Part shown: one piece after another, positions 1 through 64,000 of the stretch
Layout of the letters: each line of letters begins with the position of its first letter
How positions within the stretch are numbered: position 1 is the first letter of the stretch
Source of the DNA: Lepidostoma basale
Taxonomy: Eukaryota > Arthropoda > Insecta > Trichoptera > Lepidostomatidae
Length of the DNA: 64,000 nt
NCBI GenBank assembly: GCA_022606425.2
Contig: JAHDVF020001345.1
Location: 1 to 64,000, forward strand
Direction: 5' to 3'
Notes under the pieces: model-generated
What the model saw: only the letters and a program-made list of their open reading frames with translations
Database searches by the model: none
What the model was told of the DNA's origin: nothing
Position numbers and translations under genes: made by a program

Positions 1-190
1 AGGGGTTTATAGATAGGTGCCTTTGCTCAATATTCAATATCTATTGGCTCACTTGGGATGATGTTAGGCATCAGGTATGCGATAGAGTTGGACGGAGAAG
101 GTTCCTTGAGGCCCTATGCACCACGGAGGTGTGACAGGACAAAAAGAAAAAAGTCTTTTGAGATAATAAACTGATTTGATTTGATAAAAT
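1..190 (+). mobile_element. LINE 3' end with (TGATT)n tail
   Basis: A short plus-strand reading frame ends in CDRVGRRRFLEALCTTEV and a stop near 139. It is followed by an A-rich stretch and a short TGATT repeat at about 168-182. The same tail, in the opposite orientation, is at 22305-22390, 47493-47600 and 57424-57530, where it belongs to a LINE family whose last residues include a P-V-G-R-A-I motif. The 5' part lies outside the window. Confidence 0.5.
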
Positions 191-639
191 ATTTTATTTG
201 AAATATTAAATCCAAAATACACTGAGCTGTCAAATATTTTCAAATATTTTTTAATTAACAAAAAGTGGTGGAATTAAATCTAATCTGCTAGTATAAGGGA
301 TTCCTATTTATAAACGAAGTCTTATATCCTGTAGATATATTAATATATTTGTATGTACACATACAAGATTATGGGGAGCGCAAGTAGACAGTTAAAAGCA
401 TTTAAATGATCATTTTAGAAATTCCGGGATCCTTTAGGAGCCTGCAACGTTAAACTGTAAAGGTAAAAATAATCCTTTGCCAGGATAACGACATTCTCGT
501 TCGAGTGTCTGTACAGTCCACCGTTTAAATATCACAATCCTGCATTTAAATTAATTTATTGTTTTTTTTTTTTTTTAATGAAAACAAATACTTGTAGACC
601 AATACTGGATTTTACCCATTACGGGTTAATCATTAAGAA
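191..639. other. A+T-rich stretch, nothing assigned
   Basis: No reading frame, repeat copy or RNA signal could be recognised here. A poly-T run lies near 560-575. Confidence 0.4.
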
Positions 640-835
640 TTAATTGTATCTGAATAGAGACGAAAATGTAAATTATTTGAAAACAGAATATGGTGGTCGA
701 GGCGTTTACAAAACCTATGACCTGTCATTGGTTGGGTTAAGCGATCGCTTTATGTAATACGACATTCGCCATTTCGCCCTTCTTACGAACACAACGTAAG
801 AAGGGCGGAATTGGGTTGATAGCCTTTCACATTGA
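640..835 (+). repeat. Repeat X, copy 1 (truncated)
   Basis: It shares an ordered set of words with 4745-5100 (minus) and 53365-53740 (plus): an opening like TATCTCAATAGAGACGAAG, then CTATGACCTGTCATTGGTTG, then a GCGATCGCTT core. This copy stops near 835, where a LINE fragment begins. Its class is not recognised; no terminal repeats were found. Confidence 0.5.
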
Positions 836-1150
836 ATTAATAAAGATTTTGATAATCGACGTGCGTGTATGACTCGCTGTATAAATGTGAAGGAATCTTC
901 TTCTCTTCTTTTTCTGATTGTAGATTTTGCGATCTGTTTATGCAGGATATCAAATTTCTTCCTGTGATGAACACGACCAGCCTTCTCTCCATCTCTTTGG
1001 TGGTCGTCCTGGTGGTCGACGGCCCTCTGGAGTGTCGTGTATGATCCATTCTCTCACTATGTCTTCAATTTTGCAGGATTTTAGAATTTCTTCTTTGGGT
1101 ATCCTATCTCTAAGGGTTCTCCCCATAAGGGTGGAGGAATCTACAGTGGT
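836..1150 (-). mobile_element. Decayed LINE C-terminal fragment
   Basis: The minus strand near 1000-1030 reads RRPPGRPPKRWREGW, the basic GRPPKRW signature found before the stop in many LINE ORF2 proteins. Upstream pieces resemble the LRDRIPKEEIL segment. The frame is broken by stops. Confidence 0.45.
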
Positions 1151-1490
1151 TTATCAGGATCGAGTTATGTGGCGGTCTATTATTTTTTTCGTATTTCTCC
1201 GATAAAATGACTTGCCGGTTTGTTGTCGTTTCTTGAACATCACCAATAACAACAAACCTTCAAGGTGAGTCACCAGAAGGGTAGACAGACAGAACGGACC
1301 GCCACACTACTTTATCTTGACACATCTCTAGATTCCTACATATTTAAACAGCGAGTCATACAAGCATGTAGATTCTTTCGACTTCTACCTTCTTACCACA
1401 TTTTCCTCGACTTCGTACTTCATTCACATCGTTAACGTATACTTTCTTAACCAAACCATTCTTTCTTCATCAGCTTTGAGACACAATTTT
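1150..1490 (-). mobile_element. TTAG-tail LINE fragment, decayed
   Basis: Minus-strand similarity to the C-terminal part of the LINE at 34502-35636 is seen in words such as GTCAAGATAAAGTAGTGTGG and TGACTCGCTGTTTAAATATG. There is no open frame and the tail is missing. Confidence 0.45.
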
Positions 1491-1974
1491 CAAAAGTTTA
1501 TAGTCGCTGTTGATTGCTTTAATATTTCTGGTGCTGCCTGTAAGCACAGATAAATTCGTACCAGTATAGTAGAATAGGCACCCACGTGCTTAAATGTTCA
1601 AAAATTTTACGTCTGAGTGTACACAAATACTTCCGTAGGTATTGAATGAGAATAAAGTCCTATATCCTGGCTTAAGAACTAAAATTCTGGAAGGAGCTTA
1701 TTAGAAAATATTATATATTAAATCGTTTCAAATTTGGGTACCTTGTCTTTTTATAGAAACACGTTTAAATAGCGTATATATAGTACAATATGTGTAAAGT
1801 ATTATACAAATATAACGATGAATCCAATATGAATGAAATTATTATGAACAAAATAATGAAAGGTTCATTTAGATCACAGGTTCTCAACAGGGGCGGTGCC
1901 ACCCCGCAGTGAGCGCTAGACCTTTCCATGGAGGTGGTAATGTGTCCAGAAGTAAATGAAGGGCTTTAAGGCAG
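1491..1974. other. Unassigned A+T-rich stretch
   Basis: No coding signal was found. The segment at 1880-1930 (TTCTCAACAGGGGCGGTG) resembles the outer end of hAT-type repeats, but no matching partner with a duplication was found. Confidence 0.35.
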
Positions 1975-2747
1975 TTAACCCTTAACGTACCGTGTTCAAA
2001 ACAAAACGCTCGCTCCCATGTGGTAAGTTCAGTTTACCGCTAACTTTATCTAAATATCAAGCATATGACTAGATGAATCAAAATTTAATTTATGTCATCT
2101 TGTAGGGAATTTCATTAGGAATAGATCGATATCTATAACATACATGGATTATTTGAAAAACATATCATTATTAATTTTTTTCTGGAACCATGCGATTTCT
2201 GATATGTAATGCGTCACAGCATACGGGCGACTGGACATCGGGTATAAACTTGTCTGCGCGCCGCGGCCGGCGGGGCGAGGATAAAGGCACCTAGGCAAAA
2301 TGTATAGTACGTTCAAGACAACGAGTACGTATTAATATTTGTCCCTTTTGGTAAAGTGTTAATATTTTCACAGTTCTGATATTATTAAGTTGCGTCCTGC
2401 GTTTCCGTCCACAGTGGTATTATTACGTACATATTGAAAAGGTCAAAGATATAATTTATAATACGTTCAAAACAGCGAGTAAGTATTTGTCACTTTTGAT
2501 AAAGTTGTAAATATTAGCAAAACAAATTCTACCTTAACACGAATGAAGGTGAGGGCAGTCTTAGAAAATATTTTTTTTTGGGATGAAGGAAGTAATTTTT
2601 TGCTTTTTTTTTTATTACGAAATATTGAAAACACTTCAATGGAGGATTACAATTTTTTTTATAATATTAGGGTCCATAGGTTTTAAGAAAATCAACTTTA
2701 AATTGGCAGTGGAAACTCAATTTACCACATGGCAACGCGACGGTTAA
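1975..2747. mobile_element. TTAA-flanked inverted-repeat element (piggyBac-like MITE?)
   Basis: The left side starts TTAACCCTTAACGTACCG and contains CCATGTGGTAAGTTCAG. The right side, read in reverse complement, has CCCTTTAACCGTCGCG followed by CCATGTGGTAAATTGAG. This gives a two-block inverted repeat at the ends of a roughly 0.77-kb unit beside TTAA. Inside, TA(G/A)TACGTTCAA...CGAGTA at 2302-2340 is repeated at about 2458-2490. TTAA targets and CCC-type termini suit the piggyBac superfamily, but the right target copy is degraded. No coding capacity. Confidence 0.4.
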
Positions 2748-3060
2748 AGGGGGGGTCGTGAGGTACGTATTTTAATAAATAAAAATGAATGCTTTTAACA
2801 ACAATGAATAATTTATGTAACTATCTAAATATAAACATTTCTGATACATTCGATAATCTTCTTCATTTCAATTTTGTGATTATAAATAGGTATAGATAAA
2901 GTTAAATTACTATAATAAAGTCACTATTATGGAAAAGGGGGGCGTTAGAATATTTTTTTGTGAACGGCGGTGGTCCAGAAATGGTTAGGGACCTATGATT
3001 TAGATGGTTTGGATACATGAAAAGAATAAATGACAAAAAAATTATAAAGAAAGTACATGT
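2748..3060 (+). mobile_element. A+T-rich stretch ending in a LINE scrap
   Basis: 2748-2990 holds nothing recognisable. At 2995-3060 the plus strand reads like RWFGYMKRINDKKIIKK, matching the GSLRWFGHMERMNEERMVK block of the TTAG-tail LINE. It is cut off at 3060 by the poly-T start of the SINE that follows. Confidence 0.4.
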
Positions 3061-3290
3061 TTTTTTTTTTTGTTTTTTTTTTAAGTATACAACAGGTTGC
3101 TTGAACCCAATTACTGTATACAATTTGTTTTTAAGCTGATATATTGACTCTCGTGACATGTGATAAGTAGCTAATCTATAGCCATTTTAGTGTCACTAGA
3201 ATTCTACACCAGATCAAACACAGTGGAACAATCACATTGTCATCGCCGGGAATCAAACCCGGAACTCACCACTCTGCCACGAAGGTCGTC
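3060..3290 (-). mobile_element. tRNA-derived SINE, internally deleted copy
   Basis: Read on the minus strand, the copy starts GACGACCTTCGTGGCAGAGTGG (A box), loses the segment between the boxes, continues through a degenerate B box at about 3249-3259, then the family body, and ends in an A-rich tail (poly-T on plus, 3060-3082). The body words GTGACACTAAAATGGCGATAG and GGGTTCAAGCAACCTGTTG recur in the other copies. Confidence 0.75.
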
Positions 3291-3329
3291 ATTAACGAAG
3301 TAAACGGAACAAGAAATAGGAAAACGTAC

Positions 3330-3640
3330 ACTATTGACGTGCGTACATGATACGATGAATGAATTTTGTGGAAGCGAGAGAAGTATGTCAGGAAATATCA
3401 GAAAAGCTACCTGATTGAGCTTAAAAGACATATGAAAACAAACAAACGAACCATCATTGTTGGCAGGGAGAATGGACCGCTACACAACTCTATCCTGACA
3501 CACCTCTCTAGCTTCCTCTACATTCATACATCGAGTCATACACACACATCGATTCTTCCGACTTCTGACATAACCAACCTTAAATAAAATTTGATTAATT
3601 TGGTCAAGACGTGTTTTCCTCGGTCAACTTCGACTCCATA
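3330..3640. mobile_element. Two opposed TTAG-LINE scraps
   Basis: 3335-3395 reads on plus like the 3' end of the TTAG-tail LINE (GACGTGCGTACATGATACGA, then GAAGCGAGAGAAGTATGTCA). 3465-3640 reads on minus as the same region plus the piece before it. The opposed pieces suggest an inversion, but an insertion or later rearrangement would look the same. Confidence 0.45.
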
Positions 3641-3727
3641 AACTCAAAAATATATAATATACGAGTATGTATTATTTGCATGAATCACTGTTTATTCTTA
3701 GTTTTTCCTTGAATACAAATATTATAT

Positions 3728-3960
3728 TTTATATCATTGTATTTTATATTATTTGTTTAAGATTTTTTTGTGGATGTTGAACGATCGAAGTGTGCGCGGG
3801 AGATGCCTATTGGTGTCGATGAGGTTCGCAACCTATCACACCGCGTCTCCCGCGGGGCGAAAAGAGAAGGATGGAGTGCCGCATCGGTTAAAGTGTGACG
3901 GTCCATTCTTTCTGCCTACCCTTTCGGGGAGACGGCGTGATGGATAGTTAGTTAGTTAGT
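3728..3960 (+). mobile_element. TTAG-tail non-autonomous element (copy B1)
   Basis: It runs from a TTATTTGTTT lead through GATCGAAGTGTGCGCGGGAG, GATGAGGTTCGCAACC (B-box-like), a palindromic CGCGTCTCCCGCGGGGCG, and TTTCTGCCTACCCTTTCGGG, then GGCGTGATGG and a TTAG repeat at 3941-3960. The last ~45 bases and the tail are shared with the LINE at 34502-35636, as in SINE/LINE pairs where the partner's reverse transcriptase recognises a common 3' end. 5'-truncated relative to 14370-14888. Confidence 0.75.
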
Positions 3961-4019
3961 TTTACAAATATTATATTATGATTTTCGGTATTTTTTACGA
4001 TTCATTTTCGTACCAAGAA

Positions 4020-4170
4020 AAAGATGGTCGGACTGCGGGGAAGATGAATGGGAGAAATTAGAAAATTGGAGATGGCCTGGGACAGGAGCCATTGAAGGAT
4101 TGTTTTGGAGGAGCCCAAATCCTAAGCCGGGGTGTAGCGCCGAGAAGTAGAAGAAGAAGAAATTGGGGAT
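4020..4170 (+). mobile_element. LINE 3' scrap with (GAA)n tail
   Basis: A short decayed plus-strand piece ends in AGAAGAAGAAGAA. This tail type recurs after LINE C-termini at 19770-19792 and 39360-39375. Confidence 0.35.
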
Positions 4171-4744
4171 GTTTGCACAGGATTGAGAAAATACACATAA
4201 ATATTTTTATTCAACATTTATTTCTTAACAGGACTATTTATTGTCATATGATTACAGATAATATATTTTAAATTGAAAATTTAAGAAGTTATTCGCACAT
4301 TATTAATTTTAACTTATTCAATACAATATTACGATATATATTGACACGTATTATTTCATTATGAATATATGCATTTTTAATTGGATTTAAAATAATAAAT
4401 ATATATCAACAGTAAAATTCTTATGAAAATAAAACAGGTTTTTGATTTTTTCCTACGAATGAATGAATTACGTTCACTATGCTTAATCAAAGAAAAACGT
4501 ATTTAATAGAGCGTATGGCAAAAATAAAATTACACACTTTTCGCTAAGAATAAACCACTTCATTTAAGTTAGTAAATTTAGCTTCACTCTGTAGCGAGCT
4601 TCCTTTGGGGTATACACAAACTTAACTAAACTGAAATTGAAAGTTTCAAAAAAGAGTAGGGAGGGGGGGAAAGAAAGATAAGGATATATATAATTAAGTA
4701 TAAAAAACTGGTCCAAGTTAAAAGCATAAAAATTAAAGAGCCAT
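4171..4744. other. Unassigned A+T-rich stretch
   Basis: No coding signal or recognised repeat was found. Confidence 0.35.
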
Positions 4745-5100
4745 CTCCAGGCGTTGTCTAGCACCGTATGATAATTGCATAGCCTTTCACATTGCATTAA
4801 TAAAGATTTTCTGCTTAATGCTTACACCTAATCTTAATAGATGGCGCTTGTGTAGATTAAACTAAAAAATGTGAAGTGTTTCAAACATTGTAGCATATAT
4901 ACATCTTCCAAAAATTTGTCAGACGGTCGGGTGGTGGTCGTAAGAAGGGCAGAATGGGGAATATTGTTAACATAAAGCGATCGCTTAACCCAACCAATGA
5001 CAGGTCATAAGTCCTGTAACCCCCTCGACTACCATATTCTGTTCCAAGAAAACAATTTACATCTTCGTCTTCATTGAGATATAATAATTATAGTTTAGTT
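4745..5100 (-). repeat. Repeat X, copy 2
   Basis: This is the fullest minus-strand copy. Its far end (TTAATGCAATGTGAAAGGCT on minus) matches the end of the copy at 53365-53740, so the family unit is about 360-375 bp. The class is unknown. Confidence 0.55.
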
Positions 5101-5150
5101 TGTTTATAGCCATGGGGAAACTCGCTAGAGAGTGAAACCGGTTGGTGCTA
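5100..5150 (+). ncRNA. Decayed hammerhead-like motif
   Basis: ATGGGGA stands where CTGANGA is expected. ACTC/GAGT could pair as helix II, and GAAACCGGTT follows with a GTT triplet. Core bases C3 and A6 are lost, so activity is unlikely. A related motif is at 24561-24591. Confidence 0.3.
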
Positions 5151-6721
5151 CTACCTCGAATAAAGTAAAACAAAATGAAAAAGTGTGTGTAAATATGTCA
5201 AACCACCAAGTAAGGGCTTCGTATCAAAGATCAAAGTATATTCATATGAATAATTAAAATGTAGAGATTTGTTACGTCATTATTTTTTGTAAGTAATAAA
5301 ATTGCCATACAATTTGGACAGTTATTAAACCAATAAATATATATTATATATAATACATTAGCAACATTAATTATAAATATATGGGTTTTAGATATTAAGC
5401 ATACACATATATATTTACATGATTTTATAATCACATCCTTATAATTTAGACAGCTATTAGAATCTACAAACGTAATTTTAAAAAAAAAGTTTTAAATCTG
5501 ATTTTTGTAAACTCTCCATTAATATTTTGCATAGCAATAATTTCCATTTAAAATTACTTATTTCCTAAGATATGGCAGATTTAATAAAAAATTTCCTTTT
5601 TAAACAGAAATGTTAATTAATGTTGTATATATATAAATATTAATAAGCAAATTTCTAACATTTATATACAAATAATTCTCCACATTTATAAGTTAATAAT
5701 TTTTGAAAATTCTTATATCTAGATTTTCCTTGTTCCAAAAATTTACAATTTGATTTCAATGACAACGTTTTTTGTTATGACTTTATTTTATATCTGTAAA
5801 TACATATTATATTATTTATATTAAGTTTCAAGCGTTTACGTATTAGTTTTACAATAAAAAAATCAAAACTAGTACACAATATTTTCTAATATCAGATATT
5901 AATTAAATAACCTTAACAAAATTTATATTAATTGATGATACATATATTTGATATGTTCAAGATAAAAATTAAGAAAAAGATATTACATTTTATCTGTTCC
6001 AAATTTAAAAATATATTTCAAATTAAGATAATTTTATTTTAACTTTTTTCATGTTAAGCAATGCATTATGTATTATATTTTTAAAACGTTGATGTTTTTT
6101 TGTGAAACAAGTCAGCTTTAATTCAAATGATTAAATAATGAAACGACCATTAAAATACGATTATTTTTCTCAAAATGTTCAAAGAATATTTTTTTTATTT
6201 CCTTTATATAATGTAAACGCATATTTAATATTACAATTGAAATCATGGAATGAAGCTTCGTCGTAATAATTTATTCTGTTTTTTTCGACTCTCAAATTCA
6301 AATTATGAATAGCTATTTATAGAGCTATCAAAATAATGTTTTAATTAAAATGACAATGTGTAGTACAATTTGTTGATCTCAGATCAATTTGATAATTTAA
6401 ATTATGAAAACATATATTGAATAAAAAAATTATGTAATAAGATTATTAAGTAACAAATTGTTTACATACTGTTTGAATTAAAATGAGACTAATTTTTTTT
6501 TAATTGCACAAAATGATATTGTTGTAAAAACAGTTGAAGAGAAAGGGAAGGAAGCAATAAGTTGAGTAGGATAGTATGTTATAGTGTACAATATATTTTT
6601 AATGGTATAAAACAAACGTCAAATGTATTTTTTAAATTCGTTTTATTAACACACATTGTTTTGAAAATCAATAATAAGGCAATTAAAGTTTCACTTTTGA
6701 TTCATAGAATGTAGTTTAATA
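5151..6721. other. Very A+T-rich stretch, no gene seen
   Basis: About 1.5 kb of low-complexity sequence without long frames, repeat-family copies or tRNA-like signals. It lies downstream of the stop codon of the minus-strand Ig gene. Confidence 0.5.
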
Positions 6722-7149
6722 CAGTGCTCCGCAACCGGTGTGCCGTGAGCCGGATGAAGGTGTTCCGCGACCAAATGCATAAGGATTTTTTTTTTAGTTA
6801 TAGTCGGAACTCGTGAATTACGAAAGAGTCGACTCTTTCGTAAATCAGTTCAGAAGACGTTGGTGACATTTTTTTGTTTATTTTAGATCATTCGTGAAAA
6901 ATCGGTCGCCGCTGATTTCTACTGGCTGTAAGTTGCTGGCGACCTCAATTTTTTTAACTTAACAGCGACTTCTTGATAGTAGAATTCGCGAAAATTTGGT
7001 CCTTCGATCTTTCGGGAGGAGCAAAAAAACCGTCGCTACTGATTTCTACTAGCCGGAAGTCGCCAATAATCTAAAAAAAACATATCCTGAGCTGATTGAC
7101 GCCCAAGAACTTAGGTGTGCCGAAGGTGAGAAAATATTGCGGAGCACTG
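6722..7149. mobile_element. hAT-type MITE, copy 1
   Basis: The perfect 13-bp terminal inverted repeat is CAGTGCTCCGCAA, beginning with the CAGTG typical of hAT elements. The flanks are an imperfect 8-bp duplication (GTTTAATA left, GTTAAATA right), the hAT target size. The interior is non-coding, with short internal palindromes (GGTCGCCGCTGATTTCTACT and relatives). A second copy is at 12752-13224. Confidence 0.85.
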
Positions 7150-7463
7150 GTTAAATAAATAAGAATATTTTAAAATAAAACACTGCTTATTATAAAAATA
7201 CATGAATAATATTAAAATTATTTTATTTTCTGTATTTGGTTTAATTCCACTCAATTTTTAGCAACTGCATATTTTGAGGTTAAAAGATTTTGTTTTTTTG
7301 TTTAAAACTGGATTTATTTAAACCATTGCGTCTTTTGAAATTTAAATTAAATGCTATTATAAATTTGTTTTGGTAAATAAATGTTCAAATCAAAGAATGA
7401 GTAACTATTAAATCATTACCATAGAGGCTTAGAGTACAGTAAAGTCATTATTTTGTATAAAAT
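7150..7463 (-). other. 3' flank / 3' UTR of the Ig gene
   Basis: This lies downstream of the TAG stop at 7464-7466 on the minus strand. The TTTATT words on plus (AATAAA on minus) near 7315 could be poly(A) signals, but such words are common at this base composition. Confidence 0.35.
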
Positions 7464-7786
7464 CTAAACTGCTAAACACCTAGCTATCCAAAACACCACA
7501 GAAATAACACTGAACAATCTAGAACTTCTAACAGAAATACTAGAATTAAATTCCTCCCACGGCGGAACATATGCCATGTAGCTGTCATCCGTTGGATCGG
7601 GACTCCTTGGGTCCATCCAGGACCTCGTGGTAAAGTCGTACTTACCTCTGTGGTCCGTTTTCCTCCCTCTGTTGTTGTTGTTGCTGTTGCTATTGTGTTT
7701 ATTGTGCTTGTTATCCTTCCCGTGGTGTTTCCTGGTATCCGGACTTCTTGTTGACAAGATGGACGATTTCGCGGGCAATTGAAGTT
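7464..7786 (-). CDS. DIP/lachesin-type Ig protein, last exon (GPI-signal exon)
   Basis: Terminal coding exon of a cell-surface Ig protein. The acceptor TTTTCATCGCAG is followed at 7786 by AA, completing a codon opened by the G at the end of exon 10570-10740 (phase 1). The 106 residues after that codon start LQLPAKSSILSTR and pass through a low-complexity Lys/His/Asn/Ser linker. An acidic-aromatic stretch (DDSYMAYVPPWEEF) comes next, then NSSISVRSSR, then the hydrophobic tail LFSVISVVFWIARCLAV and TAG. A short hydrophobic C-terminus after small residues is a GPI-attachment signal, as known or proposed for Drosophila DIPs and lachesin. The linker is fast-evolving, so the paralogue cannot be named. 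The polar linker, matching phase and adjacent Ig exon make this a real exon. Confidence 0.85.
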
Positions 7787-9529
7787 CTGCGATGAAAATT
7801 GTCATTAATAAAATTTATTCGTTCATTGTTTCTCGAGCAATGGTGTAAAACACAATATTAAAATAATAATATGAATCAAAACCTCTTTCTTCTAGGAGTT
7901 TTATTATTATAGTTTATATTCTCGCCACATTTGATAAAGCCTTAGAAGGGAGAACCATGTCATTCCATCTAAAATATATAAAAAAACTCCTAGAAAATTT
8001 ACGTTTTCATTAATATTATTTTATATGGAGATATACATATAAAATAACATCATTGTTAAACTAACCAATGAAGTATCATTGTTGAAGTAACAAACATAGG
8101 TTTTCGACATTATTAAATAATCATTGTTTTTATTAATTGGTAGTGTAATATTAGATTTTATAATTGGTGAATGGTTTTGTGGGTTAATTTTTTTTATAAT
8201 AATAATACTATAGTGCAATTAATACGACATTTTTTTAAATATCAACCTGTTGTTTACGTTTTAAACCAATTTACGTGTAAAACAAAATAAAATAATAATT
8301 TAGCAAAAACATATTTTTAATTGATTAAAATACTGGTTTTACCACTTTTCAGTTTTTGATATTAATTTTGGTTATTTAATATCGTTCTCCAGATGATGAA
8401 AGTAGAAGCCTTCGAAACATGAGAAAAATAAACTCAAAAGTGGGAAAAAACGGTGTTTTAATTGTAAAAAAATCATCATTATGGAATTCCACAGCGCTAA
8501 CGACTCAAGTTTATAAAATTTAATAACACTTCTCATAAAAAGATTTCGGGCACATACGTCCTTTCTCATTGTAATGATTTTGAAAATAAAATAAAACAAA
8601 AATCGTTACTAAATTAAAAAGGGGGAGAGGAATTATGTTTACCTAGAAGTAGACAATTTAAAAATATATATATATTTGTATCCACAACATAACATGATTT
8701 TTTGATAACACTGTTGCAGTTTTGCTGTAATAATTCAAATGCAGGTTTTTACCAGAAATATACATATATTTTTTTTTTCATATAAAATTTTACATATTCC
8801 ATATTTAAATTCGTTCAATTCGATATACCTACGCTCTAAATGAATATTAAAGTGCCGCCTTCAAAATTAAAAAAGGCAGCCGAAATAGGAACCATAGAGA
8901 AATAAACGAAAACGGTTTAATTATTCGTATTACGGTGCACGGAGCAACATTAAACACAGACTAATCATTTTTCAGCCCGGAGTGAAGTAATTATTTCGCT
9001 CCCAAAGCGCCGCTTTTAAATTCTACAACTGTTTTCTAGAAAACAAAGCAGTCGGCGATTTGTTTTTCCCGCTCAAAGTGACTGGTGTAAAATAAGTGAA
9101 CGGCAATTAATCTCGGAGGAGAGGGGGGGACAAAACTCAATACGTCACGGATGGCCAGCAGTGGCTGTCTGTGACAAAGCCAAAACACAAATGTTCTTTA
9201 ACATCATCTTCTGGTCCAGTGCAGTCGATTGTACTTGTTACTCAATCAATGTCACGATCTCTCCTGTTCGAATATTCAACTAATTATTATTTTTGTTGAT
9301 ATGGCAAGCTGTCTCATAGGGATGGCCCTTAAATATTGTATCATATTGACCAATGACATTAATATAATTGTAAATTTTTTGCGCATTCTACATAATTATT
9401 TTGTAAACTGTTAAATCAAAAAACCTTGTTTTATATATCACAATTGTATTTTTCAAAGGTTGACGAAATAGCTGACGCCAAACCAAAGTATACATCATGT
9501 ATCGTACAGCTAAATTAAAGTAGCAGTAG

Positions 9530-9770
9530 GTTGGACATACGTATAGCAATACAGGACAGTACCCGATGAGCAGTCAGAATACTTAGATAAAAAAAAATTC
9601 GCCTTGGACACAAAAAATTTATGTCGGGAGACCACCTAAAAGATGGATTGACGATATTATATCAGGAACGACATGGATGCGGAAGGGACAAGACTATGAG
9701 TGGAGGAAAATGTAAGAGGCCTATATCCAACGGGAAGTAGGCTTAAAAAGAATTAGAAGATGATTGCCGA
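9530..9770 (+). mobile_element. LINE 3' end fragment
   Basis: Plus-strand frames read GRPPKRWIDDI and EWRKM followed by a stop, then an EAYIQREVGLKRI-like tail. This is the usual end of one LINE class (compare 17575-17860 and 47210-47870). Frames are broken. Confidence 0.5.
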
Positions 9771-10074
9771 ATACTCGTATTACAAAAGATGCGATAAATA
9801 GTTTATTAAGGTATGTATAGAAAATGATTGTATTTACAAATATTAAAAAAATAAATAACTCACCGTTACTGATCTTTAACTGAAAATATGACTGTGAACC
9901 ACATGTCAAAGTAAAATGGATTTTTTCGTAAACTAGCGCTACTATCGACGTCTTGTATTTTTTATTTTAGCGTCCAGGCCATCCAAAAGAGGCAACCATA
10001 CCAGAAATAGTCGATTAAATCCATGGAATGAGAATCGACGATCGACGATGTTTAAAGTTGGTGAATATTGATAT

Positions 10075-10510
10075 ACATATAATACATACAATACGTCAGA
10101 ATGCCTGAGACAAGACTCCCAAGGAAGATTATGTACTCTCAGCTTACCCAAGGGAAACGCTCACACGGTGACTAGAGGAAACGCTTTAAGGACTCCCTTA
10201 AAGGAAACCTACAAAAGACTGGCATCGACTGTGATTGCTGGGAAAAAACTGCAGAGGATAGACCTGGGTGGATAACAGCAGTACATAGAGGCACACAAGA
10301 CTTTGAAACACAGCGCAGAGAAGACGTCACAGAGAGGATGAGGGGGAGAAAGGACAGACCACTGGGAGACGGTGATGGCTCCATTACAAGCGCCTTCCCC
10401 TGCCCCAGATGCCCCAGAATATGTGGGTCCAGGATCGGGCTCTTCAGTTACATGCAGACCCACAACCATGAAGGACAGTCATCCTCGGACACGAGGGACA
10501 GCCGATGATG
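10075..10510 (+). mobile_element. LINE ORF2 C-terminus with C2H2 zinc knuckle
   Basis: The plus strand reads KRFKDSLKGNLQKTGID, then WITAVHRGTQDFETQR, then a finger-like FPCPRCPRICGSRIGLFSYM with a downstream QTHNH. The two cysteines, spacing and histidines match the terminal zinc finger after the 'RYKDTLKANLK' region of one LINE family. It ends in a GAT repeat at 10505-10515. It lies in the host gene's last intron, in the opposite orientation. Confidence 0.65.
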
Positions 10511-10569
10511 ATGATTACATATAATACATTATAATCTAACAATCGAAACATTGTATAATTTATATTCAC

Positions 10570-10740
10570 CTTGAAGTCTGACGCTTCCTTCAACTTTACC
10601 CAGCGCGTTGACCGAAGTACAAACATAACCTCCAAAATCCTTCTTATCCAGCCGCCTGATGGTAAGATTCATATACAAAGAGTACTCGTTTATTACCGTC
10701 TCCTTCATCACGTACTTGGAAGCGTCCATTAGCTTTTCTC
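10570..10740 (-). CDS. DIP/lachesin-type Ig protein, second half of Ig3
   Basis: A 171-bp internal exon, phase 1 on both sides. Acceptor TTCGCAG ends at 10741; donor GTGAAT begins at 10569. Joined to its neighbour it reads G-EKLMDASKYVMKETVINEY, then SLYMNLTIRRLDKKDFGGYV, then CTSVNALGKVEGSVRLQ. The L-x-I-R-R-L-x-x-x-D-F-G-x-Y-x-C block is the F-strand Ig signature; its Cys closes the Ig3 disulphide with the Cys in exon 11580-11699. The KKDFGGYVC, N-x-x-G and G-S-V-R-L pattern is characteristic of DIPs and lachesin. No stop or frameshift. Confidence 0.93.
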
Positions 10741-11579
10741 CTGCGAACAAGCCAAAAAATATTAATTGAAACAGTACTTACCTGAGATCGCTAAAATGTT
10801 GTAATTTTATTTTATTTTTATAAGAGCATTGACCGATTATTCAATATCCTCAAACTCTCAGAAGTATTTATTATATTATTTTTCCATTAGTTGCGTACGT
10901 CATACCTCTATTCAGAATGAATTGGCAGAATATAATATAAAATATATCTTGAAAAATAATAATAGACTTAATTTACAACTTAATTAAATTTATTTCAAAA
11001 AATAAAAATTTCGTTCAGCTGACTATTTCTTTTCTAATAAATATATTATAAATAAATAAAATATTATTTATTATTAAGTATCTTTTTTTTGTATTCTCAA
11101 ACTTGTAGTTAAACCATTTATGTTTATGAATATTAATAACAGAAGCTTTTTATTCCCATAAAATATAATAAAACTTCTCGAAAACTGACGTTTTCATTCG
11201 TATTATTTAAATATTGATAACTTTTATTTAAAATAATAATAAAAATTAATGTTAACCATTTTTTTAATTTTATTTAATAGCTTAAAGCTCATATATTTTA
11301 ATTTAATTGAATGTGATAAACTTATTATTTCAGTGTACATAAAAACAAAAAGACATGTCTTTCAAATATTTTTTTTTATAGATTTGAGATAATTTTCTTA
11401 TATGCAATATATGCATGCTTGTCTTTTATGACAATTAATTAAATATAATAAGAATTAAGAACAAATGGCGACGGCGATAACAAATGCCTCCAATACGCGT
11501 TTAATTCAAAATCAACATCTAAATTGACGAATGTGTTGAGACATGTTTTATAAGTGATATAATAAAAATATCAACATAC
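10741..11579 (-). other. Intron within Ig3
   Basis: An 839-bp A+T-rich intron between the two halves of Ig3. An outer-arm piece of HP2 lies at about 11150-11200 (words AAACTTCTCGAAAACTGACG and GTTTTCATTCGTATTA). Nothing else was recognised. Confidence 0.7.
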
Positions 11580-11699
11580 CATTCTCTCTATACCAGGAGT
11601 TCATAGCTTTGGGAGAAGCTTCCACATAACACTGAACCAAGACATCGCTGTCGACAGGAGCGGCCACAAGCTGATTGGATACTTTTATCAATGGATGGA
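11580..11699 (-). CDS. DIP/lachesin-type Ig protein, first half of Ig3
   Basis: A 120-bp internal exon, phase 1 on both sides. Acceptor GATTCCACAG ends at 11700; donor GTATGTTG starts at 11579. The first codon is shared with exon 12443-12574 and gives VQF-HPLIKVSNQLVAAPVD, then SDVLVQCYVEASPKAMNSWY, then RENG. It holds the B-strand Cys (VQCYVEASP) and the C-strand Trp (NSWYRENG) of the third Ig domain. 'HPLI..NQLV.AP...DV...C.VEASP' is the expected start of Ig3 in DIPs and lachesin. Confidence 0.93.
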
Positions 11700-12442
11700 C
11701 TGTGGAATCACAAAAGGTATATATTAAACATGTTAGCATAATCACCATATATATTAGAATGGCAATATATATTAGAATTTATAAATTACCCTCGTGAATC
11801 ACTATCATTCTAACAAAAATATTTAAATATGATATTGGTAACAGCTAACCATACCGCCGTGTCCCCGAAGAGGTAGGCAGAAATAATGGTCAACCATACT
11901 GTTATTTTCGTAAGTACTTAATTCATTAACATTCATACATCGTGTCGTGCACGCGAGTCAGTTTCTCCGACTCCTCACGTGGACAACATTTAATATTTGA
12001 TTGATTTGATCATGACACGTTTTTCTCGGTCATCTTCTCGTTCTAGTTCCATTTATACGTTAAAATATACTTTTTTTATATATTATATTAAAAAATAATG
12101 TAACCAAATTATATGAATAGGATACTCTATAGTATTTATTGACGAATCCTATAAAGAAAAGTATTCAATCCTATAACAAAAAGACGTTTTCTTCGGACTT
12201 ATTAAAATTTATCTCTTTATTTGTACTACTTTTTGTCCCATGTTGAGTTATCTTATCATGGGCAATATAATAAAATAATTGTACGTTTATTAAAAAAATA
12301 ATAACAGCAATATATTTTTTTCAATTACGTTCCGAAATTTCATGTAGTTAGATAATTACTTTTGTAGTAGAATCGGTCAAATAATGTTATTTTATCAGTA
12401 ATAGTAAAAGCTTTAAATATGGGGTGGAAAAACTATACTCAC
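11700..12442 (-). other. Intron between Ig2 and Ig3
   Basis: A 743-bp intron. A decayed minus-strand TTAG-LINE fragment occupies about 11850-12080 (CCGTGTCCCCGAAGAGGTAG near its tail; words such as CACGTGGACAACATTTAATA). The rest is A+T-rich and unassigned. Confidence 0.7.
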
Positions 12443-12574
12443 ACTGTACTTGAACGATGTATTGCTTGCTGACAGAGGGAGGAACACCGTTGCTGGCTAT
12501 GCAGAAGTACAGCCCCATGTCGGTCCTCTGCACGTTACTCAGGTGGAGCACGGATCCCTCATACGCTGTCACTG
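12443..12574 (-). CDS. DIP/lachesin-type Ig protein, end of Ig2
   Basis: The most 5' exon of the gene visible here. It reads VTAYEGSVLHLSNVQRTDMG, then LYFCIASNGVPPSVSKQY, then IVQVQ, with the last T shared with the next exon; donor GTGAGT is at 12442. The D-M-G-x-Y-x-C-I-A-S-N-G-V-P-P-S-V-S-K block is an almost invariant signature of Ig2 in insect DIPs and lachesin and is the strongest identification in the window. The acceptor is either TTAG ending at 12575 or CAG ending at 12572, so the 5' boundary is uncertain by 3 bases. Earlier exons were not found. Confidence 0.92.
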
Positions 12575-12639
12575 CTAAGCAACGAGAAAAAAACAGTTAT
12601 TTAAACTTTCCAAACATGCTTTAAAAAAAATAAACCAAG

Positions 12640-12740
12640 GATGAAAATCAATGATATTAGATTTTATTATGCAATTCCCAATATGAGCTGAAAACAGTTC
12701 TGAAGAAGGAATCTGGTCATGTCCAAGTTTCAATCGTTCT
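12640..12740 (+). repeat. Repeat Y copy
   Basis: ATATTAGATTTTATTATGCA, AATATGAGCTGAAAACAG and GAAGAAGGAATCTGGTC match 19855-19980 (plus), 37400-37515 (minus) and a scrap at 40070-40112. The family is unidentified. Confidence 0.5.
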
Positions 12741-12751
12741 GTCCTCTAGTC

Positions 12752-13224
12752 CAGTGCTCCGCAACCGGTGTGCCGTGAGCCGGATGCAGGTGTGCCGCGA
12801 CCAAATGCATAATGAAAAAAATATTTAGTTCTAGTCGAAACTCGTGTATTGCGAAAGATTTGACCCTTTCGTAAACCAGTTCCGGAGATATTGGTGACTT
12901 TTATTTTTGTTTAATTTTTAGGTCATTCGTAAAAAATCGGTCGCCGCTGATTTCTACTCGCTGGAAGTTGCTGGCGACCTCAATGTTTTAACTTAACAGC
13001 GACTTCCGGCCAGTAGAATTCGCGAAAATTTGGTCCTTCTATCTTTCGGGAGGCAGGAACCATCGCTGCTGATTTTTATTAGCCGGAAGTCGCCGATGAG
13101 CTAAAAAAAACGTCTCCTGAGCTGATTGACGCCCACGTTCAGATTGAATTTTAACTTTTGGTGTGCCGCGGAACCTAGGAAGAACTTAGGTGTGCCGTAG
13201 GTGAGAAAATATTTCGGAGCACTA
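12752..13224. mobile_element. hAT-type MITE, copy 2
   Basis: The left end CAGTGCTCCGCAACCGG is identical to copy 1. The right end TTTCGGAGCACTA has two changes. The flanks are CTCTAGTC and CCCTAGTC, an 8-bp duplication with one mismatch. It is longer than copy 1 by an internal segment around 13136-13185. Non-coding. Confidence 0.85.
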
Positions 13225-13254
13225 CCCTAGTCCACCACTATTCAATTCCAAACA

Positions 13255-13435
13255 CGGACAACGGGGATGACGGGTTCTAGACTGGAAACCGCGCAAAGGA
13301 TTCCGTAGTGTTGGACGTCCCTATGCCCGCTGGACTGACGATATTTTAAAGTTTGCTGGACGTGGGTGGATGAGAGTGCCAATGGATAGTGGATTGACAT
13401 TGTCGCGCTTTGGGAAATACAAACGTTCATAAGTG
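13255..13435 (+). mobile_element. LINE 3' end fragment
   Basis: The plus strand reads VGRPYARWTDDILKFAGRGW, the GRPxxRWxDDI signature at the end of LINE ORF2, followed by broken frame. Confidence 0.55.
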
Positions 13436-13534
13436 GGCGACAAATGGTTGATAAGAAACATTCATTAAGTAATGATGGAGGTCACAAATAATTAAACTGT
13501 GTGAGACGTGAGTGGGTATGGGACATACTGACAT

Positions 13535-13756
13535 CCCAATGTGCTTGAACCCAATTACAGTATACATTTTTTTTAAGCTGATATATTGATTCTCGTGACA
13601 TGTGACAGGTAGCCAATCTATCGCCATTTTTATTGTCACGTGAATACTACGCCAGACCAAAGACAATGTGACAATCACACTGCCATCGCCGGGAATCGAA
13701 CCCAGAACCTTCGGAATGGGAATCAGAGCTCTTACCACTCTGCCACGAAGGTCGTC
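13535..13756 (-). mobile_element. tRNA-derived SINE, near-complete copy
   Basis: On minus, the A box TGGCAGAGTGG (13745-13735) and the B box GGTTCGATTCC (13702-13692) both match the pol III consensus exactly at tRNA-like spacing. A tRNA-unrelated body of ~150 bp follows (GTGATTGTCACATTGTCTTT, ATGGCGATAGATTGGCTACC), ending near GGGTTCAAGCACATTGGG. The head resembles a tRNA without a well-formed acceptor stem, so it is a SINE and not a tRNA gene. Confidence 0.85.
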
Positions 13757-14109
13757 AATTAATTCCCGTAAGGACGAGGGACGGGCCTAGGAAGTGTACA
13801 AGCATGGCTAACGAAAGGGTGCCGCTGCACCCTATAACAGCGGTGGGTATGTGGTGGGGTCTTCTATGTTATCAATACTTAAAGTATTTGACTTTATGAT
13901 ATTATTTTGAAATATATAAATTCGTCTTGTTCTACAATATGGAAATTTAAGGGCGAACGATTTTTGAGTGGAATAATTAAAAGTCACAGGTAGTATACGT
14001 AGTAGTTCATATTTATTTCGATAGATACAGAAATAATAAGCTTTGAGTGAATTGAAATAGAGAGTACGGAAGACGTGCGTGCACGGAGACGTCCGAAGCC
14101 ATAGTACCA
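13757..14109. other. Unassigned stretch
   Basis: No recognised repeat. A minus-strand frame here has no protein character. Confidence 0.35.
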
Positions 14110-14330
14110 TAGTCATATTGTGGATTTTAGAGCACCAGATATTGCAGCTGCCTTGTTTACTTGGGCGTATATTTCTTCTCGCAGATCAGCTCTTCCCACC
14201 AGGTCTATGCCTAGATACTTGAAGGTCCTGAACTGTTCTATGGGTTGATTTTCTATAACCAGGTTACATGTTTTGGGTTAAAAATACTACGGACAGAATT
14301 AATCACAAACGAGTATTACAGCGAATGTAG
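14110..14330 (-). mobile_element. LINE RT/C-terminal fragment (same family as 29675-30190)
   Basis: The minus strand reads NLVIENQPIEQFRTFKYLGI, DLVGRADLREEIYAQ and VNKAAAISGAL, matching DLVGGADLREEIQAQVNKAA at 29685-29760. FKYLG is the post-catalytic motif of non-LTR reverse transcriptases. Truncated at both ends. Confidence 0.65.
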
Positions 14331-14369
14331 AAAATAAAAGAAATGATCAATACCATAAGGAACAAACTA

Positions 14370-14888
14370 ACTAAATAAATAACCATCACGCCGTCTCCCC
14401 GAAAGGGTAGGCAGAAAGAATGGACTGTCACACTTTTACTGATGCGGCATTCCATCCTCCTCTTTTCGCCCCGCGGGAGACGCGGTGTGATGGGTTGCGA
14501 ACCTCATCGCCACTAATAGGCATCTCCCGCGCACACTTCGATCGTCCAACACCCACAAAACAAATCCAAAACAAATAATATAAAATACAATGATATAAAA
14601 TAAAATAACAAAATAAAAATAATTTAACACAAATTGTTATTTTTAGATGGTGCACATGTTGTCTATTTAATTTATGTTCCACGTATCCACCGTTTTTTTT
14701 TAATTTAACACATAATGTTTTTTTCGATGTTGCACATGTTGAAATGGACGATCCGGACTTTTGTGTTTATTTAATTTATGTTACACGTATCCACCGTTTT
14801 TTTTAAATTAGCTGTAATTAGGCACTTAACCAGCAAGAACTTAAAAATAATATTGAAGAAATTATTCAAATTGTCATTGGAACAAGTT
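14370..14888 (-). mobile_element. TTAG-tail non-autonomous element, long copy (B2)
   Basis: From its 3' end (AACTAACTAAAT tail, CCATCACGCCGTCTCCCC) the minus-strand unit runs through the B-box-like GATGAGGTTCGCAACC block. It then covers two tandem units of ~80 bp containing GGTGGATACGTG(G/T)AACATA, and ends near TTATTCAAATTGTCATTGG. The same order is seen at 24655-25245, so this approximates full length. No coding capacity. Confidence 0.7.
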
Positions 14889-15520
14889 ACTTATATTATA
14901 TTATCACTGTTAATTTCGGTACACCGTGTGTGATCGTATAGGTCCAGTCAGCTTAATGCGATGACAATGGTAATTCCAGTTTGTAAGCAGAGTATCCGTC
15001 CGGTGGGAGTTAATTACAAACGAATTTGATGCCAAATTTAACCGCCCGTTAGCGGCGAGAGCTATTCGATTCCGATGAGTTATGCGCCATTCAAATGTCA
15101 CAGGAATGATTTCCCGATGTGTGTATTTAATTGTTCATAACGATCAATGTTATAACTTAATTATGTTAATCACTCTGATACCCAATTATAAAGCATTGAA
15201 CTGATTTTTCAAAACAATTGAATTCAAAATAGAATCGAATCACTAATTATTAAATTATGGGAATGCACTATCAAAATATTTTGGCAAGCGAAATAACTCG
15301 CGTGTATAAATTTAATATAATATTATTAACTTGAGCTAAAGATACAAACATCCAAGTATTATATTATTACCAAACAAATTTCTAAAATATGCTTTCGACA
15401 ACTTCCAAAATGTCCACTTAAACACATTTTTTGGTTATTAATTAGAACATTTCTTAAATAATCCATTATTTTGGCCGAAACACTATGATACTCTAACATA
15501 ATTAGCTGTTAAATTGAAAA
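14889..15520. other. Apparently single-copy stretch
   Basis: 14920-15110 is less A+T-rich and matches nothing else in the window. Its minus-strand frame of 63 codons has no domain character. It could be a conserved non-coding element in the long intron. Confidence 0.3.
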
Positions 15521-15524
15521 AAAA

Positions 15525-15870
15525 AAACTTTGTTTTATGTATCGCAATTGTATTTTTATTTTACGTGTACCTGTACTTTAACCTATGTTGACATCATCAG
15601 GTGTTACAATAATATATCAAATGTCAAATTTTCGTAATTTTTCGAATCTTTGTGTGTATTTGTTCCTATGTCAATTCGAATAATTTAAAATTAATTATTA
15701 AAACTAACATAGGAACATAATGGTTCGAAAAATCACTAAAATTTTACATTTGGTATATTATTGTAACACCTGATGATGTCATCATATGTTGACGAAACAG
15801 CTGTCGCGTAAAATAAAAATACAATTGTGATACATAAAACAATTTATTTTTATGTATCAAACAGTTTATT
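15525..15870. repeat. Hairpin element HP1, copy a
   Basis: Inverted arms share ACTTTGTTTTATGTATC, CAATTGTATTTTTATTTT, then the motif region and CATCATCAGGTGTTACAATA. The right arm (plus) carries a hammerhead-like motif at 15770-15805. The left arm has lost the GAAA/helix III part. A spacer separates the arms. Confidence 0.75.
15770..15805 (+). ncRNA. Hammerhead-like ribozyme motif (HP1a right arm)
   Basis: CTGATGA, extra T, helix II GTCATC/GTTGAC (one T-T mismatch), GAAA, helix III from ACAGCTGT, triplet GTC with predicted cleavage after 15805. Helix I would form between the AACAC before and the GCGT after, with an A-C mismatch at the second pair. Confidence 0.6.
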
Positions 15871-16604
15871 TGGAACATTTCTGTAACCCTGATAAAACTC
15901 CGGCAAGAGCAAAACCCGTTAAAGCAAAAATATTAGCTAAAAAATATAATATATAAAAAAATATATAAATCTAAAAAAAATATAAAAAATATATATCGTA
16001 TTTTACATTGATTTATATGGGAAACATTGTTTCACTTAACAAGTGCTTCACACAACGAGTAAGATTCTGGAACGAATTATTCTAGTTATGAGGGGTTCCA
16101 CTGTATTACATTTTCGTTGATTAATGACGTACATAACCCAAACTTACCCTATTGACAGCGAACCAGATACCAAATTTAAACCAAATTGGCATTCATTCTA
16201 ATGGCAAACTTACATAATCTAAAAGCTGAATTTATATTCCTCACACTCTTCAACACTTTCGCGTAAACTAGAAAGATATAAGTGTAGGAGCCTTAAAGTA
16301 CTTTGCATTACCAACTCGGATCTCTGGAATACCTGCTCACCGGAACTCGTGTTGATTTCCTCTGACGTCATCCACTTCCGGCTTCCATACTTGCTTCATA
16401 AATCTCTCTCAGATTCCTCTCAATCAAACCTAAGCCCACGCAAATAAAGTTCTGCCAGTACTTTACTATGATAGTGGTTTTCCACAATCTATTCAGGTAA
16501 AATTTTAATGGATTTGGCTACGTAAATTTGAACTTATGTAATAAAAATTTGTATTCAGAATACATAATAAGATCCTTATGGATAATTAATATTTTAAATT
16601 GAAA
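15871..16604. other. Mostly unassigned; decayed motif at 15885-15925
   Basis: CTGATAA, a GCAAGAGC stem side and AAAACCCGTTA at 15885-15925 look like a worn hammerhead-type core. 16250-16500 is less A+T-rich, without coding character or known repeats. Confidence 0.3.
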
Positions 16605-16825
16605 TTACTTGGTAGACGTTCATATTAAATATGAAAACAAAAAAAAATTATACAAAATTTCTTTATTATTATATATTTAATGTGTTTCCACTTGTGTTTA
16701 TCGCCGACCGGTTTCGGCAGCATTAACCATAACCAGAATATGGCAGTTAGCTACCGAAACCGGTCGACGATAAATACAAGCGGAAGCACACTAAATGTAT
16801 AATAATTAAGAAATTTTGTCAATTT
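16605..16825. repeat. Hairpin element HP4, copy a
   Basis: Arms contain ATTTCTTTATTATTATATAT/ATAATTAAGAAATTTTG and GTGTTTCCACTTGTGTTTATC, with GACCGGTTTCGGCAG facing CTACCGAAACCGGTC at the centre. Other copies or halves: 31590-31780, 40895-41000, 61375-61500. The plus-strand motif at 16734-16765 has CAGAATA in place of CTGANGA. Confidence 0.7.
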
Positions 16826-16890
16826 TTTTTTTTAAATAATAAATTAAATGACTTTGTTTTTTTATATCACAATTGTATTTTATTTTATGC

Positions 16891-16926
16891 GACAGCTGTT
16901 TCATCAACCTATGTTGACATCATCAG
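16891..16926 (-). ncRNA. Hammerhead-like ribozyme motif (HP1b left arm)
   Basis: On minus: CTGATGA, extra T, helix II GTCAAC/GTTGAT with loop ATAG (six pairs, one G-T), GAAA, ACAGCTGT, C. All core positions match the hammerhead consensus apart from the extra base after A9. Triplet GTC. Confidence 0.7.
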
Positions 16927-16978
16927 GTGCTACGATAATATATCAAATAATATATCATTTGATATATTATTGTAACAC

Positions 16979-17014
16979 CTGATGATGTCAACATAGGTTG
17001 ATGAAACAGCTGTC
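16979..17014 (+). ncRNA. Hammerhead-like ribozyme motif (HP1b right arm)
   Basis: It has the same core, helix II and GTC triplet as the left arm. Predicted cleavage after 17014. The facing copy at 16891-16926 would compete by pairing with it along its full length. Confidence 0.7.
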
Positions 17015-17193
17015 GCGTAAAATAAAATACAATTGTGATATAAAAAACAAAGTTTTTTAATTAAACAGTTTAAAATGTTTAGGTATCATAGTGTTCTGGC
17101 CAAAACAATGGACTATTTACTTTTTTTTGTTTTCATTATTCTGATGGATGTTTAGAACCACTTATAAAAAATACGTCATAAAAATCCAAGGTT

Positions 17194-17415
17194 GACGTCC
17201 TTCGTGGCAGAGGTGTAAGAGCTATGAATGACACACCGAAGATCCCGAATTCGATTCCAGAGATAGCAGTGTAATTGTCACACTTCCTCTGGTCTGGTGT
17301 AAAATTCTAGAGACAATTAAATGGCGATAGATTAGTTATTTGTCAAACGTAATGGAAATCCATAGATAAAAAGTTGTACTCAGTAATTGGGTTCAAATAA
17401 CCTGCTATATATAAA
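17194..17415 (+). mobile_element. tRNA-derived SINE, diverged copy
   Basis: It starts GACGTCCTTCGTGGCAGAG (A box damaged), then AATTCGATTCC (B box, near 17249), the family body with AATGGCGATAGATTAG, and TTGGGTTCAAATAACCTG before an A-rich end. Confidence 0.75.
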
Positions 17416-17860
17416 TTTTTTAAAACATCCCAAGAACCAGTAAAATGTTACATATTGCTGCAAACCAATTCTTAGATTGAAACAACTGTAAAAGAAGAAG
17501 TCCAAGGTAATGTTTAAAATAAAATAAAGCATGAGAGTCTGCAATATTATGTGTAAGAGAATGGTGATAATCTGTAACAATTCAATGGATTTGTATATTT
17601 AGGGAGTATGTTTACAAACTATTTGTAAACATACTCCCCTATATAAAGAAATGGAGAAGGCAAATGGTGCACTTAAAATGGTCATAACAAATAATTGTCT
17701 ATCCAAAATAACAGAGAGAATTATCTATCCAAATAACTGATGATGAGCCAACCCTAATATAGACGACCCCGGATAGACCACCAAAAAGATGGATAGGCTG
17801 GGAATCAACTTCGAAGAAGGTCAATTTTTAAATAGGCCATAAGGCCTACATTTAGAATAA
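17416..17860 (+). mobile_element. LINE 3' fragments
   Basis: 17435-17475 matches the GCTGCAAACCAATC/GATTGAAAC tail also at 28980-29125 and 58095-58125. 17600-17860 reads ANGALKMVIT, then PGRPPKRWIGWEST, then the GGCCATAAGGCCTA tail shared with 47820-47850. Two small 3' ends placed together. Confidence 0.5.
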
Positions 17861-17934
17861 AAAGAATAACAGTTTTTACTTCTTTTATTAATAATGTATT
17901 TTCTTCGATTATTAACATTATTAACAGTGTTCAA

Positions 17935-18340
17935 TAAATCTGGTTTGAGAAAAGGATACTGAAAATGATTCTGGGACCCAGACCCGATGTTGCATAGGGA
18001 ACTTGGAGGCATATGACCTACCAAGAGATCCGTACGATGACTCAGCAGCCCCTCATAAAGAGCACCGTGAGAGGCGGTCACCTTGCATGAATTAGGCACG
18101 TATGCCAAGCCGAAGAGACCAGAGCAATCAAGAACCTGTAGTAAGAGCGTCTAGACCGACTGGAGTAAGACCTCTAGGAAGGCCTAGACAGCGCCTAATT
18201 GATAATGTTTTGGCTGATCTAGCTAGGTTGGGCGAATCGGACTGCTGCGAGCAAAAGGCAAAGAATTTAGAAGCCTGAAAGAAAATAATCAATAGACTTA
18301 AATTCTTTAAGAGTTGTATGGCCATGGGAAGAAAGTAAGT
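17935..18340 (+). mobile_element. LINE C-terminus with (GTAA)n tail, decayed
   Basis: Same family as 44281-44722: GRLAWIGHVCRAEETRAI-type sequence, then SRPTGVRPLGRPRQRL, a stop, and a GAAAGTAAGTAA tail at 18331-18340. Frameshifts separate the blocks. Confidence 0.6.
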
Positions 18341-18819
18341 AAATTATTAACAGTGAACCTCTTACAAAAAATAACTAACCTACATTAATATTTTAACATT
18401 GATGCATTGCTATAGTATAAATATTTTTAAAATATAATAGAATAAAACTTACAGAAATATGCAATATTAACCACAGATGCATTAGTCGACCTGTGCTCAA
18501 TAAATCTGTCTAGATGTCTCTTCTGTAACGTTACGTGTTAAAATCGAACCAAAACAATGAATGCTATTTTTATATGACACAAGAATACAGTGGATGGGTT
18601 CTTCACTTCAGATATTCCTAAAAAAACTATTTGAAAATTCTAGAACATCTAACGAAGTTTTGCTATCGAGCTGAGTGTACAATTGTATGTATAAATATTT
18701 TAACTGAATATGAAACACGTAATTGTTTATTATTGAAACATAAAATAATATTCAGCACGTGGTGGTTTGATGGTGTTTACTAACGGGTTTGATACGATAA
18801 CGTTGTTTGATAGATGCGC
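18341..18819. other. Unassigned stretch
   Basis: A+T-rich; no recognised repeat or frame. Confidence 0.35.
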
Positions 18820-19090
18820 CAATAAATTCAGAATTGTCCAAAGAGCTATGTTGGGGATCAGTATAGCGGACAAGGTCAACACTACTAGAGCCAGAATAAG
18901 AGTCTCACACATTATTGGAACAATATCAGCGCTTAAATGAGAATAGAAGGACAAACCATGGATCATAGAAGAGACAACAGACAGCAGCTATAAATAAACC
19001 AAAAATTCAGACGTACACAGACACTGTACCAGGAACTGTGACAGATATCACTTACCGAATGCACGAACTAAGACAGGACAATCAAGGATA
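18820..19090 (+). mobile_element. RTE-like LINE C-terminal fragment, decayed
   Basis: The plus strand reads FRIVQRAMLGISIADKVNTT, comparable to LRVTQRAMERAMLGISLRDR at 26705-26765. Stops follow. Confidence 0.5.
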
Positions 19091-19284
19091 TTGAACAATG
19101 GACTGAAACTTTGAAATGATTTAACAAAAGACACAAGGAGTCTCACTACAAATCAATTTAAAATATACCTGAAACATTATATACAAGTAAAATCTAAAAA
19201 TGTATCCATATAACCCAATTGTTTTTTTTTTTTTTTAATAAATTAAATTAATGAAAAAACGTAAAATAAATTACGTTTAATAAA

Positions 19285-19795
19285 ATGAAATCACTCTTCT
19301 GCAATGATAACGTAAACTTGAAACTCCGCCAGAGAATGATCAAATGCTATGTGTGGTCTGTTTTATTGTACAGGTGTGAAACTTGGACCCTGAAAGTTAA
19401 CTCAATGAACAGACTGGAAGCATTTGAAATGTGGCTCCATCGCCGAATGCTCATAGTTCCCTGGACAGACATGGTTACCAATACCGAAGTCCTGAGGCGA
19501 GCTAGAGTTGACAGGGAATTGGTATCAACTATCAAGGTTCGAAAGATCTCACATCTGGGTCATATACTGCGTGGGGAAAAGTACCACCTTCTCCAACTGA
19601 TATTGGAGGGAAAATTGAGGGACGCCGAGGGCCCGGAAGGAGACAAATGTCCTGGCTGCGAAACGTGACGGAGTGGATCGGCATCCGAAGTGTTGAGGAG
19701 CTGTTCCGAGCGGCGCAGGACAGGGACAGGTTCGCCGAGGTGATCGCCAACGTTGGAGGGACCCGACAGGGCACTTGAAGAAGAAGAAGAATGAA
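19285..19795 (+). mobile_element. LINE ORF2 C-terminus, (GAA)n tail
   Basis: A 127-codon frame reads KLRQRMIKCYVWSVLLYRCE, then TWTLKVNSMNRLEAFEMW and LGHILRGEKYHLLQLILEGK. A one-base shift near 19625 moves the family end (GRRQMSWLRNVTEWIGIRSV) into another frame, and the end is AGAAGAAGAAG. YxxETWTL and LGHILR are usual after the catalytic domain of this LINE class. 5'-truncated. A minus-strand copy of the same piece lies at 21484-22150. Confidence 0.8.
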
Positions 19796-19849
19796 AAAAC
19801 GCCTCCTTTCCTGGTATCCTAGAACTGTGATTTTTTCTGACTAATATCA

Positions 19850-20010
19850 AAAATTTAAATCGATGATATTAGAATTTATTTTGCAATCTTCAATATGAGC
19901 AGAAAATAGCTCATTAATATGAAGAAGGAATTTGGTCGTGTCCATGCTGGAAACCAAGTCCCTTGATCAGGAGCCAAGCGTTCTTTCCCCTAGACCACCA
20001 CCCAAAGATG
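19850..20010 (+). repeat. Repeat Y copy
   Basis: GATATTAGAATTTATTTTGC, TTCAATATGAGCAGAAAATA and TGAAGAAGGAATTTGGTCGT match 37515-37400 in reverse and 12640-12740. The part after 19940 (CATGCTGGAAACCAAGTC) resembles 37400 in reverse. Confidence 0.5.
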
Positions 20011-20384
20011 GAGGAACGGCATTAAAAAGATTGCCGGGACGATATGGATGCATGTTGCCTAAGATTAACAGAAATAAAACAGAGCAGTCACTTATATTCT
20101 TAATGGAGATCGAAAAATGGAAGGGGTATAATTAGGGTTGAAGAGAGGAGAGATGTAACGGTTTTCTAATCTGTTTTATTTGACTGTTAAAATTGTATAC
20201 ATGATAAAAGTTTCTTGTAACCGAAACATGTCTGAGTTCAGTAAAAATAAAAAGTGTTGTAATGCAAAGTGTAACTATATTTATTCAAAAAATAGGCATC
20301 ATCTAAGAAGACAATCTAATTATTTCACTGTAATAATTAGATTATCTTCAATAATTAAATAAATAATAAGAAGGAAAACGTCAA

Positions 20385-20640
20385 TTTTCTAGAAGTTTCA
20401 TCACATTTCACACGAATGACATGTTTTGCTGTTAAGGCGATATATGTTATTCCCATAAAATATAATGACACTTCTAGAAAACTGGCGTTTTCATTATTAT
20501 TGATTATTTAATATGAAGTTTTACATCATTGTTCAAGAAGCAATAAATACGAGTTAAACGACACTCTCTATCTTTATTTCGACAGCGACTGGTTTCGCCA
20601 GTCTTGCTGGCATCGATAGACTGCTATTTGTTTCCCAAGT
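20385..20640. repeat. HP2 half copy followed by HP3 half copy
   Basis: 20390-20510 has the HP2 outer arm (GTCAATTTTCTAGAAGTTTC facing TAGAAAACTGGCGTTTTC) with a decayed centre. 20545-20640 has the HP3 inner arm; on minus it reads GCCAG/CTGGC (helix II, five pairs) then GAAACCAGTC, but TATCGAT replaces the CTGANGA side. Confidence 0.6.
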
Positions 20641-21160
20641 TTTGTTTGCAAAATTCTAAAATAACAAATTCATAACAAATTTAAGCCATATAAGTAGTTT
20701 TTGGCTACCCTGTTTGTATTTTATTTGCAATGCAACTAGCATCTAGATTAGTGCATACTTTTTTGCAGCCCATTGTACTTCGGACGATAGTACCATTACA
20801 GACCGCCACAAACAATAGGAATACAATGTGTCATATCAAATGCTTGGCCGTCATGTGCAGAGCTCTCGCTGTTCGATACAACCCCCTCCCCCAGCCGCCA
20901 GCCGCGTACTGTCGCCCGTACCCTTCAACCAACCCCGCACGCTGAACGACTGAAATTATAGCTGGCTGGAGCATCTGAGTAGGTTATACGAATGGACATT
21001 CTACTATTCCACATCATATAGTGTTGAATCTACAAATTTTAATTCAGACCGATTATTTAACGGAACCAGAAAATTACACAAAAATATACTTAATCAGTTA
21101 TTCATCGATTGTTTTGACCAAAACCCTATGATGCTTCAACATTATTATCTGTTAAATTAT
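20641..21160. other. Unassigned, includes a C-rich patch
   Basis: 20870-20945 is rich in C. The plus-strand frame of 71 codons here shows no domain and its ends do not look like exon boundaries, so no gene is called. Confidence 0.35.
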
Positions 21161-21192
21161 AAAACGCTGTTTATGGTATAATTTTTTTTTGC

Positions 21193-21228
21193 GACAGCTG
21201 TTTCATCAACCTATGTTGACATCATCAG
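21193..21228 (-). ncRNA. Hammerhead-like ribozyme motif (HP1c left arm)
   Basis: Identical in core and helix II to 16891-16926: CTGATGA, T, GTCAAC/GTTGAT, GAAA, ACAGCTGT, C. Triplet GTC. Confidence 0.65.
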
Positions 21229-21392
21229 GTGTTACAATTTTTTGCACTGTTCCTATGTCAATTTGAAGAGGGAACTAAGAACTTCAAAATTTTATCAAAG
21301 AAATTATTCAAATTGACATAGGAACAAATACGCATAAGGGTTCGAAAAATCACGAAAATTAATTTTGAATGTTCAAAAAATTATTGTAACAC

Positions 21393-21428
21393 CTGATGAT
21401 GTCAACAAAGGTTGATGAAACAGCTGTG
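21393..21428 (+). ncRNA. Hammerhead-like motif with G17 (HP1c right arm)
   Basis: Core and helix II are intact, but the base after ACAGCTGT is G. Hammerheads need H (A, C or U) at position 17, so this arm should be inactive while its partner is not. Confidence 0.55.
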
Positions 21429-21483
21429 GCGAAAAAAAAATTGTAATAACACAAACAGCGTTTTATAATTTAACAATTAATCT

Positions 21484-22150
21484 TCTTCTTCAAGTGCCCT
21501 GTCGGGTCCCCCCAACGTTGGCGATCACCTAGGCGAACCTGTCCCTGTCAGAACAGCTCCTCCACACTTTGGATGCCGGTCCACTCCCTCACGTTTCGCA
21601 GCCAGGACATCTGTCTCCTTCCGGGCCCTCGCCGTCCCTCAATTTTCCCCTCTAATATCAGTTGGAGAAGATGGTACTTTTCCCCACGCAGTATATGACC
21701 CAGATGTGAGATCTTTCGAACCTTGATAGTTGATAACAGTTCCCTGTCAACTCTAGCTCGCCTCAGGACTTCGGTATTGGTCGTATGTCTATTACTCGTA
21801 TATTACTCGTATGTATATTACTCGTATGTCTATTACTCGTATGTCTGTCTATGTATATGTATATTACTCGTATGTCTGTCCAGGGAACTATGAGCATTCG
21901 GCGATGGAGCCACATTTCAAATGCTTCCAGTCTGTTCATTGAGTTAACTTTCAGGGTCCAAGTTTCACACCCGTACAATAAAACAGACCACACATAGCAT
22001 TTGATCATTCTCTGGCGGAGTTTCAAGTTTACGTAATCATTGCAGAAGAGTGATTTCATTTGATGAAACGTAGCTCTTGCTGCCTCAATTTTGCATTTTA
22101 TCTCTACATCTGGGTCAAGAGATTGCGTTAGTATGCTGCCGAGGTGTTTA
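21484..22150 (-). mobile_element. LINE ORF2 C-terminus interrupted by a minisatellite
   Basis: Minus-strand counterpart of 19285-19795, including MKSLFCNDYVNLKLRQRMIK and LEAFEMWLHRRMLIVPWTD, and the family end near 21490-21660. At about 21782-21880 a tandem repeat of the word TATTACTCGTATGTC takes the place of, or is inserted in, the segment after PWTD. Confidence 0.75.
21782..21880. repeat. TATTACTCGTATGTC minisatellite
   Basis: Five or so irregular units (ATTACTCGTATGT with GTCT or GTAT spacers). It lies inside LINE coding sequence, so it is younger than that insertion. Confidence 0.7.
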
Positions 22151-22299
22151 AATTTTTAATAATTAATAATTATTCATCCTTGAATATGAAATCGAAGACA
22201 ATCGGGATTATTAATTCTTCCCGCACGAATAATTAAAAATTATAAGTTTTGTTTTCATGTGCGTATTAAAAATTTTTTTTTTTTAATTTCTTCTTTCTT

Positions 22300-22400
22300 G
22301 TTGTCTTCAAATCAAATCAAATCAAATCAGTTTATTTTCTCAAAAGACATAACAAACATTTTTTATGTTTAATGACGTTATTCTAAAAACCGTTGAGATA
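22300..22400 (-). mobile_element. LINE 3' tail, (TGATT)n family
   Basis: CAAATCAAATCAAATCAGTT then TATTTTCTCAAAAGACATAA; same 3' end as at 47493 and 57424. Only the tail and ~70 bases were recognised. Confidence 0.5.
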
Positions 22401-22720
22401 AAAAAATCTTTAAATAATAAATCTCACGTATTTTACAACCAGATTAATCTTACCAATAGTCATATATTAAACATATCCCTATTTTGAATATACTTTAAGC
22501 AATCGCTTAAAATGTAATCCCCCTACAAACCAGTAGAAAGTTTACTAATTAATTTCTATAATATCTATGAGGCACAATTCTTTCTCACATATTTTTCAGA
22601 TATTCAATCCTTTTCTATGCCTCATACATTAAGTCAACCCCCCCCAATTCACTCAAGTTTAAATGTTTATATTGTATATAATGTGTTTCTCTGTTAATTT
22701 TTCAGTTTATTTTTGTAACC

Positions 22721-22746
22721 CTGACGAGTCTTGGACAAAACCGGTT
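22721..22746 (+). ncRNA. Hammerhead-like motif without the extra base
   Basis: CTGACGA is followed at once by GTC/GAC (three pairs, TTG loop), then AAAA where GAAA is expected, and CCGGTT. The only copy seen without an extra base after A9. G12 is replaced by A, so probably inactive. Confidence 0.4.
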
Positions 22747-22809
22747 GGTGACATAAAACAAAAACAATATAAAGTGGTGTACAAAGTACTAAAATGTCAT
22801 AGAATATTT

Positions 22810-23270
22810 TTAATTACTAACTAACTAACTAACTTACCATCACGCCGTCTCCCCGGAGGGGTAGGCAGAAAGAATGGAACGCCACACTGTTCTGTTCTGT
22901 CCTCGCTTCCTCTACATTCATACATCTTGTCATGCACGCACGTCGATTTTTCCGACTCCTCACGTGACCGACATTCAATATTTGATTGATTTGATCGTGC
23001 CACGTTTTCCTCGGCCTTCCTCTATTTCTAGCTCCGTTCACGCCGTTTACATATATTTCTCTTTACCATTCTGTCTTCACTCATTCTTTCCATGTGTCCA
23101 AACCATCTTAATGACCCTTTCCTTATTTTGTTCATAACACTTTCATTCGCACCACATTCACTTCTTATACTTGCATTTGTCACTCTATCGTAAACAGATT
23201 TGCCTCACATTCGTCTTAGAGATCTTATTTTTTATCTTATTTTTTATCTATTTTTTATCTTGTCTTATTT
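22810..23270 (-). mobile_element. TTAG-tail LINE 3' end
   Basis: Tail AACTAACTAACTAACTTACC at 22817-22836, then the shared 3' block and C-terminal coding: NGARNRGRPRKTWHDQINQI, then NVGHVRSRKNRRACMTRC and MNVEEARTEQNS. Matches 35400-35636 in order. Decays beyond 23230. Confidence 0.75.
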
Positions 23271-23752
23271 TTTTAAATTAAATAATTGCTTTAAATGATA
23301 GCAAAATTATTATTTTTTTCAATATTTTCTCATGAAAATGGTTTCTATTTAAACAAAAGTACACAATGGAAATCAAAAGATGACCTGAGTATATTTTTTT
23401 AATATATTCATACTTAGTACTTATTCGTAATATAACATAAGATATGATAGTAAAAATCATTTGTCAAATGGCGACTCTGGGACATGCTTATTACAGGACG
23501 GTGGAGATGGCATTTGGGATCAAAGTGAGATCACCGAAGGAGAAGTGAGGGCTCCTTGCATATGACTGGAGGACACTCTATGAATCTATCAGATTGATCT
23601 CTTACGGAAAATATATCTTGCTTAGAAATATAATTGCTGGATAAATTTGGTATTAGTAGAATTCCATTTTAATAAAGCATTTGTTTAATGCACATGTTTT
23701 ATTTTACTTTTAATTCCAAATTTTATTTGATAATCAAATGATTTTACTTTAA
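23271..23752. other. Unassigned, with a possible LINE scrap
   Basis: A+T-rich. 23470-23620 contains a mixed-composition piece resembling the end of a LINE (GGAGATGGCATTTGGGATCA), too worn to place. Confidence 0.3.
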
Positions 23753-24171
23753 TCTCAAAAATAAAGTGGTTGTATTCAAAATACATAAAAAAAAGTGTTT
23801 AATTAAAAAAAACAGTGGATAACGTGGAATAAAAATTAAATAAACACAAATGTCTGGATCGTCCAGCTGACGACAAGTGCACCATCTAAAATAACATTAT
23901 GTGTTAAATTATGTTTCTTTGTTATTTTATTTTATATCATTATATTTCAGATAATTTGTTTTAGATTTATTATGTAGACGTTTAACGATCGAAGTGTGCG
24001 CGGGAGATGCCTTTTGGTGGCGATGAGGTTCGCAACCCATCACACCGCGTCTCTCGCGATGGCGAAAAGAGAAGGATGGAGTGCCGCATCGATTAAAGTG
24101 TGGCAGTCCATTCTTTCTGCCTACCCTTTCGGGGAGACGGCGTGATGGTTAGTTAGTTAGTTAGTTAATTA
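23753..24171 (+). mobile_element. HP7 scrap and TTAG-tail non-autonomous element (copy B3)
   Basis: 23753-23803 is an arm of HP7 (AAATAAAGTGGTTGTATTC). From about 23810 the TTAG element follows, with CTGGATCGTCCAGCTGACG, the GATCGAAGTGTGCGCGGGAG block, the shared 3' block and a TTAG repeat at 24147-24166. Confidence 0.7.
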
Positions 24172-24449
24172 ATGTTTACTTTCCATGAAATTGTGTCTCA
24201 ATGCTAATTTTATTTATATTGAAAGTATAAAATTTGAAATAATAATTAAAAAAAAACGATGTTTTTTAACTACTTTCACTTTTGTCTTTATTCCTACAGC
24301 GACCGGTTTCGCCAGGCTCACTGTCGAAATAAAGACAAAAGTGGAAGTAGTTAAAAAACATTGTTTTCATTAATTATTATTTCAAATTTTATACTTTCAA
24401 TATAAATAAAATTAGCATTGAGACACAATTTCATGGAAAGTTAACATTA
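24172..24449. repeat. Hairpin element HP3, nearly perfect arms
   Basis: Arms of about 115 bp (ACTTTCCATGAAATTGTGTC on the left; its complement ends at ~24445) are almost identical over ATATTGAAAGTATAAAATTT and TTTTTTAACTACTTTC. Only the loop carries motif sequence: on minus, GCCTGGCGAAACCGGTCGCT. The near identity suggests recent activity or gene conversion. Other partial copies: 20545, 34010, 37975, 41700, 50970, 63690. Confidence 0.85.
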
Positions 24450-24650
24450 ATTAAACACTTTTTTATCTATTTTGAATACAACCACTTTATTTTTGAGAAT
24501 GAGAGCCTACCGGTTATGCTCTATGCGAGCTTCCTCGGGGCTTTATACATGTATAAAGCCCTGAGGAAGGTCACATAGAGCAAAATTGGTAAGCCTTCAT
24601 TCTCAAAAATAAAGTTATTGTATACCAAATACATAAAAAAAGTATTTAGT
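24450..24650. repeat. Hairpin element HP7
   Basis: Left arm TACAACCACTTTATTTTTGAG, GAATGAGAGCCTACCGGTTA; right arm CATTCTCAAAAATAAAGTT. The inner parts read GAGGAAGCTCGCATAGAGC on minus and CTGAGGAAGGTCACATAGAG on plus. Each arm has different defects: the left has lost GAAA (ATAA) and U4, while the right keeps CTGAGGA but has AAAA. Together they imply an ancestral CTGAGGA, A, GCTC/GAGC, GAAA, ACCGGT, A. Confidence 0.75.
24561..24591 (+). ncRNA. Hammerhead-like motif (HP7 right arm, worn)
   Basis: CTGAGGA core with extra A, weak helix II, AAAA for GAAA, TTGGTA ending. The AAAGCC before the core could have paired with GGCTC, which follows the triplet in the left arm. Confidence 0.4.
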
Positions 24651-24654
24651 TACC

Positions 24655-25245
24655 TAACTAACTAACCATCACGCCGTCTCCCCGAAAGGGTAGGCAGAAA
24701 GAATGGACTGTCACACTTTTACTGATGCGGCACTCCATCCTTCTCTTTTCGCCCCGCGGGAGACGCGGTGTGATGGGTTGCGAACCTCATCGCCACCAAT
24801 AAGCATCTCCCACGCACACTTCGATCGTCCAACATCCACAAAATAAATCTAAAACAAATAATATAAAATACAATGATATAAAATAAAATAACAAAATAAA
24901 AAATAATTTAACACAAAATGTTCTTTTTAGATGGTGCACATATTGTCTATTTAATTTATGTTCCACGAATCCGCCGTTTTTTTAATTTAGCACATAATGT
25001 AATAACACATAATGTTTTTTCCGATGTTGCACATGTTGACATGGACGATCCGGACTTTAGTGTTTATTTAATTTATGTTACACGTATCCACCGTTTTTTA
25101 AATTAGCTGTTATATGATTTAATTAATGTTCCACGTATCCACTTTTTTTATTTGGCAGTAATTAGGCACTTAAAACCAACCAACACCAGCAAGAACTTTA
25201 AAAGAATATGGAAGAAATTATTCAAATTGTCATTGGAACAAAAGA
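24655..25245 (-). mobile_element. TTAG-tail non-autonomous element, longest copy (B4)
   Basis: Tail AACTAACTAACC at 24659-24670, shared 3' block, B-box-like segment, then three tandem CACGTATCCACCGTTT-type units of ~80 bp (24960-25165) and the 5' end near TTATTCAAATTGTCATTGGA. This copy and B2 fix the family order; unit numbers differ. Confidence 0.75.
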
Positions 25246-25924
25246 AAAATTTATTTTTACACCTGTCAAAATTCTTTATATAAACGAAAAAACTTGTATA
25301 ATTTTGACATCAAAACAGTAAAAACGTATTAAGTCTCACAATTAACTATTATAAAGTGCGGCAACAATCAAATTGACCAAAACAATTCACTTATACACGT
25401 AATTTCTCCAAATTCACGGGAGCACCAAATGAACCAAACCAAATTTTCAAAATCAGAAATATCGGTTCATTTAGTTAATTTTTATATCAGAAGTATTTAG
25501 TTAATTTTAAATATGTCCAACCACCAAGTAATAGCTTCTTATCAAAGTTGGAGTTAACATTTAAAAACAAATGTGCGATGTTAATTTTATTTATAAATCG
25601 TACATTTATGTCATGGATTATGCAAAAATTATTTGTTAATAACAACTTTATATACCACAATATAAGTTCGTAAAATTAAAAAAAATCTGATTCTATTGTT
25701 TCATTGGTGAAGTCGAATTGTTATTTTTTATTTATATTTTTTTCTCTTCTCTAATACTCGAATATACCATATTTCTTTAAAAACGTATTGTGTGTACATG
25801 CTTTATTCAAATAATAGAAAATACAATAATTATTATATATCTGTCATCACTTAGTGTTGTGGATTCACATTTGAATAACCTTTGAAAATTTCGTACAGTA
25901 TTAAAAAAAATGTGTTTTTCACAA
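25246..25924. other. Unassigned A+T-rich stretch
   Basis: Nothing recognised on either strand. Confidence 0.4.
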
Positions 25925-26040
25925 ACATGACGATGGCAGTGTGGTTATCACACTGTCTTTGGTCTAGTGTAGAATTCATTTGAGTGATAGATTACCTACC
26001 TATCGTATGTCATGAGAATCAATATCATAGCTTTACCATT
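25925..26040 (+). mobile_element. tRNA-derived SINE body, 5' truncated
   Basis: GACGATGGCAGTGTGGTTAT, CACACTGTCTTTGGTCTAGT and CATGAGAATCAATAT follow the family order after the B box. The tRNA-like head is missing. Confidence 0.6.
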
Positions 26041-26084
26041 TACATCGATTTGGCTCGCACTATAAAGAGTGATTAAACAAATAA

Positions 26085-26215
26085 TAACGATTTTTTTTAT
26101 GAATTAAAACCTGTTTTTTCCACTTTTGAGTAGCTAAACTTTTGAGTTTAATAAAACTCAAAAGTGGAAAAAACAGCGTTTTAATTCATAAAAAATTCTT
26201 CATTGTGGAATCAAT
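26085..26215. repeat. Hairpin element HP6
   Basis: Short arms: TTTTTATGAATTAAAACCTG and TTTTTCCACTTTTGAG, with complement ACTCAAAAGTGGAAAAAACA. The ribozyme-like centre is absent here. A half copy at 8385-8490 keeps GAAACATGAG beside the same arm, so this copy seems to have lost it. Confidence 0.65.
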
Positions 26216-26582
26216 TATAATAACCATACAGTGGTTAAATATAAAGTGTTTTATTATTTAATATAGAGTTTTCTCAGAAAATAACCCTGTAAAGCAATTT
26301 CCTTTTTCATGCTAACCAAATCAACAAACCATGGGACTTCCCTTGAGCTTCTAAACATTCATCTCCCTGTCGTCATGTTAAATTGTCCATTTTGTTTTGG
26401 AGATGCACCCGGCTTCAGGCAGCGATTAACCCGTCACACGGAGAGATTTATCTGAGAAATTTAACAACTGAATAATACGCGGATGTTATCCGCAGTTTGC
26501 TCTCTGCCTGACCTCTATAATATTCGTCTATTGTTGCTTTAACAATGATATCAAACTCCATATTATATCAACTTATTGAACG
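26216..26582. other. Apparently single-copy stretch
   Basis: 26300-26550 is less A+T-rich, unlike any other segment here, and has no coding signal on either strand. Candidate conserved non-coding sequence. Confidence 0.3.
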
Positions 26583-26689
26583 CTAAGGCATTAACATTGT
26601 GGAATTCTATAGTAATATACTTAAGAAATTGAAAATAACTTTGATAAACCGTTTTAGTGCCTACTTATTAAATTACCTACTTATTAAAC

Positions 26690-27080
26690 GAAAAGAAAGT
26701 GACGAGAAACTACGAGTGACCCAAAGAGCCATGGAAAGAGCCATGTTAGGAATAAGCCTAAGAGACAGAGTCAGAAACAATACGGTGAGAGAAAAAACAA
26801 AGGTCATTGTCATCATCCACCGGGTGGCGACTTTTAAATGGCAATGGGCAGGTCACGTAGCCAGGAGCTGGAGACGAAAAATAGACAAGAAGACTGCTTG
26901 ACTTGGAGACCGTGGACGGCAAAGAGAAATGCAGGGCGACTGCAACTACGGTGGAAGGATAATCTGAACAGACATGTCGAAATAACCTGGATGCAGTCTG
27001 CACAAGACAGAGTGACATGGAAGCGAATGGAAGAACCCATTGTCCAGGAGTGGACGGGAATAGGCTAAAGGAGAAGAAGA
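26690..27080 (+). mobile_element. RTE-like LINE C-terminus
   Basis: Plus-strand blocks: EKLRVTQRAMERAMLGISLR, DRVRNNTVREKTKVIVII, KWQWAGHVARS, then after a frameshift near 26890 RLQLRWKDNLNRHVEITWMQ and a stop after EWTGIG, then AGGAGAAGAAGAAGG. The QRAMERAMLGISLRDR and W-AGH-AR motifs are typical of RTE-clade C-termini. Confidence 0.75.
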
Positions 27081-27173
27081 AGGAAGAATCTACCTACAAG
27101 CGCGACGGCGCTCTTCGGCACTATAACGGTTAATGAACTATTGTAATTATTTTTAAAAAATATTTAAAAACAC

Positions 27174-27204
27174 GACATGTTTCGGAGGATACCTCCATCT
27201 TCAG
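27174..27204 (-). ncRNA. Hammerhead-like ribozyme motif, all three helices (HP9a)
   Basis: On minus: helix I side ACGC, CTGAAGA, extra T, helix II GGAGG/CCTCC with loop TAT, GAAA, ACATGT, C, then GTGT, which pairs with ACGC (C-G, G-T, C-G, A-T). Triplet GTC. Every invariant hammerhead base is present. One of the two strongest candidates. Confidence 0.75.
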
Positions 27205-27412
27205 GCGTAAAAATAAATTTAAAACTAAACAAAGAAAAACTAATAAGAATCGCATTTAAAATTCGATACAATAATTCAAATTTTAAAAATTAACCTGGAC
27301 TGTTTGTTATAAGTAGGTACTAACAATTATTTTTATTGATAACAGTATGATAAATAATTAATACGAATGAAAACGTCAGTTTTCTAGAAGTTTTATTATA
27401 TTTTATGGGAAT

Positions 27413-27443
27413 GACATGTTTCGCCCTTCTAAGGCATTTTCAA
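27413..27443 (-). ncRNA. Hammerhead-like motif, U3-A8 variant (HP2a left arm)
   Basis: TTGAAAA stands for CTGANGA: C3 to T and G8 to A, with U4, G5, A6, A9 kept. Then T, helix II GCCTT/AGGGC (loop AGA), GAAA, ACATGT, C. Triplet GTC. Confidence 0.55.
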
Positions 27444-27452
27444 ACTAGACAT

Positions 27453-27483
27453 TTGATAAAGCCTTAGAAGGGCGAAACATGTA
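27453..27483 (+). ncRNA. Hammerhead-like motif, U3-A8 variant (HP2a right arm)
   Basis: TTGATAA, extra A, GCCTT/AGGGC, GAAA, ACATGT, A (GTA triplet). Position 7 differs from the left arm while positions 3 and 8 do not. Confidence 0.55.
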
Positions 27484-27584
27484 ATTCCCCTAAAATATAA
27501 TAAAATATCTAGAAAACTGACGTTTTCATTCGTATTAATTAAATATGTATTGAACTGGTGACAAGTATGCATGCGAAATGATCT

Positions 27585-28090
27585 GATGATAAATGTGAAT
27601 AAGTATAATTAATTTTAATAATCTTACACGGATTATGTATGGATGCGAAGCATGGAACTGGCTGAAGAAGGATGAGAGCAGAATAAATGCGTTAGGGATG
27701 AGGTTCCTAGACGTATGTGTTTTAGAACGGTGTTCGACAGAATTTCAAATGCAAATGATATAAGAAAGTAATGTACATAGAGCACACGAATGTATTATAA
27801 ATAAAATTATGAAAAGATCAAAGCGTTAGTTCGGACATATGTAGCGCATGGATCGACGAAGAATGGTTAAGAAAGTATACGCTAACGATTTAAATGGAGT
27901 AAGGAGTCGAGGTAGACCGAGGTAAGCATGGCATGATAAAATTAATCAAAATTTAAATGTTGGTCATGTAAGAAGTCGGAAGATACGACATGCTTTTATG
28001 ACTCGTTGTATGAATTTGTAATAAGCTAGAGAGATGTGTCAGGATAGAGTAGTGTGGCGGTCTATTCTCTCTGCCTACCCGGCAGAGAGA
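27585..28090 (+). mobile_element. TTAG-tail LINE, badly decayed
   Basis: ATGATCTGATGATAAATGTG, TGGATGCGAAGCATGGAACT and GATGAGAGCAGAATAAATGC follow the order of 34870-35640. Many frameshifts; the tail is lost at 28085. Confidence 0.65.
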
Positions 28091-28559
28091 AAATACTTGT
28101 TTTTTTGTTGTTGTTTGTTTGTTGTTGTCGGTGTTGGATTGTTAATAATAACCATAATCGATTATAATAACCATACCGTGGATAAGTACAAAGTATTTTA
28201 TTATTTTATATCTATAAGCTTAAAATGCCACAAAGTGAGTGCTTCATATGAAAATTTAACATCAAATTAATTTTCTACTAATACACGTTAAAATATGTTA
28301 AGTATCCCTTGTTCGTTATTTTGTATTTTTTCTATTGAGATTGTATAGAGCGTAAAAATGAGTTACTCCAATTAGGAGGTATTAAAACCACGTAATTGGT
28401 AAATCATCGATAGAATAATAAATTAATTCTCAAATAATAAAAATTCGTACAAATTCAAAAGTTACAATTCGCTTAGCATATAATGTAGCATGAAGCTATT
28501 AAAAGAAGAAAATTATGTTTTTAATGATTTTTTTTTAAATCTAATTTAAATTTTATTGA
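28091..28559. other. Unassigned A+T-rich stretch
   Basis: Nothing recognised. Confidence 0.35.
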
Positions 28560-28735
28560 ATTATTCCTGTCACGTTTTCCACGCTCTTCCTCTATTTTAA
28601 TTTCCATTTACGTCGTTTACAAATACTTTCTTTACCATTCTTTCTTCATCCATTATTTTGATATGTCTAAATCAATAGCTTAAAAGTTGTATACAGGAAA
28701 TGGGTTCAAATAAACTGCTGTATACAAAGAATCGA
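28560..28735. mobile_element. LINE scrap (minus) and SINE tail scrap (plus)
   Basis: 28565-28670 matches the TTAG LINE on minus (CTGTCACGTTTTCCACGCTC, CATTCTTTCTTCATCCATTA). 28683-28735 is the end of the tRNA-derived SINE (TGTATACAGGAAATGGGTTC). Confidence 0.5.
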
Positions 28736-29130
28736 AGAAGGAAGGCACCTGCTCAGGACCTTGTTCGAAAGGCGTGCAAGATGGATCGGCCACGTAATAC
28801 GACAAGAAGGCCTCTTGCATGCCATAATGGAGGGTATGACCGAGGAGACAAGCTCTACGGGACGCCCACGCCGAGAGTACCTGGAGGACCTGTTGGTGGA
28901 CTACGCTGATCATCATATGCAGATTTCAAAAGAGCCGTACATGACAGGGAAGAATGGAAGAGAAGAATAGAGGAAATTGCTCCAAACCAATCCTAGGATT
29001 GAAACCTGAGATTGAAATACAAATGTGGAAATCAATGGGAAACTACTGCAATAAAGACCCGAATGGCATCTCAAAAACCAATAAAAATGTAACACTTTGC
29101 TGCAAACCAATCCCTTGGATTGAAACTTTC
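28736..29130 (+). mobile_element. LINE C-terminus with CCAATC...GATTGAAAC tail units
   Basis: Frames give RRARWIGHVIRQEGLLHAIM, EGMTEETSSTGRPRREYLED and LLVDYADH, parallel to 57830-58040. The 3' end has two units of TGCAAACCAATCC...GGATTGAAAC (28980-29010, 29100-29130), so this family has a short tandem 3' unit. Confidence 0.65.
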
Positions 29131-29134
29131 GATA

Positions 29135-29640
29135 AAGATATCTTATTTTTCTCGGAGTGGCTTGTCAGGTTTCCCCAACGTCGGCTATCACTCTGGCGTA
29201 GGCTTTTCTGTCCTGTGCCAGCCGGAACAACCTCCCCCCCCTCCGAATTCCGGTCCACTCTTTGATTTTCTCGAACCATTACATCTGGTTTCTTCCCACA
29301 CCGCGCCTACCGTCAAACTTCCCTTTGGTGATGAGGTGCAGTAGACGGTATTTCTCGTTAGGAAGAATGTGTCCAAATATGCCATTTTTCTAGACTTCAC
29401 ATCAGACAACAATTCTCTTCCTACTCTGGCTCTGGGTATCATCTCACTGTTGGTCCATGTCAGTCCATGAGATTTGCAGCATTCTACGATGGAGCCACAT
29501 TTCAAGTGCTTTTATACGGTCCATTGTGTTCACTTTGAGGGTCCGGGTCTCCATTCCGTATAGTAATATGAACCAAATATAGCACTTGACCATCTTCTGT
29601 GTCAATTGTATAAAGATATATAGATTTGTAGATGAATATT
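29135..29640 (-). mobile_element. LINE ORF2 C-terminus, decayed
   Basis: On minus: MIPRARVGRELLSDVKSRKM, then KYRLLHLITKGKFDG-type sequence and a family end comparable to 19560-19790. Frameshifted. Confidence 0.6.
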
Positions 29641-29674
29641 TATAGTATGTACGAGTATATTAATCGTTCAAGTA

Positions 29675-30190
29675 TCTATGCACAGACCTGGTGGGGGGAG
29701 CTGATCTGCGGGAGGAAATACAAGCCCAAGTAAACAAGGCAGCTGCAATCTCTGGGGCTCTAAAATCCACAATATGGAATAACAAAGACATGGCCATTAA
29801 GGGTATGCGTAAGACCAATAATAACATATATGGCGTCGAAGAAAAGGCAGACACATTAAGGACCAAACAAGTTTTGAGGACTTCCGAAATAAAGACACTG
29901 AGGACGATAGCAAGACACTGAGAGATTGTGTGAGGAACACCAGAATAAGGGAGATATGTGAGCTTGAGGATACTATAAGAGGAAGCAGACAGCGAAAAAA
30001 GGGGACTGGTACGGTCATGTTCAAAGAATGGACACCACCAGACTCCCCTATATTGCATTGCACAATCAACCTCATGGTACTCGTCCTCGTGGAAGACCTC
30101 CTAATAGATCGAAGGACAGTTGAGAATCTACCTCACAGGAGGAGCAACACTCTGGAGAACAGAACAGAGAACAGACAAGAAGAAGAAGAT
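29675..30190 (+). mobile_element. LINE RT C-terminal part, decayed, (GAA)n end
   Basis: DLVGGADLREEIQAQVNKAA, AISGALKSTIWNNKDMAIKG, then TKQVLRTSEIKTLRTIAR, a frameshift, and an end in GAAGAAGAAGA. Same family as 14110-14330; EIKTLRxI also occurs at 47260-47300. Confidence 0.65.
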
Positions 30191-31585
30191 ATTAATCGTG
30201 TATTGTATATCAAAAGTATATCAAATCACGCTGTATTTGAAGACATTAAGAAGCCATAAACTAACGTTATAACATCTAGACTACGATTTGAATTACATCC
30301 TTCTTCTAAACTCGTAATATTCCCCTTTCATTTCACACTCGTTCCTAGCGCACTTACCTAAAACAGGCTTAAATGAGGCCTTAGGGATGGAATTAACTTT
30401 CAAGATTTCTAATGTGGGATTAAACTGTTTGTTAGAACGGAAAACACCCCCGCTCTCAACCCTTATGGCAATAAAACCTGGAATATCTCTCGAAGCCTGT
30501 AGGCTAGGAACCAAAATTCAATTTCATTTAAAGTTTCGCCAAATGTAAACATTCTGAAGAACGCGTTGCCAGTCTATTAAATAGGGTCATAAAATATGTA
30601 ATTATATTTTGAACGTCATACATTACGTTTGTTTTTAATTAAACTCCTTACTTAAGCATTTTGAAAAACAAATAGAATATTATTTGCGGTTACTCCTATA
30701 ATATTTACTTTGCTCTTACCGCATGTACATCAAGGTAAAACGTACCATAAATATTTTTATTATATTTGTTACTTAGAAAATAAATATTAAGTTACGATTT
30801 TATTATGTTTTCAAGGAAATTTCTCGTAAGCCGTTAAGTATGTGTTTTGGAGATGAACACATAGCTATATAGCAAATAAATAACAGAGAACAAGGAGAAA
30901 AGGTTGAAGGGTAAATAATAAACAATTAAAATCTGATCAAGTTATAATAGTTAGTAATTAGACGTAAGAATATAGCTTTATGAAAATAAATACGCAATAC
31001 GAGTATATAATATATCAATAAACTGATAAGTTCGAGTACAGCTGATAAAGCAAAATTATTATATTTATAATAAAATCAATAACAAAACTAAGTCCGCTTA
31101 AGTTTGGATAAAAAGCCACTGATACATTGTTTAACAGTATAATTCAGAGCATTGCATATTATCATAATATTTTTACTTCGTAAGTCTGTCTTTGGTTTTG
31201 ATTTAATTTCCTTCGGGTGGAAGTGGTCTCGAAGTGTATAGTATTTTTATTTTGTATTTTTTTAATAAATAAAGTGGAACTAAAGAGAGTTTATTAGAAG
31301 GAATGTGTTCTTTACATATGCCTGTATACATATAAATCTATCAACTCTAAATGTATTCTAAATGTGTAACTCTAAATGTACTATCAACTCTAAATGTATT
31401 CAACATAACGTATTAAAGAGTGAAGCATAGAGTTTGCAAGAGATGAATATATCATAGGAATGAGATATCTAATACAAATTTGCAGAAAAGAACATGTGTT
31501 AGAAGACCAAGCGAACACATAATGAAGGACTATATTTTATGACAGATGAGTGCAAATAATTAATGTTTTTAATTGAAATTTCTTG
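30191..31585. other. Mostly unassigned; single-copy patch and small minisatellite
   Basis: 30290-30560 is less A+T-rich and single-copy here. Its minus-strand frame of 73 codons lacks domain features. 31335-31405 repeats ATCAACTCTAAATGTATT-like words three to four times. The rest is A+T-rich. Confidence 0.35.
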
Positions 31586-31589
31586 TTAG

Positions 31590-31780
31590 AAGTTCATTTT
31601 AAATAATGAAAACAAAAAAAAATTATTCAAATTGTCTTTATTTGTGTTTATGTTATTCCTCAGACCAGAAGATGGCAGCAAGCTACCGAAACCGGTCGAA
31701 CATAAACATAAGTGAAAGCACACTATATTAAATAAGAAATTTTGTATAATTTTTTTTTTTTGTTTTCATTATTTAAAATA
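31590..31780. repeat. Hairpin element HP4, copy b
   Basis: Outer arms ATTTAAATAATGAAAACAAA and its complement near 31760-31780. The motif on plus (31666-31697) reads CAGAAGA, T, GGCAG/CTACC (one mismatch), GAAA, ACCGGT, C. Position 4 is A in all HP4 copies with a readable core, so this family departs from the hammerhead consensus at a base normally needed for activity. Confidence 0.65.
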
Positions 31781-31839
31781 AGTGAAACATAATAAAAATT
31801 AAGTAAATGTCACATAATGGTATTGACAAAAGGGGCGAG

Positions 31840-32460
31840 TTGATGAGTAAAGAAACATAGAGGGTCGAAGCGGAGATGGAGACGAAGAATAATGGAGGCT
31901 AAGGTTCGATATGGGCTGTAGGGCAAGGTATATAGAATAAATATGGTAAGATATTCCGCGTTTTATTTTTGACATCTACTGCGCAGCTACGTCACGTGGA
32001 GACCCAAGCATTAGGTTGTGTAGTATGAGTTGAGTATATATTTATACATTGGGTATGGAATTTTTCTTTGTTTATTTAATTCGTCTAATTAAAAGAAGTT
32101 TTTGTAATTGTATTAAATAAATTATGACAAATCGTTTTCTTTATTTAAGTTATTGTTTTTTTTATTTTTCTTTTTTTAGAGTTAGCATCTTCAATGAGCT
32201 TTAAGTTCATTGTTCTTATTTTGAAAAACATTTTACATCGATAAAAAGATTTTTAACTGGATATGGCAAATCAACTCCATTTGATTTAGCTTGTTTATAG
32301 TTATTTAGGTTTGTTTATAGTTTCGTTTCGATTTCGAGTTCACCACATGACGTCACTTGACAGCAAATTATTAGAAAGGGATAGCATGCTACGTGCGCAA
32401 TATCTTACCATATTATTCTATATACCTTGGCTGTAGGGCCATCGAATAAGATAAAGAATT
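31840..32460 (+). mobile_element. LINE 3' scrap split by a TIR element
   Basis: 31840-31924 (AGGGTCGAAGCGGAGATGGA, GGTTCGATATGGGCTGTAGG) continues at 32429 with GGCTGTAGGGCCATCGAAT. It is a LINE 3' end cut by the element below. Confidence 0.5.
31925..32428. mobile_element. 504-bp terminal-inverted-repeat element with 11-bp duplication
   Basis: The left end AAGGTATATAGAATAAATAT GGTAAGATATT and the right end, read in reverse complement, AAGGTATATAGAATAATATG GTAAGATATTG match over ~36 bp. An exact 11-bp direct repeat GGCTGTAGGGC flanks it (31914-31924 and 32429-32439). No frame. Duplications of 9-11 bp suit Mutator-like elements, but the class is inferred from that alone. It contains TGACGTCA-type sites near both ends (TACGTCACGT at 31989, ATGACGTCAC at 32347). 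Confidence 0.8.
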
Positions 32461-32529
32461 AATCATATTAAAATATATATTCTAATAAAACAAAAATGTG
32501 TTTTATTTGTTCCAAAATTTTCACTCCAA

Positions 32530-32765
32530 TGCAAGTAAGTTAAGCTTAGAGCTGGCAAAAAAGAATGAAAGTAGAGTAAATGCCGTTGAAATGATATGTC
32601 TAAGAAAAACTGTAAAAAATAGAATACCGAACGGTGAAATAAGGAAGGAATTTAAGGCAGATGATTGCCACCTAAGTATAATTAAAAAAGGATCCCTGAA
32701 CTGGTTTGGACATATGGAACGATCTGACAAGAGAAGAATGGTTAAAATGTACACAAGTGAGACAG
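32530..32765 (+). mobile_element. TTAG-LINE-related fragment
   Basis: Frame: ELAKKNESRVNAVEMICLRK, NRIPNGEIRKEFKADDCHL, KKGSLNWFGHMERSDKRRMV. Compare 35190-35395 and 49030-49200. It is closer to the 49-kb copy (KADDC) and so marks a subfamily. Confidence 0.7.
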
Positions 32766-32824
32766 TGTTTAAAATTCTCGTTTTTTGTTTCGTGAATAAT
32801 GGCGTAAAACTCTATATGAAATAA

Positions 32825-33000
32825 TTTACACTAAAGAAAACGTCTGTTTTCTAGAAGTTTTATTATATTTCGTGGGAATGTTTCGCCTTACTAAGGCAAT
32901 ATCAAATATTTGATAACGCCTAAATAAGATTAAATAAGTCATACATATAAAATATAATGAAACTTCTAGAAAACGAACGTTTTCATTCATAATAATTATT
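32825..33000. repeat. Hairpin element HP2, worn copy
   Basis: Arms AAGAAAACGTCTGTTTTCTA and TAGAAAACGAACGTTTTCAT. The centre is damaged: the minus motif has TTGATAT and GAAACATTCC; the plus one has lost GAAA. Confidence 0.65.
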
Positions 33001-33585
33001 TTAAATTCTCTTTCCATGCGCAAAATATAAGCTCACAAATCGGCATTGTGTGGATTCTCCGCAATATAAGACAAATAAAGCAGTTAGTTCAAATAAAACA
33101 TTACACGAACAATAGAGAAACTCTCGCTTAAAAATAAACTAACTTTGTTTAAACCAGATATCCCACTAGCTATCTTCACAAGATTGAACCTTATCAGCTG
33201 ACTAGATGCGAATTTTAAACAGGTCTTTTTAAAAACAGTGCTGCCAGTAACGAGTCGCACGCTATCTCAATGCAATAATAAATTCCTATTAAAATACGTG
33301 TCTTAAGCAACCCCCACCCACCCTCCAGCGGCAGCCCCCGCTTAAGTCGCTAATCCCCGACATAAATTCACCCGCTCCTCTGAGAAAAAGAAACAAATGT
33401 ATCAGACTTCTCAACCCCTAAATTCCCGCGTCGGAAACCTTTGGAATAACATTTACTAATTCAATATTATGAGGGTTATTTCCTTGTAATTTCGCGATGG
33501 CATATTGTGATTTTCTTCCTTAGCTGGATTCGCCTCCCTTCTTTATTAGCTAGCTGCTTCTAGGAAATTTAATTTTGATCAGCTT
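33001..33585. other. Unassigned; C-rich single-copy patch
   Basis: 33300-33420 (CCACCCACCCTCCAGCGGCA) is unusually C-rich for this window and has no frame. Confidence 0.3.
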
Positions 33586-33990
33586 TTCTATTCTAAATTT
33601 AATATTATTAATAAGTATGCTTACAGCTGCATTTTTTATTTCAATACTCACAGATTTCCTTACAAATAAGTGTTCATCAGAATTTTAAGATAGCTATTAC
33701 TAGGAAATTTAATTTTGACTTTCGTTTCATCTCAAATTTTAAGTTAAAAAAATATATACTAACCACTGCGTTTTTTATTTAAAATCAATGTTTTTATTTA
33801 AGAGTTATAAATAAGCATTTAAAAATCAAGAATTAATTGTATCTCAATAGAGACGAAGATGCAAGGGTGAAATCCAGTATTCGTGTACAAGTATTTGTAT
33901 ACATTTAAAAATCAGTTTATTTTCACAAATTTCATGGAAGAAGTTCTTTGTCAATACTGAAAACAAAACTATTATGTTTTTAAACATATA
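33586..33990. repeat. Repeat Z, copy 1
   Basis: TAGGAAATTTAATTTTGA is repeated in tandem at 33563 and 33700. TTTCGTTTCATCTCAAATTT, CACTGCGTTTTTTATTTAAA and TTTCATGGAAGAAGTTCTTT recur at 36975-37230. A piece of repeat X (33838-33870) interrupts this copy but not the other. Confidence 0.6.
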
Positions 33991-34004
33991 ATAATTAATT
34001 AAAA

Positions 34005-34500
34005 CGATGTTTTTTTAAATGCTTCCACTTTTGCCAATATTTTGGCAGCAACCAGGCTCGTTCAAATATTTATTGTCGATAAAAATAAAGGTTTAACTTG
34101 CGATTTAATTATTTTTTCATAAAAAGCCCTATACTATAAGCATATAATAACGACGTTAACGAAAATAGAAAAAGAGGGATACCGAAGGAAATGTGGCACG
34201 ATCAAATAAATAAAATTTTAAATGTCGGCCACATGAGGAGTCGGAGAAATCGATGTGCGTACATGACATAATGTTTGAATGCTATAGTTAATTTCTTTAC
34301 TACTCTTTCTTCATTAATTCCTTCCATGTGTCCATCTCAATCACATCAAATTGTTCACCTTTTGTTTCTTCAAATTACTTTCGAAGATAATAGAAGTCTT
34401 CCTCACTCGCTCGCTTATATCAAAAATATTCGCGTACTATTTCTTGACGACATTCGAGTTTTTGCCTATTTATATTATAATTATCATAATATTCATTAGA
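34005..34500. mobile_element. HP3 half copy, then LINE scraps
   Basis: 34005-34110 has HP3 arm words (TTTTAAATGCTTCCACTTTT). 34165-34275 is plus-strand TTAG LINE (GAAGGAAATGTGGCACGATC, GCCACATGAGGAGTCGGAGA). 34275-34420 looks like the same LINE on minus (CTTTCTTCATTAATTCCTTC). Confidence 0.45.
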
Positions 34501-34501
34501 T

Positions 34502-35636
34502 AAAAATCGGAGAAAATTTGAGAAAAGAGAAAAGTTGTGGAAAATATTGTCTGAATATGGAATAAGTACAAAACTGATCACGGCCATTAAGTCGCTATAC
34601 ACGGAAAGCACTGCTAGTGTCAGAGTAAATGGAGATCTTACAGCCTGGTTTGATATCAATAAAGGTGTCAAACAGGGTTGCGTAATGTCCCCGTGGTTAT
34701 TTAATCTGTATATGGACAATTGTATGAGAGAGCTGAAAGGGTTGGATGTAGGTGCCAAAATGAGCGGAGTGTCAGTAAGCTGTCTCTTGTATGCGGATGA
34801 CGCTGTCCTACTTGCTGACAACGAGCATGAACTACAAGTCCTGGTGAATTGTATGTATGAGGCATGCATGCGTAATGATCTGATGATGAATGTTAATAAG
34901 TCCAAGGTAATGATTTTTGAAAAGGAAGAAACCACGACAGTCTGCAACATTAGCGTGAATGGTGAAAACTTGGAGCAAGTAGTTGAGTTTGTGTATTTAG
35001 GTAGTATGTTTACAAGAGATGGGAGAGTGAGAGGGATATTGAAAGAAGGGTTGGGGCAGGCAACAAAGTGAATGGTGCACTTAAAGTTGTCATCGCAAAC
35101 AAAAACCTATCCAAAAAAGCTAGAATGGCAGTGCACAATGGTGTTCTTCTACCGACCCTTATGTATGGAAGCGAAGCATGGAACTGGCAAAGGAAGGATG
35201 AAAGTAGAATAAATGCAGTAGAAATGAGATTTCTTAGACGAATGTGTGGATATTCTGTGTATGATAGAGTGTCGAATGAAAATATAAGAAGTGAATGCGG
35301 TGCGAATGATGGCGTCATGAACAAAATAATGAAAGGATCATTAAGATGGTTTGGACATATGGAAAGAATGAATGAAGAAAGAATGGTAAAAATTATATGT
35401 TAATGATGTAAATGGAACCAGAAATAGAGGAAGACCGAGGAAAACGTGGCACGATCAAATAAATCAAATATTGAATGTCAGCCATGTGAGGAGTCAGAAA
35501 TCGACGCGCGTGCATGACACGATGTATGAATGTTGAGGAAGCGAGAGAAATATGTCAGGAAAGAAAGGTGTGGCAGTCCATTCTTTCTGCCTACCCCTTC
35601 GGGCAGACGGCGTGATGGTTAGTTAGTTAGTTAGTT
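34502..35636 (+). mobile_element. TTAG-tail LINE: RT palm, C-terminus, 3' end
   Basis: The longest retroelement piece here. A 178-codon frame (34535-35071) carries LFDINKGVKQGCVMSPWLFN-type sequence (motif B/4), then the catalytic SCLLYADDAVLLADNEHEL and VEFVYLGSMFTRDG (FxYLGS, thumb side). A small indel near 35030 shifts into the second frame (35068-35403): MNGALKVVIANKNLSKKARM, LMYGSEAWNWQRKDES, RWFGHMERMNEERMVK. A second shift at 35400 leads to GTRNRGRPRKTWHDQINQIL. The 3' end is TTCTGCCTACCCCTTCGGG, GACGGCGTGATGG and a TTAG repeat at 35618-35636. The endonuclease and RT N-terminus are missing (5' truncation). Clade not fixed. Inactive. Confidence 0.88.
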
Positions 35637-35934
35637 AAAAATCGGATATCTTTAAGAAAGAGTACGAGAATATTTTCAATACAATAAAGCAAGAGGGGAA
35701 TAGTTATTTGAATTTTGTCCTGATTCTGAATCTATTACAATTTTGAATTTTATTCTGATTATTGTATGACAGAAGTGTAGAAAACAAAAGGAGAACAAAT
35801 TGATATTGTTAATTGTACAATTTTAACGTTTGTATAATAGAAAAAATATTTATATTAAAATTTAAAACTTATTACTGGTTACGATTACATAGTGAGCCAA
35901 TATTTGAGTAGAAAAGAATAATATAAAAAACTAA
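35637..35934. other. Unassigned A+T-rich stretch
   Basis: Nothing recognised apart from a Repeat-like GAATTTTATTCTGATTATTG word also found at 40305. Confidence 0.3.
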
Positions 35935-36430
35935 CTAAGTATATTGTTTCAATATTTGATTTATTTGATCGTGCCACGTTTTCCTCCGCCTTCCTCTATT
36001 TCTAGTTCCATTTACATCGTTAACATATACTTTTTTACCATTTTTCTTCATTTATTCTTTCCATGTGTCCAAACCATCTCAATGATCCATTAATTATTTT
36101 GTTCATAACATCATCATCACACTCTATCATACACAGAGTAACCGCACATTCGTCTAAGGGATCTCATTTCTACTGCATTTATTTTACTTTTACATGATTC
36201 GATTCCATACATAAGGGTCGGTACAAGAACACCATTGTGCACTGCCATTTTAGCTTTTTTGGACAGGTTTTTGTTTGCGATGACAACTTTAAGTGAACCA
36301 TTCACTTTGTTGCCTACCCCAATCCTTCTTTCAATGTCGGCCACGTGAGGAGTCAAATGTCGGAGTGAATGATGAGGAACCGAGAGAAACATGTCAGAAA
36401 GGAAAAGTGTGGCAGTCCAATCTTTCTGCC
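35935..36430. mobile_element. TTAG LINE with inverted 5' part
   Basis: 35945-36335 is the LINE on minus, from ...VGNKVNGSLKVVIANKNLSK to the codons for INQIL. 36336-36430 is the next LINE segment on plus (ATGTCGGCCACGTGAGGAGT to CAGTCCAATCTTTCTGCC). The break falls at the same LINE position on both sides, the mark of 5' inversion by twin priming. The 3' tail is missing. Confidence 0.7.
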
Positions 36431-36974
36431 AATATTTGAGTTTTATATTTTTGTGAATATTTCACGGGTTGTAACTATTATAGTATTAAAGGAAGATGTT
36501 ATTTATTCTAATGATTCAAATGACCACTTACTCCGTATCCCTGGCGCGAGTTCGGTCTTACAAAAGTCGTGTTCAAAAAAATCCCGAATCAATGCACGAA
36601 AAAAAATCAGGAGTATTCTCCAAATCCCAAATCACGCGTTCGCGTTTCCCTCGTTACAAAGAGGCTGCTCCGTTCAGGCTCTTTCCTTTATTGTTTGTGA
36701 TTTTATATTCTGATTAACTGATCACGCTCATTTGTTTTAAGATTTTTCCCGCTTTCCCGTTTCGCCGTTATCTTGTTAATTGATTTAAGTACGCCCGATT
36801 TATATGTTCTTATTTTATCTATGGAGAACATTGATTCAGCTTCTCTTGTTTCCGAATAGTGAAGAAATTTGTTATTTTTTTAATTATGAACCAATTCTTT
36901 TTATGGCAAAGAAACTAGTTATTTTTTTACATTTGGAACTAGTTGATGGATTATTTCAATTTAAAGTTTATATT
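36431..36974. other. Apparently single-copy stretch
   Basis: 36500-36800 is mixed in composition with short plus-strand frames lacking domain character. No repeat match. Confidence 0.3.
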
Positions 36975-37235
36975 AAATAGTTATACTCACAGACCTCCTT
37001 TCAAATATGTGCTCATAAGAATATTTAGATAGCTTTTACTAGGAAATAAAAATTTGATTTTCGTTTCATCTCAAATTTTTATTTTAAAAAAGTATACTAT
37101 CCACTGCATTTTTTATTTAAAATCAATATTTTTATTTAATAGTAATAAATATGCATATAAAAATTTGTTTTTTTTATAAATTTCATGGAAGAAGTTCTTT
37201 GTCAATATTGAAAACAAAACTTTTATGTTTTTATT
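36975..37235. repeat. Repeat Z, copy 2
   Basis: Matches 33640-33985 without the repeat X interruption. Confidence 0.6.
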
Positions 37236-37389
37236 AGTTTTCTATTGGAAAAGTTGATTTTTTGGAAACTAGTTTTTTTTTTAATGTAAAACAAAATCTG
37301 TTTCTTCTATTTCCATCTTCTTCTTTTTTTATTAATCACTTGTTCACATTTAAGAATTCAAATCATTTGTGTATTAATATTGCAATTTT

Positions 37390-37990
37390 TCTGATCCAGG
37401 GAACATGGGTTCAAGCCTAGACACGACCAGATTCCTTCTTCATAATAATGAGCTATTTTCTGCTCACATTGAAGATTGTAAAATAAATTCTAATATCATT
37501 GATGTAAATCCTTGATATTAGTCTTTTAAAAAAATAAAATAAAATAAAAACCCACACCATGTTCTCGGAGGGATGGGATAGGGATGGTTACACATATTTA
37601 GCTTCCTCCAAATTCATACGAGTCATACACGCAAGTCCATTCTTCCGACTGGCTAAAATCGCATTAAACTTTGATTAATTTGGTCATGCCAAGTTTTCTC
37701 GGTCTCTCACGACTCCGTACTCCATTCACACCGGTAATTTACACTTTCTTAATTATTCTTCCTTCATCAATGTGTTCCATATCTCCTAACCAACGCAGTT
37801 ACCATTTCATAATTTTGTTCATAATTTCTTCCGCTCTACAATCTTTACTTATACCAGCATTCTGTAAAACATCGTTTCAAGGATCTCCTCTATACTGCGT
37901 TTATTCTGCTGCCAATTCCATGCTTCACTCCATCACATAAAACTCTATTGTGAATAGCCATGTTTACTTTCATTGATAAAGGGTTTTATA
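37390..37990 (-). mobile_element. Repeat Y copy, then TTAG LINE fragment
   Basis: 37400-37515 is repeat Y on minus. 37550-37985 is the TTAG LINE on minus, with worn sequence from the ACCATGTTCTCGGAGGGATG 3' block to CCATCACATAAAACTCTATT; frames are broken. Confidence 0.55.
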
Positions 37991-38129
37991 TCGAAATAAA
38001 AACAAAGTGGAAATTGTTCATTGAAAACATGTTTCTATTAAAATCATCCTAAAGATTTCATTTAAATCATTTGATTATGTAAAAAACTTCTTTTTTATAA
38101 ATAGTATAATCTTATATTTTTATTCATTA

Positions 38130-38310
38130 AAATGAATGAAAACGTCTGTCTTCTGGGAGTTTTATCATGTGTGATGGAATGGCATGTTTCGCCCTTCTAA
38201 GGCATTATCAAATGTTATCAAAGACATTTGATAATGCCTTCGAAGGGCGAAACATGTCATTTCATCTCAAATATAATAAAACTCCTAGAAGACAGACGTT
38301 TTCATTCACA
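38130..38310. repeat. Hairpin element HP2, copy b
   Basis: Arms: GAATGAAAACGTCTGTCTTC, GGGAGTTTTATCATGTG, then GCATGTTTCGCCCTTCTAAG and complement. Motifs at 38181-38211 (minus, T16.1 changed, so GCC) and 38228-38258 (plus, intact). A further half copy lies at 38490-38570. Confidence 0.8.
38228..38258 (+). ncRNA. Hammerhead-like motif, U3-A8 variant (HP2b)
   Basis: TTGATAA, T, helix II GCCTT/AGGGC (loop CGA), GAAA, ACATGT, C. Only the first two pairs of helix I (AT before, AT after) are supported. Confidence 0.55.
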
Positions 38311-38579
38311 TTCATTACTTAATATGGAGTTTAACATCATTGTTCAAGAAATAATAAATAAAAATAACTTAACTTCAAGTCCAATAATCGATTTTTTCCC
38401 TTTGTCCCACAATTCTTGTAAAAAAACAATTACGCCTACCTCTATACTTAACTAAATTGGTAATGCCTTACAAGTGATTTCATGTGATTCCCATGTGATT
38501 CCATCTATCTCAAACATAATAAAACTCCTAGAAGACCGACGTTTTCATTTATTCGAATTATTTAACATTGTTCAAGAAA

Positions 38580-39174
38580 CAATAATTATTTTATAATTCT
38601 AAAATAGTATCTGTCACTCGTAATTTAAAAAATAAACAGAACTGTTTGTATTGTTTACATAGTTTGATAGTAGTTTAGAACATTCTGTGTGAAATACGTA
38701 GTGTGAGGAGGTATTTAATGTGTGTCGTCATTAAAATTATTCAAAGTAAGTTATGAACTGCTCTGGCCCTATCTGGAGCTAAAGGATTTAATCGTGTGTT
38801 ATGTCGCGATAACGAGAGTAATCCTTTTGGAATACACACTAAGATCAGCTACGAAACTATTCCGGCTACGCTGAATCGCTTCCATCTGAGGCAAAATTAT
38901 TGTTTACCCTCGACAACAACTTTATATCTCATATGTACCTTAAAAGATATAATAATACTTATAAATTGGATAATTTAAAGATTGCCATTTTCATGAATTA
39001 ATCATTTAGGTTCAGATATATAAGCTGGTGCTATTCCAAACAACGCCTTAAAAACCGTCCAAAATGGCTGGAAAATAACGCTGGGATACAGAAACTCGTC
39101 ACACGTTACGACAAATGATTAAATTTGCTAAGTGACTATGTTACATATATATTATATAAAAATATCGCCACTGC
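38580..39174. other. Unassigned stretch
   Basis: No repeat match; 38760-38900 is mixed in composition without domain character. Confidence 0.3.
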
Positions 39175-39376
39175 ATCTAATTTTGAAGGGAAAAATAGAA
39201 GGCCGCAGGGGGGCAGAGAGAAGGCAGATCTCTTGGCTGCGCAAGGTGACGGAATGGACGGGAATCGGATCTGTGGAGGAGCTATTCCGGACAGCGCAGG
39301 ATAGGGAAGAGTTAACCATAGAGATCGCCAACGTCGGGGGGCGCTGACAGGGCACTTTAAGAAGAAGAAAAAGAAG
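39175..39376 (+). mobile_element. LINE extreme 3' end, (GAA)n tail
   Basis: LILKGKIEGRRGAERRQISW, LRKVTEWTGIGSVEELFRTA and QDREELTIEIANVGG, then GAAGAAGAAAAAGAAG. Same family as 19560-19795, with the C-terminal frame intact. Confidence 0.75.
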
Positions 39377-40110
39377 TGACTATAGAGAAGTAGTTTAATG
39401 TATGTTCTTTACAAATTAAATGTTCGTATATTTTTAAACATACTAGTTTTTTTTATATTCCCAAATGGGTACTACTTTCGGGATGACGCTCGTATATGAA
39501 TCGACCATTGCGAATATTGTGTTATTTATTGTGATCTGTACTGGAGTAGGTGCCATGATTTTGTTTTCCCAAGATTCAATATAATATTACGCACGAATTA
39601 CTCGTGTTTAATTCAATTAACTGTGAATTTAGAACCAGTGCGCAAGTAGACTTGGCAACTAGAACACTGGCTAAAAATTATACGTTCTGATGTTAAGCTG
39701 TAAATTGGAGATTTCGCATTATCTCTTCACTTTCATTACTCAAGTATTAAAACTCAAACTTAGTCTAAGCGATTAGGAGTTTAGCTACACTCACTGACTT
39801 ATTGGCTTATGAGCTTAAGTATCGTCTGAATGTTATACTGTGCATTTATAGTTCAAATTTCAACGAATCTTACAAAAATTAATGAAATGAAATATTCGTG
39901 ACTTCAAAGTATGGTCTTGATTAATGCAATAAAAATAATTCATACAAATAAAAACGTCATTCTAAGGAATTCCATAGTGTTAACGCCTTAAGTTTATCTG
40001 AAATCATTGGAAGAATTCTGTATTAAAATTATGTTTTTTTATTTATTGAAAAGACTTTCAACAAGGGTTTATTAAAATTTATTTTACAATCTTCAATGTG
40101 ATCAGAAAAT
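39377..40110. other. Unassigned; small Repeat Y scrap at the end
   Basis: 39600-39850 appears single-copy. 40070-40110 (TTTACAATCTTCAATGTGAT) is a repeat Y scrap next to the SINE head. Confidence 0.3.
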
Positions 40111-40111
40111 A

Positions 40112-40174
40112 TAAATCGAACCCGGGACCTTCGGTTTGGAAGTCAGAGCTCTTACTACTCTGCCACGAAGGTCG
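40112..40174 (-). mobile_element. tRNA-derived SINE, head only
   Basis: On minus: GTCGACCTTCGTGGCAGAGT, AGTAAGAGCTCTGACTTCC and GGTCCCGGGTTCGATTT. The A box has one change (TGGCAGAGTAG); the B box is GGTTCGATTT. The body is missing. Confidence 0.65.
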
Positions 40175-40424
40175 ACGTGAATGAGACGTGGACGACGTGT
40201 TTTCAATACAAAAGAGCGAAATAGGAATACTTCGATTCACTCCTTAATTAATTCTAAATGCACACGACACGCATCCCCGAGAACGTTTCTGGATTATTTT
40301 GAATTTTGTTATATTATTGTTGTATGACAGTAGTGCAGCAATGGAAAGGAAAACACATTTGGTGTTGCTAAATGCGAAAAAAATTGTTTACATTATAAGT
40401 TAAAACTTACAGTAAACCAAGTTA

Positions 40425-40425
40425 T

Positions 40426-40456
<31 letters not shown>

Positions 40457-40740
40457 CACGCCGTCTCTCCGAAGAAGTATGCAGAAAGAATGGAATACCA
40501 CACTTTAACCGATGCGGCACTCCATCCTTCTTCTTTCGCCCCCGTGGGAGACGCGGTGTGATGGGTTGCAAACCTCATCGCCACCAATAAGTATCTCCCA
40601 AGCACATTTCGATCGTCCAACGTCCACAAAATAAACCTAAAACAAATAATATCAAATACAATGATATGAACTATAATAAAATAACAAAATAAAAATAACG
40701 TAACAAATAACATTATTTTTTATGTTGCACATGTCAGTTA
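40425..40740 (-). mobile_element. TTAG-tail non-autonomous element (copy B5)
   Basis: Tail AACTAACTAACCAACTAACT at 40429-40448, shared 3' block, then the B-box-like segment and the start of the TTGCACATGT unit. 5'-truncated. Confidence 0.75.
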
Positions 40741-40754
40741 AACGATCCAGACTT

Positions 40755-41000
40755 TAATTATATTTTATGGGAATTACATGTTTCGCTATTCTAAGGGATT
40801 GTCAAATGTTTGTAATCATTTTTTTTTACAAACGTACAATAGTTATTGTGTTCCCATGAGAAGATTACTCATTATGGAAATTTTATAATGTAAATAATGA
40901 AAATAAAAATATAATTTTAATAAATCTTTATTTAATGTATAATTATTATATAATAGTTAAAACCAGGCAACGAACTGCCAAAACCGGTTAAAGACACAAA
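40755..41000. repeat. HP2 half copy and HP4 half copy
   Basis: 40755-40810: HP2 inner arm with a minus-strand motif at 40775-40805 (TTGACAA, T, then GAAACATGT, A; helix II damaged). 40895-41000: HP4 right-arm words (TAATAAATCTTTATTTAATG; AACTGCCAAAACCGGTT). Confidence 0.55.
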
Positions 41001-41197
41001 CATTACTGGATTTATTATTGGTTCTCTTTGTTACTTATATCTTGTATTATTATTTCTTCTGAGTTATTTAGATTCGGATTTAATTTTTTCTTCTGATTTC
41101 ATAGATATATTATTATCATTCATAATCTACTTATATTTTTTCTTTTTCGTCATTTCTTAATATATTCTAAGTTATGAATAGCCGAATTTCTAACACC

Positions 41198-41236
41198 CTG
41201 ATGATGGAGGCCGCAAGGGCCTCCGAAACGTTGGTG
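41198..41236 (+). ncRNA. Hammerhead-like motif with 7-bp helix II, isolated
   Basis: CTGATGA, extra T, helix II GGAGGCC/GGCCTCC with loop GCAAG, GAAA, ACGTTGGT, then G. The strongest helix II in the window. Position 17 is G, which should block cleavage. No opposite arm was found within 500 bases. Confidence 0.55.
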
Positions 41237-41329
41237 GAGCTTGACGAGAGGGAACACGGTTTCACCCCGAAAAATATTTCTGTATTACTGGATTTTATGT
41301 AAATATACATTTCAAAAAGATTTTTTAGG

Positions 41330-41475
41330 TTTATTTTGTCGGGAGAAGCCTTTTGGTAGCGATGAGGTTCGCAACCCATCACAACCCCGCGGGGGTGAAA
41401 ACAGAAGGATGGAATGTCGCATCGGTTAAAGGGGCAGTCCATTATTTCAGCCTACCTCTTCGGGGAGACGGCGTG
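41330..41475 (+). mobile_element. TTAG-tail non-autonomous element, truncated (B6)
   Basis: From TTTTGTCGGGAGAAGCCTTT through GATGAGGTTCGCAACCC to CTACCTCTTCGGGGAGACGG; the tail is reduced to GGTTAGTT. Confidence 0.65.
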
Positions 41476-41599
41476 GTTAGTTAAAAAATTAAATTTATAT
41501 TTATTGTCATTATTTACAATGAACTTCTATGTACTATGAAATTTCAAATAACAACATTAATTTTATAATGTATCTTATATTCGCCTTCATTTTGTGTTG

Positions 41600-41780
41600 T
41601 GGATTCATATTTGAATAAATATAACTGCACTTAATATCATAACACTTAATTTCAATCATTACAGACATATTTCGGTTACGACGTCACCTTTTTCAATGTA
41701 TTTTTCTTTTAAATTTAACTACTAACAAGTGGAAGTAGTTAAAAAAATCGGTTTATTTAATTATTATTTAAAAAGAACTT
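41600..41780. repeat. HP-type half element with motif, then HP3 half copy
   Basis: CACTTAATATCATAACACTT followed by a minus-strand ribozyme-like motif (41664-41696). HP3 arm words (ACAAGTGGAAGTAGTTAAAA) follow at 41725-41745. Confidence 0.5.
41664..41696 (-). ncRNA. Hammerhead-like motif, U3-A8 variant with perfect helix I
   Basis: On minus: TACA, then TTGAAAA (C3 to T, G8 to A), extra A, helix II GGTGAC/GTAACC (loop GTC, one mismatch), GAAA, TATGT, C, then TGTA, which pairs fully with TACA. Structurally parallel to 46344-46377, with different bases in helix I. Confidence 0.6.
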
Positions 41781-41917
41781 CTATCAAGAGATTTCAGTAA
41801 AATCATTCGATAATACATTGTTTCGGCGGAAACACTTTCATATTTCAACATTATTAACTGTTTAAATAAAAAATCTTTGTTATAAATATAATATCACAAT
41901 TGATTATATTTTGCCGC

Positions 41918-41953
41918 GACAGCTGTTTCGCTAACTGATGTTAGCATCGTCAG
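41918..41953 (-). ncRNA. Hammerhead-like ribozyme motif, covarying helix II
   Basis: On minus: CTGACGA, T, helix II GCTAAC/GTTAGC with loop ATCA (six Watson-Crick pairs), GAAA, ACAGCTGT, C. Compared with 16891-16926 (GTCAAC/GTTGAT), base pairs 2 and 3 have both members changed. Triplet GTC. Confidence 0.72.
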
Positions 41954-41992
41954 GTCTTCATCAACTTGAATGTAAGACGTTGATTGTAAGAC

Positions 41993-42028
41993 TTGACGAT
42001 GCTAACTTCGGTTAGCGAAACAGCTGTC
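41993..42028 (+). ncRNA. Hammerhead-like motif, C3 changed (right arm)
   Basis: TTGACGA, T, GCTAAC/GTTAGC (loop TTCG), GAAA, ACAGCTGT, C. As the left arm but with T at position 3, giving a U3-G8 wobble. Confidence 0.55.
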
Positions 42029-42075
42029 GCGGCAAAATATAATCAATTGTGATATTTATAACAAAGTTTTTTGGC

Positions 42076-43055
42076 TAAATCCTTCTATCATCCCTAAGTA
42101 AGAGTCCATGTCGTTTCCTCCCCTTGTAAGAGAGGGTCTTCATATTTATTATGTATCGAATGGATTTTTTTTTATCTAAAATATACACATATATTTTTAC
42201 AAATTACAATCAAAATATTCTACTTAGCTTGAAAAATCAATTCCGAGAAATATTTATACGTTAAAAACATAATTACTTCAGAATAACACATTATTTTGCT
42301 ATTTTAAAAAGTATTTTTCTCATAAAAAATTCGTTCGTTTCGATTAAATATTTACCAACGTATTCATTTAGTCGAATTAAGTATATTTGTTCGTTAAATT
42401 TCATTGTTTACGCTTGGTTAAGATAAATTTGAAAAACGAATATTTTAAAAAAGAAATAATTTTCCAAACACCAGAACGCAAACAGGCCCATCTCTTAAGG
42501 GATAAAAGTGTCAAGGGAGAAAGAGAAAATCGAACGCGAATTATTGTGAGAACAATAAGGCGAGGAGATAAGCGAAACGGGGGACAGACGAGAAGAGGCG
42601 AGACGGGGAGATCAGACAGAGAGGGGGAAAGATAAAGAACAGAGAAACCGAGTAATGCAGCTTTATTTGAATGTCAGACGTAAATGGCTTGCCTAACAAA
42701 GTGGAAAAATTAAGACAAATGTTCCTCGATTGCAGGATTGAGTTACGCGAATGTGAACCCTATTGGAGCCCAATCGGAATATTCTGGCAGGAATTTATGG
42801 CGATGAATAAAATCTAACCTCAAATTTGATTGTGGTCCTAGTTAGGGTTTAGAGTTGAATTATTAGATTCTGTTACCATTTTCTGACCCTAGATTTTACT
42901 ACTAAAAGTATCTAATTAATTAGGTAACATATTTAGCTTTATTCTATTAAGATTTCGTAAAAATATTGAAAAAAAAATCGGGTCGAAAAATCTAATACAT
43001 AAAATAAATATTTCTTTATACTTTGTCTTTTAGAATATTTATATTTTTAAAATAG
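42076..43055. other. Mostly single-copy; purine-rich tract
   Basis: 42500-42660 is strongly purine-rich (GGGAGAAAGAGAAAATCGAA, GGGAGATCAGACAGAGAGG). 42670-42850 is mixed in composition. No domain-bearing frame; candidate intronic conserved sequence. Confidence 0.35.
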
Positions 43056-43059
43056 TCGA

Positions 43060-43335
43060 GGAAGGCCTAGGAAGACATGGCATTACCAAATTATAAATTA
43101 CTAAAAGGCGGTCATGTTCGAAGTAGGAACTTCGACAAGCGTGCATGTTACGATGTGTGAATGTAGAAGAGGAGCGAGAGTTATGTTAATTAGTGTTATT
43201 AAAAAAAAAAATCACGCTGTCTTTGGTCGGGTAGAATTGATGTAACTAGCTAGCTCCCTATCACATGTCATGAGAATCAATGGATTAAAATTGTGTACAG
43301 TAATTGGTTTCAAAATTACCTGTTGTATTCGAAAA
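43060..43335 (+). mobile_element. LINE scrap, then SINE body fragment
   Basis: 43060-43195: TTAG LINE end (AGTCGAGGAAGGCCTAGGAA, GGTCATGTTCGAAGTAGGAA). 43212-43335: tRNA-SINE body (CACGCTGTCTTTGGTCGGGT, CATGAGAATCAATGGA, GTACAGTAATTGGTTTC) without its head. Confidence 0.55.
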
Positions 43336-43499
43336 TGCTGAAAGCAACGGAAAATTACTACATTTAAAAATACCCAAGTAGTAATCCAAGTAAAGTAGAG
43401 ATATTAATAGACTTGGCTCCAAACCAATCCTTATGACTAAAACTTAATAGTAAAGGTAGAAATAGAAGCAAAGAGGGATATAAGTGAAACTAATTAACT

Positions 43500-43850
43500 A
43501 ACCAAAGTTACACTAACTAAAGTTACTCCCACACTGTTCTTTCTTGACATACTTCTCCCGATTCCTCAAAATTCATACATCGTGTCATTTACGCACTTTT
43601 GAATCTCCGACTTCTCACGTGGCCGACTTTCAATGTTTGATTAATTTCATCCTGCCACGTTTTCATTGGTTTTCCTCTATTTCTAGTTATGTTTACATCG
43701 TTAGCATATAATTTTTTCGTTAAATATTTCTATGTGTCCAAACCATCGTAATGCTCCTTTCATAATTTTTTTCATAAAAGTTCATTCGCACTAAATTCAC
43801 TTCTTATATTTTCAATCGACACTCCTATTTGAGATTATCACATTATTTTA
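43500..43850 (-). mobile_element. TTAG LINE fragment, decayed
   Basis: TTACTCCCACACTGTTCTTT, CGACTTCTCACGTGGCCGAC and CTATGTGTCCAAACCATCGT match the LINE C-terminus on minus; no open frame. Confidence 0.6.
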
Positions 43851-43857
43851 TCTAAAT

Positions 43858-45000
43858 CTTAACAACAACAACATGGGGGTCCTCTCCACACCTTCATCCA
43901 CCTATGTTTTGGTCTATCCACGCTTCGTTTTCCACCTGATCGTGTACTGAGAATCTTCTCTGGAATTTGATATTCTTCCATTCGTTGGAGATCTCCCAAC
44001 CATCTGCGCTGTATTTTTGTAAACTTCACTATGCTAGGCTTTTTATAAAAACCTTCCAGCTCCTGGTTATATCTCACTCTCGTAACTCCACCTCCACAAA
44101 AAAGACAAAAGATTTTTCTCAACACCTTCCTTTCAAAGGCCAGCAGCGCATTTTCGTAATTTTGCTCAGTACCCAACACTCCGCACCAAATACAAGTACT
44201 GGTCTCAGCAATGTTTTATACAGAAGTAATTTGGTGTTTCTTGTCAGCAAACGAGATTTAAGGTGTCTGTGGATTCCAAATGGACATGTCATGGACAATG
44301 ACTCTAAAAGAACAACAAAGAATCTACTGGTTTGATAATAGAATACTTAGAATTATCCTGAGACCCAGACCCGGTTGTTGCAGCGGGAACTTGGAGGCAT
44401 AGGACCAACCAAGAGATCCGTACGATGACCCAGCAGTCCCTTATAACGAGCACCGTGAGAGCCGGTCGCCTAGCATGGATTGGGCACGTATGCCGAGCCG
44501 AAGAGACCAGAGCAATCGAGACCCTGTACGCGTCTAGACCGACTGGAGTAAGACCTCTAGGAAGGCCTAGACAACGCCTAATTTACAATGTTCTGACTGA
44601 CTTGGCTAGGTTGGGCTAATCGGACTGCTGGGAGCAAAAGACGCAGGATCGAAGAGCTTATCAAAAACTTATCAAGGAGGCTAAAACTCTTCAAGAGCTG
44701 TATGGCTATCGGAAGTAAGTAAGTGGATTCCAAAATAACATTTATTTGCCACGTTTATTCTCTCTTTAATCTCAATACTAACATTATTGCTGCTAGTTAC
44801 CACTGAGCCCAAATATTGGAACGATTCAACTCTTTCTATGTTGTGGGTACCTGCGCTGAATAATGTTCCTGGACCATTTGTGATGTTAACTGGTGTTTTG
44901 GATGCGATTATATATTTTGTTTTGTGGGTATTTATTTGAAGTCCTAATCTTTTATCTAAATTTTATGCGGTGTTCAATTTTGATGCTTTTTTTTTATTAT
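43858..45000 (-). mobile_element. LINE C-terminal region, split by another LINE
   Basis: The minus strand reads [40 protein letters not shown] and KFTKIQRRWLGDLQRMEEYQ, then KRSVDRPKHRWM. The [11 protein letters not shown]...RYNxEL...IKxQRLRWLGH order is typical of a LINE class with a long post-RT domain. The element continues upstream beyond 44735 (RT-side frames are broken) and is interrupted at 44281-44722. Confidence 0.7.
44281..44722 (+). mobile_element. Nested LINE with 12-bp duplication
   Basis: Exact 12-bp direct repeats GTGGATTCCAAA flank it (44269-44280, 44723-44734). The 65-codon frame reads LITSTVRAGRLAWIGHVCRA, EETRAIETLYASRPTGVRPL and GRPRQRLIYNVLTDLARLG and stops at 44619. The 3' tail is GGAAGTAAGTAA. 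Copies of this family thus insert by target-primed reverse transcription with a GTAA-type tail. Confidence 0.82.
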
Positions 45001-45319
45001 AAACTATGTTAATCTTTTAACAGTATTAACTTTTATATCACTTTTTTCTGAATCTGTGGATATCCGTACGTAGAAATCCAGATATAACAGAATCTCTACC
45101 CACATTGTGATATTTCACTTTTTTTCATAACAACGAATCCGAAATCTTCCAATTCAATTTATTAAATTCCGCAAAGATCATCCTTCAACAACGGATCACC
45201 GATTCATATCCCGAGGCGGGAATATCTCCCAATATCATCGTCCTCCTCGCATCTTTCTTGCCAGTAGCGGCGGTTATTTTTTTAACCAATTCCAAAGTTT
45301 AAAAAATAATTAAAAATAA
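45001..45319. other. Unassigned stretch
   Basis: No recognised repeat. Confidence 0.3.
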
Positions 45320-45530
45320 CACCTCTTCTTCTGGTGCCTGTTCTGGTGTCAGGTCCTCCCAAAGTTGACGATCACTGCAGCAAAAACATTTCTTTCCTGT
45401 GCTACTTAAAACAGGTTCTCACTCTGATCATTTCTGTACATTCTCTTATATTCTGCAGCCAAGACAACTGCCTTCTGCCAACTCCTCAACGTCCATCTAT
45501 ATTGCCCAAGATTATCAGCCAAATTATTAT
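45320..45530 (-). mobile_element. LINE 3' end, decayed
   Basis: Minus: GVGRRQLSWLQNIRECTEM, comparable to GRRQMSWLRNVTEWIGI at 19640; ends in CTTCTTCTGG (plus). Confidence 0.5.
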
Positions 45531-45589
45531 TATTTTGTTGAATCGCTCATTACATCATGACATTATGAGCCAAATCGATGTAAAGGGTA

Positions 45590-45770
45590 TTATAGCTATC
45601 ATAGTGATTCTTGTGACATCTGATAGGTAGGTAATCTATCGCCATTTTATTGTCACGTGAATTCTACACCAGACCAAAGACAGTGTGACAATCACACTGC
45701 CCTCGCCGGGAATCGAACCCAAAACCTTCGGGGAGGCAGTCAATGCATTTACCACTCGGCCACGAAGGCC
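45590..45770 (-). mobile_element. tRNA-derived SINE, good copy
   Basis: A box TGGCCGAGTGG (45762-45752) fits TRGCNNAGYGG; B box GGTTCGATTCC (45719-45709) is exact. The body runs to GATGTCACAAGAATCAC. The tRNA-like head differs from 13535-13756 at several sites, so at least two source copies existed. Confidence 0.82.
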
Positions 45771-46340
45771 AAATTATTATTATTATTATTATTATTTTAT
45801 AAAAACTCCTTACATCATTACAGCACGAGCCAAATCGATGTAAAGGGTGAAAAAAAAAAAATCAAATGAGGTTGTACCTTTCGCCCCTTAGAACATGACT
45901 CAAATAAGAAGACCAAAAAAGTTACTAGATAGGAAGACTAATAATGTAATCATATTTAAATATTTTAAGGAAAAAAATCCATTCTTAACACATTGTCTGC
46001 GGGAATTGCAGATTTTTATTTTATACTAAAGTAGTTAATACGTTAAAATTTTAAAAAGAGAGCTGAACCTCTTGCCAGAAGATCCAAATCCGTGTACAAG
46101 TCCTATTGTTAACATAACATAAAACGCTTAAAAGCGGGAATCGATAATAAACTTTGTCTACATGTACACAAAACCTTACATGGACAAGCACCCCACAACC
46201 TCTCAGACCTTTTCAAGCTAATTGACCTGAATCCACGACAGTCAACAAATCTGTAAAATAATAAGTTTTCAGAAGCTCTCTTAAAACTTGAATTACTTTT
46301 TGATAACTTTGTATTATCACAACACTTTCTTAAATTGTTC
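45771..46340. other. Unassigned; (ATT)n run
   Basis: 45774-45797 is a TTATTATTA microsatellite. The remainder holds no recognised repeat; the minus-strand frame of 83 codons overlaps the ribozyme-like motif and has no domain. Confidence 0.35.
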
Positions 46341-46343
46341 ACA

Positions 46344-46377
46344 GACATGTTTCGGGACACAGAAGGCCCTTCTTCAG
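46344..46377 (-). ncRNA. Hammerhead-like ribozyme motif, all helices
   Basis: On minus: CACG, CTGAAGA, extra A, helix II GGG/CCC with a 10-base loop, GAAA, ACATGT, C, then TGTG pairing with CACG (one G-T, three Watson-Crick). Triplet GTC. All invariant bases present. No inverted partner was identified nearby. Confidence 0.7.
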
Positions 46378-47209
46378 CGTGTAAAATTTTAACAGCTCAA
46401 TGGGACAAAATCGTTACTTATATACTAAATAAAATTAAAATAGCAAAGGAGGGGTGGGGATGATTCCAAGAAGCAGTGTTAATGGGGTTTTGTTGCCAGA
46501 ACAATGAGCCAGGGGAAATAAATCTAATATCGGACTGGAAGTTAAATTAATTTGATTATTTATAATTTATTCTTTATTTTTAATCGCCTTTTTTATTTCT
46601 AGGATTTCAAGATTATTTAAAGTTAGGTTTCTATTACTTACATGCAAAATTCAACGCCGTTATTTTTATCAAACGAGTGATCTTTTTCAATAAGATGATT
46701 TGCGAATTCTGAAAAAATATTATTTGAGAGACATCTAATGTGCTCTTTTAATCTTAAATTAATGTTGTGCGTTGTTTTACCTATATAGAAAGATGAGCAA
46801 TCGTCACATTTTAGTTTATAAACTCCTCTCTTAAAATGTTCATTTTTAGGAGGAGCTTTCCAGACGTAAATATTTCACGAAATCCATATCAACATCATCA
46901 TTCGTATAAAGCACTTAATTTGTGCTTTAACATTCAAAGACATGAATTAAACAGATCGAAACAAATAATTAATTAATGGACTTGTATTAAATAATACGAA
47001 TAAATACATATTTTTCCAGACTTTCATTAAATATTATACAATATTCAATGGGAACGACATGTTTCGCCTTGCCAAAATTTCTATTCGTAAATTATTTGAT
47101 ACAGAAATTCGCATCTTTGTTCAAGAAACAATTATTTTAGCTTTAATATGGGAAGGTAATTTTAAACACTGTAATATCTGCATAAGTATTTTCAATTTAG
47201 TAATAAAGA
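46378..47209. other. Unassigned; HP2 scrap at the end
   Basis: 46430-47000 has no recognised repeat. 47045-47085 is an HP2 inner-arm scrap (GGGAACGACATGTTTCGCCT). Confidence 0.35.
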
Positions 47210-47870
47210 CCTATCATGACATATGGGATGGGCGGACACCACAGTCACAAAAAACGCGCTCAGAGTGTCAGAAATGAAGACGCTCAGGAATATATCTGGC
47301 AAGACACTGCAAGAGAGGATAAGGAATACACGGATAAGGGAGATATGCGAGGTAGAGGATGTCGTTAGGTAGGGAAGGAAAGGAGAAGATAGTGGTATGC
47401 ACACGTGAGGAGAATGGATCCATCCAGGCTTCCCTTCATTGTGTTATACGGCCAGCCCCATGGTAGACAACCCCCGGGCAGACCACCAAAGAGGTGGATC
47501 AATCAATCAAACAAATCAGTTTATTTTCTCAAAACATATTACAAACATTTTTTATAGTTTAAGACATCTATTGAGAACAGGTTAAATATAATAAATATAT
47601 AATACCAGGAACGCATGAGAGATGGTTCAACATTAGGAATACAAGATACTCTCCAAAGTCAAGAGTATTTGTCTCCTGAACGTGCTTTCACGAATATGAG
47701 AGACATCGATCTCCGAAGCGATCATGTTCAGCAGTTTGATTGCTCTCCCCACCGGCATCACCAGAGGAATTATATTAGGATCGATAGTTGGGAGTCGACT
47801 TCGCAGGAGGCCAATTCCTCTTAAGAAACAGGCCATAGGCCTACACTAAGAATAAGAAGAAGAAGAAGAA
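47210..47870 (+). mobile_element. LINE C-terminus split by an antisense LINE 3' end
   Basis: Host (plus): SEMKTLRNISGKTLQERIRN, TRIREICEVEDVV, then GRPPKRWI at 47480-47492, resuming at ~47770 with GRESTSQEANSS-type sequence and the GGCCATAGGCCTA tail plus (GAA)n. Insert (47493-47769, minus): the (TGATT)n-tail family with IPLVMPVGRAIKLLNMIASE. Compare the uninterrupted 3' end at 17780-17850. Confidence 0.7.
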
Positions 47871-48305
47871 GAAAGAATAATAAAGTGAATAATACGGTGA
47901 TTAGAATTCTCATTCCATATTAACAATGAAACGTAGTGTTAACTACTTTACCTTAAATTAGCTTTAATATATTATTGTGCCTGAAATGATCACAGGCCGC
48001 CAATGGCAGATGGTAAACATGTGGAATCAGGAATCCCGCAGGCAGTCATACATCTCGTATCCAATGAAGTGAGAAACGTGACTTTTGTGAGGGAAACAGG
48101 AAGAACGGCGTCAACAAAGGAAACGTCGGGATTTTGTATGGAAGTCTCATTTCCCACCGCAGCCACTTGTTGCGGCCTGAATTATGAGATTATCCTGTTT
48201 TTTTCTATTACGTTTATTTATCTCAGCCGATATCGCGAGCTATCGCGTCTTACTTTAGATTATCATTATATTGCTTATTCTCATAATTTAATATTAGTTG
48301 TAAAC
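47871..48305. other. Apparently single-copy stretch
   Basis: 48000-48200 is less A+T-rich than its surroundings. The plus-strand frame of 131 codons from 48003 runs into HP-like A+T sequence and shows no domain. Candidate conserved intronic sequence. Confidence 0.3.
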
Positions 48306-48309
48306 TGTT

Positions 48310-48510
48310 CAATAAAAAACTTTGTTTTATGTATCATAATTGTATTCATATTTTTCGCGACCTATGTTGACATCATCAGGTGTTACAAATATATATAAAA
48401 AAATAAATGTATATATTACTGTAGCACCTGATGATGTCACATAGGTTGACGAAACAGCTGTCGCGAAAAATAAAAATACAATTGTGATACATATAACAAA
48501 GTTATTTAAT
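48310..48510. repeat. Hairpin element HP1, copy d
   Basis: Arms ACTTTGTTTTATGTATCATA and TACAATTGTGATACATATAA. The left arm lacks the GAAA/helix III segment (deletion after GCGAC); the right arm keeps the motif. Confidence 0.8.
48428..48462 (+). ncRNA. Hammerhead-like motif (HP1d)
   Basis: CTGATGA, T, helix II GTCA-C/GTTGAC (one base deleted), GAAA, ACAGCTGT, C. Triplet GTC. Confidence 0.55.
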
Positions 48511-48519
48511 TTAACAGTA

Positions 48520-48975
48520 TTTTTTTTTTGTATACGACAGGTCTTTAGAACCCTATTACTGTATACATTTTACATACATACAAAAATACATGTTAAAATA
48601 AAACAATTGTGGTATACGAGTATACCTATATGTTCCTTAAAGGACGTATAGGTCATTTGGAGAATGTCCACATCGACTGACACCTCATTCAAGAGCACCA
48701 TACCCCGGGTCATTGTATGCTGCGCTAAGACATTTGTCCTGCTATGCGGTATGCACAACAGATCGTGTCTTCTAGCGCGAGCATACCTGTCCGGTGCATT
48801 AAGGCCATGACACTCTAATAGGTATGGGCTATCAATGAGGTTACGGAGTATTTTAAATACTAATAATAAGTTTATAATGTTAAACGAGATCTGCAAGGTG
48901 GAGGATGTCGTGAGATGGGGCAGACAACGCAGAAGATACTGGAATGGGCACGTGCAAAGGATGGATCCCACAGAA
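48520..48975. mobile_element. SINE scrap and two LINE scraps
   Basis: 48525-48570: tRNA-SINE tail on minus (poly-T, GTATACGACAGGTC). 48580-48870: minus LINE end (TMTRGMVLLNEVSVDVDILQ). 48870-48975: plus LINE (EICKVEDVVRWGRQRRRYWN, GHVQRMDPTE), related to 47330. Confidence 0.5.
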
Positions 48976-48987
48976 TCCCACACGTTA

Positions 48988-49466
48988 TTAGTTGTTATTT
49001 AAAGTTTCAGCCCTTATGTATGGAAGTGAATCTTGGAACTGGCAAAAAAAGTTTAAAAGTAGAATAAATGAACTAGAAATGAGATCACTGAAAAGAATGT
49101 GCGAGAAAACCATATATGATAGAATACCGAACGATGAAATTAGGAAGAAATGTAAGGCAGATGATTGCATCATAAGAAAAATTAAAAAAGGATCCCTGAG
49201 ACGAACGAGAGAATAATGATTTAAATATTGTATACAAGCAATGTGAGAGGAAAGAAAAGCCGTGGAAGACAAACGAAAGCACGACGAAAGCAAATTAATC
49301 AGTGGTCAATAATAATTAAGTCGGAAAATCGACGAGCGTGCATGTTTCAATGTATGAATGTAGAGGAATCTAGAGATGTGTGTCTGGACAGAGCAAAACG
49401 GCAGTCCATTCTTTCTCTCTACCCCTCCGGAAAAACGGCGTGATGGTTAGTTAGTTAGTTAGTTTA
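48988..49466 (+). mobile_element. TTAG-tail LINE C-terminus and tail
   Basis: LMYGSESWNWQKKFKSRINE, LEMRSLKRMCEKTIYDRIPN, DEIRKKCKADDCIIRKIKKG, then a stop; further pieces (KSRGRQTKARRKQINQW, NRRACMFQCMNVEESRDVC) and TACCCCTCCGG, GGCGTGATGG plus a TTAG repeat at 49446-49464. KADDC places it with the fragment at 32530. Confidence 0.78.
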
Positions 49467-49915
49467 AATGTTTAAATATTGGAGCATATTTTAATATTAA
49501 ATTAAAATAGTTTATTTCAGCTGCTTAACATGGATCTATCTATCTTGAACCAATTATACTAATGGCGTGATCTTAGGTCAAAAATCTTACCCATATTAAT
49601 AGCGTTATAGGGTGAACATTTCGGAAGTTAGTTAATTAACTGGTTGATAAAAAGCCATTCATCACGTCATAAAGAATAGCTGCTACGATTAGAGAAGCAA
49701 CAAACCAACCATGCAGAAATATACTAGCAGAGAAAATATCGCGTACGGTCTCCGATCAATTTATCAGAACTTGTTTGAGAAATATTACCAAGGTGATTAA
49801 ACGAAGGGCAATTATAGATGAAAACATGTTAAAAATTGGCTTACTTTAACCTTTCATCTGTTTTAGAATTGTAATTACAATATGATAATCGTTTTAACCG
49901 ATTGAGTAGATTTTA
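49467..49915. other. Unassigned stretch
   Basis: No recognised repeat. Confidence 0.3.
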
Positions 49916-49917
49916 AA

Positions 49918-50155
49918 CACTAACACTATTTTATATTATTTGTTTTAGATTTATTTTGTGGATGTCGGACGATCGAAGTGTGCGCGGGAGATGCCTGTTG
50001 GTGGCGATGAGGTTCGCAACCCATCACACCGCGTCTCCCGCGGAGCGAAAAGAGAAGGATGGAGTGCCGCATCAGTAAAAGTGTGACAGTCCAATCTTTC
50101 TGCCTACCCTTTCGGGGAGACGGCATGATGGTTAGTAAGTTAGTTAGTTAAACAC
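49918..50155 (+). mobile_element. TTAG-tail non-autonomous element (copy B7)
   Basis: GATCGAAGTGTGCGCGGGAG, the GGTTCGCAACC B-box-like segment and the shared 3' block; tail GGTTAGTAAGTTAGTTAGTT at 50130-50149. Confidence 0.78.
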
Positions 50156-50339
50156 TAATAATTTATGCGAAAAGTAAAAAAAAATGATCAAATAAGCAAA
50201 TCAAAAAATAAAAATCAACGAATTAAAAAAAAAAAAAATTTTACGTAACGCCTTTTCTCTCAAATGCCTTTAGAAATGACGAACGTTAAACAAATATTTA
50301 GAAATCAATGTATTATTTATTATTTCGGCATTCACCTTG

Positions 50340-50560
50340 TGGTAGGACATTATTAAAGTGTAAATAAAACACTTGTTTTTCACCACTTGAGTATTACATT
50401 TTACACCACTAGTTTCGGAAGCTACAGATGCTTCCATCTACAGGTTTAAATATTTAAACCTGTAGATGGAAGCATCTGTAGATTCCGAAACTAGTCGCGT
50501 AAAATATAATACTCAAGTGGTAAAAACAAGTGTTTTATTTACAATTTAGAAATCAATAGG
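50340..50560. repeat. Hairpin element HP5
   Basis: Arms of ~90 bp: TAAATAAAACACTTGTTTTT, CACCACTTGAGTATTA and complement, meeting at TTTAAATATTTAAA (50445-50458). Each arm carries a motif (50407-50443 minus, 50460-50496 plus). The only copy of this family here. Confidence 0.82.
50460..50496 (+). ncRNA. Hammerhead-like motif, A6 changed (HP5)
   Basis: CTGTAGA (A6 to T), T, helix II GGAAGC/GATTCC (one mismatch; perfect GGAAGC/GCTTCC in the left arm), loop ATCTGTA, GAAA, ACTAGT, C. The left-arm motif has G at position 17. Probably inactive. Confidence 0.45.
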
Positions 50561-51250
50561 CTCAATTACAACATCCCTGACCAAGTAGTCATTAATGACC
50601 AATTACTGTTATCTTACTCCCCTTTGTTATACCCAATTTAAATAATAATAAAAAATCCTGGAATCGATTACTGCCGAAAATTTGTTTTGTTTGATTCCAG
50701 ACCTTTGCAGCTATAATGGATGGAAAAACCGAATAAGGCGATGCCAACCTAATGGACCAAGAACTATTACATATTATATTTAAATTCAGTAAAAATAAAA
50801 ACAAAAGTACTAGTTTTTCAAACGTTACATATTAATATGTCTCTATAGTAAAATTTTAAATCCAATGTATTGAATACGAATCTACTTGAAAAACTATAAT
50901 ACCAATATTTAAATTCAGTAAATCTTACATAATTATTTGAATATTATTTTTGTATAGAATTATGTTTCAAGCGAGCCTGTCGAAATAAAGACAGAGTGGA
51001 AGTAGTTAAAAAAAACATCGTTTAATTTAATTATTATTTAAAAACAAATATTTTTTTAACATTTTTCACTTCCATATAAACTATTTTTTTATTTTCTTGT
51101 GTGATTTTATTGTTTTGCCAATAAAGAGATGCTTAAAGTTTAAAATTAATTTAATTACAATAGGTAATTACTCAAACTCATAGCGTGGCATTCGGAGTAT
51201 GATTGAAAATACATTAGTTTCTAATAATAATTTGTCAAAATACTATATAA
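50561..51250. other. Unassigned; HP3 half copy
   Basis: 50970-51035 is an HP3 arm (CGAGCCTGTCGAAATAAAGA, GTGGAAGTAGTTAAAAAAAA). The rest has no recognised repeat. Confidence 0.35.
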
Positions 51251-52584
51251 CCCTAGAAAGATAGTCTGCGTAAAATTTAAGCATGCGTTTGCGAAATATT
51301 GCTCTCTCTTTCTAAATAGCGTGAATCCATAGCTGTGCGTTTAAGACATCTCATTCGTCGCTGAGAGCTGCCGTGTGGGGTATATGTCGATAAGGTAAGT
51401 GTCACCGATTTTGAAATATAACGAACGCGTGAGTCAAAATTACGCATGATTATCTTTTACGTGACTTTGATGATTTTGACTTATAATGATAGTTTTATTA
51501 TTTTATGTATCTGTAAGTATTTTATACCATGACTTATATTATAATTTTCTTTTTATAGATATTTAGGTAAAAATATAATTGAATGGGGAGTAGGAACTTG
51601 GACGAAGACCATATCCTGGCCACTCTTATGCAAAATGATGACGAGCTTCCCGGTGAGGATACCGATAGTGAAGTAGCGGACCACGAAAGTGAAGATGACC
51701 CCCAGAGCGACACAGAAGAAGCTTTTATTGATGAGGTACAAGGAGAACAGCCAACGCCAAGTGGAAGTGTAATCTTAGACGGGCAATTATATATTATAAT
51801 CCAACAAAAGAGTAGGAAGACGAATAGATGGCCAATGGCTTTCTTGTATGGAATAATAAACATTGCCTGTATAAACGCATATATAATTTACAGCCACAAT
51901 GTTAACAACAAAGGAGAAAAGCCTCTAAGTCGCAAAAAAATTGTGAAAAATCTTAGTTTGGGTCTGTCTTCTTCGTTTATGCGTAGACGTTTAGAAGCAC
52001 CTACTTTGAAGAGATATTTGCGAGATAATATCTTTAATATGTTGCCAAATAAAGTACCTGGTACATCGGAAAACAATACCGATGAGCCAGTAGCAAAAAA
52101 ACGTATTTATTGTTCGTTTTGCCCTTCTAAAATAAGGTGAAAGGCAAATGCGTCCTGCAAAAAATGTAAAAAAATATATGTTGTGAACATAACGTTGATA
52201 TGTGCCAAAGCTGTTTGTAACTGACTTTTATATAACTATGTATTCCTAATATATACGAGTATAAGATATGCTAATTGTTGCTTTTGTACTAAAAAAAGGC
52301 TGATTATTGTAGTAAAAAATAAGTTTTCGTATGAAAGAGTAAGTGTTAAAGAATTTCATTGATTTATAGAAGAAGTTTAAAGTTTATGTTTTTTTTAAAT
52401 AAATAAAGGAGTATAAGTAAATTATCTGTAATATTATTATTCTTATATATGTGTAAATAAATAATCACAAAAAAAATATTGAAATAAATTAATAAACCTC
52501 GACCTGCAGCTAATTAAAACACATGCGTCAATTTTACGCATGACTATCTTTTCCGTACTACACAATATGATTATCTTTCTAGGG
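51251..52584 (+). mobile_element. Internally deleted piggyBac element
   Basis: The 13-bp terminal repeat CCCTAGAAAGATA is perfect at both ends (51251-51263; complement at 52572-52584). The 5' subterminal repeat follows after a 3-bp spacer (TGCGTAAAATTTAAGCATG) and its partner CATGCGTCAATTTTACGCA lies at 52523-52541, 30 bp before the 3' repeat: the asymmetric layout known for moth piggyBac. TTAA follows the 3' end; the 5' target copy is ATAA (one change). At 1334 bp it is 1.1 kb shorter than the 2.5-kb autonomous element. The ends look competent for mobilisation. Confidence 0.95.
51583..52140 (+). CDS. piggyBac transposase remnant: N- and C-terminal parts fused in frame
   Basis: 185 codons, ATG to TGA. 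Residues 1-66 (MGSRNLDEDHILATLMQNDD, DTDSEVADHESEDDPQSDTE, EAFIDE) match the acidic N-terminus of piggyBac transposase. Residues ~76-185 (SRKTNRWPMAFLYGIINIAC, INAYIIYSHNVNNKGEKPLS, SSFMRRRLEAPTLKRYLRDN) match the end of the DNA-binding/dimerisation region and the start of the Cys-rich domain (YCSFCPSKIR). The ~390 residues between, with all three catalytic aspartates, are gone, yet the frame is kept. The rest of the Cys-rich domain lies past the TGA (SCKKCKK, then one base out of frame). It cannot catalyse transposition. Whether it is expressed is unknown. Confidence 0.9.
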   Translation: MGSRNLDEDHILATLMQNDDELPGEDTDSEVADHESEDDPQSDTEEAFIDEVQGEQPTPSGSVILDGQLYIIIQQKSRKTNRWPMAFLYGIINIACINAYIIYSHNVNNKGEKPLSRKKIVKNLSLGLSSSFMRRRLEAPTLKRYLRDNIFNMLPNKVPGTSENNTDEPVAKKRIYCSFCPSKIR

Positions 52585-52599
52585 TTAAGCACTTAATAA

Positions 52600-52980
52600 G
52601 TTTGTATATCTCGACGTGTTTATTTATGGTATACTCCATTGTTACGCTTTTTCCAGTCTTGTTACATGGTATGATAGCCTGGACTCTGACTCATGTGACG
52701 GAGAGGAGAATACAATCATTTGAACTCTGGATATATATAAAAATACTTAAAATACCTTGGAGAGATAGAGTTTGCAGTGAGTTTGTTCTCCACCGGATGA
52801 AAAAGCATCTGGGGTTGCTCGACAGTGTAAAAACAAAGAAACTGCAATAATTTGATCACTTAATGAGAGAACAAAATTACCAACTCCTACAACTGATTAT
52901 TCAGAGAAAAAATACCAGAAACAACTGAACTAGATCGGAAAAGAATTTCTTGCTTTAATTTAAGACAATAGTTCAAAAGT
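52600..52980 (+). mobile_element. LINE C-terminal fragment
   Basis: VTLFPVLLHGMIAWTLTHVT, ERRIQSFELWIYIKILKIPW, RDRVCSEFVLHRMK. Compare 19345-19500 (LYRCETWTL..., EAFEMWLHRRML..PW). More diverged; no tail. Confidence 0.65.
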
Positions 52981-53364
52981 AGCACCAAATCGCTGTTCAA
53001 GAGGTGAAAATAGTCCTGTTAATCGCCAACTTTCGCATAGAAGACGGCACATAGAGAAGAAGAAAATGATGACAAAAGTATATGTTTTTATGCACTCATT
53101 TTTTTTAATTACTGATGGATATAAATTGACTGTTGACATTATCTTTGCTGCATTTTCAATTAACCGTTTCAATTAATCTGTTCAGAGAATGTATTATAGT
53201 TACGTCTATGAAATATTTTGCACATAACACATACAAAAGGGAGTATGAAAAGAACCAAGAATAGAAGTGAAAATCTAAAATGCAGAACGAAAATAGACGT
53301 GCATTCAATAACATGGGGGGAAACCATATTTATTACCATCATTCCAATAGTGTAATATAACTCC
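52981..53364. other. Unassigned stretch
   Basis: No recognised repeat. Minus-strand frames here lack domain character. Confidence 0.3.
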
Positions 53365-53740
53365 GTTTTTAATTGTATCTCAATAGAGACGAAGAAGTAA
53401 ACTGGAAACTGAACATGGATGATCAAGGTGTTTACAGGACTTATGACCTGTCATTGGTTGGGTTAAGCGCACGCTTTTATGTAATTACAACATTCCCCAT
53501 TCCACCTTTGTTATTGTGATCATGCATGACAATTTTTTTGGAAGATGTATATATACTTCAAAATCCATATTTATCTTCACGTGGCAGTTTCAGTCAGCCA
53601 TCTATGTAGATTTGGTTGCACTAGTGCATTTTTTCAAGAATTAACCTATACAACCGACCCACTAACGCCATCTATGGAGAATGATTTTCGGCATTTAGCA
53701 AACTACCTTATTAACACAATGTGAAGGCTGTTGACCAACA
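53365..53740 (+). repeat. Repeat X, copy 3 (full length?)
   Basis: From TTTAATTGTATCTCAATAGA to TTAACACAATGTGAAGGCTG, colinear with 5100-4745. GACCTGTCATTGGTTGGGTT is the best-conserved word. No terminal repeat or tail was seen. Confidence 0.6.
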
Positions 53741-54024
53741 TATTGTTAGAAGCCGCTAGGAGTATTATTCCATTCTATATGCCAAAGAAACTCAGATAAC
53801 TCCGTTATTTCCGTTAGTTCTTATCTATAAACACTTTGTTAGGATTGCCATTTTTTCATAGTCAAGCTTACTATAAAATATTATAAAACTTCTAAAAACA
53901 CGCGTTTTCACCAATATAACATATTCTCGTTAGTTTTTTCGATTGTTTAGAATAATGTTTTGACTTTTGCCATTTTATATTTAATTCAGTCAATTAGTCG
54001 GAAAAGTAAATAAAATAATTACTC
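53741..54024. other. Unassigned; HP2 outer-arm scrap
   Basis: 53870-53915 has HP2 arm words (TATTATAAAACTTCTAAAAA, CGCGTTTTCACCAATAT). Confidence 0.35.
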
Positions 54025-54259
54025 TTGTAAACGTAGACGAAACAAGAAATATAGGAACACCGAGGAAAACGTGACACGATCAAATCAGTCAAAGATTAAA
54101 TATCGGTCACGTGAGGAGTCGGGAAAATCGACGTGCAACAAGCATGGCACAACAAATATTTGTGTAGAAGAATGTAAAGAAGTAAATCATTTTTCCTCTT
54201 TTTCTTTTTTTATACATTTTGTTTATACAACACTTATATTATTATTTTTTTATTATATT

Positions 54260-54290
54260 GACAAGTTTCGAAAAACCAGTCCTTCTTCAG
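54260..54290 (-). ncRNA. Hammerhead-like motif (HP8 left arm)
   Basis: On minus: CTGAAGA (all invariant bases), extra A, helix II start GGAC with loop TGGTT but a worn second strand (TTTC), GAAA, ACTTGT, C. Triplet GTC. Confidence 0.5.
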
Positions 54291-54477
54291 TAATACATTT
54301 TATAAATATACATATTTCAAAATAATATAAAATTGTTTATATGATCTGACAGATGTTATAAAGATTTCTTCTGAAACAAAATAATTTAAAAATCCAAAAT
54401 AAATCTTTAGAACATCTGTCAGATCATTTAAACAATTTTATATTATTTTGAAATATGTATATTTACAAAATGTATTA

Positions 54478-54508
54478 ATGAAGAAGGACTGGTTGTCCGA
54501 AACATGTA
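54478..54508 (+). ncRNA. Hammerhead-like motif (HP8 right arm)
   Basis: ATGAAGA (C3 to A), A, helix II GGAC/GTCC with loop TGGTT, GAAA, ACATGT, A. Complementary defects to the left arm: together they imply an intact ancestor. Confidence 0.5.
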
Positions 54509-54680
54509 TATATAATTTTATTGTTTTAATATAAGTGTTGTATAAACAAAGTGTATAAAAAAGAAAAAGAGAAATAAAGCAATAACAACACAAAGTATGG
54601 CTAATATATTTAGAAGAAAAGTAAATCATAATTTCTGCTGACCCCTTCAGAGAAACGGCATGATGGTTACTTAGTTCGTT

Positions 54681-55305
54681 AGCAATTTTTGTTTTAAAAA
54701 ATTAAGTTTCTTAGTAAATTATTATTATTAAAAAGAATGATTCTGCAGAAAAACAAGGATAAGTTTTCATAGTGTATATCTCGAATCTGTTGACTAACCC
54801 AAAAAGTATTGTATATCATTCTAAACCAACTACGTAAGTTGGAGTAATGGAAAAAGTCGTGCCGGCGCAACGGAACATTGGGGTAATATGTGAGGTCTGC
54901 GACCGACGTGTCGGACTCACCCTCCTGTATTGTGTCTCCCCTACCCCATTGGATTGCGCCCCTTCCACCACAAGCAGTCTGCAAACAGTCGTCCTCATGC
55001 GAAAATCTCATAAGTCTTTTCAATTACACTTATCTGGGCTACGGCGCAAGTAGGCGATCTACAAGTCATGGCGAGGTGAGCTATTGTGAGGAGAAGGCGG
55101 AGAGGCGGAGAAACTTGGAAACGTTTAATTGGAGTGTCGAAGACGGAAAGATTGTTTTTGGCGTTATGAATGATTATTCCAAGTTTTTCTTAAAACTATT
55201 ATGAACCAGCAAGTTTAATAAATATCGCCAATAGAAATATTTTTATTATGAACTGTATCATGTGTAACTAAATATTAATATATACGAGTATATTAAATAA
55301 ACAAA
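54681..55305. other. Apparently single-copy stretch
   Basis: 54840-55170 is less A+T-rich with overlapping frames on both strands (68 and 104 codons plus, 109 minus). None shows a domain, and they mask each other. No gene is called. Confidence 0.3.
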
Positions 55306-55309
55306 CAAC

Positions 55310-55830
55310 AAACAAACAAACCATCACGCCGTTTCCCCGCAGGGGTAGGCAGAGAGAATGGACCGCCACACTACTCTATCCTGGCAAATCTCTCTAGCTT
55401 CCTCCACATTCATACAACGAGTCATACACGCATGTCGATTCCTCCGACTTCTAACAAGACCAACCTTTAAAATTTGATTAATTTGGTCATGTCATGTTTT
55501 TCTCGGTCTGCCTCGACTCCGTACTCAATTTACATCATTAACGTTTACTTTCTTAACCATTATTCTCCATCCATGCTTTCCATATGTCCGAACCATCGCA
55601 GCGATCCTTTCATATTTTTGTTCATAATACCTTCTTCCGCTCTACATTCCTTCCAAAATTATATCAACATTTGAGATTCTGTCGTATATCGTTCTACCAC
55701 ACATACATACGTCTTAGGGACCTCATCTTTAGCGCATTTATTCTGCTTTCATCCTTCTTCTGCCAGTTCCATGCTTCGCTTCCATAAATTAGGGATGGGA
55801 CCAGAACTCCATACAAGTATATATATGGTT
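55310..55830 (-). mobile_element. TTAG-tail LINE C-terminus and 3' end
   Basis: CCATCACGCCGTTTCCCCGC at the 3' end (tail AACAAACAAAC, altered), then in reverse the C-terminus with WNWQKKDESRINALKMRSLR at 55700-55790. More diverged than 34502-35636. Confidence 0.7.
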
Positions 55831-55979
55831 TATAATAAACCCCTTTAAAAGCGGTATAGAGAGTACATGATGCAAATAATGAAAATGATAGCATTTCACC
55901 AAAAAATGTTTTATTCTATTGAGCCGTGATTAAGAAGAAAACAAAAAAAATTTAATAATACTATTTTGTTTTATTTGAT

Positions 55980-56185
55980 GTATATAAATGCTGTTTTTCT
56001 ATTTATTAATTTTTGAACAATGACGTAAAACTTCATTTTAAATAATTAATTTGAATAAAAACATCTGTTTCCTGACATGTTTCGCCTGTCTAAGGCATTT
56101 GATAATGCCCTAAGCAGGCGAAATAAATTCACATGAAATATAATGAATCTTCTAGAAAACAGACGTTTTCATTCAAAATATTAAG
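55980..56185. repeat. Hairpin element HP2, copy c
   Basis: Arms TTTGAATAAAAACATCTGTT and AGAAAACAGACGTTTTCATT, compact. The motifs overlap at the shared centre GGCATTTGATAATGCC; plus 56099-56129 has TTGATAA and GAAATAAATTC. Both are worn. Confidence 0.7.
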
Positions 56186-56889
56186 ATATTTTCTATGTGT
56201 TACTAAAGCTACTTTGGATTGATTTTCAAAAATATTATTGTTTTTAGTAAGTATTCAGAAGCTAACTCTACATTTTGTACGAGCTTTAAATCTCATATAA
56301 CATAATTTCAAAATAGCATGAAATTTTCTAAGAACTTTATACCGTGTAGTAGGAATGTTACCTGTATTATTAAAATAACAAAATATTATTTAATTTTAGT
56401 TTGAAACTGCATCCGACTAAGAATAGTACCGAATTTTCTGGACTTTGAAACCCTGACTTGAAAATGAAACTCCGAAACTATAATGAAACAATGCATGCCC
56501 TCTCAATCTGAACATGAAATGAGAGTGGGACAATCTACAACTCTAGTAGATTATTCCAAAATCTCCGATAATGGTTAAAAGTTTGAGGTTTTGTTTGCTA
56601 AATAAGTTTGATATGTAATGTGTAGTGTCCTATAAAATAACATAACAACATATTTTTATAAGTTGACGTAAACAGACACCAACGTGATTGCAAAAAAAAA
56701 CTTTAAGATTTTCCGCAACATATATGAAAATAACGAAAATAACTAGATCAAAATTAAAACCTTGTGATACATATTAATTTACGTGAAATGAATTAAAAGT
56801 ATATATTTAAAATATTTATTTTCCTCTCTTTAAGATAATTACAATATTCATATATGATAAGAGTCTTCCCGAACTATCCACCTGGGTGT
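56186..56889. other. Unassigned A+T-rich stretch
   Basis: No recognised repeat or frame. Confidence 0.35.
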
Positions 56890-57345
56890 TTTTTTTAATC
56901 GTGGTCGAATATATAACTCCGATATATTGAATGACTTGACTTTGTTTGTCCCCGACAATTATCTGCGACAATGGCAAAATAGATTATTTCACCTGCCACT
57001 ATGTAGAACCAATTTACCTAAGGTAATACCCGTGGGCAGGGCAATAATCCTTCTAAGCCGCATCTCTTCGGATGTGGACATCTTCCACGATAGTGAGGTT
57101 ACTTTCAAAAAACATCTATCTCTTATATAATGTATAAACTTGATATTTGCTTCTATTGTCCTTAATTTTATAATTATCTTTTTTTTGTGTTTATGTATAT
57201 TGCTTACATTGTATATTTTGAGTTTTAGAATTGTATATTGTGTTAAAAAAAAATTGTATCGTATAGTCATAAGCGCTTTAGTGATATACTGCAATGTTTA
57301 TGATTTAAAAAATAAATAAATTGAAATTGAAATTGAAAATAAAAT
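56890..57345 (+). mobile_element. LINE C-terminus, (TTGAAA)n tail
   Basis: The frame ends LFVPDNYLRQWQNRLFHLPL, CRTNLPKVIPVGRAIILLSR and ISSDVDIFHDSEVTFKKHL. After ~170 bases of A+T-rich 3' UTR the tail is AATTGAAATTGAAATTGAAA. Same C-terminus at 58980-59150; the P-V-G-R-A-I core recurs at 47630-47760. Confidence 0.78.
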
Positions 57346-57423
57346 AAAAAACAGGGACCAAGTTATTAAAATACACCATGTTTTTCTAGAAAGTAATGTT
57401 TGAGTGAATACTAAAAATGTATT

Positions 57424-58210
57424 AAATCAAATCAAATCAAATCAGTTTATTTTCTCAAAAGATATTACAATTTTTTTTTAGTTTAGGACATCTATTGAGA
57501 AGAGGTAAAATATAATAAATATATAATACCATCAGATGAGAGTAGTGGTGTCAGGAGTCCCACTAAAAGGACTGTCGGTCTAAGAGCGAGGTCGACAGCC
57601 GTATACATCAGGCAAGGCTTGCATTTAATAAAAGGTCGAAAATAGTATAATCAAATAATATAGACCTAAAACTGAGAATATTCCTCATCAAGACCTATGT
57701 ATAGAGTATCTTGATGTACGGCTGCGAGACATGGTGCCTATCCGAAAGAGATAAACGGAGACTAGAGGCTTTTGAGATGTGGTCCTATAGAAGACTATTA
57801 GGAATATCCTGGAGAGACCATATCACGAATGAGGAGGTTCTTCAAAGAATCGAAGGAGGAAGGCACCTGCTCAGGACCTTGTCCGAAAGGCGTGCAAGAT
57901 GGATCGGCCATGTATTAACGGCAAGAAGGTCTCTTGCATGCCATAATGGAGGGTATGACTGAGGGGACAAACTCTAGGGGACGCCCACGCCGAGAGTACC
58001 TGGAGGACCTGTTGGTGGACGTGCGCTGCTCATCATATGTAGATTTCAAAAGAGCCGCACAAGACAGGGAAGAATGAAAGAGAAGAATAAAATAAATTGC
58101 TGCAAACCAATCCCAGGATTGAAACTTTCTAACTAACTATAATACCAGGAACGCATGAGAGATGGTTCGACATGAGGAATACAAGATACTCTCCAAAGTC
58201 AGGAATATAT
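57424..58210 (-). mobile_element. LINE (TGATT tail) split by a second LINE
   Basis: The tail ATCAAATCAAATCAAATCAG at 57425-57444 and following bases match 47505-47600. After the insert, CAGGAACGCATGAGAGATGG and TACAAGATACTCTCCAAAGT continue in the order of 47605-47660. Confidence 0.7.
57532..58137 (+). mobile_element. Nested LINE with 10-bp duplication
   Basis: Exact TATAATACCA repeats flank it (57522-57531, 58138-58147). The plus frame reads MYGCETWCLSERDKRRLEAF, EMWSYRRLLGISWRDHITNE and ARWIGHVLT, then frameshifted GMTEGTNSRGRPRREYLEDL. The 3' end is TGCAAACCAATCCCAGGATT, GAAAC. Same family as 28736-29130, where the tail unit is doubled. Confidence 0.82.
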
Positions 58211-58640
58211 ATTAAATACATATTAATAATTAGCTAACTGGATGCATTATACGAATTGATAATTATTTACGGCTATATTCCCAGCGGATAATCGTGAACA
58301 GAACATCCATTATAGATTACAAACTGAAGCAAAACTGAGTTCATCCCAACGCGATATCGCGCTATAATAATTTATAATGCCGTCGATAATGAATACGGTG
58401 AACCTGCGGAATAAATCCGCCCTACAAGAAGCGGCTATTCCGCCTGACACTAAGTGCCTTGCGCGTCCAATACTCGCTGTAAAATATAAAGGATATATCC
58501 TGATTTGTGGGGCGGTTCGGTGTCACTTTGTGTAATACTTATTTCAGTGAAATCCCCGAATAATCTCAGGTTACTAATTTTCTATTACATTATTCCCGGA
58601 TTTGGAAAGATGAATCGTAATGCTAGTAAGACTTATTGAA
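58211..58640. other. Apparently single-copy stretch
   Basis: 58270-58600 is mixed in composition with no domain-bearing frame or repeat match. Candidate conserved intronic sequence. Confidence 0.3.
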
Positions 58641-58652
58641 CGCTAAGGCAAT

Positions 58653-59851
58653 CTTCTTCTTCTTCCTCAGCCTATTCCCGTCCACTACTGGACAAAGGCC
58701 TCCTCCATTTGCTTCCATGTCATTCAGTCCTGTCCAGACTGCATCCAGGTTATTCCGACGTGTCTGTTTAGATCATCGTTCCGCGATTCCTCTTCTGGCT
58801 TACAGAGGTTCAGCTCTTGTAGAGGTTCAGAGGTTCAGTTCACGGTTATTACCCGTGGCTCTTTCCGACTGAATTCTTGTTAGGTATGCTAAGCTACCAA
58901 TCATTGGAGAGAAGGAGGAACATTCACTTGGGAGTTCATTTCTTTCAGCTGATTGGCGGCCGTATACAGAACTCGGATGTCCTGAGTGATGTAGGTCTAT
59001 TTGTGCCTGATAATTACCTTCGTCAAAGACAACACAGATTGTTTTATTTGCCACGCTGCAGAACCAACCTGCCAATGGTTATGCCTGTGGGTAGGGCAAT
59101 CTTGTTGCTTAATCGGATCGCCTCGGAGGTCGACATATTTCGTGATAGTGTGAGTTGCCTGCCTCAGGGATGCAATATCAATGCTATGATTTTTTCTTAT
59201 TCTTAAACTTAATTTTTTTTTAATGCTTCTCTTTTAATAATGTAATTGCAAACGATTTGGAATTGTATGTCTGTAATGTTTGTGATTTTTATCAAAATAA
59301 ATTAAATGAAATCTGATAGAGACATTGTTGAAAGATGATTTATTAAGTTTTTGGTTTATGCGGGGGCACGATTCCTTACATTTGGGGGTTTTGATTAAAA
59401 ATTTCTTACGCAAGACGGGCTTCTGGGCTTCTATGAGAGTACCGCCACTACTTCCACCGTAGTTGCGGTCGCCCTGCACTTCTCTTCGCCGTCTTCTTGT
59501 CCATTTTTCATCTGAGCTTCTCGCTACGTGACCTGCCCATTGCCATTTTAGAGTCGCCACCCGGTGAATGATGTCAGCGACCTTTGTTTTTTCTCTCACC
59601 GTATCGTTTCTGACTCTGTCTCTTAGGCTTATTCCTAACATGGCTTTTTTCATGGCTCTTTGCGTCACTCGTAGTTTCTCGGCACTTTGTTTGGACAATG
59701 TAATAGTTTCAAGACCATAAGAACCAACTGGCAGTACGCAGGCTTCATAGACTTTTCGTTTCAAGTTGATTGGTATTTTCCGGTTTTTAAAGATGTAACT
59801 CGTGTTTCCGAAAGCTGCACATCTTAGTCCAATTCTTCTTAAGGTAAGGCA
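58653..59851 (-). mobile_element. RTE-like LINE inserted in HP9, itself split by another LINE
   Basis: Flanked by exact 11-bp GCTAAGGCAAT repeats (58642-58652, 59852-59862). On minus: KRKVYEACVLPVGSYGLETI, TLSKQSAEKLRVTQRAMKKA, MLGISLRDRVRNDTVREKTK, KWQWAGHVARS; the last part (HVGITWMQSGQD-type) is at 58660-58790 with a CTTCTTCTTC end. Between about 58800 and 59330 a plus-strand LINE C-terminus interrupts it (DVGLFVPDNYLRQRQHRLFY, CRTNLPMVMPVGRAILLLNR), same family as 56890-57345. Confidence 0.75.
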
Positions 59852-59953
59852 GCTAAGGCAATAACACTGTGGAATTCCATAACAATATACTTAGGAAATT
59901 GAAAATAACTTTGTTTAATCCACTAATCATTAAAAAATATTTTTTTAAAACAC

Positions 59954-59984
59954 GACATGTTTCGAAGGATACCACCATCTTCAG
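59954..59984 (-). ncRNA. Hammerhead-like motif (HP9b left arm)
   Basis: On minus: CTGAAGA, T, helix II GGTGG/CCTTC (worn; loop TAT), GAAA, ACATGT, C, then GTGT. The helix I partner is ATGT rather than the ACGC of 27174-27204. Triplet GTC. Confidence 0.5.
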
Positions 59985-60106
59985 ATGTAAAAATATAATT
60001 AAAACTAAACAAAGAAAGACTAATTTAAAACGTATTTAAAATTCGATACAATAATTCAAATTCAAAAATTAACCCGGGCTAATAATTATAAGTACTAATA
60101 ATTATT

Positions 60107-60270
60107 ACGATGTAAATGGAACCAGAAATAGAGAAAGACCGAAGAAAACGAGACACGATCAAATAAATCAAATATAGACACATTGACAGGAAAGAAAAGT
60201 GTGACAGTCCATTCTTTCTGCCTACCCCTTCGGGGAGATGGCGTAAAGGTTATTTAGTTAGTTAGTTTGT
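60107..60270 (+). mobile_element. TTAG LINE 3' end inside HP9
   Basis: GATGTAAATGGAACCAGAAA, AAACGAGACACGATCAAATA, then an internal deletion to GGAAAGAAAAGTGTGACAGT and TACCCCTTCGGGGAGATGGC, tail TTATTTAGTTAGTTAGTTTG. Confidence 0.7.
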
Positions 60271-60294
60271 TTAATTGTTATTATATTTTTACAC

Positions 60295-60328
60295 CTGAAT
60301 ATGGAGGATGTATCTTCCGAAACATGTT
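60295..60328 (+). ncRNA. Hammerhead-like motif (HP9b right arm)
   Basis: CTGAATA (G8 to T), T, helix II GGAGGAT/ATCTTCC (seven pairs, one G-T), GAAA, ACATGT, T (GTT triplet). Helix II is longer than in the facing arm. Confidence 0.5.
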
Positions 60329-60410
60329 TGTTTTTTGTTTAAATATTTTTTTAATAATTATTAGATTAAACAAAGTTATTTTCAATTTCCTAAGTATACT
60401 AGTAAGAATA

Positions 60411-60955
60411 CTCATACAGCGTGTTATGCACGCGAGTCGATTTTTCTGACTCCTCACTTGGCCGACATTCAATATTTGATTTATTTGACCGTGCCACGTT
60501 TTCCTCGGTCTTCGTCTATTTCTGGGTCCATTAACATCGTTAACTTATAAATTTTTTACCATTCTTTCTTTATTAATTCTTTCCTTATGTCCAAACCATC
60601 TTAATGACCCCTTCATTACTTTCTTCATAACACCGTCATTCGCACCGCATTTACTCCTTATATTTTCATTCGACACTCTATCATACACAGAGTATCTACA
60701 CATTCGTCTAAGAGATCTATTTCTACTGCATTTATTCTACTTTCATCCTTCTTTTGTCAGTTACATGCTTCGCTTCCATACATAAGGGTCGGTAGCCACT
60801 GCCATTCTAACTTTTTTGGATTTTTTGGATAGATTTTGTTTGCGATGATTATTTTAAGTGCACCATTCACTTTGTTGCCTGCCCCAACCCTTCTTTCAAT
60901 ATCCTTCTCCACTCGCCCACCTCTTGTAAACATACTACCTAAATACTTAATAAAT
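60411..60955 (-). mobile_element. TTAG LINE C-terminal region, decayed
   Basis: GCGTGTTATGCACGCGAGTC, CCGTGCCACGTTTTCCTCGG, ACGCTTCGCTTCCATACATA-type words and CACCATTCACTTTGTTGCCT on plus match 34980-35530 in reverse, up to CTCTTGTAAACATACTACCT. Confidence 0.65.
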
Positions 60956-61370
60956 TATTTGAATCTTATACCTACATATATGATAATATAAGAGTCAAAT
61001 TTATTCATAAATTTAAAGCATATATTATTTCGTCTCTTCCTAAAAAACGATACGACGGAGGCAACCCGAAAATATTTCTGTATGAAATGTAGGAATATTT
61101 TTATTCCGTTAGCGGAGAACGGAATCGGTTAAGGAATTTGAATTCGTGCATAGATTTCCATAAAGATTGTGATCGTATAGGGAAGGTGATTGCATCGCGT
61201 TACATGCCATAACGCCCCATATATCATGGAAAATACATAATAAATTATGGTATGCGCGCTTCTGTATGATACTTTTTGTTACGTTTGGATAAAGCACAGT
61301 TAATATTAGAAAATTCCTGGAGAAAATTTCTTACTTCTCCTCGCCTTCTTCTTCTTCCTAGTAAATAATG
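60956..61370. other. Apparently single-copy stretch
   Basis: 61060-61310 is mixed in composition, with no frame of note or repeat match. A CTTCTTCTTC run lies at 61344. Confidence 0.3.
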
Positions 61371-61374
61371 AAAA

Positions 61375-61500
61375 TAAAATAAACGTACATTTTTTTTTGT
61401 ATTCTGCAGAATATTTAGTTAAAATCCACTAATTTTTGTATCTTCGACCGGTTTCGGCAGCTGCTGCCATCTTCTCGTTCGGATTGGTGGTTTACCACTG
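61375..61500. repeat. HP4 half copy with motif
   Basis: Arm words ATGAAAATAAAATAAACGTA. Minus-strand motif at 61446-61476: GAGAAGA for CTGANGA, T, helix II GGCAG/CTGCC (five pairs, loop CAG), GAAA, ACCGGT, C. Helix II is perfect here and broken at 31666-31697. Confidence 0.55.
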
Positions 61501-61559
61501 TCGGGGTTAAATGCATAACCCATATAAGTGGACTTCGACTGCTGAATCAGCATATTTCA

Positions 61560-62010
61560 TAATGAAATATACTACACGAATAACCGAAAACGCCTGACTC
61601 AGGACCTACTTATCAAAAGTGATGAATCGGGGCCCAGATTTATTCGCACAGGTCACTAGGTCACTAGAGCAGAGCATCGTGTGAAAAGGGAAGCAAAGCA
61701 TATAAACACGGTACATCCGACCACCATGGACAGTATTCCTTCTTGCAACTTCTAACCGACACGAGTCTACGCCGTCAAGTCTACGTACAAAGAACCCCCG
61801 ACTCTCCCACCGAGCTACGCTACTGTCTACACTGCTACGCCACGTAACTTCCGACGAGTCTTCGCTCCAGCCGACCGACGCTTTGCCCAGCGAGTCATCA
61901 GCCCCAGCTGCTATCGACGTCCAGGCGCACGCTCCATCACGTGTACATAATACTGTGAACGTATGATTACTTGTGATCTGCAATAAACGCTGAAACCTCC
62001 ACTGTTTTTA
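61560..62010 (+). mobile_element. Possible solo LTR or promoter-bearing repeat
   Basis: A C-rich block of mixed composition. It has GCATATAAACACGG (TATA-like, 61697-61710) and, ~270 bases on, GCAATAAACGCTG (poly(A)-signal-like, 61980-61992), the order expected of U3-R-U5. No paired copy, primer-binding site or duplication was found. The minus-strand frame of 125 codons is taken as chance, because its composition follows the C-rich plus strand. Confidence 0.35.
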
Positions 62011-62049
62011 ACTCTCACCACATCCCCCAAACCACTTATATTTAAAAAA

Positions 62050-62360
62050 AAATGGAGACAATTTCTTTCTTATTTCTTTTATTATATACTTTATATACAT
62101 CGCTCACATTTATTAAAAAAAAATAATTTAATTTAAATAAAAAACATGTTTCGCGCTAACCAGCCCTTCATTATAATATTTGTCAAAACTTATTATATTT
62201 GTAAACAATTTTATAATATTTTTAATATTCATAACATATTCTTTTTTAGTTCATGAGAGTGTTTTATACAAATTACATAAAAAAAGAAACATTAAACATC
62301 TACAGCAGAAAGTTATGGAGAACATAGAAGAAACAATTTCTTTCTACTAGATTTAAATTT
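62050..62360. repeat. HP8-like half element
   Basis: Minus-strand motif at 62143-62171: ATGAAGG for CTGANGA, short GCT/AGC stem, GAAA, ACATGT, T. Surrounding words (TTTCTTTTATTATATACTTT) resemble HP8 arms. Worn. Confidence 0.4.
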
Positions 62361-62859
62361 ATTGATAAAGAAATTGTTGAAAAATTTTAAATTTACTAAC
62401 ATTTAACCTTGTACACTCGTTCTTTACATTTCATATGTGTCGATAATGAATTGTACAGGATTCTTTTTTAATATTTAATCTAGTCCATCCTGCCTATAAC
62501 ACCTTTAAGAAAGTTAAGATACATCACAACATCCCTAGCTTTAGATCTGTTGTATGAGAGGAAGAAATTGACTAACCTTCGATGATAAAAAAACAACAAA
62601 AACAATTAGAAGAAATATAAGTAGTAGCTCATAAGCATAATATATTATAGTAAACTTCGAATTCTTATTGTTAAGAGGATCGGTTCTCAAACTTTTTGGC
62701 TACGAAACCCTTTTGAAACACTAAATATTTTACGAAGTTCTAAAATAAGAATAAAATATTATCAATTTATAAAAATCATACAAAAATAAGAACAGGATTA
62801 AAAAGATAAAAAACAAAGAGAATGATAATAAACAGAGCTAACCAACTTACAAACATATT
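62361..62859. other. Unassigned; hAT-like end at 62690
   Basis: GGTTCTCAAACTTTTTGGCT and ACGAAACCCTTTTGAAACAC at 62687-62725 look like the end of a common class of hAT-type MITE (CAGNGGTTCTCAAAC...). The opposite end was not found. Confidence 0.35.
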
Positions 62860-63130
62860 TCATACGCCTTCTCTCAGATTTGGAAGTTGTGTATGAATTT
62901 GTCTATCTTGGATCACTGATAAATGACCAGAGAAAATGCGAGAGGGAGATTCGACGCAGAACCCAAATGAACTGCCATGACAAAACACACCAAGATATGA
63001 CAAGACAAAAATATCTCTAACAAGACCAAGATGAGACAGGTTCAAACCCTTGTTTTCTCCACATTGCTTTTTTGCTGCGAGTCTTGGACTATGCGAACAT
63101 CGGAGAGATTCAATTACTTAAAATATTCCA
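62860..63130 (+). mobile_element. LINE RT thumb-region fragment
   Basis: The plus strand reads DLEVVYEFVYLGSLINDQRK, CEREIRRRTQMN; FxYLGS and EIRRR are the standard post-catalytic motifs. Frameshifts follow, with LLRVLDYANIGE-type sequence. Confidence 0.6.
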
Positions 63131-63689
63131 AAATCAATTGATTCAATAAATTGTGTTATCTATTGACTTATATAAAAACGAACGAAGATTGTGTAAAATT
63201 TATCTTTGATATCGGAAAAATGAATTGTATCAAATTGAAAACATTTTCATTCCAATCTCGATATGGGAGTCGTTCGAATCAAAATTCTTTTGAAATTCCC
63301 AAACGAGTTTAAAAATATTTGTATCTGAAAATATTTCAACAAAACGTGATGCAATTTTCCTCCGCTAGATGGCGCCCGGATCGCATTAACGATAGGTTAG
63401 GTTGGCTTGGGTTAGGTTAGGGTAACCGGCAGAGACATCTGTGATCTCAAAATGAAATAAAATGCGCGGGAACTGCAGTCCGCCGGTGGACGATTTTTGA
63501 TTGCGTTTATCTGGCATTGGTTCAAAAGCGATCGCTTTCAATGAAATAATGCCTTTAAGTTGAAATTTTATGTTCAGTTGCGCCAGTAAAGTAGATTTAT
63601 TTTCATTCCAACCTCTCGCAGCGTGCGGGATAAACTGTATTTTAGGAAAGCTGCAATTTTTGTAATAGCATCCAACTTCGTGAAAATAA
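63131..63689. other. Unassigned; telomere-like words
   Basis: 63392-63423 (ATAGGTTAGGTTGGCTTGGG, TTAGGTTAGG) holds several TTAGG-like units, the insect telomere repeat, in a short imperfect run. 63360-63600 is otherwise single-copy here. Confidence 0.35.
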
Positions 63690-63800
63690 TATTTGAATTA
63701 AAAGATGTTTTATTAATTATCATTTAGAGTTTTGTATTTATTTAGACAGCGACCGATTTTACCAGGCTGGCTAGTATCGACAAACTAGCCCAGTCTGACT
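63690..63800. repeat. HP3 half copy
   Basis: Arm TTGTATTTATTTAGACAGCG and centre CGACCGATTTTACCAGGCTG. On minus, a worn motif (CCAG/CTGG helix, AAAATCGGTC). Confidence 0.5.
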
Positions 63801-63802
63801 GG

Positions 63803-64000
63803 AATTCCGTAGACTTTAATACAGAAGAGTTTTTAGGGATCCCAATGTGCTCAGAGTCCTATGCGACGCGTTGGTTCGGAGCAGACTCGAAAGTGGTTCT
63901 GTGATATGGAGTCCTCGCGAGGCGAGATATTCCGTTATGCTGGAGAGAGTTCAGAAAAAAATTCTGAAGTATCTCTACATGATGGAGTATGGTAGTTATC
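63803..64000 (+). mobile_element. LINE RT C-terminal region, runs off the window
   Basis: The frame reads LRDPNVLRVLCDALVRSRLE, SGSVIWSPREARYSVMLERV and QKKILKYLYMMEYGSY, open to the last base. 'LVRSRLEYxxVIW.P...Y...LERVQKKFLKYL' is the region after the RT catalytic domain in one LINE class. 5'-truncated; no stop inside the window. Confidence 0.75.

Follow-up and report, generated by a model that had tools for sequence, protein, structure and literature searches.

Palindromic hammerhead-bearing repeats of Lepidostoma basale: insertion ends suggest paired reverse transcription by Penelope-like elements

A 64-kb window of the Lepidostoma basale genome (by which we mean the whole stretch of DNA analysed here) raises the question of what kind of element leaves palindromic repeats that carry hammerhead-ribozyme-like motifs. 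The answer bears on the insertion route of Penelope-like elements (PLEs), on their head-to-head terminal repeats and on the role of the PLE hammerhead.

Hammerhead layout in the window's palindromes

We searched the window with a strict descriptor (core with at most one mismatch, stem II of at least 4 bp, GAAA, in-register palindrome, GTH), which found 12 sites; none of 30 first-order Markov sequences contained any. This bears out the claim of an earlier note on this DNA that one hammerhead-like order of motifs recurs at many sites. With a looser descriptor the window had 21 sites and each of the 30 Markov controls between 1 and 7. At most two core mismatches were present in 17 of the 21, whereas no control had more than one such site. 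Four of the five candidates that the note had ranked highest (27174-27204(-), 41918-41953(-), 16891-16926(-) and 16979-17014(+)) are on the strict list; the fifth, 46344-46377(-), fails the strict stem II rule and was recovered with a covariance model, R1, at 48.9 bits (E 2e-12). R1, whose training copies all came from outside the window, identified 9 window sites at E<0.01, with poor scores for the ACAGCTGT family (15763-15812, E 0.49; 16972-17021, E 4.5), and the sites of this family at 16891 and 41918 were absent from its match list in the window search. Across the 769-Mb genome, the pattern CTGANGAN{11,30}GAAACATGTC matched exactly 13,975 times (7,057 + 6,918), while its reversed version matched 0 + 1 times. 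The Rfam search of the window yielded no hammerhead match at gathering cut-off or E<=10, and Rfam RF00008 had 0 matches in the whole genome and equally 0 in all 14 control genomes.

The description of the repeats as hairpins also held, since self-comparison of the window lists 20 self-palindromes, some nested (see Table 1), and the count of at least seven families is a fair one as judged by reading the motifs. Low-threshold Rfam miRNA matches in the window were taken as hairpin artefacts of the palindromes. For the motif at 41198..41232(+), an inverted partner was sought over the 1.5 kb upstream and none was found.

Table 1. Repeats, motifs and coding remnants located in the 64-kb window.
Feature	Position	Strand	Motifs, core and remarks	Basis
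Head-to-head palindromic PLE copy, family B (ACAGCTGT)	15500..15870		Hammerhead layout 15770-15805 (+)	Self-comparison, descriptors
Palindromic copy, ACCGGT subfamily	16624..16844		Core CAGAATA/CAGAAGA-like, U4 replaced	Self-comparison, by eye
Head-to-head palindrome, family B	16830..17075		16891-16926 (-), 16979-17014 (+); canonical core CTGATGA; one long tail	
Palindromic copy, family D	20317..20549		One long tail	Self-comparison
Palindromic copy, family B	21144..21481		21193-21228 (-); one long tail	Strict descriptor
Compact palindrome, family C	24165..24454		One arm retains ribozyme 3' half; other begins at predicted cut (+1/+2)	
Hammerhead layout, GGAGG family	27174..27204	-	Canonical core CTGAAGA	R1 59.9 bits, E 7.5e-16
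Palindrome, family D	27350..27546		27413-27443 (-), TTGAAAA core; 27453-27483 (+), TTGATAA core, C3-G8 to U3-A8	
Palindrome, ACCGGT subfamily	31568..31807		Core CAGAAGA	Self-comparison, by eye
Palindromic copy, family D	32814..33006			Self-comparison, tail scan
Palindromic copy, family D	38116..38325		38228-38258 (+), TTGATAA	Self-comparison, looser descriptor, tail scan
Hammerhead-like motif	41198..41232	+	7-bp stem II, ACGT	Strict descriptor; R1 E 0.002
Palindrome, family B2	41740..42199		41918-41953 (-), 41993-42028 (+)	Strict descriptor, self-comparison
Hammerhead layout, GGGCC family	46344..46377	-	3' end of 5'-truncated PLE copy	R1 48.9 bits, E 2.2e-12
PLE GIY-YIG endonuclease fragment	46641..46874	-	78 open codons, frame broken downstream	PF01541 24.4 bits (cut-off 22.6), E 3.6e-5
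Palindrome, family B	48304..48518		48428-48462 (+)	Strict descriptor, self-comparison
Palindrome, family E (ACTAGT)	50349..50553		50400-50450 (-), 50460-50496 (+); CTGTAGA core, A6 replaced	R1
Palindrome, GGAC family	54190..54577		Within 54254-54297 (-) and 54471-54515 (+)	Self-comparison, R1
Inverted GGAGG-family motif pair	59947..60334		Within 59947-59991 (-) and 60288-60334 (+)	R1 E 2.3e-13, 1.5e-8
ACCGGT-subfamily motif	61446..61476	-	Degenerate core GAGAAGA	Looser descriptor

The motif has three helices around CUGANGA and GAAA, as in a type I hammerhead with minimal helix III. The covariation score of the stems is 0.445, as compared with 0.170 +/- 0.027 in shuffled alignments, and 86% of the cells in the stem alignment are paired, against 23-53% when it is slid. 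Three of five covariation measures exceed all shuffles. The other two do not stand clearly above them: pairs changed on each side number 7, against 6.3 in shuffles, and the further pair types number 18, against 15.8. In this alignment the row for locus L061 has a misaligned stem II. When three motifs were folded in isolation, their minimum-free-energy z values were -1.35, -1.15 and 0.14, so that folding energy gives no support, and stems I and II appeared together only in the GGAC fold. What stands of the earlier ribozyme claim is therefore a type I layout with covarying stems, which we regard as established as a layout; these stems do not establish activity, and self-cleavage remains putative.

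The canonical core is present in the GGAGG, GGAC, GGGCC and B families, and window copies of other families have U4A, A6U or C3U+G8A cores. In family C, U6 takes the place of the conserved A6 in all 56 cores read and in 34 of 34 aligned rows (30 distinct), which makes ribozyme activity in this family doubtful. Among core-variant hammerheads, the change of C3-G8 to U3-A8 seen in window family D occurs naturally and A6 changes are rare; the A6 variant described in that work is A6C in a phage, with a kobs below 0.1 per min (PMC3088659), whereas here A6U is common to the sampled young family C copies.

Kinship with Penelope-like elements

The proposed link to PLEs is supported directly by coding sequence. 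In the window, the GIY-YIG endonuclease (EN) fragment at 46641-46874(-) is followed, some 260 bp downstream, by the motif at 46344-46377(-). Elsewhere in the genome, locus L061 contains a 758-aa frame (1507-3780) with matches to both reverse transcriptase (RT; RVT_1, 1.4e-13) and GIY-YIG (6.6e-5), bordered by 456-nt inverted repeats with a motif in both arms, and L062 has a matching frame with the motif detected in one of its two arms. Homologues of the EN part bear PF26215, PF01541 or PF00078. The genome has at least 150 scored GIY-YIG matches, at least two of which are on bacterial-looking contigs. Three features of EN+ PLEs are found here: RT and GIY-YIG in a single open frame (L061), pseudo-LTRs, often one inverted, with an optional tail (456-nt arms; short and long tails), and duplications of some 8-12 bp of AT-rich target sequence (31 of 37 pairs).

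The repeats might alternatively be metazoan retrozymes, which are tandem, non-autonomous type I hammerhead repeats that move as circular RNAs. The likeness lies in the short AT-rich repeats and the type I layout, and insects are said to carry retrozyme-like repeats (PMC7229834). Among 30 three-kb loci, however, there were no tandem exact motifs and the only neighbours were inverted, the ends are PLE tails, and there is an RT+EN relative. One tandem motif pair was seen, at locus L050. The tandem, non-coding organisation with one ribozyme per unit was not found in the 30 loci, and we rejected this explanation as barely credible. It is probable instead that the window's repeats are insertions of several EN-containing PLE families whose pseudo-LTRs carry a minimal type I hammerhead layout, and that those of family C arose by the mechanism described below. 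The earlier suggestion of compact relatives is upheld as to PLE kinship, but a separate non-autonomous lineage is unnecessary for family C, whose compact copies look like short insertions copied from the RNA leader of an autonomous element.

Insertion ends of family C

The family C sample comprises 100 of the 5,398 exact matches to a 35-mer, namely those that come first in contig order, and young copies are therefore over-represented. Among 122 arms found, 10 were dropped (locus edge or no clean alignment), leaving 112 with a defined 5' end. Numbered from the predicted cut, 44 of these ends are at -39 and 11 at -38, so that 55 of the 112 stop at one of two neighbouring positions just 5' of the ribozyme. 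A TATA box, TATATAAAG, begins 30 nt upstream of ACCAGT, and from the cDNA ends and this canonical distance we infer that ACCAGU is the family C transcription start, in which case the leader would open with the ribozyme. Such a discrete RNA 5' end was seen in family C only; inspection by eye of 26 GGAGG and 24 GGAC copies revealed no single common 5' end, and many of these copies extend at least 110 nt upstream. Position -39 is also where stem I begins on its 5' side (ACCAGU, in which CAGU is able to pair with GCUG), and the end could instead be a processing site or a structural RT stop. A stop caused by the fold would, however, be expected at the 3' side, which the enzyme meets first, and the TATA box is at the canonical distance, making this origin of the end rather unlikely.

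Five of the 112 arms end at the predicted cut, at +1, which is 5 of the 34 arms ending between -34 and +6. The excess has a P of 0.0015 under a uniform model, or of 0.009 when counted by locus (4), two of the five arms being from L074 (L092 is the same locus as L026). The family C copy in the window has one arm beginning at +2, the base at +1 being changed. One-base junction ambiguity and a nearby palindrome may bias the count at +1. In the canonical-core families, none of 17 elements with an inverted partner ended at the cut (28 distinct elements examined, chosen for holding the motif; partner score at least 48, a cut-off set by us with no shuffle control). The family C ends are no more than suggestive of a ribozyme-cut footprint. 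More generally, insertion ends appear to record both the RNA start and the start sites of the copying enzyme.

The sample contains 43 head-to-head pairs, and both ends could be read in 39 of them. Each of these 39 combines a short with a long end, corresponding to a near and a far start site, with 0 short/short and 0 long/long combinations; the other four have one short end and a second that is clipped by the locus edge but already reaches at least +95. The count excludes 36 single-arm loci, some of which resemble pairs with a decayed partner. The same rule holds in 9 of 9 longer elements (L051 was left out of the tail count, its left tail being unreadable, and L061 out of the duplication support, its target being a microsatellite; L059 and L056 duplicate L036 and L052). 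Exactly one clear long tail was found in seven of the ten B and D palindromes of the window, and no long tail in three; the copy at 15500..15870 has a clear long tail on its left arm, while the match on its right arm is weak, with 6 mismatches (background for such a match, 40 per 1000). Flanks share a string of at least 8 nt in 31 of 37 pairs, against 5.7% of mismatched flanks, and a shorter one in six (L083, L085, L087, L090, L125 and L127). In single-arm copies the support from duplications is weak (9 of 27, against 9.7% in the control). The paired short and long ends, together with the duplications, suggest that priming took place on both strands of the target and gave two coordinated copies.

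Inverted arms would also arise by self-priming (snap-back), if a single cDNA folded and was copied back, as proposed for Adineta vaga Penelope and argued for in the Discussion of PMC3846280. This would account for the palindromes and short complementary stretches at junctions and for the frequent copies with one arm at -39/-38 and the other ending inside the ribozyme (e.g. L070, L079 and L094). Back-copied cDNA should nevertheless have equal tails, whereas every readable pair is unequal, and L071, L073 and L084 have filler sequence separating two arms, each of which reaches -39; we therefore judge self-priming unlikely. Still less probable, to the point that we rejected it, is an origin as DNA-transposon foldbacks or MITEs, or as non-autonomous elements replicating as palindromes. 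Such elements would share the short inverted repeats, duplications and high copy number, and a few loci do have common end pairs (-39/-35 in three, -38/+1 in two), yet arm ends vary across most copies, the termini of one copy are unequal, the arms match an RT+EN element, and L092 and L106 share a junction while differing in duplications.

A probable insertion route and its relatives

For family C, we propose that Pol II transcription would begin at ACCAGU, which lies 30 bp below the TATA box and 39 nt before the predicted cut. The element protein would then nick an AT-rich target on each strand, the two nicks being some 10-12 bp apart, as the target duplications indicate. Reverse transcription would be primed at each nick and begin at one of two adjacent leader sites, near +60 and at roughly +105 to +117 relative to the cut. 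The short and long ends show that the two strands use different sites, presumably through an asymmetric dimer or through coordination on a single RNA. Where the start sites used are those near the RNA 5' end, copying would run off to give ‘strong-stop’ cDNAs of about 100-155 nt, and the two cDNA ends would be joined head to head, probably enzymatically, with the filler or microhomology seen at junctions, forming compact palindromes. Starts from the downstream pseudo-LTR may produce the longer elements with an ORF. Because about half of the arms with defined ends reach the start of the uncut leader, ribozyme cleavage is not required for many insertions. Only tentatively do we envisage two reverse transcriptases on one leader RNA, at its two adjacent start sites and one per nicked strand, which would give every two-ended insertion a near and a far start. 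Most of their copies would reach the capped RNA 5' end, and a minority the hammerhead-cut end.

Poseidon PAc of Anolis carolinensis likewise has RT and GIY-YIG in one frame. In the portions of that study used here (PMC11167929), the PAc protein cleaves and extends both strands with RT starting at two adjacent internal sites, ribozyme mutants left insertion in vitro unchanged, and C3 and G8 matter for cutting; by contrast, those portions contain neither compact palindromes nor start-site pairing per insertion, and U6 is a family C feature. Adineta vaga Penelope shares the head-to-head inverted pseudo-LTRs, the optional tail at one of them, duplications of 8-10 bp and a TATA in the pseudo-LTR, and hammerheads have 0 mentions in the main text of that paper (PMC3846280). 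It is low in copy number, whereas here thousands of compact copies make ends countable.

With thousands of young compact copies, insertion ends can be counted to find where the RNA begins, where the two RT starts lie and how they are paired, and the core variants of the families serve as natural mutants. If the two-transcriptase reading is true, the genome holds an in vivo footprint of ribozyme cleavage, including for a family whose core has U6. Should the pairing rule prove general, it would point to two coordinated reverse transcriptases per insertion and argue against simple self-priming.

Hammerhead-like motifs and their cores

The genome examined comprises 768.8 Mb in 1,572 contigs and is clearly eukaryotic. 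The earlier note had described a shared motif order with the layout of a type I hammerhead ribozyme in several repeat families of the window, and our searches recovered this order where it had been reported and well beyond chance: a strict motif descriptor identified 12 sites in the window and none in any of 30 Markov controls, and a relaxed descriptor gave 17 sites with no more than two mismatches in the core, as against 0 or 1 per control. Genome-wide, exact matches to one version of the motif number 13,975, compared with a single one for the reversed pattern.

We then analysed covariation in 19 motif sequences, all from outside the window, with the row of L061 (a family C locus) misaligned in stem II. 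Between families, stem I changes on both sides (ACAC/GTGT, TATCA/TGATA and CAG/CTG), as does stem II. Paired cells amounted to 86%, compared with 23-53% when the partner was slid, and the covariation score exceeded those of all 500 shuffles; two of the five covariation measures showed no excess over all 500 shuffles in this set, with its misaligned L061 row. A covariance model built from these 19 sequences detected 9 window sites at E<0.01. The Rfam models gave no hammerhead match in the window.

The canonical core CTGANGA is present in families GGAGG, GGAC, GGGCC and B. The family C motif reads CTGTCGA-T-GCCAGCGAGCCTGGC-GAAACCGGTC, with U6 in 34/34 rows (30 distinct) and in 56/56 cores. A natural A6C variant cleaves with a kobs below 0.1 per min (PMC3088659), and poor cutting is therefore likely in family C. 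Family E has the core CTGTAGA at one window locus, and the ACCGGT subfamily, read by eye in the window, has CAGAAGA. In two of the three scored window arms of family D, the core TTGATAA represents a C3-G8 to U3-A8 exchange, the same as a natural exchange reported as active in vitro (PMC3088659). In most window families a T is added between the core and stem II, creating an ATG; families whose extra base is A have no ATG. In family C, the ATG at this place is followed by only 11 codons and then a stop (L061 sequence).

Penelope-like coding regions and neighbouring repeats

The suggested link to Penelope-like elements (PLEs) is borne out by L061, a single element in which a frame with matches to reverse transcriptase (RT) and the GIY-YIG endonuclease (EN), the motif and inverted terminal repeats occur together. 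The frame of 758 aa is open in both L061 and L062, with the same ends, and these two family C loci are 99.6% identical across 3,210 bp. Each has an inverted terminal repeat of 456 nt, and the motif lies ~390 bp past the frame end; the second arm of L061 also bears the motif. Judged from the sequence, frame, motif and inverted terminal repeats are defining marks of EN-containing PLEs. Five family C copies match L061 with 96-99.8% identity over aligned pieces. Among homologues of the endonuclease region, an organism is named for one only, a sequence of the plant bug Lygus hesperus with 36% identity. In addition, a GIY-YIG fragment lies ~260 bp upstream of the GGGCC-family motif in the window, and the locus L019/L020 contains head-to-head GIY-YIG coding stretches flanked by two inverted motif copies.

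The best and third-best GIY-YIG matches fall on contigs G000:C102 (L063) and G000:C729 (L064), and we take these matches to resemble UvrC. Both contigs are bacterial-looking, with dense long frames, and sequence from symbionts or contaminants therefore appears to be present in the assembly.

Other repeats in the window are listed in the table. Two inverted LINE-like 3' ends with AAG-repeat termini are 90-98% complementary, and the AAG end of the second adjoins a family B palindrome. A separate repeat, carrying CTAACTAACTAACCATCACGCCGTC or a near-identical string with repeated TTAG units adjacent to it, is found beside several PLE ends. Given the repeat-rich setting, the two tRNA-family matches may be tRNA-derived SINE heads and not genes.

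Features in the window, with further loci of one repeat type
Feature	Position	Strand	Remark
tRNA-family match	13681-13752	-	above Rfam cut-off, 32.4 bits
LINE-like 3' end, first	19272-19792
Family B palindrome	21144-21481
LINE-like 3' end, second	21476-22072
Possible outer palindromic element	23869-24947
CTAACTAACTAACCATCACGCCGTC-type repeat	24090-24165
Family C copy with symmetric flanks	24165-24454
CTAACTAACTAACCATCACGCCGTC-type repeat	24655-24745
tRNA-family match	45698-45769	-	above Rfam cut-off, 35.7 bits
GGGCC-family motif	46344-46377	-
GIY-YIG endonuclease fragment	46641-46874	-
CTAACTAACTAACCATCACGCCGTC-type repeat	about 60230-60260
CTAACTAACTAACCATCACGCCGTC-type repeat	L027, L019/L020

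Ends and pairing of family C arms

The ends of family C were read in the loci surrounding the first 100, in contig order, of 5,398 matches to a 35-base probe placed 3' of the cut, a sample biased toward young copies. These loci contain 122 arms, 36 of them single and the rest in 43 head-to-head pairs. A 5' end could be defined for 112 arms: 44 at -39, 11 at -38 and 5 at +1 relative to the predicted cut, with the others scattered from -440 to +6. ACCAGT starts at base -39 and marks the 5' edge of stem I; the TATA box TATATAAAG begins 30 nt upstream, and the simplest reading would be a capped RNA starting at -39. The small excess at +1 is no more than suggestive of a ribozyme-cut footprint. Four single-arm copies (L097, L103, L115 and L118) with 5' ends at -39 to -36 have 10-12 nt shared flanks. 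Only in family C is the 5' end shown to be discrete; GGAGG (26 copies) and GGAC (24 copies) had no common 5' end when judged by eye.

The 3' ends form two groups, near (+42 to +71) and far (+93 to +117). In this they are like the pair of adjacent internal sites at which RT starts for PAc, the Poseidon PLE protein of Anolis carolinensis, and so also like its 'tail'. All 39 readable inverted pairs have one near and one far end, with no near/near or far/far pair among them. In four further pairs the locus ends before the second arm does, but this arm already reaches +95 or beyond, and the longer elements keep the rule in 9/9 cases. Among ten family B and D palindromes of the window, seven show a clear long tail on one side only (opposite it, the palindrome at 15500 also has a weak match) and three show none. 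Target duplications of at least 8 nt are shared across the element in 31/37 pairs (median 12), compared with 5.7% of mismatched flanks.

Two family C loci, L092 and L106, share an unusual junction (-38 joined to +1) and differ in flanks and duplications. One family C copy in the window has symmetric flanks past both tails, in which it differs from copies with one short and one long tail; it may lie in the middle of a further palindromic element.

That one of the inverted pseudo-LTRs can carry a tail was already described in 2013 (PMC3846280); what is added here is the count and exclusivity of near and far tails. A search of titles and abstract openings, with most subscription journals outside its range, gave no paper on strong-stop copies of the leader or on a one-near, one-far rule, which is weak evidence of absence.

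A proposed two-cDNA model of insertion

If a single cDNA primed itself, as PMC3846280 proposes for Adineta vaga, the two tails should be equal, which is not the case in the readable pairs with one near and one far end. Instead, two cDNAs, one per strand, would begin at two adjacent sites and be copied to the RNA 5' end, and their head-to-head joining would give compact palindromes. PAc protein is reported to nick and extend both strands (PMC11167929), and in L071, L073 and L084, where the two arms both stop at -39, the filler between them resembles end-joining. In pooled PAc products, no difference in start site between strands is reported (PMC11167929). In the two-cDNA route, we infer that both starts belong to a single RNA or are divided between the halves of an asymmetric dimer.
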